DNA of 64,000 nucleotides. It comes from Sipunculus nudus. Lineage: Eukaryota > Annelida > Sipuncula > Golfingiida > Sipunculidae. Numbering within the stretch: position 1 is the stretch's first letter; each line of letters starts with the position of its first letter. The notes under the pieces are model-generated. The model did no database searches. It saw only the letters and a list, made by a program, of their open reading frames with translations, and had not been told where the DNA came from. Shown here piece by piece: positions 1 through 64,000 of this stretch. Both the position numbers and the translations under genes were made by a program. Location of the stretch: the NCBI GenBank assembly GCA_026874595.1, contig CM049307.1, positions 30,357,079-30,421,078 on the forward strand. The letters are read 5' to 3'.

Positions 1-124
1 CCGACATAACGAGTCTTGACCTTGAAGTGTATTGTTCTAACAAACCTCTGATCGTTTCCTTAGATCTATACTTTTATAGCTTGTTGCTGAATGTTTGTAT
101 AAGTGGGAGTTGTTCTGTTGTTAC

Positions 125-2566
125 CTTTTCTTGAGACACCATGCCATCCAAAGCACGAGTACCAAAACCAGACCAACGACACTGGCCGGCATTATGATCA
201 AGGCTGAAGTAGAAAAAAACTTTCAGCATCAGGATTAGCCCTGCCAGTGCGTAAGTATTTATGTTTGTACCAAAATGCGTAAATAATACGTGATTTCATG
301 CACCGATAAACTTAACTCCGTATTGGCTCTTTTAACTAGAAATAAGGGGGCCAGAGAGTGGTAAATTAGTTATATGAGTTGCCGCAAGGTGGCGGTACCG
401 ATACTAAGTGTGATACAACGTGGGAACATTTTATTTCTCTGTAAGAGGCAACTATTAAGACTTAACCAATTTCATGGACTCGGCCAGTGTATATCAGGAT
501 TTAATAGCAGCTATTCACCTATCTTTTCAATAGAATTTTTGCTTGATACAACGAGGGACTGATTTAGTGATTTTCTGTGACATTATTCTTTTGATATAAT
601 CAGTAGGCGATGGAAAACACATCATTTACCAGTGGCTGACTCAAGATACTCGTTTTTAAGAATTACCGTTGGGAGACGTTGCTTGCTTCTCATGATCTGG
701 GATGAATGACGAGGTCGTTGCCAGTGCGTCACCAGCCACGGTCTGATGTTCTCTGGCTGTGGACAGAATACAGCTTTGCACACTAGCAGGATGAAGGTGT
801 ACTATACTATATTTCTGGTTTTTGGACGTTCATAACATTACATATGACTGCATATTTATACACATAAGCTTAAATTCTCACTGGCACATAATTATATTGC
901 GGAAAAAGAATAATAAAGATTACATTAACTTCAACTTTTGGTATTATATAACCACGTATTTTCTTTATCCTGGCAGATTAAAGGGAGCCACTCACCTATT
1001 AAGCATGCTGAGTTGACACGAAAAATAACTTCTTCCCTTTCACATAATTTGTACATGCCAAAATATTGCCCTGAAACCATTTGCTTACTCTTGTTATCGA
1101 GTGGTATTAACAGTGGACCGGGCGGGATCATAGGTGTAAACCTAAACACATCGCGTACAACGCCCGGGCAACAACACGTGTCAATCAGGAGATGCCATGA
1201 CTGACTTGGTCCAAAACATGTAGTGCATGTTTCCGCTCGTGTGTTGCGGCTCACAATCGGACCTCCGGTCACGTGACCTTGTTATGATAAACAGACACTC
1301 GTGTACTGTGTTTTCCAACATGCAGAACAAAAACTGTTAAACAGCAATACGTAACAAGGTACTGAGACTATGTGCTGGGAAACCTTTGTATAAAGCAAAA
1401 CTAAACTGATAGTGTGAATTAAAAAGCATAACATTGCTCCTGATTATGTCTCTTTAGAGGGAGACTTTGGCTATCAAACATAATATGTTACTTACTTCTT
1501 AAAAATATAAGAAGGAATCCGGCTTTTCCTGCTTTTGTTTCATATCCAAACGTCGTCCCAGCGGGAAGATCAAAGTGCCGCTGATTACAACTGAAACTAA
1601 GGAGGAGTTGAACTGAACAATGGACGATTTCCATCGTTATACCATGGTCGCTGTCAATTTGAAAGAAGCAGGCTTTGTTCATTGACTGGATGGTCTGCGG
1701 AAAGTTGTAACTAGCGATGAACCTCTCAGTGTTGTCCTTTAACTTCACTGTGTCATTGCAAGTCCTGTAAACGGAAGCCTTGTCAACGCATCTGTAATAG
1801 ACCATGGCAGTCCAGTTTAGGCCACACCTACAAAATACTCTGTGTAGTGCATCTTTCTTTATTAAGCAGGAGGTACCCAGTGCAGCATTTTCTTTGCACT
1901 GCGAGTTCAGTTCCGGAACAGCCGCCTCCTCGATGTTGTTACACGAACCACCGCCAGATGTCGCCTCTGCGTTGACCACGACGGCCAGAGAATGATCGTA
2001 TCGACAGCTGGCTGAGAAATCCAACCCGCTTGAGACGTGATATTTTTTTAAAACTGCAATGAATATTAACTAAATCTTATTTCTGTTGGATGATATAAGA
2101 GGGACTGGATCTCTCAAATTTCTTATTTATGGAAAATTGAAACTGGCTTTTAAAGATTTCACACCAAATTGTAGCGCATATATGTAAACCTATCCATATA
2201 ACAAGTATTCGTATGCATTAAAAATTCTCAAATACTATTACTTTAGTCCATCATGTATTTGAAATTTAATTTCTGAAGTGCTTTTTCTGAATTCGTCGCC
2301 TTCCCTTCAATTGCCGTGCTAGTCTGTAACGTACAAAATGTAATGCAATTGGTTGGCACCCTCTTAAAGACTAGCTGTGTGAAGTTTCTTATCCATTAGC
2401 TTTCGGATGCTCGGCAGCGCAAGAATATTGTATTGACCCTTCATATAGTTACACCCTTGGGTTTTTTCTTCGTAAAGCATATTACTGATATGTACTTACC
2501 ATTACTAGGGCTGACTGAAGATAATGCGAAAACGACGAAAAAGTACAGAAATGAGTAGGTCTGCAT
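125..2566 (-). CDS. Signal peptide, SUEL-lectin-like, CUB-like, single-pass membrane protein (3' incomplete)
   Basis: Model: exon 1 2566-2500, exon 2 2011-1496, transmembrane exon 203-125, continuing beyond the left edge. Exon 1 encodes a hydrophobic signal peptide starting MQTYSFLYFFVVFALSS and ends at a GTAAGT donor in phase 1. Exon 2 follows a CTCAG acceptor. It encodes a Cys-rich stretch whose C..(x)C..F.C...W..V.Y.C spacing resembles the galactose/rhamnose-binding SUEL lectin fold. A CUB-like half follows, with SYNFPQ, KACFFQI and a GFLLIF end. The ectodomain has eleven cysteines. An apparent TAA stop at 1490-1488 lies inside a consensus GTAAGT donor at 1495-1490, and the spliced phase (1) fits the exon at 203-125. 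That exon encodes about 20 hydrophobic residues (LIIMPASVVGLVLVLVLW) followed by LKKR, a classic stop-transfer. The cytoplasmic tail is outside the window. Intermediate exons may be missing. Domain names are inferred from spacing, not from a search. Confidence 0.55.
204..480. repeat. Copy of a dispersed repeat carrying a GCCGCAAGGTGGC core
   Basis: The stretch with CACCGATAAAC, GGCTCTTTTAACTAG, a GTAATTTAGTT-like piece and TTGCCGCAAGGTGGCGGTACC recurs, diverged but in the same order, at about 26440-26590. Shorter pieces of the core (GGTGGCACTACCAGTCTTGTG) appear near 16205 and 16447. It is an old dispersed element of unknown class; no terminal repeats or coding potential were seen. Confidence 0.55.
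996..1070 (-). other. Candidate 25-residue cassette exon of the SUEL/CUB-like gene
   Basis: On the minus strand a TTTCAG acceptor just above 1070 and a GTGAGT donor just below 996 bound 75 nt that are open in the frame needed to join phase-1 exons on both sides. The peptide includes QYFGMYKLCEREEV. Because it is symmetric (phase 1-1), the protein reads through with or without it. No homology is recognised, and an antisense ORF overlaps it, so it may be chance. Confidence 0.2.
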
Positions 2567-4510
2567 GTTCTCAAAGAGATGCTGATCAGCCCCTGCTGAA
2601 CCAACTGACACTGGAGACATCAGCCAGCTACTTCCGGGTTATACATGCTCTGGTCTCTGACTCTCTCAACAATCAAGTCTCATTTCTTAATTATGTATGA
2701 ACGGCCAATCAACAGCTGCACCACCCACGTCAAAACTCGGTATATAATGACAGAAGTATAGTCTATAAAACATCAGAGCCATTTGAAAATAAGGAAAGAG
2801 TCATTTGTCAGAGCAATTTACGAATGTATAAATATGTTTGCCCACATCTGAAATTATTATCGCTTTTAATGAGAGCTGATAACAGCTGATATTTTAGGCA
2901 AACAAGGAAGTCAATCAAACACCTCTATATACAATTCATCTCTGATAAAAAAGAATCAATTTAACTAACTGCACCGTTAAGCGTCAGGATAATGCAAAGT
3001 CAACATTATACCCAAGTCATTAATTCAACAAATACGAATAGATCCTCCATCCATTTTCCGGGTTTTCATGGTGTGCTGGATTGGTTTACCGAATACAGAG
3101 AGCAACTGGAAATTTACGATCGCCCAGTAAATGTTACTAAATGACTGCATAACAGGGGAAGGGGTAAGTTGGCCCAATCAATACAGCTGACTAGACTTAA
3201 GCAATCAAGCTTGTCCTCGCTGATTCGTAGTAACATGTATTGCAGGTACTGCCGTATTGCAGCGATAATATAACTAATTCACAGCTCTCTGGGTCTCCCA
3301 CTGCTTCGGCACTGGATTCAAGTCCATCGTTGAGTAAGATTCACGTTCTATTGTGCACAGTTCAGTAGCAAACACAAATACTAACACCCTGGCAAGGCTA
3401 AAGAAGGCGTAAATTACTGTGGTTTTATACCGTTACTGACACGCGCGTGGCTTATTTGAGGAATAATGTTTTAAAAATAGGTGCCATGGGCCTTGCTTGC
3501 TGAGAGGGGCAATCAAAAGGAGCACGGACGTAGTGACAGAACCCCCCCCCCCCCAAAAAAAAAAATCAATACATCCCCTCCCCTCCCTTTATTAAAACAC
3601 CTATCAATATCATCACTGCCCTCCCCCCCCCCCCTATCCCCCATCAGTCCCCTATGATAAACTGGATAAACCTCTCTACCTAAATATCATAACTTTCTTC
3701 ACTCTAAAAACGTATTACGGAATAAATGTTTCCTAAACAAAAATCTTCAGATTTTCGCTCAATTTTCTACACTGAAATTTTATCTATAATTTAAAATTGA
3801 TTTAAACATTCATGGTTTCACTAATGCAATTGATACATGCAATATCATATTTTTTTCTAAATATGTAATACATAACTGAAAGTTCGTTAGGAGAATATAA
3901 GGAAGCTTAATGACTTAATGAATTCATATCTTGAAAATGATGTGCTTATCTACTCAAAGAGTGAAGGGGTCAGAAAGTATACCAAGTCCCCAAGTCCACA
4001 ATGTCCCTCTGCCCCAACCCCGAAACAAAGCCCATGATAGCTGCATGTTATAAGTCGTTCAGTGAGCAAATAATATTAATTCATATATATATATTTTTTA
4101 CACACGTCAATACTTGGAGTCCATATTAATAAACCTTTCACGGGAAGTTCTGCATTACAATCAGCCTGAAGTAAAACTTACTCGCGGAGGGAAATTTCTG
4201 TGTATCGGGATAAAAAAAGGCAGACCCAATTGGTATAATGCATTTTATTGATTTTTTTATGTTTCTGTAAACAAGGAAGCTCAAGGTGACGGTGGGAAAG
4301 AAGGCCTGGAATTTTAACATTTATGAAGATCGATAAGTTCAGATCATGTTAAACAAGGAAGAAAGTGCTGCCACATATATCTGATATTCAACTTCCAGTG
4401 TCTTCTGAATTTTCAGTCTATATTTAACATCCGGGAATACCACTTCCGGTATCATTTCCGGAGGGAGTGATATTCCGCTGATCATTTCTGGTTGTTAGTT
4501 GGTACATCGT
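2567..4510. other. Intergenic, no gene recognised
   Basis: Between the start of the membrane-protein gene and the stop of ECI1 (both minus strand). It holds C and A homopolymer runs at 3541-3566 and a C-rich stretch near 3620-3655. A minus-strand AATAAA at 4249-4244 lies 262 nt past the ECI1 stop and is a plausible polyadenylation signal. No exon-like stretch was identified. Confidence 0.5.
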
Positions 4511-7289
4511 TCACCTTGCTTTCTTAGGCTTTTTGAGGCTCTGTAAATAAGCTCCGAGACACTTCTGAGCCGTGTCTGACAATAAGTAATCAACAGTCTG
4601 ATGTTTTTCTTGTTCCCGTGTGGCTTGAAACGATTCTAGGAATGGCTTTTTCAATGTTACTTTCATTTCGCCTCGCCCAGAGTCTGAAAATATGATCAAA
4701 ACGTTTCCAAGTATATTTATTTGTAAAATATATAATTATATTTAAATATTATATCTTAATACTCATGTACTATATTTCGCCGTATATTAGTAAGCGAGAT
4801 GAAGTTTTGCATTAACATTTTCATAGTAAGGGTTTGATTGAAAAATACTGTTAACATCACCATGAAGATTCAAATCGGCAAATAGGTTTTATTTATGATC
4901 AGTCACAAACGCATAACTCATATAATGTATTTTTGTTCAGGTGCACCTGCTTACAGTTAAATGTAAAACAATTTGCATTGTGACCTGTTCAACCGTTCAA
5001 CGTCTGATACTTAATACTAGACAGATGCGCTTACCAGGTATCTTTAGCAGTGTTGCCATTTCCTCTTTAGCAGAATCCAGCACCTGGTCGGAGGGTACCA
5101 GTTTATCAACCAGACCAACCTGAAGCGCAGAGGATGCTGGGTACATTGTGCCCCGCGTCAGTCCTCGACTTGCCTCACGTGACCCCAGTACCTCCATGTA
5201 CAGGTGACTAAACCTATAACAGTCAAGTGATTTACACATATATTGTTGGGCATGCACAACACCATGATGAAAGGACGCTCTATTCTTTATAAAAGTCACA
5301 TTTTAAAATTAAGGAAAAAAAGCTGATAAATGATTCAGTAGTAAAAGTTTAGTCTAGATTTGTTTCCCATTATATATTAATATAAGTTATTACTAAATGA
5401 ATGCTACTATGGAACCTTTTTATATTTCCGCATGGTTCCCTTTTCAGTTATAATCTTTAGCCGGAGTAAAATATATCTGGAAAGAGAATGACAGTGCTCT
5501 GATGGTTCTGCTTGTGATGGCGATGTGTGTGGATGTGTGTGTGAGAGAGAGAAAGAGAGAGAGAAAAAGAGAAAGAAAGAGAAACAGACAGACACCCAGA
5601 CAGAGAGAGAAAAAAATCTTACCAAACAGGAGGAAGGATCCCCTACAATGAAACAAATCATATAAAAGATTACATTTGCAGATATTTAATTTTGTTTGTT
5701 AAAGCGTACCAGTAAAGAAAATGATATTATAAAGCTTAAACGGCTCAATAGTTCAAGGATTGCTTTTATTGAGTTTTCACGCCCAAACGTTAATTAGGAC
5801 TACTTCAAACTATTATTGCACAATATAATATTAACACTGACAATAAAAAATATTTATGTATTTAATTTATAAATCTATAACATAAAGAAGAGACTCACAA
5901 ACATGGCTTCGTTGAGTCCGATGGCCGTCTTTCCCTCCGCCATCACTCGGTAGTCTGTACATAAAGTCATCATACAGCCGCCTGCGGGGGCGTGTCCCTG
6001 ACAAGAACGGAAATGAACTTTAAATCACTCAACCGCACAATGCCACAGGCGTTGTACTTCCGTCTAATTTAAAACTGTAAACTTAGAAACGATCTTTAAG
6101 TGAATCATAAACAAATCATAAATTTTGGTTGCACATGAAATAAAAAACGACAAATGGTTAAACTTTCTTTAGTCCGTTACATTTTTTTTTTGCATTTGGG
6201 AAAACAGTTTGTGACAAAATAATCGCTCTATTCATCCTCTCTGTTCACATATCTCAATAGCACCTACCCAATAATAGTGTATATACATTATAACTACTTA
6301 CATTTATGGCAGCAACATACGGTATTCGTGCAGAGTAGATCTGTAAGAATATTTCTTGTAGGTGGTGCCAGAATGTGAGCAGGGATTCTTTGTTCGCTTG
6401 GTATATTTCAGAAAGGTCAAGACCAGCTGAGAAAATGCCCGGAATTGCCTGAAAAGAAAAGCAGAGAATATCAAATATTTTTCATTAGAAATGTTTTTTT
6501 ACCATATTCTTTGATGTTTTTGGTAGGAGAGAACTAGCATATAGTAACAGACCATATATAATGTATGGAACTTATTATATGCTTTTAAGCAAATTTATAG
6601 CTCCCTCAAGGCTCCATTTTGAAAATTATTTAATTAAGTTTGATTTATGATATAGCAGCTTGAGAATGAGCACTATCTGAATTATCTTAGGAATTAGGGA
6701 TAAATTGTCTCACGAAAAGTATGCCTACATAAGTGGCATCACTTAAAGATTTTATTTGCATGTCAGTCATTTAATAATAAATAAATATCCTGCTTAAGTT
6801 TTGTACTGCTATTTGCAGATTTATGCATCATGGTGGTTTATATGCATAATATAAGATCTATTTTCAAACATCTCAAGAACAGATGCAAATTTTGCAGACA
6901 TATTGATCATATGACTAGTGAGCAGATATGTTATATATTTTAGAGTGACTAAATTTAACTGGTTTGCATGCTTACGTTTGGCCTACAATCATGTACGATA
7001 GTACAGAGTATAATCACTTCTGTTTTATAATTCACATACCGACGTGAGAATGACCCCTTTGCTCTCTGAATTAAGCTGACTAAGGGTGGTGTGAATAACC
7101 TCCATCATGTGTGCCGACATCATGTTCACTGGTTTCAGGTTGAGTGACACAGTGGCGACACCTGAAGTCAAAGCACAATACCGCACGTAAACAATTATGT
7201 ATTTAAGATATATTTGCATTGCCACGGAAAAAAATGTACAGGCAAGAGAAGTCAACGTCATTCAACTTATGGACAATAAATAAGATAAA

Positions 7290-7337
<48 letters not shown>

Positions 7338-8192
7338 TATATATTGTAGACAATTCAATAAAGTTTAAACATTCGAGAGCAGGTGGTATATTAATTGTAG
7401 TTAATTTTCAAGTCGTAATATTTGTTTGGGTGCAAGGTACAAGAGTTATAAACGACCATCAGTAAAGACGATTAGTTTTTTCATAGATGTCTCAAAGGGT
7501 TATTGGTGAAGTTCAATCAGGTCAACTGAGTTTTTGAATTTTCCCGGTTTTGTTTCAAATAATTTCATTAATATTCGTGGCGACGACAGAGATAACATTT
7601 CTGTCGTCGGTCAATTTAAAAAGGAACATCATTCCGGTTCTGTTAGTTTTCCGTATATGCCATTTAACTGATATATCTGATTTACTTTCGAGTCTGCTCA
7701 AACAACAGGAGAAATCGGAATTTATTTTGACGGGGTATATAAATAAGCCGTACTTATCATTTACGGTAATCCCGCTTTTGCCTCTCAGTGCCATCTTGTA
7801 TTCATCAAGGGAAAGAGGGAAATTCCCTTTTTGTTCTCATATAAGACGGAGGAATAAAATTTAAATTTAAAATCTATTATAATAATATACTTAACGTCGA
7901 TTCAAATCCAATTTAAAGTTAACAGAATATATTTAAAAGAAGAAGTAGTTTCCAGTGTAAACACTAGATGGCACTGTCAGGTAAATGTGATTTTCAATCA
8001 AAAACAGTAATCGTATTTCAAAATAACCTATCAGCAGAACGTAGATGTCCACATAAACTGACCTGTGCTGTCGTCCATGTTCACCAGTACTGGTGATGGT
8101 TGTCCGGAGCTGAACTGACCACTCTGATTTCTACAGGGGATCAGACGAGCCCTCAGCAGTCCTGGAACCCGTCTTGCTGTCTGTCCAATCAT
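4511..8192 (-). CDS. ECI1: Enoyl-CoA delta isomerase 1, mitochondrial (complete, seven exons)
   Basis: Shifts 3-cis or 3-trans enoyl-CoA double bonds to 2-trans so unsaturated fatty acids can enter mitochondrial beta-oxidation. Exons: 8192-8063, 7161-7040, 6448-6302, 5997-5899, 5642-5623 (20 nt), 5213-5035, 4683-4511. All junctions are GT-AG and in phase; total 870 nt, 289 aa plus stop, near the usual 290-300 aa. The start MIGQTARRVPGLLRARL opens an Arg-rich, acid-poor leader typical of a mitochondrial presequence. Crotonase motifs follow in order: FSAGLDLSEIY (first oxyanion-hole segment), GHAPAGGCMM (second), IGLNEAMF with the catalytic Glu of the ECI1 type, then GILPPVWF and ALQVGLVDKLVP. 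The end is KCLGAYLQSLKKPKKAR, matching the usual basic C-terminus. An acceptor-like TAG just above 8209 hints at a further 5' UTR exon. Confidence 0.93.
5623..5642 (-). other. ECI1: 20-nt coding microexon of ECI1
   Basis: Minus strand reads TTGTAG, then a 20-nt exon encoding GILPPV plus two bases, then GTAAGA. Joining it to exon 4 (phase 0 end) and to exon 6 at 5213 creates GILPPVWF across the junctions. This supplies the loop after the catalytic GLNE segment that ECI1 proteins require. Without it, exons 4 and 6 are out of phase. It lies beside a GA-rich tract (5541-5612) in the intron. Confidence 0.85.
7290..7345. repeat. (TA)n microsatellite in ECI1 intron 1
   Basis: Nearly pure TA dinucleotides, about 40 nt uninterrupted, in the intron between exons 8063 and 7161. 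Confidence 0.95.
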
Positions 8193-8209
8193 TCTGCCAG
8201 CACTCTTCC

Positions 8210-9280
8210 CTACACGGTATCAATAGTACATCCTCAAACAGTTTCTAAGGGTTCCTTTTCATTAAAAATATGATATTAATATTTTTGGATTTGTATTCAT
8301 ATTCTGGATGACAGAAATGTCATTATTTATAAGTTCAAGTTATTTTTTATTCCAAAAGTTAAATGCAGGTGCTTGATATTTGTCTAAATAGTTCTACATT
8401 CCCTTATTTAACATTTTGATTCATAAAATTGTTCAGGACGTTGTCAGGTTATGCCATTTTATTGAAATCTTAGTCTAATCCATTATACATAAAATAACAA
8501 AAATATTTAATTTAAATGGTAGGAGAGAAATAAAAAAAGAACGTAGAAAGAAAGAAACACCTATTTATACATGTGCGTTCATTATCAGGTCATGTATTGT
8601 AATAACATTTCCTGCCTTATGTATGCATCGATCAGGATGATTGAGTGCTGGGTAATGTGCTACGACAAGATGACAGGTGACCGTCTGCCCTACAGAACAT
8701 ATGACCACGGGTCACCGGGCCAGGATAGGTCAGGGATCGGGTGTAACAATAAGTGGTATCAGGATCAAGCGATAAGACCTACACAGTCTGTCCGTTATTG
8801 AGGCCGGTCTCAAGAACGGGAATAGTGATATTGTCACCAGTTAATAAAGAAGGCTGCAAAACGTCATATACTAATGTATCTAACCTTGTAAACCAATTTA
8901 TGTTGACTTCAGTAATTGACCTTCTGGTAAAGAACATTTAATTGTTACCAGTTTTAACCTCTTTATTTCATGGGCGGAGGAAGGTGCTGTTGTGTGTGTG
9001 TGCGGGGGGGGTACAATCTGAAACTGTAGAGTGTCAGTACAGCGAGCAGAGCAATAACTATACATGCGATGTAATGTTAACCTATGATTTAGCATAATAA
9101 TCATAACTGTGTTTACATGTATACTTGTTTTAAAGTACAACAAAAATTACTTACGAAGAATAAATGTCCGTTTCTTGAAACATTTTAATGCCGTTGACAT
9201 GAAATGCAAAGCTTCTTTATAAATTGACATGGCCCCCTGAAGGGGCGTAGACTGGACTGAGGGAGGGGAGGGGGCCATCA
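8210..9280. other. No gene recognised upstream of ECI1
   Basis: AT-rich sequence that should include the ECI1 promoter, since the gene is transcribed leftwards from here. No convincing core promoter was identified. Short ORFs on both strands show no domain signature. Confidence 0.4.
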
Positions 9281-9371
9281 TCAGTGGCGGATCAAGAAAT
9301 TCGAAAACGGGGGGGGGGGGGGTAGGGGCGATAATTTCCATGTTTATGGCAATAGGAAAACGTATATACAA

Positions 9372-9437
<66 letters not shown>

Positions 9438-10245
9438 TTTACTGTACTTTAGATATTTTAGTGTATGAATATATATATATATTTTTTTTTATTTTCAATT
9501 ATGAACCATGGTGTAATTAAGGTTATAGTTACAGGTACATGGGGAGGGTATGAGAGGGGGTTTCCCCCTCACATATTGGGGAAATTTTTGAATATACAAT
9601 GTAAAGAGGACATTTTGAGGCAATGTTCACAAAAAAATAAGAATTTCCTGTTCCTGAAAAACTGTTCCCTTATGTCATTGCGTTATGTAGTCCAAATATT
9701 TATATTTCTTCAAAATTAGGATATAAAATTTCAATCACTTTCAAGTTCAAACGAGTCAATGGCGCAAGAGCGCAATCACGTTTGTAACTATCAAAATATT
9801 ATCTTTTAAATGTAATTCTCGTGGTGAAAAAAACTGATAAACTGAATTGTTATGCTAAACTTGGCATTTTACCGGGTTCCGTGGTCTCGACAGCACACAG
9901 GACTCCTAAGAGCTCAACAAAGATTGCGAGTTTGAGTACCGGTATCACCAGAGGAGCCGTAAGATTGTTCACGGTCGACCATAAACCAGGGCCCGGTGCT
10001 CGATAGATCTGCAGTTATTCTTCAGCTGTTAATAAATATCCTTATACTCATTTAATAAATTTGAAAGTAATTGTAACTGCAGATAACTTAAATAAAGTCT
10101 AATTCCTTATTAATCATAAGCAAAATTAATCCCTAAAATCGGAAATATGATAAAATGAGAGATTTTGCAGCTCAACGGGGGGCCGCGCGCCGAAGGCGCC
10201 CCCTCTGGATCCGCCACTGATAGCAAATATCCGCCACTGATTTAA

Positions 10246-10321
<76 letters not shown>

Positions 10322-10435
10322 CATTAGATTAAGTAAAATTCCGAAAGAACGGCGAGTACCCAATACGAGCGGGCCGGGGGGGGGGGCCATGGCCCCCTGC
10401 GGCCCCCCTTGGCTACGCCCCTGCCCTGTATAACC
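9281..10435. mobile_element. Cluster of hAT-like terminal fragments around AT microsatellites
   Basis: CAGTGGCGGATC at about 9283, TGGATCCGCCACTG at 10207-10220 and GGCTACGCCCCTG near 10412-10424 are variants of a terminal motif (CAGKGGCGKANCCA) seen at ends of hAT-type transposons. Further variants occur near 44085, 55425, 57818 and 60437. Between them lie (AT)n at about 9373-9408 and 10247-10318 and G runs. No transposase ORF is present, so these look like ends of non-autonomous copies nested in one another. Confidence 0.45.
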
Positions 10436-12055
10436 CATAAAACAAGTGATACCTGCAAATAGACCTACAACCGCATGCCCACAAACAAGTAAGGGATAGT
10501 TTAGATTTCCTGGTGTAAAATCAGGAGGGGGGGGGGATATAACTTATGATATCCCCCTCACTTTAATCACTGGGGGGGGGGGGGGGGGTCATGACCCCTT
10601 TATCCCCTCGTCTCCGCCGCCTATATGTATTTTGTTCATAATGTAAAACCCCAAGATAAATGAGTGTGGATAATATAAACGTTTCTGTATAACCGATGAA
10701 ACCTTGAGCCCTCCTACACTATGTTAGTGGATTTACAGAACGCTTCCACTATAACGCTCTTTTTGGTGAATGCATAGAATGGTCGAAGATTATATTTACT
10801 TAAGGAAATATTTAGCAGATCACTTACCGAGGGAAGCCTTGTTTCCTTCCCGCCGGTTGTCGTTATATATGTGTGCTTCCCTTAAGTGCTTTACACATGA
10901 ATCAATTGTGTATTACAGACGCTATGCAAATGTTCATTTCTATTTCATTTTGTTATTGACATACGCTGTACTATACATATAAAATTCAGTTTATAGCTGA
11001 TAATTATCTTTAGCCTTGCACACTGATTTTATTGTTGGTAATAACTAAATCTGAAAAAAATATGTCATTATCATTTAGAATACTTATTTATTTAATTTAT
11101 TATATTTAGTATCCGTACATCGGTAGATAGGCCTGCGATATCTTGAACCTTTATTTCAATAAATTAGGCATATGGATCGGTTAATGGGTTGACCGATCTT
11201 ACGATGGGTGCCCATTCATTCACCTGAGATGGCATACGACACTAATTCAATATGATCAGCTCCGGTGGCTATATGCTCTCCCTGTACATATCCTTTGGTT
11301 AAGAACACTTCAGTATTTATATAATTTTTTTTTGTTTAAGTAATTAATAAATTGGTTTGAAGACAAGTCACGAATTTTTATGCTTAGACATTTGATACCC
11401 GACACACCAGTTGATTAATAAGCAATATACTTTGTAGGACTCTTATATTTGCGGCGCTATATATATCTGTAAACATTGTCCGTCACACTGCGAACCAATT
11501 GTAATGTCCATTTTAGGATATACGGAGTATTTAAAGTGACCCCATTAATAAAACTGATAAGAAATTTACTGAAAGAAAGTGTACAGAAAATTCTGTTTAT
11601 TCTCATCAGCCATTTAAAGCAGCGACATGGCAGGAAATCATGGCTTTATACATAAGATGTATCATCAGTAAAAAAAAATGTATGCCCCACCACCCTTATT
11701 TATTGGTTAATACAGGAAAGGTTGATTTGAAAATGGTGGCGCGATACTTAGAAGGATTAGCTGATACAGGAGGCATAATCACCACATGCCGAAACTATAA
11801 ACTAACTCTCTAGATTAACATAGATGAATATACTGGGCAACTATATTAAAATATACTTGTGGGTGATAATGCATTAATGTATGCGATACTCACCGATTAC
11901 CACTCACGAGGTTCAGCTTGAAAAGTGTCCCCTTTCCACTGATGACCTTTGTTGTGTGTGTAAAAGATAGAACCTGGACACCGACGGACCCTGGTCAGCT
12001 GATGGTCATGAGATATCCGGGCCTCTATAGTAACCTAATGATGTATATGCTAATG
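10436..12055. other. No gene recognised
   Basis: AT-rich sequence with G runs near 10527-10537 and 10572-10588. No exon with conserved motifs was identified on either strand. Confidence 0.4.
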
Positions 12056-12067
12056 TCTAACATAAGA

Positions 12068-12108
<41 letters not shown>

Positions 12109-12201
12109 TGAGAGAGAGAAAGAAGAAGAGGGAGGGGGGGGGGGGGGAGTTGCATGATTTTTAGTAATATAGATAACATATAGATAAGTATGTGTGAGCT
12201 C

Positions 12202-12256
<55 letters not shown>

Positions 12257-12381
12257 GAGCTGTACGTAAACGTATAAAATGTTTGGCTGTGGATTCATGT
12301 GGCGGGGTGGGGGGAGGGGTGGTAGCATGATATATTGATATATAGATAACATGTAGATAAGTATGTGTGCTCGCTCATATA

Positions 12382-12438
<57 letters not shown>

Positions 12439-12620
12439 CTGTACGTAAACGTATAAAATGTTTGACTGTGGATTCATGGGGTGGGGTGGGGGGAAGGGTG
12501 GTAGCATGATATATTGAAATATAAATAACATATAGATAAGCATGTGTGCGCGCTCATATGAGAGAGAGACAGACAGAGAGAGGGGGGGGGGCTGCACATA
12601 AACGTATCAAATGTTTGTCT
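12056..12620. repeat. GA-tract minisatellite, four diverged copies
   Basis: Units of roughly 130-180 nt each contain TGTGTG(A/C)GCTCATAT, a (GA)n tract (starting near 12073, 12207, 12384, 12558) and, in the later copies, GAGCTGTACGTAAACGTATAAAATGTTTG followed by a G run and a TAGCATGATATATTGA segment. The GA tracts vary in length while the flanking parts are well conserved, so the array grew by local duplication. Confidence 0.85.
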
Positions 12621-14520
12621 GCGGAATCATGATGTATAGATATATAGATAATATATAGATATGTACGTGTGTGAGCTCCGGACACACAAAGCTGGATCAA
12701 CAACAAACCCTTGATCATCATGGTCATCTTCCCAAAGCGATAGACTAACATCACATCAGGCGTGACTGATTATCAGAGGCGTTTGTTAAATTTAATAAAA
12801 CTATCATATCATAGAGTTTTAGACATTTGAATAAGTAGTATCAGCTCTATAGCAGTAAGCGTACATATGTTACATATTTATACTCGTAGGTGTTGTTATG
12901 GTGTCCAGGAGCGATTTTCGCGCATAGGGTCTGTGTGAACTCAGGGATTCCCGGCAAAATGACGTCATTGCATCATCTTTTGGGGGAAGACTTGGTAGAT
13001 CCTACAAATCATTCCCCCTTTTCACCATTCTATTATATGGGACTGTATATTACGGTCAATTGTTTCTAGAGTCAGTCTGTGAGCTAATGAGATGGCGAAG
13101 CGTCCACTGTCCACTGTCTATCGTCAGTTTGGCCTACCAAATATCTGAACAGCCGCTACAGCTCTCATTGTGAAATGTTACAGACTTATTGACCATGTGA
13201 CGAATATAAAAACACAAAAAAAATGTTTTAAGTGGCGCACCATATATGTGTTGCCTTCATTCTTGTCACTGAAGCGATTTCTCACTTTTTCTAACGTTAG
13301 ATACGTAAAAATTATTCACACTTTAGCTCTCATATCATAGTTTAAAGTTCGTCAGTGCAATGTAAATTTAAGTAGTTAAATTTAGTCAATTTTTTTTAAA
13401 TAACGTCTTTACAAATCTTCAAATTTGGTCAATTGCAATTTTTTTTCAATTTGATGTGCTATCTAATCATTCCAAGATCATACACTGTAATGCTAAACAT
13501 GGCACACAGGGAACGTTCTCTCGTACCATATCTTCATGTACTGCACATGGGTAAGAAATTACATAGAACACGTTAAAAGATAGCACACTACAGCAGCTTT
13601 TATTTATTGTTTTGCAAATTTATAAAATTATGTATATTTTTGCAGCAAAAATGAATGCATGGGTGTGCATGTGTTGTTATCTAACCAAATTAGGGATAAA
13701 TGGTAATGCAATTTAGAATTGTGAATCAGCTTGTATATTCAGATACAGATGTTATATTGCAAATGTATAAAATTTATAAACTTGAAAAAAAACATGATGT
13801 AATAAAAAGAGTGTGGATTTTATGCAAACATTTGTTCATTATTTTCCTGCCTAAGCAGAATATGAAATAAAGTGATTGGCTTTGTTTGTCCGTCTCTCTG
13901 TTTTTATTAATAATTATGAATAAACATTTTCTCTTTTACGCACCGTTACTTTAAGTGTGTATATGCAGAGGTGTTGTAACTCTTCCCCCCCCCCTTGCCG
14001 TTGGTCCCTTGCACCTGTGGACTTGCCCATTAGTTTTATAGCAATTGTATAAGGGTTTATTAAATGAGAAATACAATATTCATGTCTTACCCGGTGCAAT
14101 ATATAATTATAAGATTTAGTTTATGCTCATTTGAGAAAGGATTTTTTTTTTAAATTTACAGCATTTTATTTCAGTTATTACATTAAATGTGTATTATAAT
14201 TCTACAGCTTATCTCCACCTCCTTCCTTATTTTATAATTGACAGGTGTTTATACATTCCCATGGTTATTTTATGCTCATATTACTGTCACATAGCTGAAA
14301 TCATGATATTTCTGCCAGTAATATTTGATCATGAGAGACTCCTGCATCTTTGATATAATCCATAAAAGTGCACAGTTAAGTTCGGCGAATATAATATTAA
14401 TATTGGATTATTACAAGTTTGCAGGGCCATTTCCTCTTAGCTTTTCAAATGCTAATGTATATTTAACAAAAAAAAAATAATAAACATCTTTTGCATTTGC
14501 TAAAATTTTCCAAAATTCAG
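12621..14520. other. No gene recognised
   Basis: AT-rich sequence. A piece near 13070-13135 (GTGAGCTAATGAGATGGCGAAGC, then CGTCCACTGTCC) resembles the start of the AGCTCA...CGTCCGTC repeat family found at 45590 and 53596. No coding signal seen. Confidence 0.4.
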
Positions 14521-14529
14521 CTGAGTGAC

Positions 14530-14965
14530 GCGACCCTGAGTCCCTTGTTCAGCGATGCTTTGAGACTGATTTGTAGCGCCCCCGCTGACCTCCGATGGAT
14601 CTTTTACCAGAGACCAGTTCTACATACAAGAATTGTTCTGGGAGTCTTTCATCTGGCATGCGCCAAACGTGATCGAACCAGGGATCGATGCAAGATGGCG
14701 TAGATTGATGGGAGGTTGGCACGTGTTAGGACCTCAGTAACTGGAACTTTGTCCAGCCATTTAATGATCATCAGTCGGCGGAGGCAGGGCAGTTGAAAGT
14801 GGTTCGGTTGTATGGTGTCTTGCATAGACAGTACTTGTCTCGCAGCCATACATCAGGTTAGTGATGACTACCGACTTGTAGACCTTGATCTTGGCTTTAA
14901 GATGGAAGCCTCTACGCTCCCAGACGTTTGATGCCATGCCTGGTATATTTATTCTCCGCTTGAAT
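14530..14965 (-). pseudogene. LINE reverse transcriptase C-terminal fragment
   Basis: Minus strand encodes, with frameshifts, the tail of an animal endonuclease/reverse-transcriptase polyprotein. Visible pieces are a KIKVYKSVVITNLMYGCET segment, the typical stretch after the catalytic domain, and then KWLDKVPVTEVLTRANLPSI, which matches the conserved tail of these LINE proteins. The catalytic domain is missing, so this is a dead 5'-truncated copy. Confidence 0.75.
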
Positions 14966-17035
14966 ACAGAAGCATGCAGGGGTCGCTATTTTTACTTATA
15001 ATAGGTCTTCAAGTGCATAATAAAAGCTTCATCCATTTAGTATGCTTGCGCATAGAGCATAACAGTACGTAATTTGACACGCCTGCATGTAATTTTTGTT
15101 AGACCATCCCGTATCATTATAGTGTGTGAGTAATTGTATGTCGTCCCCTGTCATAAGATTTTTTATTTGTTTAATATAAGATAACATCTGTATGATTAGA
15201 GTGTGTCCCCTAGTCAGCACCAGACCTGTCAAGACGATTCGGTTTGTAGCCATGTACATGATACTTAGTTTAATGTACCAATGTAGAATGTGTCAAGCAT
15301 TGTATTGCGTGCACGTATATCGCGACACTGATGTATATCACAAACGGCTGAGAAGGCTCGAGTAAATTATTATATACAGAAAAAGTACAAGAAGCTCTCT
15401 AAACCATATAGATTCGGGATCAGCTTACGTTTTGTTGAAAGGGGACGAGCCATATTTTGACTTTTGATATAATACGGAGTATAAAGTATACCTTTAGTTC
15501 GTGGGAAATTTAGGACGCCTGTCTAACAGGTGCGCGCTGTCATCTTCACCAATGGGCAATGTGTGGTGAGTAAAATATGAAACTACGTAGTTTAAGAAGT
15601 TAATATTGATTAAATAATAAAGAAAGAAATAATAGATATAGTGTTGGAGGTAAATATTGATCAATCCAATTAAAACATTTTGACAGTATAATTAAAAACA
15701 AGAGGCTTTTGGGTCGGGGCGCTCAGCTGAAATTAATAATGAAAATATTTCAATAAAATATATAAACATTTTGAAATTCGGCAACAGCAATTTTTTTTGT
15801 ATTTTTCAGAAAAATTGAAATATTTCAGAAATATACATAATACACACCTCTAAAGTTCTATGAGTACTTTTATGGGCATGAAAGATGTAGGAGCCTTTCC
15901 TGATTACATTTTTGTAAATAAGGATCGGTAGCTCAACTTAATGACTGTAATATGTGTGTAAATTATAAACAAGGCGTACAGGTTTAATGCGAACCTGTGC
16001 AATGAGATACACATCAGGTATAATGCATTCATGATAACTTGCTTGACCATTATTTGAAAAGTACTTGATTACTTTTCAAGTACATGTATAACATGTATAT
16101 GTACAATATAGGTGCTCAACATTTTCATACGAGTACAAGTACCGATTCCACAAACGTCACTCCTGATATACTGGCATGGATGTACAGAACACAAAAATGA
16201 TTGCAGGTGGCACTACCAGTCTTGTGTATGAGACATTAACTATGTATGGACTTGTAAAATTTCAGCCAGACAATTGAGCTATTTGCACAGATGCACTTAC
16301 CCCAAAAAAAATCACTTGTAGTGGGCCACAGATCTTGAATAAAACAAATCTAGCCGAGATGTATAGATATGCACATTTCCAGGCTGATATTTCAAATTCC
16401 TCCTGAGATATAAGCAGGGACATACACTATGCAAAAAATCATTGCAGGTGGCAACACCAGTCTTGTGTACGAGAAAGCCAGCAAAGATGCATGGGCAAGC
16501 CAACATTTCAGGCCATTAAATGAAACTTCTCTTGAGTCAGGTGCACAGGGCTGACCAAGCTCTTGCTGTGGAGGTAATTTGCTCCCCAAGTGAACTGGAA
16601 CTAACGCAAGGTGCAGCTACTGCACTTGGTGAACTCTTGACCTGTTCCTGGCTGTACTGACTGAACCCTTGACCTGTTGCCTAATCTGGTACAGTTGGCA
16701 GTATGCCAAAGCTATAAATAGATAAAGACTGATACTTGGCCTGTTGCCAAAACGTAAATAGTTTGCAGTCTGCCAACCAGTTTATAGATACAGACACAAT
16801 CTTGACCAGTTGGTAAATATTTTTAAGCATACTGAAAGACTTTGAATACAATGCATTTTTCAAGCTGTATATTCATAAGTGTTTTTGTCATAATGTTAAG
16901 AACAATAACAGATGCCTTTTGAAAGCAAAATCAGAATAAAGATATATTTTATTTATGGATTTATCTTACACATAAGCTAGATATGGTAATCAAATATTTA
17001 TGTTGCCTGTACAGCTCTGCTTACATGCAAACAGA
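14966..17035. other. No gene recognised; two related repeat pieces
   Basis: Near 16195-16265 and 16436-16515 the sequence TTGCAGGTGGCAMYACCAGTCTTGTGTAYGAGA is repeated about 240 nt apart with further similarity downstream. Otherwise AT-rich with no exon-like stretch. Confidence 0.4.
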
Positions 17036-17970
17036 GATGTTTTCCAAAGTATCTCACAGTCCTTTCATTGTTAAAGGTCCAATAGCTCAGCCGAAAATAA
17101 TTTAAGTAAGCTTGAACAAAAGCGATCTAAGAATCATTTTTTTTGCAATATTACAGAATTTGAAAAAAAAAATTAGCAGAAGAAGACTAGTGCAGCCCTC
17201 AGTTTGACATGGGCTTACTTGGCCACAAGTCCAACTTCAGCTGAGATCATTTTTGTGAAAGAATAAACAAAGTGGCTGAATGATTTCGGAGAAGATCTTT
17301 TAAGGTTTTCTAGCTTTACCCGTAAAATATAGGTTGATACATATGGCGCCACATAAAGCTCAATTCCACAACATTTGACATGTGACAGATTTTTTCATAA
17401 AATTTGTTGATGCTGGCTCCTGCTGTTACAGAGAAATTAGGGGTTAATGTACTGGCGACCAATGACCCCCGAACAAAAAAATGAAGCAGGTGGCGCCACT
17501 AATACCTCAATTTCAAATATGACTCATATTACCAACATTTGCATAAAATTTGGTGATGATAGCTCCCGGCGTTTCTGCGGTTGTACTTTAAGTATGCTTA
17601 TTTGGCTAAAAGACTAAGTTCAATTTCCTATAACTCGGCCAAAAATTACCAAACTGGAACCACTCAAACAAACTTGTGAGAGACTGTTTCAGGAATTTTT
17701 TCTGTGAAATATTAAACAATTTGGCTTGTCATTTTTGGAGAAGAAGATTTTCTATTTTTTTAGCTTTCCCTGTAAGATGTAAGTCAATGCAGATAGCCAA
17801 AAACAACCCACATCCGATAGAGCATTTTAGATGTCTGCTATTTAGTATAAAATTTTGTGATTCTAGCACCTGCCGTTTTCGAGATAGTATGGGTCAGCGT
17901 ACAGACGACGAACGACGCACACCATCGCATAAGCTCACAAATTCGCTAAACAAGAAGCAAGTTGTGACGA
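17036..17970. repeat. Dispersed repeat with internal subrepeats
   Basis: Three related segments share ATAAAATTTGKTGATKNTRGCTCC, then TGCTGTTWCNGAGA or an equivalent, then GGCGCCAC (near 17360-17440, 17465-17590, 17840-17890). The end carries CATCGCATAAGCTCAC. It begins with AAAGGTCCAATAGCTCAGC. The organisation is that of an interspersed non-coding element built from tandem subunits. No ORF with domain signature. Confidence 0.55.
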
Positions 17971-18539
17971 GTTGATCAAAGTATGATAACACACCTTTAA
18001 TATATTAACTTGAAATAACTTAATTTGAAAAAAAAAATCAAATGTTCTATTTTCAACTAAGAATAAACCAAATTTGATAAGCATTTTAAAGCAAGCCAAA
18101 CTTGTAAGCATAGCACTGTGCAACAAATACGTGCAAAATTGTGGCACGAATTAATTAATTATCTATTTAGGAAATTTGGGAAAGCGCCTAAGCATGTATT
18201 GTTAACTATATAATTATGCCATTTTATTTAATCCAGAACCGTATTCAGGGATTTACCCAAAATGATTAACTGCAGCAGCGACTGTAGTTAGTCGTTACAG
18301 TTTTGTACTGCATTTGTGTAATATTCCATTTTCAAAACCTTGTGTAAATAGAAATAAAACTAACTGAAAATGAACTGTATAAGCGTTTGGTTTACTGAGA
18401 AGGTATCTCTGATACAGGTGAGTGTGGCATCATTCAATATATTTTTTTTTATTATACAACATGAACATATACAAACAATGGAATCAAACAAATACACAGA
18501 ACAAATAAAAAACATTACATAATGATATCATTAAAATTC

Positions 18540-18905
18540 GTAGGGACGTGTCGTGTGTCGTGGATGATGTTTTGAACATTCGGAGCGAGGTCTTTAGCCC
18601 TCAGAATTCATGGCGCTATTTTTGAAATGTTCAAAAATAAAGCTTGATCGTCACAAGTCGTAGCTAAGTCGTAACAGTTTCTTGGTAAGTCGTATAAGAG
18701 TCTTCATAATACGTGCTCATGCGTGACGTAAAACAATGTCACAAATGCTCACGAAGGACCACGACATTTACACGACTTCAACAAGACTACAATACGACTA
18801 CAGCAAGAACCTCTCAAGAGAGAGTCACGTTCATAACGTCCCCTTCCTATTTCCACGAATTTGGCGCCGAATCACCACGAACTGACATTATAATGTAACG
18901 GAAAA
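18540..18905. repeat. CGTAGTCGT-rich segment, possible MITE
   Basis: Many short TCGT/ACGA words (GTCGTGTGTCGTGGATGATG, AAGTCGTAGCTAAGTCGTAA, and complementary CACGACATTTACACGACTTC) can pair with each other. The composition is like the subterminal part of the Harbinger-like element at 61140-61460. This suggests a diverged non-autonomous DNA transposon; ends were not identified. Confidence 0.3.
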
Positions 18906-19235
18906 TTTAGTTTTCTTAATGATTTTTAACTTATTACAAACAAAGGAGGATAAAGGGTAGAAGTTAAAACACAATGTAGATTTGTAAATTTGTTTTAAAG
19001 AAGAGTTGTATTGTGGTTATTGGTTCTAAATAAATTTAAACTAAAATAATTTGAAGAAACTGAATCAAATTACGTTTTCTTTGTTATTTGTAACTTCTTT
19101 GTAAACAAATGAGGAAGTTTTTGCAGTAAGTAAACCATGTAGATTTGTAAATTTGGTTTAAGGAAAATTTTGTATTGTGGATATTAATTGAAAAATAAAT
19201 TTGAACTGAAATATTTTTAGAAGCTGAATATATTA
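18906..19235. repeat. Tandem duplication, ~163-nt offset
   Basis: Two adjacent diverged copies share AATGTAGATTTGTAAATTTG (first near 18973, second CATGTAGATTTGTAAATTTG near 19136), TTTTGTATTGTGG and AAATAAATTTRAACT. No coding function seen. Confidence 0.65.
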
Positions 19236-20337
19236 TACAGTTTCGTCATACTTAAACATACTGTCAATATAATAAATTATGAATTTCCATATTATTGAAG
19301 AATAATACTGAGCCTTACACAAACCGATATTACAAGAATGATCTTATATCAAATTGAGAGCTGAATCAATTAGATATTTTAACCAATATTTTGGGAATAC
19401 AGATATTTTACATCCGATAAAGGCGGTCGTCTGTCTGGACTTAAAAAAGTGGATGTCGTATTTGGCATCATTAGAAATAAGTCGTAATTGTCTAATTACT
19501 CAAATCAAATGAGACATATATCATCAGTGTTTTAAGCTGGATCACTTTTGACAAATTAAAATAACTGGAGAAGTTAGGTAAAGTGTTGTTATATTGTCCT
19601 TTTACTAATATCTTCTTTGTTTTTATATAACAATAGCTATATATGTGATTTAGCTATCTAACAATCCAGTATATTGTTAATCTGTTGGTCTAGGACACAC
19701 TTGTATCTTTTTCATATTCTGATAATTTTTCGAACATACCAGTCGTCATCTTCATTTTCATTTTTTAATGGACTTGAGATATATATACTCGGCCCTTAAT
19801 GTTAAGTCGAGTCAAAGTCCCAGTCATTGACTCTCGAGTCTCATTCTGGGAAAAGTTATCAAAAGTCCGAGTTTGGATTTCTCACTGCATTTCAAGATTC
19901 AGGACAGCCACTGCCAGTATCAGCATTTTGTTTACAGGGCAGCTGTAACTATGAGTTTTGGTTGCAGACCAGGATGCAAGATAAAAAAAAACAACCTATA
20001 CGGCGATGGCGTAGTGAATTATTTCTTTCATGAACGCGTGTTTGTGAAGATACTGAAACTCTGAAAGTTCTGCTTAACTCCGTATACAAAAACACAAAGA
20101 AATGTTTATCAAACATAAATTTTAAAATAAATTATGGAAAACATATCAATATAATATAATCAATACGACGACCTGTGAGAACATATTTTAAATACATCTC
20201 CTAAATACAATTACATGCATATATAACAAATAAATGTGAAATATATTCCATCAGAGCACTGATTGTTGTTTATATCTTTTTTTTTATTTATATTATTTAG
20301 TATACTTACATTTTTCTCTATTTCATGTTATATACAG

Positions 20338-23300
20338 TTCTTGTGTTGGTAGTTGGAGGATAAATCAGTCAAAAAATATTGGAGCACAGAAAAAACATGA
20401 GCAGGGGGATCTGGCGAACAGCACAGTCACTGTGGCAACTCATGATCCCGCTTCAAAGAAAAGAAATAATTATGCTTCGCCAACCACTGTGCGACAAGAA
20501 GAACAATTACAAGTCCTGGTAAATTCAATGGTGATACACAATGATTACCTCAGAATTTTTGTTTAACTCATTATCAATTTATCTATGATCAGTACTGAGT
20601 CTAAAATAATATCAATTCTAACACGGTTCTGTAACCACAGTTAAAGAAAATTCGGCGAATTATTTGTTTGGAATCTCTTAACATTTCGAAGAAATATCTC
20701 AGTGCATCTTTCTGTTTAAATGATGCAGAGTGATACAGAGCGAATAGACATTCATATACTATATTAGACATTAATATTTAGACCCAAGAAAATGGAATGA
20801 AAAATGGTCGGGCGGAATCATCACACGCACTGCCAGTCGAAACACAGCGGCTTGTGGAATTCATGTTCAACAAAGATATAATCTTAGATACATACAGAGG
20901 CATGGCTATAGGTGAGCTTTATTTTAATATTCGTTTATTCGCCCCGGTGACACTGAAAAGGCCTTAAACATTAAATATATATAAGTATAATTTTGCGAGA
21001 GGCATGTGTGAGTTTCAATGGCAATTGTTATGAATTCAACGTAGCAATGGTAATTGAGCCTACTTCTGAAATTTAGTCAACAAGTTATGTTTAAGGCCAG
21101 TGAATCGCCCTTAATAAATATCATAATTTATATGTTACATATTATTACAATATTAATATATCTTCGAAGTACATCTTTAAACGAGAAATGTAGTCTGGAC
21201 CTACATGGGTACCTCCGACAATATCCTAATTATACTTCCCTGCCAATTAAATCTGTTTCACTGTCCGCCAATTACTTCATGGTTGGATCACAAGTAGATC
21301 AGCCCTCGAACAAAGGCGGCGCCTTTTGCCAGCAAACTGTCCTGGTCCTCACCCTGGATAAAGGAAATGCAATGGAAAAAATGCTTTAAAATGAATACAC
21401 ATAATGGTGATCCAGACTGCCAAATAAATCCATCGCTGTTACCCTAACCGTCCAGATATTTCGATTAAAATCCTTTCATATGCCTTTGAATTTAGTTGCT
21501 TACAAGCAAGCCAACTGACATAGTAACTGACCAGGGAAAACACAATACTCCACCACCTGCATGGCGAAGGTATAATACAAATCTAGACTTTAATATAAGA
21601 CGTTCTGTGGCATCACATAGGTAATACGATTTTCATATTTTTATGCAATTCGTAATCTTTGTGCGATGAACGTCTTCCAACCTTTGTCTGATTTGTATGA
21701 TTTATTTATTTAATTTTTCATGATATTTGAATTCAAAACAAATTGTATAATATTTTTTTTTGCTCTGGTGAATTTGTAAAGTACATATAAGGCTATTTGC
21801 ATTTCATTTAATAATGCCATGTAAAATATATTATTAATTAATGAGATTATTTAGATACATTCTTCATTTATATTAATGGTGAAGACACAGAAAAGCTGAG
21901 ACTCTCGGAAATAACCCAAACCAGACTCAAGAAAGCTCTGCGGGTCCTTTTGAAAATACAGAAAATTATGAAAAGTGGAAAGCCGAAAGAAACATCCGTT
22001 GTAAGACTATCCCACAGATTCTACTCCGTGTTACCATACGCAAAAAAACATCCGATCCTCGACGAGAAGGATCTGAGAGAGAAACTGGAAATGATCTCTG
22101 TAAGTAAATCATTACAAGTTTATTTATGAACCAATAACAACATATATGGAGCTACATTAAAAAATAACAAACATATGTCTATGAATATATACATTCCTAA
22201 ATTAACACACGCGTATCACACGTATAACAGTGAAACGAACAGAGTCAGCAGACATACGGAGCAATGCGTAAGCTACTTTTCCAAAATTTACGTAATCAGA
22301 ATCAAACTCAAAGGCGAAGACCATGTTGTTTTCTCCTTTTTTGTTTATCCAAGACTTCAGACAATACACGACATCGGTACTCCGCTCTAACACCCCTTAT
22401 AATCTGGTGTTTTGCTATATTTCTTCTTGGATTATTTAGAACCAAAACCAGCTGACATAAATTCGGATTGGCGTTTTGTCCTGTGAAGAATATTTAGTTT
22501 ACGACTGTTGTGTTGTGAGTCTTGTTCATTACGACATCTTTGAAAATGCCGTCATGTAGCTGTCCCATTGTTGGATGACGCGCATGTTGACTTCATGTAC
22601 CACGCAAATCCCTTTTTAATAAGATAAAAATTCTATTACAGGGCCTTCATTGTTACATTTACTTATTCATTGTCATGTATGGTTTCAGTATAACAAAAAG
22701 AACAATATTTCGTAATGTCTGGAATTTCCAGGCGGTAAGGTATTAATCTTATTCTAGTTGTTTATAACTATCGTATGGTGGTGCGGACTATAGATTTACA
22801 AGGTTCCTTCTTTAACATTTAGATGTTGGCTGATATGAAGACGGCACTTCGCCTGATCGAAACTTCTGCAAAAGCCCACCATCAGGTATGTACAAACAGT
22901 GTATAAGCTCTTTATGCATATTTGAAGTTGATGTATTCGTATTCGTGCAAAACTGCTAATAATCTTATGCGAATGGTTAGAATATTGCTTGTGAGAGAAT
23001 GTTGCACAAATTTGTATTAAAACATAGGTGTTTCTATACATGTACACGCATTAGTTATGCCATTTTCTTTAATTCCGAAAGCCTAAACGACATATTCATT
23101 AACATATATTAATATGAACTGTAGTATTCCAGTACAGTGAGGCATATATTGTGAGGATCTGCATGTCTGAACCGTAATTTGTTGATGATTTTTTTTTATT
23201 TTGTCAAGTATTATTAATAACATAACTCCGTCATTCAGATCTGTAGTTTGACTGAAGTGAATGAAACTGATTTTCTCTTCCGCTATAGTCTGGTCGCTTG

Positions 23301-24863
23301 AACTACAGTCAAATAAATTTCCTGTACAATCAGCTGAAATGCGACCTGGACCTTATCGAGTACGAATCAAGAGAAGCACATGTAAGGATTTTATTTATAT
23401 ATTTTCCAAGTAAGTTAAAACGCAGCGTGTATATTTATCATCGAAGCAGCGCTTACGTAAGCGAAAAGTATGTAATATAAAGTGAAAGACTATAATCACG
23501 AACGACATGATCTTTCACGCAGACGGATGAAACACAAACTTTGAAGATCAATCATAGGTATTAAGGAGGACCACGGGACGAATTAAATCGTGCTTCATAA
23601 TCCAAAACCCGAGGGATGGACCTCATAGAAGTTCACATCAAAGGATACATTTTATTTTGACATATATATCATTATAAAGCGATACATGACGGACTCGCAA
23701 CTGTACTGATGATATCTACGGTACCAATACACAAAGTAATGAATAATTTGAATGATATATATGGATTACTTTTAAGTTATTCTGTTGCCTGATTATATGG
23801 AAGCAGGAATTCACGTCACTTTTTCTGCTGGAAAATCATTTGACAGTTCCGTTAATCACTGTTAGATCATGGTTGTTACTATGCTTTGCCAGGTTATCAA
23901 GGATTATTTCGGAGCTTGTGCAGAAAATGATGGTCTGTGTATTAGAAATATTTGGCGAATAAACCAACAGAACCAGGTACGGTCCTTTTTTTACAATAGT
24001 GTTCTAAGTTTCTTATTCAGTTCACACTCTGCACAAAATTAAGGGTAACATTTTTCTTTGACTTAAGATAAATAATAATAAACATATTAAAATGTATCAC
24101 GTTGTATGGGAAAATATACCCGATCAATAGATTGAGTCAGGTGTTATACGTGATGACAGCAGGGACTCTAATTTTAATTCCTGCACGTTTCTTCTTGTAA
24201 CAGGGAAAGATAAATCATCTCAAGTCTTTCTAATTTTGTTCATTAGATGTTATGCCAAGTGACGTACGCAGATAAAGAAAATAGTCAAAAGTTTTATTTA
24301 AAAAGCATAATTGTTTGAATTTGGGGAACGGTGTTTTTGCACAAAAAAAATATAGTGAATAGTTATAACCAGTGAAAGAACTTTGGAAAACTAATTTTTA
24401 TCTAATTAAACTTGCTTTATTTACTCTGCATTTACTTTTATAGCTGAAATACTTTTCATACAAGTAATCTGAAGTACAATTATAGCCAACGGAGAAGAAC
24501 CGTACCTCACTGTGCAACCGGACGTTACTATGGCATGGAACCACCATGGTTGCCTTGACAACCATTCTGCAGTCACGTCTGAGGATTGTGCCCCACAGCG
24601 GGGGCCGGGTCGGACACGGCATCTACTTCGCGGATCAGCGAAGCTTGTCGACCCAATACGGTATGAGCCAAATACATTCTCCGCCAGGGGTCATTTCTAC
24701 ACAAAGAAACCTCTTCCAGTCAGACGCGACGGCGACTACACAGTTTTCTGTTTGCAGCAGTCACTAAAAAAACATGCAACTTAGGAGTCCATTCATATGG
24801 GCTACCAGTTTGACAGTTTGTGATGGCCGGAACTACTTGTCTCAACTGTCAATTTTTAAAATG

Positions 24864-24929
<66 letters not shown>

Positions 24930-26349
24930 CAAGAACACATTTCATTTCACTTGCGCATGCTTACAAAATAATACTTATTCATTGAAGTCAGTACCACACA
25001 AACACACATGCATGTTTATGTCTTGAGACATTTTTTATCCAACATATTTGAAAACACTACATTACTTTCATTACTACCTTTATACCTACGTCATCGGTGC
25101 ATTTAGAAGCCGCGGTGAATTGTTGGGGTCAGATTGTGACCCCATAAACTCAAAACAGCAGAGTCGCATTTTAAGTAAAATTCTGGGCAGTGTGAGTCGT
25201 ACTATGCTGAGTCCGATTCTGCGCAGCATGGAGCTTATTATTCACGAAAATACACATTAATATAAGCTTTAGGCACTAGCAACAGAGAGGTTACCAAAGA
25301 GATATTCTGATCAAAATAACATATATTTATTGCCAAATGTTTTTAATTTGAAAATAAATGAACGATCTAATATTTTTCTCTGTGGAATCTTATAGTCCCC
25401 TTGGTGGTGAACAATGGCAAGGAGAGAGGCTTAATATTATTGTGCGAGGTGACCTTGGGGAAAGTGTACTCTCTTACCCAGGATGACCCTGATCTACTGG
25501 CGCCACCTGCTGGCTACAGCTCGGTGATGGCAGTGGGACGGACACAGCCAGGTGTATTTTTGTTCAAGTATGAAACAATAAATGAGTTCAATCAAGAACA
25601 AAGTAGAAAAGGCATATTATAAGATAAAACGTACAAACCGAACATTATTTTGTCATTATTAAGTGTCATTTTAGCGTTATTGTTAGCGTATATATCACTA
25701 TTTGCGTAATTTTTTTTTTCGTAATTATTATCCGTTGTGGTTTTGATGCATAATGGCTAATTGATTTTATCAATAAATCAAAATGACGGAACTCTCCATA
25801 TCTCTTCAGCAAGGCTCCGGTCAACTCCACAACGACTATCTAGTGAATGAAACAATATTGCCTGTCGTTAAATTCCTCACCTTTTTAGAGCTAAATAAAA
25901 TAAAGCAAAGCAGGGGGGGGGCATAGTTTCTTTTTCCATTTCCTAAAACATTGAGTGACTTGCGATGAAATATGCACATTACCCATATTTTTCACATTTC
26001 CCCTGTTAATTCTCAATATAATTCTGAGTGTTATAACAATAACTGGAATGATGTTTGTTGGAACGGCTTTGAAGACATTCATGGATTTTCAGCATTAGAG
26101 TAATTGATTTTTGTGCCGTCATAGGAATGTTGTCTTTTTCCTTGTTTTAAAGATCCTGAGAAAGACGAAGAGATACACCTAGATGACCACACAATAACCA
26201 TTCCTCTCGGAAGACCTGTAGTAAAGGATGACGTAAACACCATGTTCGACAAAAGTGAATATGTAATATACAAAGAATCTCAGTGTCGTTTACGTTACTT
26301 GCTTCTTATTGAAAAGAATGTAGGAACACGTAAACTAGTGGAAAAATAA
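20338..26349 (+). CDS. PARP3: PARP3-type mono-ADP-ribosyltransferase (5' end not found)
   Basis: PARP3 transfers ADP-ribose from NAD+ to proteins and DNA ends in nuclear DNA-break repair. Exons: 20338-20518 (tentative, Lys-rich linker), 20782-20911, 21891-22099, 22823-22885, 23289-23381, 23893-23976, 24486-24660, 25396-25551, 26153-26349. All junctions are GT-AG and in phase; the last eight exons give 368 aa. The alpha-helical regulatory domain starts with LPVETQRLVEFMFNKD and includes HRFYSVLPYAKKHP and NQLKCDLDLIEY. The catalytic domain has RTLLWHGTTM (His), PHSGGRVGHGIYFAD (Tyr) and YVIYKESQCRLRYLL (Glu), so the H-Y-E triad is present. The short PHSGGRVG loop is PARP3-like and lacks the PARP1/2 insertion. 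The protein ends shortly after RLRYLL, like PARP3. The N-terminal WGR DNA-binding domain was not found upstream. The stop overlaps an AATAAA at 26345-26350. Confidence 0.92.
24864..24928. repeat. (AT)n microsatellite in PARP3 intron
   Basis: About 60 nt of TA dinucleotides between the WHGT/GIYFA exon and the next catalytic exon. Confidence 0.95.
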
Positions 26350-29300
26350 AGCATTATCGAAAGTGGTATAAAAATTAAATGTTTAAAAATGTGTACATGC
26401 AGCCCTGCAAGGGCTTTAGTATTCATGTTTGCTGCTAAAATACGTAAAATAAAACGTGATAGATCTATGAACCGATAAACGTGACTTGGTGCCAGCTCTT
26501 TTCACTAAAAAGAGAGCCGTAATTTAGTTTTAGATTTTGCCGCAAGGTGGCACTACCGGTTCTAAGCGTTGCGTCACAGCAGGATCAAGTTTGTTGGCTC
26601 TCTCATCGGGATGAATAAAGTCCTTACCATTGCATCAACTGGACTAGCCTTGTGTACAAATTTTTAGCTAATATATTTTCAGCTGCTCAAACTAATTCTT
26701 TCTGTTTCATGCGTAATTTAAGTATTCCATTTGCTGTAGTAATTTGCATATATACAACTAGCTGATAAACCCGGTATACCGGGGTTTTTACCGGGGTTTG
26801 GGAGATATATTTACTGAGATATTGAATGTTGATTCATTTTTTATTATTAAAGTTAAAAGAAAATATAGATTTTAAGTGGGATACTCTCGGAATACGATAT
26901 GTACAAATATTTTTTACTGTTATTTTGGGGCGCTGTGCTCGTGGCAAACTCATACCCCAGTATGTTTACCTTGAAGACCTGGTCAGTGATGGTTTACATT
27001 GCGAACCGGAATGAAACGCCGAGGCATACAGTGTTTCGTTGATATTTGACTGGTTTCTATCGTTGGGCGTATAAAGAATAGGTTGATGAAAGGAACACAT
27101 GAAAGATTAATTAAATGTACGTTGCTAGGAAACTGTTCCTTAAGAAGGAAACAGAAACATGCATACATCGTAAGTAGCAGAAGCAGATCCATGCAGTTGG
27201 TCCGTATCCCATTTTCAACCACCGCAACCTTTTTTTTCATCGTAACAGAAAAATTTTGAGGCCTGAAACCCCCGCCACCACACCCCAGCCCTGTTCCTGA
27301 AATTGGGACCTTGAATAAGTTTTGTCATTAATCCTCCTGGCTTGTACTCTCCATTTCATAAAGCGAGAAACAGGTGTTTTTCTCTTTTACTGACCACGCA
27401 TGTAGGTCAAATCCCTCATTGAAAGCAAGCGTTTTTCATATGAACAATAGTCCTTAGTGTTAGAGGTTAAGTGACCACAATGCACGCATTCCGGTGATTG
27501 CCGAAGGCAGTTCGGCCATGCTCGGTAAAAAAACGGAAAAATCACTCAAAATTATATGTACATTAAAAATTATTTATTTTCATATCGCCTATGTCACTGC
27601 GGGGATAATAACCTTTCAAATGATGTATGGCACAATATTGTAAACAACGTGGTTTTAGAGAACATTGCGAACAAAAGTCAACCGAATTCCTTTTATAAGT
27701 ATTAGATAATCAGGGCATTGCATGAATGGCTTATGTGGAACAGCTAATTTCACATACTGTATTTCTTTTCTCAAAACCTCGATCACGATAATCAAAAACA
27801 TGGGGTTTATATATTCTCTCAATGATGGCAATTAAAAATGTTTTGAGATTATACGTGTGTGACTTTCGGTAGCAGTTTTATAGCCTATCTGGATTGCGCT
27901 GTTTATTGACGCCAGATGGTACAGGCCAGAGTAGACTGGTGACCTAATAGTGCTCAGGTCTCAAAACGACCAAGAATAGAGCATATGTAAGTAACATATA
28001 TTTTTGTTTGGTGCGGTTGCATCAATAAACTATGGTTTTGGGTCATCCAATTTCATATACCTATTGAATTTATAGATTAATTTTTTTTAATTATTTTTAT
28101 AAAATGTTCACAAATTATATTGAGTGACCTACCGTTTTGATGGTGCAGTAATTTGAACGTCAGAAGCAAGAGAGGCGTTGCCAGAGCGGTGCCATAGGGG
28201 GCCATACCCCCCCCCCCCCATCTAACATTGCATGTTAACTTCCAGACACTATATTCCGACTGTCACGAAGTTAATCGTGTCATGCGGGTATGTTTACTCT
28301 ATTTTGTTTAATTTTGGCATCTATTCATGGTTTTAGATGTATTTTTGTATCTGTTGTGAGGAAATTCGGTTCGCCGAACACGGTCATTGTGTCATGAGAC
28401 AATGGGTGATTTCCATAGGGGTCGGTGTTTCGGGTTGAGTTATGTTAATTTGGCGCTCTCTGGCAGGTGGCATCGTTGCGGTGGTATGGTTCCCCGCCTA
28501 TTTACTATTCAGCGTGCTGATGAATATTGATGAGCCTCAGGAGCAAAGCGGGTCCGGGGCATTTTATGAGACTTATGAATATGGATGAGCCTTCAGGGTA
28601 AAAGGGTTTAAAAAAATTAAAATTTAAAAGGGTTGCATACACACAGTGGTCATTCAGTCTTCGGTGTCCAGATGTGCAGAAGTGCAGCCGCCTGTCCAGT
28701 CCAGCTATGTGAAACTCATTCTAATAATAAACATTTTTTGTCACTCATTTCATTAGTGCCATGAAATCTGATTCTATTGTTTAAAATATTAAAATTGTGA
28801 CAAGAATATTTGTCAGAATTTGAAGTTATCTTTTATTTAAGCCTCAACTGTCTCACACTAATATTCAATTTTACATAATTGCATGCATGCGTCTTAATAT
28901 AAACATATCCCTGACACTGAAAAATCCAATACACAACTCTGCCTCTTTTAGAAAATTTATTGAAGAAGCTTCCATGAAATTTGTGATATTTTATACTCTT
29001 TACAATTCGTAGCGCATGATATATTATCTGTATATATTTGGCTTGTAAATATTAACGGGTACATTTTGATATCACAATATGTATATAAAACGTAACCTAT
29101 ATGTCACACTTTCAAGTAGCATCATATTTTGTTACTAATAGTTCAAAATATGTCTTTTCCTGAATCAAAGAAATCCTCTTAGTGCAGGTAAATCAACGTC
29201 TAACTGAATGAGTTTAAAATCAAATGTATATAACTATAGTAAGAAGATGCGTATCTTAAGGTATATTGGAATAACCCACGCGTACATTCAGTCGGTTTAA

Positions 29301-31933
29301 ATGTTCAACAATGTTTATCATTTTGCTGTTTGGTAAACATCGCTATTACAGTTACAGCATCTGGAAACGTGATAAGAACTTTAACGAATTGGGGAGCACC
29401 TAAAGGAGCGCATACCGCCGCCAACACGGAATGTTTAACAAATTCACCTTCTCAGTCCCACCTATATAACTCTGTTATATAACATATATCATTAGTTTCA
29501 GCAGAGATAAAGTTCATGTCAAGCCACTAAGATAAAGTATACACACTATATTGAGTAAATGCAAATAACGTTAACCAGGGTAATACCAGCAAATGTGCCA
29601 TGGAAACATAATATAACATGCACTAATACAAACAATTAACGTAAAAATAGTATTATGCAGCATCATTATTATACACACAAATTATCTATGGAGGATACAA
29701 TTAATTTAAAATGTTTACAAACAAGATTTACATGTTTTTCATTGAATAGATCCATTATATCTCCATGATGAATGAACAACAGTTATCAGTAGTATAACTA
29801 AATACAAAATATGTGCGGTGGCGTCAATATTATCTTCAAGAGGGTGGGGGGGGGGATGACTCGGAGGACTTTCAAAGTGGGATTTTTTTATGAACACACA
29901 CTCACAGACACACACACACACACACATATATATATCGTGTAAATGGCGTGACACATTTCAAATATATATGAATTATATATATATAAGATTTAAACAAATA
30001 CTTTTTAAGTAATATGTTTCCCCTATAGGTTACTCCTGAACAAGGTATAGATATAAGCAATTATACATATTAAAATCAGAAATTGAACCAAAATATATCA
30101 TTCTAATTAATTAGTTTCCTTTCCAATATATAAATATTATTCTCTGAATATGGGGGGGGGGGGGGTAATTACATTTACCATCCCTCCTTGCCAGCAGTGG
30201 AGGGATATATATTCCCCATCCCCCTATATTGACGCCCCTGCATATGTGTAAGTATAATCAATATATAAACAACATATTCACGAATATATAGTACCAACGG
30301 TTAGAAATACCAGATTGCTAATACGTATCAATACATTGTTGAAAGAACGGTGACTCTAACATATCAAGTTATTAAATCAGGAGATCGAATGGGTGAAACA
30401 ATGGGATACCTGAAAATATGTCACCATTAGTAAATTCAGTAAAACCGCTATTGCATCTCAGCGCATCCCTTGTGTTCACATAGTGAAACGCGTTTATATA
30501 TAACGTTTAAGTAAGGTACTCAAATTGGATAATTCATTTGTATATTCTTATACATTTGAGCGGATTGTCAGCGAGAATACATCAGTTTTACTGCGTTGAG
30601 CTTAAATATGTTTAAAGCAAACGTTTTATCGAAAAGATAGATGTTTAAACGTCTAAATCGTTCAATGTTCGAATCCTAGATGGCACTGAGAAGAAAAAGT
30701 GTTTTTTCACCGTAAATGACAATAATCTTGCTAAGAGGTATCCCATAGTTTTAGCATAAAAGAGCAACGACGACATTAATGTAAATACATTGACCGTTTA
30801 AGATAACTAAGCTTTTGAGCGTTTTTTTTTTTTTTTTTTTTTGGAAAGACACTGCCTTTCAATACCTGGTCCAGCATGGCTAATAAATGAAGAACCAAAG
30901 TACATTTTCCAAATGTTTCTAATTTGGCTTTCTAATTAGTCATTCTAGTGACAGAAATGACGCAGCTGAAAATGGTAGAATTATAACATTTCAAGGTAAA
31001 TTTGCCAGCGAGGTTTTTTTTTAACTTTTTTCAAGTAAATCTATTTAACTTAACCGATGGATACCTGTCCTTTTTCTTACTATAAATTCCACATGCGTAT
31101 CTTAATTCCGAAAAGTTATGTAGCTATTTAAGCCATGCGGCTTATGTACGCCCAGATTTGGTTTTGCACAAAATAGGGAGCGAGAATACGCAACTTTGAA
31201 TATAGGTTATCGATCTGTGCACGTAATATAAGCGCTTTTGAAATGTATGTAGAACGACAATGAAAGCATACACAATGATAAATATAACGATGGAATTTGA
31301 TTTCCAAAGTTTAAGGTAGAAGATATAGGGTCAGATAAAACAGAAGGAGACCAGCTTGGAAGCTATCCAATTATAAACTTTCAGCGAACGATATTCCTAG
31401 ACTGAAGTTATCAATATAAGTGGAATCCGCGTACTACACTATGTGATTGGTTCTATTGCTGCAGTTCTTCCGGATCAACATCACCTGTACTGCCGCCCTG
31501 CATAAAACCATTCATTAAAGTCAGATTTGTCATTAGGGACATATGTTAGTGAAACAAACTAAGCTCGCAAATACTAAGCAGGTGCCCACTATTTTCAGAC
31601 TACACTCGTTTCAGATCTCGTTACAGATCCGCTGTTTTTTAGCACATTTTTCGGTGTGTCAACGCCACATCTGGAATAGTGCCAGGTATGAGACCAATGA
31701 CAGCGGGCCCAGGGTGTCGTCGATTTTAAACTTTGAACTGGATGCAAATGCGATACCACGCTCTCATTGGTCTGACTACAATTGTTTGCCCAGTGCCAGC
31801 CCTTGTGGTGAGACCCGGAAAATCTTGCTAAACAAAACAGCTTTTAAAACGAAGGAGATCTGGTACGACTGCTGTGTATAACCGCTGGGTGAGGAGATAA
31901 GCGTCAGACCTGGCCTAGTGCATCATCAGCAGT
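26350..31933. other. Convergent intergenic region between PARP3 and the ARM-TIR-SAM gene
   Basis: The two genes end towards each other here. Contents: a GCCGCAAGGTGGCACTACC repeat copy at about 26440-26590, a C run near 28208, a (CA)n/(TA)n tract near 29899-29935, G runs near 29845 and 30152-30165, and a T run near 30824-30842. A plus-strand 112-codon ORF at 31543-31881 has no recognised similarity. No supported gene. Confidence 0.45.
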
Positions 31934-34900
31934 CTAATCCAGGTCATTCAGGGCTTGTGTGAACCGAACCAGATCAGTCAACTTCGTAAATATTTCTCCT
32001 TTCATTTGACTGTAGAAGAAGTCTGGTGCCTGAAAAAAAATGATAAAAAATGTAACATTTACTCGGTTATCAATTACGTTATGCCTTAATTAAAAGCCAT
32101 CTATAATACAAGGTAATGTGAATACAAAATTATTTTTAGACTGCGGGACAGGACTGAGGTCTTAAAATATAGGTGCAATGGTTTGACAATGAGCTATATG
32201 AAAATGAACTAAATAATTTCATAAATATCTTGTAAAGAACGTCTATTCTAAGCTATATTTCCACAAAGATTTATCATTAAAGTAGTACAATCTTAATTTT
32301 TTTTACATTAGTAAGATTGTACTACATTAATGATTAATGACTAAAAAATGTTTAACCCATTGTTCAAAATAATAAATTATTTTCAAAATGGCATGCATAT
32401 TTTATCTATTTATGCATTCTTGGTGAGTACGTCTTGCTGAATGTGTTTCGTGTACGTCAATGGCCTTTAGGAAAGTGGACTGTCATCAGTATAGTGGCCG
32501 TTTTGGAAGAACTTTTGACGAAAGTGACGAAGCTGCATTTTGTGACTTAAAGAATTCATTTTCTCATGATTTTCTCGTTTTAATCCGACCATTTCTTAAC
32601 TTGTTTGTAAAAATGGCGGATTTGGTAATATCAATCTTTACACAATTAGCCTTAGAGTTTAGTTACCTCTGGATATTGAGCTTCATAATTGATGCCAGTA
32701 ATAATAAAATTATTATAATAATTAATAATGTGTCCTGTCACCGTTTGAGATGCGGCCTTTAGAGACTAGCGTTGGAGGTAGGTTATTTTCACAAGTACTT
32801 CAGTAGTTTTACCATAAGTAATCTAAGACCTGACTACTACATTTTAATAGGTAATAGCAGTTTAGCAAGTTTGGGGTAGATATCAGGATTTTAGTAGGTT
32901 TTAGATTAGGTACCAGTGTAGTGTTTTAAGGCACCAGTCCAGAAGAACGGAGACGAGGTCGCTAATGGCAGCTGAGAAGGGCAAATTCTGAGGCAACACT
33001 GGTCGTTTTTGAGCGTTCGAGACGGTTTTGTAGCTGATTGGTGTGCGAGTTGACTGCTGTGAGGCAGCGGTTTGACCGTCTCGGTTGTTTCTTTCCCTTC
33101 CTCAAGCAAAACTCCCCCCCCCCCCCCCCCCCCCGGCCTAATTTCTGACGCTTGGGTTATCGACCAGCCAGGATTAAAAATCGGGCCTGTATCCCCGGGA
33201 AAGCGTAATACATGCTTGGGAAGCCGGTAAAACACGGTACATTGGCGCCTGATCGTGAGGCTAGGCTGAATGTTCTGGCTGAGTCTGCATGACAGCTTGT
33301 GAGAGGCAGGAACAAGCCGGCTAGTCTAGGTGATATCACACTTGGTTGGCTGTTGTATCCCACAGCAATTGGGGAGATTCCCAATTAATTGAATAATTGA
33401 CAGTAAATTAATTGCCAGGTGAGTAACAAGATATAACTTGTCAGCAGTTGGACAAAATTGCATTGTTTTCAACTGTGTTAATATTTAACAGGCGAAAAAG
33501 CCATACGGGCTGATGTTGTGATAAACAAAACCACAGCCTCAGTCTGAGACTCAGAGTGAGGTAGCGTGTATTGTTAAAGATCTTGTGATGGAGCAGAAAA
33601 TTATCCGTAAATTACATTTAATTTTATTTTTGTGAGTTAATTAACTGTCAGCAATAATACTTTATGTTGACACTAAAGTGTTAAATCATTGATTACACTG
33701 TGATTGGTAATGATCTGGTTAGGGTGTCTGTAAGTTGTAATAGGGGAGACTTTTCCCGCGACCTGAGGTACACACACTAAATAGCATAATCCGGTTCATT
33801 TTGTTGTATTTCGTTACAATTTTGGCACAATTGTACATACAAATGTACTGATAGTTGTGTATTGTTCTGGAAAATACATATAAATATACATTTGTATAGG
33901 TCGATTACCAGATAGTATATTATATGATAAATTAGAAACCTTGTGAGAACACAGTGTATATAGTTGAGGATGACAAGGCAAAGTGAACAGTGGTTAGATT
34001 GGGTGACACCTGGTGAGCGTGATGAGCACTAACCCCTTGTAGAACCTAAGTCGTACCCAACTACCGATTAGACAGGATTTGGACGTGAAGCCCGACAAAC
34101 CTATTTTTGATGGATGGGCTATCGGCTGGACAGGGTATAAACCTGCTTCTTGAGGGAACAGGCAACACCAGCAGCAAGAACGGTGCACGAGAGCTCCGTG
34201 CCATCAATACAAATGATGCCATTATCGCCAGACTCAGCATATGGGAGACCCCCATCAAGAAACAAAAAGAACCAGATAAGTTTGATGGCGACCGAATAGA
34301 ATGGGCAGATTTCGGGATTCATTTCGAAAGTGAACGGCTGGACGGAAGCCGAAAAAGCCCTGCAGCTCGCTACATGTTTAAGGGGTAAAGAAGGGGTAAA
34401 ACATAGAGATAACCCTTGGATGACACCGCAAATCCATAGCATTATAAAGCTCAGAGACAGATTACACAGATGCGCTGTAAAACACAAATCTCACATTCTC
34501 TTCTTTAAGTATAGAAGAATTAGAAACATGGTAACTACGCTTATAAGATCGACGAAAACTGCTTATTTCAGACATAACATCGATAATAACTATAATAATA
34601 TCAAAGGTATGTGGAGCGCTCTTAAAAAAGTATTACCTGGTTCCTCATCAGCTAAACCTGGAGATTGCGATATATCATGTGAAGAGTTTAATGAGTATTT
34701 CAGTACCATAGGTGATATATTAGCGGTAAATTTTAAGGCATCCGAAACCCGCCCAGTTCGGTCGTTGAATACTACAGAGTCCCGTTTCAAATTTTCTATA
34801 TTACTATCGCAGGATATACAGAAAGATTTACTTGCACTTCCACCTAAACACACTCTGGATATAATCGATATGGACATCACATTACTCCAAATGGCTTCGC

Positions 34901-37900
34901 AGCTCATTAGTCCTATGTTATGGTATCTATTTAATCTATCACTATATAACGCCACGTACCCGCTTGACTGGAAAACAGCTCGAATTACTCCAGTATATAA
35001 AGGAAAAGGCGATAAAGCAAATAAGAGTAATTACAGACCCATATCAATAATACCTCACATTGCGAAACTATTTGAAAAAGCTGTACAAAGGCAACTAATC
35101 AGGTTTATCATAAATAGCAATAATATTTCAGAAAGTCAGCACGCATATCTGCCTGGAAAATCTACTGTAACGGCTCTTGGTAAATTTTCAAATGACGTAT
35201 ATAAAACTATGGATCAGGGTAAAGTAACTGCTGCTTGTTTTTTCGACCTAACCAAAGGATTTGATACCATAAATCATAAAAGATTATTGGAAAAGTTGTT
35301 CGTTTTTGGTTTTGATAAGAAAACAGTTGCCTGGTTTCAATCTTACCTCCATGATCGCCTACAGATCGTAAAATACAATAACAATCTATCAAATGCTGCT
35401 GTTGTTAATGTAGGTGTTCCTCAGGGTACGGTTCTCGGCCCAATTCTATTTTTGATATATATAAATGATCTTCCAAATGTGCTAAATACTGATGGTATTG
35501 TAATGTACGCTGATGATGTCACTGTATATTGCCATGGTAAAAATGTTGTAGAAGCTGAGATTAAATTACAGCGAGTAGTAAATCAAGTGACCACCTGGTA
35601 CGACGAAAACCTGCTTACTCTGAATTATAATAAATCTAATGTTATGCTACTTGGAAATCTTCATAGAATTGCTGATCACAAACTCAAGATATCAATATTA
35701 GATACAACATTACTTTGTTCTAATAAGATTAATCTACTTGGCGTTATAATAGATGCTAATTTATCCTGGAAACCACATGTTCACTCTCTATCCGAAAAAC
35801 TATCTCAAAAGATAGGAGTTCTTTACCGAATATCAAGCTATCTGTCTATGCAATCTCTTACTAAGGTTTATGCAACTATAATTCAGCCTCATATTGACTA
35901 TGCCCTAAGCATTTGGGGTTGTTCATTATTGTCTACCAATGATACGGTACAGAAAATACAAAACAGAGCTGCCCGCATTATATCCAAAAACTATGACAGA
36001 AATGTTGATTCTATAACCATAGTAAATGAACTGGGTTGGTTGAATATACGTCAACGCTATATGTATTCTGTTGCAGTACTTATGTATAAATGTGTTTGTT
36101 CAATAGCTCCTGGTTTACAAGAGAATAATTTTCACTTTGTCAATGAAGCTCACAATCATCAAACCCGAGCTGCTGTGAGCAATGATTTAGTCGTTCCTAA
36201 ACCTAGAACAAACTATCTGAAAAAAATCTTTACTATATATGGGGCCAAAAATATGGAATAGTTTATCAAATGAATCTAAGTCAGCCATAACTTGTGCATC
36301 TTTTAAGAGACGACTCAAATTGGAAATTTTAGCAACTGTATGTTCTATATGACACGTTATATTTGCATAAATTTGCGTTTTATACATGTAACACTCATTC
36401 TTCTATCATTTCATAGATCATACAATAACTGTAAATTAATTTCATACGTATTTAACTGAATCTAACAATGATCAAGTCCATAAATGCTAGAGATTATTGT
36501 AATATTATTGGTTCGTATGCCTCGCATATTTGCATGTATATATATACTGATCTAATGTGATATTTTAGTTTACTCTTTCTGTCTATAGATGTATATATTG
36601 ATATACTTTCTTAACTCTCTTTATATGCTTTTATGATTTGAGTCCATATGTTCATGTTTATATTTAGTCATGGTATTATTTTATGCATTGTATTGATAGT
36701 TTAGTCATTGTATGTTTTATATGTACTGATACAGGGCACCAAGTAAGACCAGTTTAATTTAAACTGATTGGTTTTCCCTGTATAAACATAATGTAAAACA
36801 TAAAACATAAAGAAAAATGGATACTTAGTGAAGTATCTGCTTAGAAACGACATGGTTACTCGACCCTGAAGGATGCCTTTTGCTAACTGGTTCGGTCCAC
36901 CGTGAAAAGAGAGCGCATTCCGGGCGATGTTCCGCGAGCGATAGAGAAGCGCAAAAAGGAAACCTTAAAGGATACGGATGTGAGGTCTCTCGTCTTTCCC
37001 AGAGGGCATACCCAAGTTTTGGCAGAGACGCCTTAGAATTAATAGCCAGAGACTAGTTTGTTAGAGGGTCGAGCGATATTAAGATGAAGAAACATGTAGA
37101 TCCCAGTTGTCGATCCAGTCTGTTGCAAGCTGGTAGCCTCACAACCTAATATGAGTCATTTGAGGAAGGTGAAATTGTCCGGCCAGGTCGCAAGTTCCGA
37201 CCAAGGTCAGCTCCGGTAGATGTCCTGGGTACGCGAACTGATGAAAAGATAACATAGCTTCAAGAGCAAGACAAAAGAGCAAAATGACACCGCTCAAGCA
37301 AGAGATGACAGGCTTGCACCTAGAAAGAATAACTTTGGATGTCGTGTGACCCCTGTTGAAGTCGCGATCCGGGATCAGTACATTTTGGTGATAGGTGACT
37401 GCTTCACCAAGTGGACAGGGGCCTATGCACCTAACTTATCATACGGCAAAGACTGTCGCTTGGGTAGTCGTGGATTAGTGGATCTGTAGGCTAGGAGTGC
37501 CTCGGGTCATCCACACTGATCAGGGGAAAGACTTCGAAAGCTATTTCTTCAAAGAGATGTGCCGTCTGCTAGACATCCAGAAAACAAAGACGACACCCTA
37601 TCACCCGCAGTCTGATGGGATGATAGAGAGATTTAACCGAACGGTGGCACAGATGCTTGCAGCTTTCGTGAGAGAGAAGAAGCGCGAATTGGACGAGTAT
37701 CTGCCATACTTGACACTGGCTTACCGGAGTACAATACATGAGAGCACTGGTGTCACGCCGAACCTATTGACATCATAGCTGGACATTCCCCTGTCCATGT
37801 ATCCAAATGTTCAGTAGCATCCACCGAGTGGTTGCGTGATGCCCTGGCTTCTGCATTTGCTTATGCTAGGAGGCACCAGCACAAGCAGCCAACCGACGAA

Positions 37901-40900
37901 AAACAGCAGTACGATCGTCAGGCTACTGAACAAGGTTTCACCGAAGGAGACTGGGTCTACTGGTTTTACCCGCCCGCCGCACACGACAAGTTCGGTTCTG
38001 GATGGGTATGTCCCTAAAGGAAAGTCCAGCGAGTGATTGATTTGCTGTACAAAATCCAGTTGTCAGCTAGGTCGAAGCCGAAAGTGTTCCATGTGGATCA
38101 ATTGAGAATGTATCAACAAGGGAACGACGGAGACGATCCTTGGTATAAGCACATATCAAACTACGACCAAGTGGTGCTAGAACCAGAGATGAGTGGAGAT
38201 GAATCCAACCTGAGCTCGGAGTCGGTTGATGAATACAGTGGTAGAGAGACTCCCATTTGTGCTATTGAGGTCGACGTTAGAGATACAGGAAAGGAGGCAG
38301 GACGAGTTGTGCGTGCACACCAAGCTTAGTTGTTTCTTTTTGCTTGTTGTTTAATCTAGATATATGCTTAAATACTTTATTGATGTCGCCCTCGAACCAA
38401 CTGCATGAACCTGTTTCTTTGGAAGGGTAGTTAGTTACTTATTGATGTTAATCTGTTTGTCATTTTTGGTAATTTTAATGCTTTTGTTCAGCTGGCAGCT
38501 GAAAAAGGCGAATTCTGAGGGAACGCTGGTTGTTTTGGATCTTCGAGACGGTGCTATAGCTAATTGGTCTGCTAGTTTACTGCTGGGAGGTAGCGGCGAC
38601 AGACTGAGAACCCTCTGTAAGTTGTGTTTTAAACTTATTGTTACCATTGACCGTCTCGGTTGTTTCTCTCTCTCTCTCAAACAAATCTCTCTTCTCCCCC
38701 CCCCCCCAATTTATGACGCTTGGGTTTTCGCCCAGCAACCGTTAAATATCGGGGCCTGTAACCACGGGAAATTGTAATACCGGCTTGGAAACCGGTAAAA
38801 TACATACAGGCTTGTAGGATTATGGTAGGATTACTCCGTCAGATAATCACTTCATGTTAACTTCATTTGATGAAAACAGAATTAAAGTCTATAAAGGAGA
38901 ATAACAATAATGAACCTTCAGTCCTAATATCTAGAAAAACTAAGATGAAAGGAAGAAATTTGTTAAATTGGGCCATTCCATTTGCGAATATATGTATTAA
39001 AAACATTAAAGTGCACATTACATTTGCCGTAAGCTTACTTAGTGCAATGTTAAGTTTATATCTGTCAAGTAGTCATCAAACAGGAATGAATGTCTAAACT
39101 ATATCATATCATAGGTGACGCTCTAAAAAGTGATAAATGAAGGGCAATAAGCTTTGTCAAAATTAATTCAGTATGATATCAGAGTAATCATACGGTTGGA
39201 ATTAATTTACGATTTTCGAGAGGTTTTTGCCAAAAATAAAACCTTTGTATTTCTGAGCAGCTCTGTTTTATTTCTGATCAACATGCCGGCACAGGTTTAT
39301 TGGAATCAATTCATTTGCGCTGACGTATGACTTGCCTTATCTCGCATATCCTTTACCCCCAACAAAATCGTCCCATCATAATCTTCAAAGTGATCCTTAT
39401 ATCTGGAACCCAAAAGGAAATGGCAATTCATCTAACATCCTTACAAAATCCATTTGCTATATTTTTCATTTATGAAATAAATTTTTGGCTCAGCTGATGG
39501 GGCTGGTCTTTTTCTCAATCAACCCGTGTGGTGGTTGCAAAAATTCGTCGAAACCATTATAGCTAGAATGTGTTTAGGTTTAGGACCAGACAGGTCGAAA
39601 CATTTGATCATCTCGTAAAACCAATTTGATGTCACATTCTTGCAAACTACAGGGTTTTGGAAATATCAAAGACATACGTACTCCTGTTACAGTTCAAACT
39701 TGATTTAGCATAATTTTAGTGTTTGATCATGAATTATAAAATTTAGATAAATGAAATAATTATCCCTTGTTCAAACATACTCCTATGATTATGCATAAAT
39801 TGAGTAAATAGATCCAACCAGATCTAATAAAAAGAACAGTTGTTCAATTTAACTATTCATGGCCGATTCTGACTACCTAATTTCTGGTTCTCAAAGATGA
39901 CCTGCATCTTGATCTTGGACTGCTGTATAAGTTGCAGAAGATAATAGAATCATCTACAGTTTGTTTTACGCTAAAGTAATTGTATATTTAAGAAGTATTT
40001 GTGTGGATATTAATGTTCTCTTTTACCTCGTTACATTAAAGTGCTTACTCGTCAAGGCCATGTGTGCTTAACCAGTTCTTTATGTCAGCCGCTTTCCAAG
40101 AGGCGGCATTGGGTTTCACCTGCTTTGACGGCTTGGCACTCAAATGACTTCCAGTTTGCGCTTGTATTGGGCCTTAAAGAATAAAAAAAAATTAAAAAAA
40201 AAAAAAAAAAAAAAAACACTGAGGCAATTAACGAATTCATATCAATGAAAGCATGTAAAGTGTGAAAGCTAAATATCTTGAGGTATATTGAGTAAAGGAA
40301 ACAGTTCCTGATATTCTGATACGGTTGAGAGATCTTTGATGACTTTGCTTTGGTGTTCAAGCACTAGGGATCTATACCATTTGTATGTGTGTGAAGCACA
40401 TTGCGTCATTCAAGTCTGTTGCAAGTCTGTTCATATTAATACAATGTAAATATTTACCATCTAGAGTATCCGCGTCTGGCGTAATAATGTTATTCAGCTC
40501 CTTTTTCAAATCCTGACAGGAGACGTCTAACATAGTTATGCCGAAACACCGAATGTAGAGTTTGACCCCGACGATCAGGCCCAGCCAGCCGTCAGGTTTA
40601 TAATTGCGCTGCACCATCAACGGGATAATTGGGATGCGACAGTTGTATGCGTACTCTGCCTCTAGAGTAACATAAGAATATATAAACCGAAAGGATTTCA
40701 AGGTTTAATAACAATTTGGGAGAGAGTGAGAGACGACAGTGATGAAACACGAGTAGTTTGAAATAGTTGATGCACACGTGGACACGTGCGTAAGATTATT
40801 ATTACTATAACTTCAGAAACTGTTACTTCAGAATAAATTACAAAATAGATAAATACTTATGTACTTAATGTAGGTTAATAATGTTTTTGTTTCAAGTATG

Positions 40901-42074
40901 ATGACTAAAAGTATTAGACTTCATCATGCAGAAAATAGATTTTAATTTATAATGATTCTGGTAGTCAATTCGCTGGCCCTTTATATGTAGCCACAAGCGT
41001 GATGGTCTTTAATCATGGATTACGAATGAGACTGTTCCGATATCTGAAGTCAATTAACTAAAGACAATCCCTTTAACCTTTTACAGAATTAGGCAAGAAA
41101 ACCCTGAGGCTGCACAGAGGCTGTTTACTTTGTTTATATCATGTAGGCCAGTAGAATTGGTGAAAAAGGTAAAGGAAATGCATCAGAATTTCTGTTTGAA
41201 CTTTCATTTTTGTAAGGTATGTAGTATGACAAACTAAAAGAATACCAAAATCATCTGATGGGAAAATTAATATTTTACGTTTTTCGTATACCCGTGTTTT
41301 AATTTTACATATATTTTCTTCTCATAAGTTACAGCCATGCAGATACACAGATGCAGATTTTATAATTTCTCCCACCAAAACCTGACAAGTATCAGGTTTA
41401 CTTGTTAACAGGTACACCATGACAGCTTTATCTTAGTACATACGACTGGTAGCGCCACCTACAAACATTTATCCGTTGTTGTTGCCGTTTGCCTCCCTTG
41501 AACGGCCCGTGTTGGGTGAAAACATGCGCAAGCTTATAACAATAGTGCTTGCATACATTGCCGTCAACGTTTACGTATTCAAATATCTCAAATCTTGCAC
41601 ACAAAAATCAGTGGCGCTGCATGCTTATAATCATTTATCCGACTTACGCAGTTCAACTGTCTTTCACCGATGCTTCACAATAAGGTCAGTTACTTCATTA
41701 ATATTATATATATATATACATATATATGCTTGGAGTGCCACCTACATTCGTTTCTCCATTTGTTTGTAAAACAATAATGCCTTACCTATCTAATGAATAT
41801 TTGAATGCATTGCGTGTAAAGTTTGCGCGACCACATATCTTGAATAGCTTTACCTTATACAAAAGACCAGCAGCGGGGTTATCTCCTATAATTTCTCATT
41901 TTATTGCCCTTTCTGGCTTTTTGAAATTTGAAAATCACACAGGCTCCATATATCTTAAGAGATGGGGGGGGGGAGGGTGTATATATCGCCCCCACTTTTA
42001 AGCAAAGGGGGATGGTCAATGTATTATTTTTAAAACCATAAACCTTATTGTTACATATAAGAAAATAAATTAAA

Positions 42075-42119
<45 letters not shown>

Positions 42120-42470
42120 ACTGGAATAGAATACACAGAAAAGTCGGTTCACTCCCATCGGCAGTGAACCGACTTTTCTGTGGCATGGCTAATCTTAATA
42201 TTATATAGCGAAGGTTAAGATAAACAGTGACGCCTTTTAGATAGATTAACTAGTTTATTAACACATGAGCTTTTGAAGTACACAGACTTCTTCGTCAGGT
42301 GGTAATTGAGTGGGAACGTGTAGAGAGATGTTATATGATGGAACGACAATGTATAGAGTCCATAGTGATGTCTGTTCGCTCGTGTGTTAATAAACTAGTT
42401 AGTCTATCTAAAAGGCGTCCCGGTTTATCTTAACCTTCGCTTCAACTATAGACTAACACGGCTGTACCAA

Positions 42471-42536
<66 letters not shown>

Positions 42537-45500
42537 TATCCCGACTTTGATTACCCTTTTTCATGGGGGGGGGGGCGTAAAGGAGCGCCCCCCCCCCTCC
42601 TTTATTCTGCTATCACTTATGTCAGTCAACTACTGGCAGTTGTTATGTTTGTAAACTCACAATTATTTTATGTATTATAAACTACATCGCAAAGCTATCG
42701 GTGAAGTTGTATTTTCTGATACAATGACCAGAAGTGTTATGTCTTCCTGTCTTTCAGTTTGAGCACTAACGACAAGCGACATATGTTTCTATCTGTGGTA
42801 TCTTTGTTTTTAATTCTATCTTTGGTCGGAAAAATTCATCTGAGATAAATTGATAATCCATCTACCTTCTAACCAACCGCTCGTTAACAAGACATATTTC
42901 ATAAACTTAACGTGAGGATGGACACGTCTAATTGTCTCTCAAACAGAGGAGGTATAATATCACATTGGAAACCTAAAAGAAAGACTTTCTGACCTTATTT
43001 TCTAGCTATGAGAAGAAAATTTACTCTTCCCAATGAACACAATTGTAACAAATAACATTTGCCAATGGCTTTCACCTCTTTTTCTGGATATTTTCTATTT
43101 TATTATTTTAGTGAATTATGCAATTAAAATCGTGGTGACTCGTGTAAAATTAAGCTGAGCGTCATGGCGTTATATGTTTTAAGGATTTTATCACACGTTT
43201 TCACAATACGTTTTGATTTTGTGAACGTTTATACGAAATTATCATCGGACCAATATTTCATTGTGATGGCATTTCGTAAAAATAAATAAACATTGAACAA
43301 AAAGACGAATTCTTTATTGTTAACTGACAGAGAGTATCTCTTCTGGCATGCAAACTTCTACGGATACACGTGTCCAAAGTTTGAGGGTTTAAGAGAACGT
43401 GTGAGCTCCTTTAGAACCATACAGAGCGTGCCCAAGAGATGGCCCATTAATCAACCAACTTGACGTCATATCTTCCTTACTCCTACGTTGTCATGTTCAA
43501 AAAGGTTGAAGGGATTTAAATAAGATACTAAGTCAGGTTGTCAGAAGGCTAAGCAAGGATGAACACTATTAGCGTCAAGGACATGCAGTATTAAGTATTC
43601 ACTGGCACATCCATAAACATCCTACAACAGGATAATGTAGTTCTGTAATAGTCTCTCACTACTGTATGACTTAATATTCGCTTTCATTCAGAGGTGAATT
43701 ATATATATTTTTACTTAAAGTACACAATCACTTCATATAAACACCAAACGGACAGAGCTGATACAAAAATTTGATTTAAACAATTCAAAATGATTTAAAT
43801 CAATCGAGAAATGTGATCGTTTTGTTCCTATTGTTATTTATTTCTCATTCAATATTTTACTTTGGAGTGCTCTGAAAAAAAAAAGAAATTTTGTGTGAAA
43901 CGCACGAGACCGTTTCTTCTCTTTTTGTCTAAGTGAAATAAACAGGACATACTGCCTTTTTCTGGGTCCTGAAATGTACAGTGGAATCGTATATATATAT
44001 ATATATCGCTAACAAGCAGAAAAGAGGGAAAGCCCTCGCCAACGAATTCGATGCTGCCCCCCCCCCCCCCCTATCTTCAAATCCTGGATACGCCACTGCC
44101 TCCCACGCGAGTCATATCCCCCAACTCCCACTCCCACCCTTGAGGATAAATTGACGCCTCAGAGGTATAACATGGTTTTTCCTGAAATTTTGCATGTCCA
44201 AAGATGAGAAGTGTCTAACGCCATTCCCCCTCCCAAAATTGATAATGGCGGATACACAGCTGTCGCATGCCCCCCCCCCTTTCCAGGTAGTGTACTTTTG
44301 TAGTGTTATTACACTTACCAGACTGGCAGGCCGGACTCAACTTGTAATATTCTGACACACAAACTATAACTACCGCAGCATTCTCCACAGCTGAAGCCAT
44401 GGCTTCTATAGTACTGCCAGCCATGTTGTCCCGGTCAATCCAAAGCTTATAGCTGTCAGCCTAGTTCAGAAATTAATACTTCTCTTACAGGAACGAATCA
44501 GTATTATATAGGTAAACACTTTCGTCAAAAAGTATTTGTTTTGGGTTATTATCAGTGAATGATAGTTTAATGAACGTTTATAAAGCTGAATGATCGCAAT
44601 ATTTATTATCTCAGATATTCAAATGTTGAATCAATGTTTCATCTGACCACTTACCACATTATCAAGCCCATGTTTAAAGTGTTTTGTTTCGCATAAATTG
44701 GGACTCAAAATACTGCGTTATTGTCATTATGAAGAAGATTAGGCAGTGTTCTCGATACCAAATTACCCCATTTTTTTTCGGCCACATTAACAGCCTTTTC
44801 CAGCCTTAAAGTAAAGCCTTCTAGTTTTAAATATAACACTGCAGTCTAAAGTTCCAATATACCTAACTGGTTGTTTAAATAACGTAATTTTAATAATAAA
44901 CCATTGATGTATAGATATTTTAATTGCGACCGCCATATTGAATTTTAATAGAGCTTCATTACTTTTACTGTATTGTTCTATGATCAAAATTTGGTTAAAA
45001 CATTTGAAGGAACACTGATTAAAAAAAAGAAAAAAGTAATTATGTAATTTTTCCAGTATAATTCAAGTTCAGGTGAAATTTACATGTATAATTGACATAA
45101 TTAAATACATATTTATATTCCTTAATCCTGTCGACAACACTTTACCTCAAATGATCATGGTAGTTAACTGATATTTTAGTCATTATCTTCACGCTTAAAA
45201 ATAGAATACAAAAAGCCTTCAAAGACCGGCACTAAAATCGCAATCAGTGGATACAAGCTTCTCGCAAACAATATCAAGCGAAGGACTAACCTGTAGTCTG
45301 TCTGCAATCCGATGAACTATCTCTTTATGTTTGTGGTTATAGCTGATGAAAACGTGCTTCTTCCTTGAATCTCTGGTTGTTTCTATTACATCAAAAGCAT
45401 GCATTGCATTTGAAGTTTAAGTTGCACTTTAAACAGTTCAAAATGTTTAATAATATTAGTCACATTCAGGCGCATATTTAAGAAGGCAATATATTCGCAT

Positions 45501-48500
45501 ATTTTATTCAGTTTTAAATTAACATCATCTCTTGCGCCCTGGAACGCTTTGGGTGACGATCAGTGGCATTTTAAAGGGAAAGAGTGGAAGCATTTTTAGC
45601 TCAGCAGACTGTAAGTCATCTGAGTTATAGCGATCACCCTTTGTGCGTCTTCCGTCCGGCCCGCCGGCCGTTAACAGGGCACAACCGTTAGACCCAGAAA
45701 ATTCTAACTGTACATCATGGGAGGTCCAAGGCAATTCCTGGGCAAATGTCCGTGGAAACATGCAATTAGGTCACTGTGACCTTAATTCTGCGAGCTATAG
45801 GAAAAATACGTCATTTAAGCACCCTGAATGTCAAATGGGTCAAAATCGTCTAGAATCTTCTAACGCAACACCCAGAGAGATTCAGGTAAAATCTCCTTGA
45901 AAAGCTGAAATTAGGTCACCATGACCTATATTATGCGAGATATAGGAAAAATACGTCAAATTAGCACCCTGAATGTCAAATGAGCAAAAATCGTCTCTGT
46001 AAGGCCTAGAATTTTCCAACGTAACATCAACTGAGGTTATTACCAAATCGCCTTGGAAACATGAAATTAGGGCTCGGTGGCCAATGTTTTGTAAGTTAGT
46101 CCGAAACATGATTTTTAGCATCCAGACAGTCAGACGGGGAACAAAGTGCATCCATTTTCCAATCTTCAATCATCCAATTTTCTAATATTTCATCCAGTTA
46201 AGTCATAGTGACCTATATTCTATGAGCTACTGGCAAACAACATGATTTTGAGCAACCAGACAGCCACACAGGGCACAAACTTAACTGTTGGACCTAGAAC
46301 TTTTTTTATTGTAAATTCAAGGGAGGACCTAAGCATGTCTTGAAAATAGGTCACTATGATGTAAGTTTTGAGAGCTAGAGGGGAAAACATGATTTTAGTA
46401 CAGTGAAAGTCAGATTGGCACAAATCAAAATGGATGGACCTAGAACCTTCTCACTGAATATTAGAGGAGGTTTTGGTTTCAGCATCCTATTACTCAGACG
46501 GGCACAACGGTAGCAGTTGCATCTAGAAACTTCTGATTTCATTAAGAGCCAGGGAGACCCCCGTAAAATCGTCTTAGAACCTTATATAAGGGCAGTGAGT
46601 GTCAGATCCTGTATGTATTTAGCACCAGATCCGTAAGATGGGCACAAATCGTAGCCGTTGGACCTAGAACTTTTTTTATTGTAAATTCAAGGGAGGACCT
46701 TGGCATGTCTTGAAAATAGGTCACTATGATGTAAGTTTTGAGAGCTAGAGGGGAAAACATGATTTTAGTACAGTGAAAGTCAGATTGGCACAAATCAAAA
46801 TGGATGGACCTAGAACCTTCTCACTGAATATTAGAGGAGGTTTTGGTTTCAGCATCCTATTACTCAGACGGGCACAACGGTAGCAGCTGCATCTAGAAAC
46901 TTCTGATTTCATTAAGAGCCAGGGAGACCCCCGTAAAATCGTCTTAGAACCTTATATAAGGGCAGTGAGTGTCAGATCCTGTATGTATTTAGCACCAGAT
47001 CCGTAAGATGGGCACAAATCGTAGCCGTTGGACATTGAACTTAGCATCAAGGTAAAATCTTCTTGCTAACCCTAAAGAAGGTCAAGGTAACCTTTTCATA
47101 ATGCCAATGTACGAAACGCTTGATTTTTAGTATTCTGGAAGTCATTTTATCTATAGTCCAAGGTTCCTTAACAATATTTTTCACCAGATCATAATATTAA
47201 TAAATTATTTCATGCATCACCTGTTTCTCAAATTCAGCTGGGCGTCATGGCCCATAGGTCACCTTTTTTATGTGATACAGGTTGTAGAAAGTGATGTTGA
47301 AACTTACAACACTATACAATATGTGTGAAGTTGAGGTTCCTGAAATGTGAAAAAGCAGATTTTCCTTCACCTTTGATTTTCTCTGCTTTTCTCTCTCCTT
47401 TCCCCTGGATTTTCCACAAGGCCCCGGCCGCCATTTTCTGGACTTCCTTTTGATCAGATTCGGCCAGAGCCTCGAGCGCCGGGATACAGCCTTCTTCATC
47501 TTTTAGCTTCTGTCTTGCCTCCATACCAAATGACAGAGTCCAGCAGCATTTGGCAGCCATTTTCTGCTCCTCAACAATATCACCTTTCATCATGGTTACT
47601 AGACTCGGCAGAACCCCTGCTTGAATGATCTGTAATTATGAGACATTATAATAACTTGTGTTACTTAGTATCTAAGAATGTTCCCCGTTGTCAGTTTAAG
47701 TGCATAGGAGCCAGTACTTAATGCGAGCGTTACCTCTGTCACTTTTAAACTCGTAGATAGAACTAAAGTTTTAAGCACGTTTAAAATTTTCTTCTGGTTA
47801 TTGTAATACGATATGGATTTAAAAGAATTTTGACATATAATGTAAATAATCAGATTAAAAAAAATAATATGGTTGAATATTTTCGTATAATATACATAGT
47901 TGTAACTGGATATGTGGTCGTAACTTAGATAGAGGAATTGAGAAATACCTTCATTTTGTTCCTGTCATTTACAGCAAGATTAGCCAGGCCCTCAGTCATT
48001 TCCACAGAGCTGAATAGATAATACCCACGGCGGTCTTCACTCATAATTGCCTTTTTTAAACTTTTGCTCAAGAAAACAAAGCAACCTGCAAATACCAATT
48101 AACATAATTGAAACCACACCCTTGTGTTTCAACAACAACAAAAAACATGTCAGTACATTACTGCAAACTGTTCACATTATAGCTATACTAACCTGCTTCC
48201 TCGAGAATTTCATTTTCATTTTCATCAATAATGTTTGCCAAAGTGAATGCCGCTACCCCTTGTAGCAAAACATGGTTTGATGACAGAAATGGTTTCACCA
48301 ACTGGAATAAGATGAAAAATGGCATAAAAATGTTACATATAGTCCAGTGGATAAGTTGAAAGTGCAATATACATAAGCACACACCAGTGATGACTGACAG
48401 CACCAGATGTTTCAAAACCAAAACCAAGATCGGGTCTCGTACCAGTTATAACGTTCATGCAGCTAATTATAAAATATATAAAAATAACAATGTCTTTATT

Positions 48501-51500
48501 TTTAATCAAAAGAAGCAAAAGTCATACCAGAGTTGCGAACGCATTCCTCGTTTAACTCTGCAACAGCAATCCCAAACCAACGCCATTTCTTACTTAACAT
48601 CGATTTAAATTTTAAAAAAAAATCGAGCCCTTCAAGCCCTTTAAAAATCCTACATCATGTCTGATCAATTCGCATAAAGTTTGAAAACAGTTTTGGCTTT
48701 TAGATTAGGCTTTGAATATTATGCTGAGAAAAATCTTGAATATGTTTTTTTTTACACAATGACTACCTCTGGTCTCAACTCCAAGCCGAGACTAATATCT
48801 GTAAAACTGTTTAGAATATATACCGACACATGCAGTGTATATAGGAAAACTGTATCTGCATCTCACGCATACATAGAAGGTAAACGCCCTTGACTTCAAA
48901 CTTAATGAATTTACCTACCTCAATAGCATTTTCTTTCCTATATATATTCTTGACTTCTGGTACTTTGGAGATATTGAACAGAATAGTTAGGGGCACATCT
49001 AACAAATCTGCAGTTTCCTACAAGGAAGCAACATAGTTTACAAAGGCAGCCTGAAAGTTATTTTCAGTAACAAAATAACATTAATGGTCCTGCATTCACG
49101 TATTTATGAAGGAGTATTACTCGTCCGTCTCTCCTTCTCTCTCTCTCTTGCATTTATATGAATTATAATGTATTTAAAGGTTTGTTCCATCAAAGGTAAC
49201 TTTCCATCTTGTATCGATAAATCATCCCGCACATACTAAAATGGTTTTAATGATAGTGGTATATTCTTGATACTACTGGGCCAACCTTCAACGATCTGTT
49301 GTTGTAACAGCTGAAGTGTTTGGTCTCTAGCTACTGCATGTTGTAATTCAGCCAGTTTTATCGGCGTTATGTCCAGGATTTCATGTATTGACATCTCCAT
49401 TCTAGGTATGTCCTCTTGGTCTACAGGAATCATCTATTTTACCTGGTCTGCATTCTCAACTGATGCACGATTTTCTAGTTTTGTGTCACTTGATATGTAA
49501 GTAGGGGTTTTCTCCTCTGCAATATTTTACAACTGGCACTAAATTTTACTCGTTACTCGCTTTCTGTCTGATGGTGCAGGTGGTTTGACAGATAAATCAG
49601 ACTATGTGAGTCACTGGTATCTACTACAGTGGCTTCCTGCTTAGTCTCTACAGAGCAATGAAGTGTAATTAAATTGAGTGCTCTGCTGGTTCTCGGATCT
49701 AGTATAATAGGACCAATTGTTTCAGTAACAAAGAAGGATCATGCGAATTTCAAGTTTCAGTAGCTACACACACTTTTCCTAAGTTCTTTATTTGAGATCC
49801 GCCATATGCTGAAAGAATAGCATCTGATTTCTCTATAACACCTGGTTTGGGGTTACCTTCAAGATCAAGTTTCTCAGGCTAAAGCTTCTTGTAATATGAG
49901 ATTGGCATGAAATTACCTGCGGCGCCAGTATCTAACTTGCACTTAATATCAATTATTTTGCGCTGACTCAATTTATGAACCTGTAATGTTGCATATAGCT
50001 GTTGTCTAGGATCATTATTGTCATTTTTCCCTACCGACACAGAGTCAAATGATACGTGTTGAAGATTACAGGTTCCTTTACTGGAGGATTGACGGGCTCG
50101 GGGGGCAACTTTAAATAGCAATGTTCAACATAATATATTTTCATATTAAAATGATTTCATTTATCATATTAACTTCTCCAAAACATATTCCGGCCAATTT
50201 CTTTGCTTCAATCAGATTTTTATGCATAACACCATACATATAATGGATCTATATATTTATTGCCTAACACGATTTGTGTGATTTTCCATATATCCTCTGA
50301 TACCACAGCACCGATTGTCCTGATTTTCGACATACATATGGTTCGGGTTTGTCCTAAGACATTTCACCATTCGTACCGGAACGTATTCGTCCAAGTCATC
50401 CAGACCCAGACACAAGGTCAACTCAAAGACAGAACACTTACATGAGAGACTATTTGACATCAGAACTAACTGCTCGCCCAAACCCGTGTATAGCACGTGT
50501 ATTTGCTAGTTTAAAGTATTTTGCAGACTTTGTATTTGATGACGTGTAGCTTCATGAGCACGGATAATAGTAATTGCTTCCTTAAATTTGAGTTTTTCGT
50601 CACTACCTATCAATAGTTTCTGGACCTCACTAGTGTTGTAGCCCCATATTAGCTGATCAAGCATACGATCTTCCACTCCGGTCTGATCACGAAATTTACA
50701 TTTAACAGCTATTGTTTTGAGCTCTTTAACAAATATCTCAACTGGCAAGGCCCCTCGCTTCCTGTTCATTAGCTGGTATCTGAACAGTCTATGTGTAGTG
50801 ACTGGCTCGAAATGTTTCTGGAATTTATTCAATACAACATATGGGTCTCTAGATTGTTCCATATTATCCAAGATGAAAGTCATCACCTTCAACTCCCACC
50901 ATATCAGGATGTAACTCTGTCTTTCAGGTCAACGGTTTTGTAGTAACTTTTAAATAAATGTTCACATCGGCGCCTGAAATTTGTAAATGCTGCAGCTTTA
51001 TCAGCGTTATCCCTACTCTTATTAAATGATAGGTCGCATTTTGCTCCCACTTTATTCCCGCTCCATTTACCTCATATAACTTTCAGACTATTTTATCTTA
51101 GCCATGTCTGCGTTTCCAGAAAAACGCATACCAGCCCAGGGAGGAGTGTCAATTTGGACCCGGTCAACTTCAGCCGGCTGTTACAACAACTTAGATTCAA
51201 ATATTAAAATAATATTTATGAACTTTTACTTTTGGTATAATAAAATAGGAAAATATTTTGTAGAATGTTAATTTACTGCGGTCATTTCTCTTATAACAGC
51301 ATACCGTATTTGATAACTGTTTAACTGTCAATGAATGAACCAATCAGAGGCCTGTACCGAATGAGTTTATTCTCTACGGGACTATAGAATCGTCTGCAAC
51401 CATGGCGGGTGAGCAATGGGTGTTCTGTCAGCTCAGAAAACAGTTTTAAAACTGCAGTATTTATTCCCGGTCAAAATATTATTGCAGCTTTTAGCGGCAG

Positions 51501-54500
51501 ATAGGAACAAAAGAACACAAGTTGAAATATTTATACGGTTTACTATGTGTATTCCAGCTGAACAGCGAAAGTAATGGCTTGAAACACCAAATCACCGCAT
51601 GCAATAATACTATGTACTTTCCGTACTTCCGTTCCTTCGGAATGGACTTCGTGGATTCTCTGTTTACATCTGAATTGACATTGTTTTGGGCCAAATATCA
51701 GCCACAAATAACGATTCAAGCGACTGTGTATAAAGTCAATGTTCACTTCAGGCAAGCTCAGAGTCAGTTCTATAAACGGTCCCCGTGTTATAAAACTCCT
51801 GCCACCATGTTAAAAACGTGACACCCTGGTTTAATGAACAGTTTATTACCAAGTACAAGCTGCACGTATGCTCCCCTTCTCACATCATGGCTGGATATCA
51901 TTCTCCACACGAGACCTGTCTATGATGTTCAAGGATAGATCCCATGCACACATTCGTGCGCACTGCAAGCTTTCAAGACGATATCGAGCCATGTCGCCCG
52001 AGAAGTGTAACTTGCAAAAATTAAGTTAATGGTGTAAATACAGAGTAAGCTTCGACAACATTCCAAATATAACCAACAAAAGGTATTTGGCCATGAAACA
52101 TATTTTTTATATTGAATAACCTGTGGATTTATTTTGTGGTGTAATATCGCGGTATTGTTCATAGAAACAGAAGCTCATGCACGTGCTTCCTTGGATTGTT
52201 TACGTTATACAACTGTTCCAGAAATGTTGAAGATGTAAATGCACGGTGATAGTGCAGTAACACTTGTTGTTGTTTTAAAGAATATGCAAAGAATAACCTG
52301 CATGAACTGGGTGGATTAACCATTATTGCATGCTGACATAAGACATGGTACCAAGGGATCGAGAGCCACATGTTGTTTACATTTACTCATCCTACAAATG
52401 AGACGGTGACTGGGTCAATGTCAGGTCAAACATTCTTGAAGTCCGTAACTGCCAGCAGGGATTATTCATTCGGTACAATAGACCTTATCTCTGCGCGGAG
52501 GTTGGGCTGGATAATCTATATCAGGGAATCAGCAAAATATCATGCCTGCACGATATTGTTAGCTCTGCCGTTACTTGCTGTCATCTAGCGGCCACTTTGT
52601 ATACTAATATACTCAGTTCGCGGAATGTTTGCACGTACAAACTACTATATATCGGCGCCTTTGAGCTGTAATTCGGCTCTTCAAAACCTATCCACCTCTC
52701 GTCAAAACATGACCTACATGGATGCTGACAAGGGCTTTGCAGCACCCACGCCTGACATCAAAGCCATAAGTGAACCTCAATCTCCTAGTACTTAAAGAAA
52801 CACATTAAAAATAATTAAAAATACGCATTGATTCCAAAGTGTCAGCATTGTGACATCGGATCAATTCGTTCATTTTTTTTCGTACTCACCTGATCACAGA
52901 TGTGCGGCTGGTCTTTCAAATATGGCAGTAGAAGTTTTATCAGTCCCGCTTCACCAACCAGCTGATAAAATTAAGAAAAGAAATAATAAAATACATAAAC
53001 ACTTTAAAACTGTTTTTGAAAATTTGAATCTAAAGATTTTGAATTTTCATGTCGATCTCGAACTTGATCATGAGTTCTTTCGAGATTATTATTTACATAC
53101 ACAGATGGTATAACTACCTTTTACATGCGGTTAATAAGAAAGACAAAACATTCTTGTACCAATACATATGTTTGGTTAATGCCTAACATATGGTGTGTAT
53201 TTCCCACAGATACCCGTGTTCTATAATATTAACAATATTGAAACTCCTTTCATCTTTCCATGCTTAAAATTATCCAATTTATCATGGCTCCGATTTTAAC
53301 TCGATGTGATACATAAAAATGCCTTATTTCATTGATTGATGATGTCAGTTGCCCACAATGTGACAAATTTTATTGGCAGACCTTTGCCTCAAGTTACGTT
53401 CGAATATAATGATTTATATCCCCCGATTTTTTTTTTATTTTTTAAATGTGGTCAATGAAATGGCTTTGAATCCTTACAACTATAAGGCAAGATTTAGGAC
53501 AGACTGATTTATAAGAAAGGAGGATGTCCTCTCTAATATTACTCACCGTTTCAAATACTTTTCCATAGCCTCAAGTTGTTATTCATAATTATTAGCAGCT
53601 CAGCTAACTGTAAGTCAAGTAAACTATAGGGATGTTTTTTTTTCGGTCGTTTGTTATGCCGTACGTCCGTCTGTTAACAGGGCACAAATCACTGGGCCGA
53701 GAGATTTCAAGCCTAAAATTCTAGGTCTTCTGTTGAAACCCAAAAGTACATCAGTGTGACCTATGTTCCAGGAGTTATGGTGCGAAAACGCTGGATGATT
53801 GTCATAAAATCCAAAATGTTACTTGATCTTGAAGAACCTTAACTGCTGCTGATGAGTGGTGACACTGCCGACAATATTTCTATTGTACGATTTGTACTTG
53901 TATTTGAGCATGACAGATCAAAACCATCACCCGAAAGCTGAGCTCAAATCTCAAATGTAAACCAAGAGAAGTTCAAAATTCACATGCTGTATATCCTTAT
54001 ATTTCTTCTATGGAATCTAAAATTGCCTCACTGTGACCAATATTCTCTGAATAACAGAACAAAAACGTGTTTCAGCATCTCATAACTAAGACTCCAGACT
54101 CCCGTCTGTACAAATTTGTAAAAATAGGCCAGGTTTTTCAGAAACGGCTGAATCCTGAATACCTACAGATCTTGTCAAACACAATTTTACAAACGTTTAC
54201 TTTTATTTTTGAAGATGACAGATTACAGCCATCGGTCGAAACTTCAATGAGGCAAAAATTTTTAAACTTAAAGCCCTGGAAGTTTTAAGTCCACATTCTG
54301 ACAGGTGCTTCGTGAAAATGCAAAAGTAGAGTACTGTACTCTACATTATGTGAGTCATACAGCGGAAACACGTTCCTGCACCTCAAAAACTGATATTCGT
54401 GCCACATTTCATAGGAACATCTGATTGGATTGATATGAATATGAATTGTGTTACCGGACTGGAAGTTAAAAGTACTGTCGTTTTTGCACGGTCACGCCAC

Positions 54501-55367
54501 CGCCGCTCAAAATCCATCCGAGTGAGAAAATTAAAAGATATTTTAAAAAACTGCTTCAAACCTAACATGTGCATAAACAGGAAGTAAGATGACTAACCTA
54601 TATTTAAATGGGGTCGTGACCTTTTCTAAGGGAGTGACCTTTACTTCTTCCATAATAGAGAGTCAGAAAAAAATATTATTTATCTGAAGAAAGGCTAAAT
54701 TGTTGAGTAAATCGTAATTCCCAAAGACCTAGGATAACTATGTCTTTTATTTCCTTTGTTTTAATACCAAATCAATGCCACTTGACACATTCCTTTTTTA
54801 TTGTGCACAAGCAAATTTATGGATCATAGGATGAAGCTTATTTCGATTGGGGTGACGGTCGTGACGTATGCTATCTGAGTGATTTTGGCATTGATAATTC
54901 AAAATTTGGTGGAACAACATAAAAAATTGTTTCTCCAGAAATCGTTGGATGGGTTGTTCTGTAACTGAGTAATTACAGATCACAGATAGAAAGGTGTCAT
55001 ATTCTAAAACAGGTGACCTTGACCTTCCAGGCCAAATATTCAGGATCAGTGGAATTGAGTGAAAGTTTTCTCGTTAAGTACTTCAATGAGTTTTACAACT
55101 TCGACACCTTTTTGGCACCTCAGTCCACGGATACGTCTGAAAACTTGATTTTCAAGGACAAATCTGTAGAGATACAGGAGTTGAAAGAACTTTAAAATTT
55201 TTAAGATATTTTTATTCAACTTTGACACAAGTTTTATTTTAATCAAGTTCTATAATCCATATATACCTTTGAAAATTCCAAGGAGACGTCGGAGAAATTA
55301 CACGCTAGAACGTAGACATCGTTGTGGAAATCACGTTGAATGAATTCCATCATTTTCACCAAATAAT
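31934..55367 (-). CDS. ARM-TIR-SAM protein, putative TIR-domain NADase (5' incomplete)
   Basis: Exons, 5' to 3': 55367-55267, 52961-52890, 49017-48919, 48301-48193, 48085-47949, 47629-47371, 45382-45291, 44460-44319, 40661-40458, 40172-40049, 39402-39357, 32029-31934; all phases agree, about 492 aa visible. Armadillo repeats come first (FSDVSLEFSK, EAGLIKLLLPYL, GVAAFTLANII, MTEGLANLAVNDRNKMK, QKMAAKCCWTLSFG, KMAAGALWKI). The TIR domain follows: KKHVFISYNHKHKEIV (strand A), LWIDRDNMAGST (BB loop), AAVVIVCVSEYYKLSPACQS, EAEYAYN, then PIIPLMVQRNYKPDGWLG. The first Glu of EAEYA sits where NAD+-cleaving TIRs have their catalytic Glu. The SAM domain ends the protein: SWKAADIKNWLSTHGLDE, HFEDYDGTILL, APDFFYSQMKGEIFTKL, RFTQALNDLD. 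Inference: a cytosolic NADase or immune adaptor. Family order resembles lophotrochozoan ARM-TIR-SAM proteins rather than SARM1. One short SAM exon and the N-terminus are probably missing from this model. Confidence 0.85.
32967..33241 (+). repeat. 5' LTR (recognisable part)
   Basis: Shares with the 3' copy GGCAGCTGARAARGGC, ATTCTGAGG, GAGACGGT, GACCGTCTCGGTTGTTTC, a C run, TATGACGCTTGGGTTWTCG (diverged at the start) and RAARCCGGTAAAA. It ends in TACA directly before the primer-binding site. The upstream (U3) boundary could not be fixed and may extend left of 32967. Confidence 0.75.
33242..33259 (+). other. Putative tRNA primer-binding site of the gypsy element
   Basis: TTGGCGCCTGATCGTGAG follows the ...GGTACA LTR end. 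A TGGCGCC start is typical of gypsy primer-binding sites complementary to a tRNA 3' end. The exact tRNA was not determined. Confidence 0.6.
34095..34386 (+). pseudogene. Gypsy gag remnant, interrupted by the LINE
   Basis: KEPDKFDGDRIEWADFGIHFE in one frame, then after a frameshift VNGWTEAEKALQLATCLRG, together match the conserved gag signature of Ty3/gypsy elements (F-G-W...F, NGW..EEKA..L...LRG). The gag reading is cut off at 34386 by LINE sequence. Confidence 0.7.
34387..36352 (+). pseudogene. LINE reverse transcriptase ORF with one frameshift
   Basis: The open frame 34330-36261 is 643 codons, but its first 19 codons are gypsy gag fused in frame. RT blocks in order: WKTARITPVYKGKGDK, SNYRPISIIPHIAKLFEK, AYLPGKSTVTAL, AACFFDLTKGFDTINHKRLL (motif A Asp, about residue 303), NVGVPQGTVLGPILF (motif B), IVMYADDVTVY (motif C, YADD near residue 393), then LLGVIIDANLSW and IWGCSLLS. 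Near 36241 a run of four G where three are expected shifts the frame. Reading on gives GPKIWNSLS and FKRRLKLEIL, the usual LINE C-terminus, to a stop at 36350-36352. No endonuclease domain. Confidence 0.85.
34387..36820 (+). mobile_element. 5'-truncated non-LTR retrotransposon (CR1/Jockey-type LINE)
   Basis: LINE sequence starts right after the gag LRG codon, with the NPWMTPQI linker that normally follows the endonuclease, so the endonuclease is missing. It ends in an AAAACATAAAACATAAAGAAAAA-type simple tail near 36795-36820. TAAAGAA occurs at both junctions (34387 and about 36813) and may be a short target duplication. Only one reading-frame break was seen, so it is much younger than the host gypsy. 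Confidence 0.75.
36821..38329 (+). pseudogene. Gypsy integrase and C-terminal pol remnant
   Basis: After frameshifts the integrase core reads RDQYILVIGDCFTKWTGAY (first Asp, about 37370), VPRVIHTDQGKDFE (second Asp, 37497 on), then TPYHPQSDGMIERFNRTVAQ (Glu) and LAYRSTIHESTGVTPN. The downstream GPY-type region has DWVYWF and SKPKVFHVDQLRMYQ. A stop at 37776 and shifts near 37470 and 38017 break it, so it is inactive. Pieces near 36900-37150 may be the zinc-binding H2C2 part, too decayed to call. Confidence 0.8.
38494..38808 (+). repeat. 3' LTR (recognisable part)
   Basis: Collinear with 32967-33241 but carries an extra segment of about 50 nt (near 38597-38645) before GACCGTCTCGG. It has a CTCTCTCTC stretch and shorter C run, and ends near TACA at 38801-38808. 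Confidence 0.7.
40185..40218. repeat. A-rich homopolymer tract
   Basis: Nearly pure A run of about 30 nt immediately upstream (in gene orientation) of the first SAM exon of the ARM-TIR-SAM gene; on the transcribed strand it is a long T run ahead of the CTTTAAG acceptor. Confidence 0.9.
42072..42118. repeat. (AT)n microsatellite
   Basis: Pure TA dinucleotides in the intron between the second and third TIR exons, just left of the perfect hairpin at 42134. Confidence 0.95.
42134..42182. repeat. Perfect 20-bp inverted repeat with 9-nt loop
   Basis: Arms CACAGAAAAGTCGGTTCACT (42134-42153) and AGTGAACCGACTTTTCTGTG (42163-42182) are exact reverse complements around CCCATCGGC. It lies between an AT microsatellite and the Penelope-like inverted repeat. 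Function unknown. Confidence 0.9.
42208..42472. mobile_element. Penelope-like element remnant with 63-nt inverted arms
   Basis: Arms 42208-42270 (GCGAAGGTTAAGATAAACAG...) and 42378-42440 (...TTTATCTTAACCTTCGC) are near-perfect reverse complements, with a spacer of about 107 nt. On the minus strand the left arm neighbourhood contains CACCTGACGAAGAAGTCTGT followed by a complementary ACTTC. The right flank holds ACTATAGACTAACACGGCTG. Both are signatures recalled from termini of Penelope-like retroelements, which carry hammerhead-ribozyme-like segments. No protein-coding part is present. Confidence 0.55.
42473..42533. repeat. (AT)n microsatellite
   Basis: About 60 nt of TA dinucleotides abutting the ACACGGCTGTACCAATTA end of the Penelope-like remnant; such elements often end in or insert into AT repeats. 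Confidence 0.95.
42534..44318. other. Intron of the ARM-TIR-SAM gene, nothing else recognised
   Basis: AT-rich with G and C runs near 42566-42576, 42588-42598 and 44057-44071 and a hAT-like end motif (GGATACGCCACTG) near 44086. No exon seen. Confidence 0.4.
45590..47240. repeat. Long dispersed repeat of AGCTCA/CGTCCG type with internal subrepeats
   Basis: Starts TTTTTAGCTCAGCAGACTGTAAGTC, then TTATAGCGATCACCC and CTTCCGTCCGGCCCGCC. It continues as subunits that repeat GGGCACAA...GTTAGACCTAGAA, then AAACATGAAATTAGGTCA..TGACCTATA and TATGCGAG.TATAGG. It ends GTCAAGGTAACC and CAAATTCAGCTGGGCGTCATGG. Related copies occur at 53596-54320, 57180-57760 and inside 61930-62960. Fills most of the intron between the last ARM exon (47371) and the first TIR exon (45382). 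Confidence 0.7.
46291..47030. repeat. Near-identical 370-bp tandem duplication
   Basis: GACCTAGAACTTTTTTTATT begins at 46291 and again at 46661, and the following GACATTGAAC marks the third boundary at 47031, giving two exact 370-nt periods. The copies differ at only a few bases (e.g. GGTAGCAGTTGC versus GGTAGCAGCTGC), so the duplication is recent or a homogenised allele. Confidence 0.95.
49239..51110 (-). pseudogene. Ty3/gypsy gag-protease remnant (K02A2.6-like)
   Basis: On the minus strand: a gag piece (FTNFRRRCEHLFKSYY near 50980, then DNMEQSRDPYVVLNKFQKHF and CKFRDQTGVEDRMLDQLIWG, 50892-50506). An aspartic protease piece follows with CKLDTGAAGNFMPISYYKKL (DTGA active site, about 49879-49940) and NPKPGVIEKSDAILSAYGGS after a stop. 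Last comes the linker that normally lies between RNase H and integrase (KLAELQHAVARDQTLQLL, 49433-49239). Reverse transcriptase and RNase H are deleted and frames are broken. It lies in an ARM intron, same strand as the gene. Confidence 0.8.
51111..52889. other. Intron sequence, possible 5' part of the gypsy remnant
   Basis: Minus strand ...TTTTTAACA then TGGTGGCAGGAG at about 51808-51795 looks like an LTR end plus primer-binding site for the gag-protease remnant at 49239-51110, which would put an LTR to the right. The second LTR was not found. No host exon recognised here. Confidence 0.3.
53596..54320. repeat. Second copy of the AGCTCA/CGTCCG repeat family
   Basis: Has CAGCTCAGCTAACTGTAAGTCAAGT, TACGTCCGTCTGTTAACAGG and GGGCACAAATC in the same order as the start of the 45590 copy, then diverged gene-free subunits. 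Sits in the intron between exons 55267 and 52961. Confidence 0.6.
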
Positions 55368-55462
55368 CTGTTGAGTAAACCAAATACAAACTGCAGTCAA
55401 AATAATATAAAAATCAAGCCTGGATCCAGGATTTTTTTCAAGGGGGAGGGGATCAGATGATG

Positions 55463-55463
<1 letters not shown>

Positions 55464-55541
<78 letters not shown>
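55464..55541. repeat. (AT)n microsatellite
   Basis: About 75 nt of TA dinucleotides separating a hAT-like GGATCCAGG end motif (near 55424) from a pogo-like terminal sequence. Confidence 0.95.
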
Positions 55542-55545
<4 letters not shown>

Positions 55546-55768
55546 TCCAACCTCTATAATGTGGGCACCCTTGAAACTATGCGAAACTGCCCATTTTATA
55601 GAGGTGGCCACTATATGGAGGTAATGACTGCCGCAATAATCAGTGCGGGCACCTTCTTTGAAATATTACTATCTCTGCTCCTGTTTAAAGAGTACTTTAT
55701 TAACTTGATGCATGTACTTTCTTCCCGTTTTTATACATAAAGGTTAGTAAGTAAAATCGCCATTGTTA

Positions 55769-55800
<32 letters not shown>

Positions 55801-56600
55801 TATGACATATATTGATGGACATAACCTACAAGCATTGACATATATCGATGGACATAACCTACAAGCATTTACCCTGTTATTTAAATCTTTCTAATATTTT
55901 GATACGTTACCCAGTGAAATGGGCGCAGTCGCATAACAGAGCTAGCCCTACCCGGTGCCGCCCTCTTTCGGCTGTACGGGGTACTAATTTAATGATAGTT
56001 ATTTTTTTTTTAAATGGGACAAATCTTTCTAATACACCGTTGAGGAATTGCGCAATAAGTACGACAGAGAAATCGTGTATGGTATAAACTATGTTTACCT
56101 CGTCAAGATCGCTCTGACTGCTACGTTTACGAACATTACGTACGTATTATATAAGAATTGGTGTTATGACTTAAGAAATATACATCAGATACTGTGACAG
56201 AGATGGTATTAAAAAAGAGATGGTATTAAACGTTTATTTGCATACTGTCATTTCGTTTCCGTATCAGGTGAGCGAAAATAAGTAAGCGTAAATACAGTGA
56301 GACTGAAGTTGGAACCTATAATACCCAGTGCATCCTTAGATATACCATACTGTTCTACAAACTATCTCCAGGACAAGCCACTCTCATAATCCTTGAACAG
56401 GTTTTTGCACATTTTACGAAGTTTTCCACTGTCTGCAAATATGGTTTTAGTGTTTTTCTTTGGTATTAGTGATACAGACTTTCTAACCACCTCACCCATT
56501 TCTAAACTCAATTTCTTATTATTTCAATCCTCCCCTTACTCTTAGAATGGTTGAACGCAGTCTGTTTTGCCGTCAGAGTTGTTTTTTTTTTGGCAAGCAC
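55542..56600. mobile_element. Decayed pogo/Tigger-like DNA transposon
   Basis: TACAGTCCAACCTCTATAATG at 55541 followed by GGGCACCC and a GAGGTGGCCACTATATGGAGG stretch matches the style of pogo/Tigger terminal repeats. About 800 nt further right, the minus strand reads VVRKSVSLIPKKNTK and YESGLSWR, resembling a decayed transposase N-terminus. The opposite terminal repeat was not located with certainty. Confidence 0.35.
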
Positions 56601-57959
56601 TCCAGGGTGTTTTAATGTATACAAAGATTAAGTGTAATTGCAATCTCCGTGTTGCCTCATTATTCTCACAGAACAATTGGCAAACCGAATGCACATAAAT
56701 AGAGTGCGGTTCATTTTGTGCTTGATAACTGGGCTACATAATGAAGAAACTTTTGTTCATAATATATGAGACTGTTCCTGTATGTTATTGACGTTTCGCT
56801 TACCAGAGCTTATCAACTTAACACTCAGCTGAAGTGAAGGTAAATTCTCGTGCAGGCAGTTACAGACTAACTGTATCAGGTAGATTATTATCCTCACCGA
56901 TATTCACATGAATATACATATACTAACTGATTAAATCCGGTATACCAGGCTTATTACCGGGGTTGGGGAGATATATTATCTATTGTTATATAAATATCTC
57001 AAATAGGCTTTTGCATCATTACTCGGAGAATTCAAGTTCAATTCCGTTCAAACTTTGCATGCTAATAGTCATAAAGGTGTAAAAGAGACACATTATTTCA
57101 ATTTTATAAACCAACACACAAAATTTGTCAAGCACTCTCGTACACTCGGAAGGATATGATTTGCAGGGTGCTCCAAATCATGTATTTGCCTTCTAGCTCG
57201 CAGAATATAGGTCACAGTGACGTAATTTTGTGGATTTCTGGGAAATGTGATCATGACCTATTCGGGTTTAAGTTAAACGTTTCTAGGTTCAGCTTTATGA
57301 ATTGCGCTTTGTCAAAGGACAGCTAAAAGTAGTAATATGAATCAGAAACTGGGTCTGGCGGCCAAATTGGATTTATGCAAAGTTAACATTTTTTCACTCA
57401 AATATTTTGGTGGGTCGGGCCACATTTTCCCCATAAAATAACTGGAATAATATGTGAATTCACGATCAAGTACACATTGGATGAATGTTAATCTTAATTC
57501 TGATGACCCATATAAAAAGACGGTAATTAATTTATCAGTTTGTCGTCTGCCTGAATTTGTCATGAATGAAGTTATAAGGTCAAGGATAAAGTTTTATAAT
57601 TGCTCCAGGAGTAGTTATGGTGCGACGTCATAATTCGGACACAATAAAAATAAGTGAACTAATGTTTCATCCATTCAACAGTGTGCACATCAGTCACTTT
57701 CGGACAGACCATGTCTGTTTAAATGATTCTGGAGACACTAAGGTCAAGTTTAAGTCTTGAAATCCAAACATTCTGTTGTCGTTTTCCATAACTGTAATAT
57801 AATTAGGGATCGTAACAGGGGCGGATCCTGGATTTTGAAAGGGGGGAGGCTAGTAGATACTTTGCATAATCATATATATATATATATATTTATTTCTATT
57901 GCGCAGACATTTGCCATAGATATTTATCTTATTTTCTATCTATCAATATATATATATAA

Positions 57960-58005
<46 letters not shown>

Positions 58006-58890
58006 CAGTGTAAACTTCTGATGTTCAAAAGGTTATAATAAGTGAAACGTATACATTAAATGTATTTCAGTTACTTTATACCTATAAAAACATAATTCTA
58101 TGCCGTTTTAAAAAACGAAAACATCCCCTTTTTCCTTTCTTGAACTTAAGAATAATGATTTTACAAAAAAAATCAACTGTTATTGATGAATGAGAGAATT
58201 AGGTATATAAATCTCTTGTAAAAATGTAGTCTTAGTTTCAGTTTAACATTATATAATTAGCAGACTACAAACTAACAAAACATGACTCCACAGATATTGA
58301 TATCAAAATACACAATTTGGCATTTTTCCACTTCATATACGGTCTGACAATTTCTAAATTGTGAATTTGTATAAATGGGTACAGATGTGCAATTTGTTAT
58401 ATTTTCCCGAGACATAGTTTACAACTGGAAACCCATGAACAAAGATGAGACAAAACGTAAATGCAGACATTGAAGTCAGACAAATCATATTATGTGTATT
58501 TTTTTTATTTACAGTTTGTAGCGTGATTTTTAAATATGGAATGTGTGACAAGTTCACCAACTCGATTTTGCATTACCGGTCTGCTCGCCTCTTTCGGAAA
58601 TTAAAATTCAATTAAAGATTCCCCTTAAACCAAAAAAATAAAGACGGTCTTTTGATCGGTCTTTTTTCCACAACAGTTAAGCATATTTTAAATGAAAATA
58701 TTATTGGGATCCAGGTACACTTTAAATTTTTTTGGATTGTTTTTTTTTCTGGGTCTCCTCATAAGTCCGTCTTTACCTGTTGAGTAAAGCTGCTAACAGA
58801 TGAATCAACCAACGTCGATAATTACGTGATAAACCGGGCTTCGCAGAGGATTCATTTACTCAGCAAATCAAGACTCTTCTGGAGCAAGCA
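56601..58890. other. No gene recognised; repeat copies
   Basis: About 57180-57760 is a diverged copy of the AGCTCA/CGTCCG family (TAGCTCGCAGAATATAGGTC, CAGTGACG). A hAT-like end motif (CAGGGGCGGATCCTGG) lies near 57818-57833 and AT microsatellites at about 57873-57890 and 57960-58002. The missing 5' exons of the ARM-TIR-SAM gene could lie here or beyond, but none was identified. Confidence 0.4.
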
Positions 58891-59105
58891 GCGGGGCCTG
58901 GACAGCTGAGTGGTAAAACTCTTGGCTCTCTCCGCTAGCGACCCGGGTTCAATCCCCGGCGATGCTATGAGAGTGGGTAGTAGTTGCCCGTCCAAGGCCG
59001 GTGGTTTTCTCAGGGTACTCCGGTTTCCTCAACCTCTGCAGACTACCCAACGCCATCACCGGTGCCATGGAGAGTGCCTCGATTAGTTATAATAACTATT
59101 TGTAA
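58891..59105 (+). mobile_element. tRNA-derived SINE
   Basis: The head resembles a tRNA with RNA polymerase III boxes: A box GACAGCTGAGTGG (58901-58913) and B box GGTTCAATCC (58946-58955). It is followed by a non-tRNA core containing TTGCCCGTCCAAGGCCGGTG and TTTTCTCAGGGTACTCCGGT, then TTTCCTCAACC. That core type is shared by SINEs of many marine invertebrates. It ends near CGATTAGTTATAATAACTAT. Not a functional tRNA: the body continues into the core and no clean 3' acceptor end is present. Confidence 0.85.
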
Positions 59106-61073
59106 AATCCATGTAAAATAAATTTGTTTATATTAAGAATGGGGAATTCATAGCAAAAGAATAAATGATTTGCACAATTTTTTCTATCAACCGATTTAAA
59201 AATAAAAATAAGACTTTGGTATATTAATAATCTCTTTTTAATTTGTCGTTTAGGTATGAACATGAGATGTGAGCACAAGTGCCCAACGATGTGAACATTT
59301 CATTAATTATTTAATCTTAAATAATTGATCAGTCATAAAATAAAGAAACAACTATATATAATTATTAAAGTGCATCAAACATCATTGAAAAAGGCAAACA
59401 AATAACTCATGATTGAAAATCATTCTCTTACTACTTTTTAGATATTAATCACCAGCGTTCATTTTGATTAACTGGTATAGCTTAAATTACTTCTCCATAT
59501 GTGCAGTTGCTTCTTTAGTCTTTGACTTGCTTTTATATGTTCAAACGTCAGATCTCGTTTATATATACGTCTGAAGTATAAAATGCATTTCTTTCGTTCG
59601 CATATTAATGCATTATTATTTCCATATTTATTTGGTAATTTATACATTTGTAATTGATAACAAATCTTCGCTAAAAGGATGCTAAAGGTATTAAACATTG
59701 TCAGTTTACTAAAGTTTCTTGTACCGTTTGGTACATTTTTTTCTTTTGAAGAGCGACAAGGACACATAATTTCAAAACAGATTCCCCATTGAGAATTCCA
59801 ACTGATATATACAACCAAAATCCCAGTCCCCCATACATGTAATTCATGACGAGGCAGTAAATATCCACTGCCTATCATAAAAATCAAATGCTATGATTTA
59901 AGTATATTCAGACATTGTTTATTATTTTTTTTTATTTGAATGATAATGTATTGGCGTTATGTTAAAAAGAGAAAATGATTTTTATTTCTAGGATAAAGAG
60001 AGGTGAAAAAGGCTTGCTTTTTATTTAAACGCTTAATGTTGTTCACAAGCAAGATGTCCAAGCCCAAGGACAGCTGGAGCATTGCATAAGAAATGCTTGA
60101 GGGAGCTACAGATGATAGATTCTGTAATTCGAAAATTTTAACATTTATAACCAATGCTGGAAAATGCCAAATTAATTATTTAAAAATACAGTGATGGTGC
60201 GGCACGGACGGATGGATTGGAGGACAGGCGGACGAAAGGACGGAGGGACTGACAGACGCGGACCATTTTATTAGTCGTCTCATTTAACGGTGGGGGAATA
60301 AAAAGATGCCTGATCCTGGTGTAGACATGCGCCTCTCCTACAATTCCTTGGGTTTTCAACTTTTATGTTTCAGTTGAAAGGGTGATATTTGTATGACGGG
60401 GGGGGGGGGGGGGGGGCTTCAGCTCCCAAAACTCCCCCTCTGGATCCGCCACTGTCGTAGGCTAAGCCAAGGTATCTGTTCAGAGAGGATTTAAAAGCAT
60501 AGAAAGACACTGCATGCTTTAATGATGACTCTAATGAATTCCATAGGACTGTGCAAGATGAAATAAATGATGATTTGTATTTTTCTGTCCTTGCACAAGG
60601 CAGGCGTAGCGTTTCTTAGGTTTCTGGGAGTGACATCTGAGACTGACGAGCACATTAATCGTCACATAAAAGCTGGACAGAGACCACGATACAGCTAATA
60701 GAACTGACATAGATTTGATTTTGTTCGTCTGCTTTCCAAAGTATGCCAACCAAGTTCAGATAAAATTTTTCATAACTGGGTGTTCGAAGTGCACCTGTGA
60801 CTAGCTCAACAGCCTGGTATTGGATATTGTCGACTTTTTTTACTTTTAGTTATGTTCATATTAGCAAACATTACATTAACATGTAATTTGTGCAAGTAAA
60901 CCAGTAAATTTCTCCTCATGTTATATTTAAGACGTCTAAACAATACTATTTTATAATGGCTTTATTATAAATATTAGAAATATATTCAGACCATGATAGG
61001 CCAATGCGGACCTGATGACATAACAAGGACTAAGCAACTAAGAAACCCTACGGTGCTGATTCGAATAAATTAT
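59106..61073. other. No gene recognised
   Basis: A minus-strand 139-codon ORF (59887-59468) has no recognised domain and low-complexity composition. A G run at 60398-60416 is followed by a hAT-like end (TCTGGATCCGCCACTG, 60441). About 60480-60850 looks like a decayed transposable-element tail on the plus strand but was not assigned. Confidence 0.35.
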
Positions 61074-61101
61074 GCTGCGTTTACACGAGGCCACGATTAT
61101 G
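61074..61101 (+). repeat. Left terminal inverted repeat
   Basis: Reverse complement of 63973-64000 with two differences (CGAGG versus CTAGG, and the inner end). Confidence 0.9.
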
Positions 61102-61484
61102 CCGACCATTTTTGTTTTGTTTAGATTATTCCCTTTTTGGCTTTTTTTTACGGTTTAAACGCTTAAATATGATACAATACATTTTTTTAGGATCCAGGAC
61201 TGGATTTACCACGATTGGATAACCGTTTCGTAACCATTGTACGAGGAATCTGTTACGATTCGTGGCGATCTTTTACAATCATCACGATTTGGATCTACGA
61301 TCTCCTAAAGCCCGAATCGACTAAGGACGACACGTGGCTCGACACGGACCGATATGTGTCGTTGAAAGTGTGTCGCGCGTCCAACTCCACTGCACGATCC
61401 GTGTCGAGTTGTGTCGGACAAGATCGTATAAAAAGGGAGTTAGATTTTGCATTTCATCAGTTTGTCCAGTGAGTCCGCGGAACT

Positions 61485-61850
61485 GTGGAAACTCTGGTTA
61501 GTATGGAAGAGGGAGATTTCTTATTAACTATTTTACTGTACGCCTATATACCGGTGAATGAAACAGAGCAACAACAGGAACAACATCAGGTAGAAGAGGT
61601 AGAAGCAGTGGAGAGGAGAAAGAGAAAACCTAGAGGAGTTAGGAGGTGGTTTCTGAGAACATGGATGACGGATGACAGCAAGTGAGAGAAAGCTTATACA
61701 ATATTCACAACCTCTCAACAGGAGACTGAAACCTGAAGACCCTGCCTATCTCAGACTACCTACAGACCTATTTGAGAAGATACTGGAGAGGATAATGCTC
61801 ATCATGGAGAGGCAACACCAGAATACGGGAACCCAATCATCTTGACTGAA
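61485..61850 (+). pseudogene. Harbinger transposase N-terminal remnant
   Basis: A 66-codon frame from 61485 ends KPRGVRRWFLRTWMTDDSK, matching the RRWWVRPW-type motif at the start of Harbinger transposases. Continuing in another frame gives NRRLKPEDPAYLRLPTDLFE, which matches the segment that follows (EDP..Y.NF.RM....F..LL). The DDE catalytic domain is absent. Confidence 0.65.
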
Positions 61851-63044
61851 TTTGGCAATCAATGCATATTGAGTAGGAACTGTGCCGATTAGTTCCTGAT
61901 GACTGGTTGCGACACCTTATTTTTACGCATTGTTGTGTCTATATTTGAGACCTTCAAACGGAGCAGTCCGGACGTTACCAGAGCAAAACTCGCAACCGTT
62001 AGACCTAGAAACTTTTAACCGTGCATCCAGGAAGTTCCTAGGCAAATCTCAGATACCTTCAATTAGGCCATGGTACCAAAATTCTGTGTGCTTCTGGCCG
62101 AAAACAAGATTTTATTGCACTCATAGAGTGGGACGGGGCATAAAGTGTTTCCATGCCATAGAATCCTTTAACGTGACATTCAGGTACGTCCTTGGTAAAT
62201 GTTCTGGGAAACATGAAATTAGGTCAGTATGACCTATATATTATGCGAGCTATAGGAATAAAAACATGATTTGAGAACCTTGAAAGTCTGATGCGCTCCA
62301 TTAGGCCTAGAATCTTCTGACGCAACATTCAGGGAGGTTCTGGCCAAATTTTCTTGGAAACCAAACACTGGTTCATATTGACCTATATTCTTCACGCAAC
62401 TGGCCAAACATGATTTTGAGCAACCAGAAATTCAGACTGAGCACAAATTGTTTGAATTTGGCTTAATAATTATCTTCTAATCTGACTTTCAGGGAAGTCC
62501 TGGGTAAACGTCCTTTGAAACATGATATTTGGTCACCGTGATATATATTCCGCAAGCGACTGACCATAACTATAATTATGAGCACCCAGACAGTCAGGCA
62601 GGGCACAAAACGTCACTGTTTAACCTAGAACCTTTCAACATAATATCCGGGGAGGTCCATTATCCTGTGAGCTTTATGGAAAAAAACATGATTTTGGTAC
62701 CCCATCAGTCAGTTTGACGTAGAATCTTAGTACCTAGGGAGATCCTAGTAAAGTCTTCTTGGAAACCTTACAGAAGGTTGCTGTTACTTATTTGCTACGG
62801 ATGATGGGCAAAAAACATGATTTTTAGCACTCTGGAAGTCATTATTCCCATTGTTCAAATTTCCTTCACAAATAATTTTCATAACATAAATAATTATTGG
62901 ATGCATCAACTGTAAGTCAAATTCAGCTCAGCAATAAGGCCTTTAGGTGACTTTTTCTCCATTCCAGTGTTGGAACTGGTAGATCATATTAGCTGGGGTG
63001 GATCTAGAGTTCAAGCTGCTACTGCCTGTAAAATAGCAACCCTA

Positions 63045-63430
63045 AAGCCTACCTCATTCCTCGGCAAATGCTCTTATAGAAGACCGGTTCGTCCACAGTT
63101 GTTACCATCTGTGCAGCCAGCTCAGCCGATAGCTGGTCTTTCTTCACTGGATTCTTATAGTCGGCCATCTGTTTTGTGTATATGCAGGGGTTGTCCCGTA
63201 ACCACTCCATAATCTCCTGATTCTGCCTGTCCGAGAAGTCTGTTTAGACCCTCTTCCTCTTCGTAGATTTAGATTTGGCAAGAATGGCATGTGCTGGGGC
63301 AGCTTCCGCCTACCTAAGATACATCTGCTGGCTGGATCCCAGGCTCTGCAGGCTGAATCTCAGGCTCTGGAGCAGTTGGGTTTGCCTGGGAGCCCTTGCC
63401 TTTAGTCTTGGTGATCTTCGTTGGTGGCAT
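63045..63430 (-). pseudogene. MADF-like DNA-binding protein remnant
   Basis: From the ATG at 63430 the minus strand encodes a Lys/Pro-rich start (MPPTKITKTKGKGSQ). After a frame change it reads KSTKRKRV, an in-frame TAA, FSDRQNQEIMEWLRDNPCIY, TKQMADYKNPVKKDQLSAEL, the W..(D)NP.IY....DY.N...K pattern of MADF/Myb-like domains. It is broken by the frame change and a stop. Accessory DNA-binding ORFs of this kind accompany Harbinger transposases. Confidence 0.6.
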
Positions 63431-63972
63431 CTTCTTCACATTCTGCTTTTCGGTAGAGTAGGAAACACAATTTATTCGTCTGGCAGCGTGACCCCAAAAG
63501 CATCAGAGCGTGTCACAACACATCTTGTAATAGATCGTGATAGATCATGGACTTAAATCATGTTAGAGCGTAGTACAGCTTGATAAAATGTCAACATAAA
63601 TGCATGGAATTGTAACAGCCCGTGATAGACTGTGGCACAGAGCAGTAGATCTTTTGGCAGCATCGCAAATGGTCTCAGCAAAAACGTAGGACAACGGGAA
63701 CTCATATTTGCCAAGATAAAATACGTTCTACTATGCTGTATTACGATAAGCCCGCCCCGCATGATTGCGTTCTGCCACGATATGATATGTTAAGATGCAT
63801 ACTTTCTACTACACTTTACTACACAGAAACCATTTTATCCCTAAAAATCGGGATTATCGTGGCAAAATTTTAAGCAGGTTTAAAATATTGGCACGATCAT
63901 AAAGTAATAGATGTTTCAAGATCATGGAGATCCCTCGGGATCACCACGATTTTGATGACCAATGCCTGGTAA

Positions 63973-64000
63973 CCTAATCGTGGCCTAGTGTAAACGCAGC
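63973..64000 (-). repeat. Right terminal inverted repeat
   Basis: Pairs with 61074-61101; its outer end coincides with the end of the window. Confidence 0.9.

Follow-up and report, generated by a model that had tools for sequence, protein, structure and literature searches.

The nerve-degeneration enzyme SARM1 is an NAD+ hydrolase of ARM-SAM-SAM-TIR architecture, the TIR domain of which carries a conserved Glu. Its N-terminal ARM domain is followed by tandem SAM domains, which form an octameric ring, and by the C-terminal TIR domain; ARM blocks self-association of the TIR domains, and a rise in NMN releases this block (PMC8635717). SARM1 typically occurs as one copy per genome (PMC7075850). 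In prokaryotes, the CARF-TIR protein Cat1 of type III CRISPR is an NADase, whose site is composed of S7, H8, N9, N10, D33, S68 and E74 of one TIR domain together with K121 and Y122 of the next (PMC12162218).

Further combinations of these domains have been described in animals and their relatives. For Aplysia, 11 ARM-TIR genes are given in the table and 10 in the text of the same report, in which three genes with TIR and SAM were named SARM (PMC9334734). A TIR-SAM hybrid gene of amphioxus was reported in 2008 along with its cDNA (PMC2575513), choanoflagellates possess Arm-associated TIR proteins (PMC6040629), and SARM-like proteins were reported for corals (PMC10236652). Moreover, two surveys list uncharacterised TIR domains in molluscs and cnidarians, namely group 18 of Toshchakov and Neuwald and clades 10-13 of Culbertson et al. 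(PMC7075850, PMC13142454).

Here, a locus of Sipunculus nudus is compared with these systems. The window, i.e. the whole stretch of DNA that was analysed, comprises 64,000 nucleotides of contig C2 (CM049307.1, positions 30,357,079 to 30,421,078, assembly GCA_026874595.1); other contigs are designated analogously.

Gene structure and paralogues

The gene under study is located on the minus strand, where 12 exons running from 55367 to 31934 join in phase (Table 1). The model was drawn from genomic DNA alone: splice-signal joining connected 11 exons (52961 to 31934) by ten junctions in phase into 466 codons that end at a single terminal stop, and two 5' exons, N1 and N2, were located with the help of a divergently placed paralogue, against which the window and the flank to its right were compared. 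The complete gene is predicted to consist of 13 exons encoding 642 amino acids without an internal stop, and the phase is kept at each of the 11 junctions in the window as well as at the twelfth, which leads to exon N1 outside it. All 12 exons in the window are preceded by AG acceptors, and 10 of the 11 donors are GT, the remaining one being a GC donor after exon S2 in the context AAG/GCAAGT. The codon of the conserved TIR Glu is split by the intron between T2 and T3. On this evidence, the ARM, TIR and SAM exons are very probably parts of one intact gene and not of separate neighbours.

Table 1. Exons of the ARM-TIR-SAM gene and modelled paralogues (window positions unless a contig is named)
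Feature	Position	Strand	Basis	Length and phase, or content
Exon N1, start codon	C2:30424927-30424501 (window-equivalent 67849-67423; 3.4 kb beyond window)	minus	Paralogue comparison	
Exon N2, first in window, start of ARM part	55267..55367	minus	Match to copy 2 exon C2:30445260-30445378	119 nt in copy 2, 101 nt here; phase 1 to N1, 0 to A
Exon A, ARM part	52890..52961	minus	Splice sites	72 nt, also copy 2; 69 nt in copy 5
Exon B, ARM part	48919..49017	minus	Splice sites	99 nt, also copies 2, 5
Exon D, ARM part	48193..48301	minus	Splice sites	109 nt, also copies 2, 5
Exon E, ARM part	47949..48085	minus	Splice sites	137 nt, also copies 2, 3, 5, C4
Exon F, ARM; sole exon with its own Pfam Arm match	47371..47629	minus	Splice sites	259 nt, also copies 4, 5, C4
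Exon T1, TIR start (KKHVFISYNH)	45291..45382	minus	Splice sites, Pfam	92 nt, also copies 4, 5, C4
Exon T2, TIR middle to split codon of conserved Glu	44319..44460	minus	Splice sites, Pfam	142 nt, also copies 2, 5, C4
Exon T3, remaining TIR (EAEYAYNCR...) and linker start	40458..40661	minus	Splice sites, Pfam	204 nt, also copies 2, 5, C4
Exon S1, linker and first SAM part	40049..40172	minus	Splice sites, Pfam	124 nt, also copies 2, 5; 118 nt in C4
Exon S2, SAM middle, then GC donor	39336..39402	minus	Splice sites	67 nt, also copies 2, 3, 5, C4
Exon S3, SAM end and TAG stop	31934..32029	minus	Splice sites	90 nt aligned in copies 2, 3, 5, C4
Copy 2	C2:30443861-30456382		Spliced alignment	ARM, TIR, SAM in order
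Copy 5	C2:30594412-30605097		Spliced alignment	ARM, TIR, SAM in order
C4 gene	C4:87756093-87766770		Spliced alignment from residue 232 (within ARM)	ARM, TIR, SAM in order

Pfam searches of the 466-residue part matched TIR_2 (4e-22, residues 236-339) and Arm (1e-12), while SAM_2 (6e-4) reached 20.4 bits and thereby remained just below its cut-off of 20.5; with the C-terminal 94 residues searched alone, SAM_2 scored 23.5 bits and exceeded it. The SAM_2 match spans the first half of the domain only. The SAM domain is single, C-terminal and located downstream of the TIR domain, from which it is separated by a linker of 32 residues in the window gene, and the tie between ARM and TIR measures about 20 residues by eye. 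The preliminary description of this DNA, which gives no strand, had placed the gene at 31934 to 55367 and the TIR domain at 40458 to 45382, and both ranges agree exactly with the exon model, the latter with the bounds of T1 to T3. The four exons that it had assigned to TIR and linker correspond to T1, T2, T3 and S1, the matching of intron phases that it had noted holds at all 11 junctions in the window, and an internal TIR followed by a terminal SAM, i.e. an order unlike that of SARM1, was confirmed by exon joining and Pfam. The domain search that it had proposed thus recovered Arm, TIR_2 and SAM_2, the last above cut-off for the C-terminal piece alone.

Two candidate segments were rejected in the course of modelling. 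An extra exon guessed within 48480-48720 had no splice-consistent frame that could be seen, and B is spliced straight to D in phase 0; a peptide at about 40200-40370, considered as linker, was discarded, T3 being directly joined to S1.

Several introns contain repeated or mobile sequences. The last intron, S2-S3, is 7.3 kb in length and houses a reverse-transcriptase open frame of 653 residues (34300..36261, plus strand; RVT_1 3.1e-38) as well as an integrase-core fragment (37479..37778, plus strand; rve 2e-4, 22 bits against a curated cut-off of 32.6), both of which lie outside the gene product. In the A-B intron, several open pieces at 49236-50928 on the minus strand resemble a retroelement by eye, with a weak Retrotrans_gag match (0.13) at 50506-50928, and the F-T1 intron between ARM and TIR carries a tandem pair of a 370-bp unit with 97% matches (46271-47042).

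A search of the genome (1.43 Gb, 153 contigs) with the 466-residue model yielded 58 matches among 91 scored candidates, of which 38 are located on C2 and seven on C4. ARM-TIR-SAM models total four on two contigs, namely the window gene (copy 1), copy 2, copy 5 and the C4 gene; together with partial copies in the same genome they substantiate the expansion which the preliminary description had proposed. From exon B onward, the exon lengths of the paralogues are nearly constant (99, 109, 137, 259, 92, 142, 204, 124, 67 and 90 nt), as are the phases, the C4 gene deviating by the lack of exon B, a cut exon D (115 nt) and 118 nt in place of 124. The aligner divided F and T1 of copy 2 into 251+14+86 nt, equal to the sum of the 259+92 nt in copy 5 and C4, and likewise split the first exon of copy 5, both of which are read as artefacts. 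The window protein served as query for these models, so that the exon boundaries of the paralogues are not wholly independent. Splice-aware alignment of the copy 5 protein to the window gave a score of 1375 for the minus strand as against 41 for the plus strand, and each of 20 windows shuffled in six-base blocks scored 39-53, this query itself having been modelled with the window protein.

Two neighbouring copies are partial and were excluded from the count of four: copy 3 comprises ARM and part of the TIR domain, the start of which is altered in the model, with SAM exons about 18 kb further on, and copy 4 comprises ARM and TIR in the stretch read. On C8, a more distant TIR domain of 48% identity is followed by SAM exons in the same phases, the first and last of which are clear and the middle one weak, the query being in part a family consensus. 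Related TIR loci are also present on C7, there with ARM, and on C10, and SAM was seen at neither of them in the stretches read. Inside the C2 cluster, a diverged last SAM exon stands by itself (C2:30545418-30545501) and is perhaps a remnant of another family member.

TIR type and the candidate NADase pocket

A profile of five family TIR domains matched 18 PDB sequences at E<=1, among which Cat1 was best (8e-8) and a plant TIR enzyme (0.015) and MyD88 (0.05) scored more weakly; SARM1 was absent from these 18. The window TIR alone matched two PDB sequences, with Cat1 at 4.1e-5, and the C8 TIR alone matched three, with Cat1 at 6.5e-5; exon T2 by itself had no PDB match. The PADLOC models bSEFIR, SAVED_TIR, Aga_TIR and PDC-S66 matched all five scanned TIR domains at E<=0.1, and NCBIfam returned three weak matches far under cut-off, with ThcB4 (0.005) as the best. 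In a screen for close prokaryotic relatives by means of two TIR peptide patterns, which more distant relatives would escape, none of the 135 pattern-matched GTDB stretches encoded a relative at E<=1e-3.

Seven related TIR domains (copies 1, 2, 5, C4, C8, C7 and C10) were aligned by MAFFT with Cat1, the second-subunit residues K121 and Y122 of which lie outside the alignment. S7, D33, S68 and E74 of Cat1 are identical in all seven, and N9 is kept in all five in which the TIR is followed by SAM exons, the residue being His in C7 and C10. On the other hand, H8 is replaced by Tyr and N10 by His or Trp throughout, and the Trp located four residues ahead of the Glu in Cat1, the plant TIR and TLRs has become A, P, N or S in all seven family members. 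Of eight TLR loci of Sipunculus nudus given as controls, five TIR domains were aligned, three loci having been missed by the pattern; all five keep S7, S68 and E74, with Ser at N9 and, at the alignment-dependent position D33, His. Hence, the conserved Glu alone is not diagnostic of an NADase, because these TLR domains retain it together with S7 and S68. The plant TIR keeps S7, D33, S68 and E74, and MyD88 is devoid of S7, N9 and E74 and by MAFFT retains only S68 of the Cat1 pocket positions, D33 again depending on the alignment in such controls (in MyD88, Ser by MAFFT and Asp by HMMER). An NADase-type pocket in the window TIR is indirectly supported.

With regard to the overall TIR content of the genome, 150 of 150 scored among 322 candidates match TIR_2, i.e. 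there are at least 150. Thirteen matches are clustered at C12:21783393-22058932, seven of which lie within open frames 693-737 residues long, and one reads by eye as an intronless LRR-TM-TIR receptor. Five matches of identical score at C9:23324811-23369601, spaced by 10.4-11.4 kb, are probably a recent tandem array.

The chief alternative to enzymatic function, tenable though less likely than not, is that of a scaffold or adaptor, in which ARM and SAM would recruit partners and the TIR domain would join TLR/MyD88-type signalling without NAD+ cleavage. The abundance of TIR_2 domains, one of them in a presumed LRR-TIR receptor, is in line with such a role, as are the appearance of MyD88 among the weaker profile matches, the listing of Aplysia ARM-TIR proteins as signalling adaptors (PMC9334734) and the loss of the Trp ahead of the Glu in the entire set of seven. 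However, S7, N9 and E74, which MyD88 has lost, are kept in the family (N9 in five of seven), TLR domains lack N9 and, in the MAFFT alignment, D33, and the best relative of the family TIR is itself an NADase.

The preferred reading, which in our judgement could fall either way, is that the window protein constitutes a TIR NADase of innate immunity which is controlled by ARM and assembled through SAM, and which belongs to a family with a cluster on C2. In such a mechanism, the C-terminal SAM domain together with TIR-TIR contacts would gather subunits, and paired neighbouring TIR domains would complete composite NAD+-cleaving sites, as in Cat1 and SARM1. The N-terminal ARM solenoid would keep the TIR domains apart until a ligand or partner is sensed, and the outcome in cells that are infected or damaged would be a loss of NAD+ or a signal derived from NAD. 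By analogy, each module may claim a precedent, because the ARM domain of SARM1 blocks TIR self-association inside the SAM ring (PMC8635717). Since a SAM domain beyond the TIR would leave ARM unjoined to the SAM core, the inhibited geometry should differ from that of the SARM1 ring. We infer a cytosolic location, catalysis, oligomerisation, autoinhibition and an immune role of the window protein. Such an NADase machine is opposed by the altered H8, N10 and Trp positions, by the half-match of SAM_2 and by the TIR loci on C7 and C10 that are devoid of SAM in the stretches read. Moreover, a SAM domain may bind a partner SAM instead.

Relation to SARM1

The window protein resembles SARM1 in that an N-terminal ARM domain is combined with SAM and TIR and the TIR Glu is conserved, and its SAM domain could, like that of SARM1, oligomerise. 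In contrast to SARM1, its TIR domain is internal and followed by one SAM domain, whereas the tandem SAM domains of SARM1 precede a C-terminal TIR; the TIR of SARM1 (group 24 / clade 8) is moreover absent from the 18 PDB sequences matched by the family profile at E<=1, and the family comprises several copies, while SARM1 is typically single-copy.

The window SAM piece matched 21 PDB sequences at E<=10, the best of which was SAM1 of SARM1 (7.6e-4 over 72 residues). A SAM profile of five members (copies 1, 2, 3, 5 and C4) matched 28 PDB sequences at E<=1, headed by liprin-beta-1 (0.0012) and caskin-2 (0.013), with SARM1 behind them (0.019). Because of this ranking, the SAM identity is regarded as real but not as specifically that of SARM1. 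The ARM part matched Vac8, designed armadillo proteins, importin alpha and beta-catenin, and SARM1 was absent, among the 60 matches listed of 135. A SARM1-type SAM1 exon is located elsewhere in the genome (C7:38409553-38409684), where it shares 61% identity with the SARM1 SAM1 stretch over 44 residues; in the 5 kb next to it, no further SARM1 exons were seen by eye.

The window protein is therefore best regarded as SARM1-like in parts and not as a SARM1 orthologue, given that its SAM domain is single and last, that its TIR domain, by the 18 PDB matches, does not appear to be of SARM1 type and that a SARM1-type SAM1 exon resides on C7. Judged from sequence, it looks like an independent assembly of similar parts. 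A permuted SARM1, as suggested by the comparison in the preliminary description, is opposed by the single SAM domain and by the lack of SARM1 among the 18 TIR matches and the listed ARM matches. Derivation from a SARM1 orthologue by rearrangement of its domains within the lineage appears highly improbable: the identity of the three domain types and the first rank of SARM1 SAM1 among the 21 matches of the window SAM piece speak for it, but they are countered by the TIR and ARM searches, by the precedence of liprin-beta-1 and caskin-2 in the SAM profile, and by the separate SAM1 exon on C7. Within C4:55424478-55452797, a SAM match (27% to the SARM1 SAM1 stretch, in a frame of 432 residues) precedes by 28 kb a TIR match of identical strand, and the two may belong to a SAM-then-TIR gene.

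As a tentative and more far-reaching proposal, the family could represent a second, independently assembled animal machine of SARM1-like kind, composed of an ARM sensor, a middle TIR NADase resembling Cat1 and thus bacterial defence, and a terminal SAM domain as assembler. Its members would be tandem-expanded immune NADases, in which the relocated SAM domain would entail a different oligomer and a different hold by ARM.

Selection on the family and its known relatives

Ratios of dN to dS were estimated for copies 1, 2, 5 and C4 in six pairs according to Nei and Gojobori (NG86), and are rough because dS exceeds 1 in many pairs. In all six pairs they amount to 0.15-0.30 for ARM together with the N-terminal region, and to 0.07-0.32 for SAM; the TIR domain gave 0.09-0.16 in the five pairs with computable dS, the sixth being saturated, and the linker (30-32 codons) gave mixed values of 0.17, 0.18, 0.42 and 0.52 in four of the six. 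ARM, TIR and SAM look to be under purifying selection, the SAM domain apparently being selected as part of the protein. A wrong gene model, whereby the exons would belong to separate neighbouring genes or to a pseudogene copy, is hardly credible: despite the long last intron with its mobile elements, the GC donor and the apparent incompleteness of copies 3 and 4 in the stretches read, the order recurs in three paralogue models on two contigs (window protein as query), 642 codons are free of stops, and dN/dS is well below 1, including in SAM.

The three-domain ARM-TIR-SAM order is, on genomic evidence, real and repeated; ARM-TIR and TIR-SAM genes have already been published. The phrase "ARM-TIR-SAM" did not occur in the papers listed by a full-text search of open-licence literature, and databases may nonetheless already contain annotations of such an arrangement. 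Because related genes in the genome repeat this order, it may represent another way in which nature has wired a switch for cell death or immunity. The protein offers the modules of SARM1 in a naturally permuted order and with a different TIR domain, which permits a direct test of which aspects of SARM1 regulation hinge on domain order (ARM block, SAM ring) and which reside in the parts themselves.

Among the described systems, Cat1 is the closest solved TIR by sequence and shares several active-site residues with the window protein, which carries ARM in place of the CARF sensor of this prokaryotic enzyme. The Aplysia ARM-TIR class likewise unites ARM and TIR in one protein, but SAM is not among the domains that the excerpted account requires of that class (PMC9334734). 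ARM-TIR-SAM proteins could nevertheless hide among the Aplysia "SARM" genes, since genes with TIR and SAM were so named there (PMC9334734). The joining of TIR and SAM in the window protein, and also at the C8 locus, recalls the amphioxus hybrid gene, for which, by contrast, ARM is not mentioned in the excerpted report (PMC2575513). Finally, the TIR domains of group 18, with their diverse architectures, and of clades 10-13 are likewise uncharacterised; the gene described here may supply a concrete, intact and multi-copy example behind the uncharacterised mollusc TIR groups of the two surveys.
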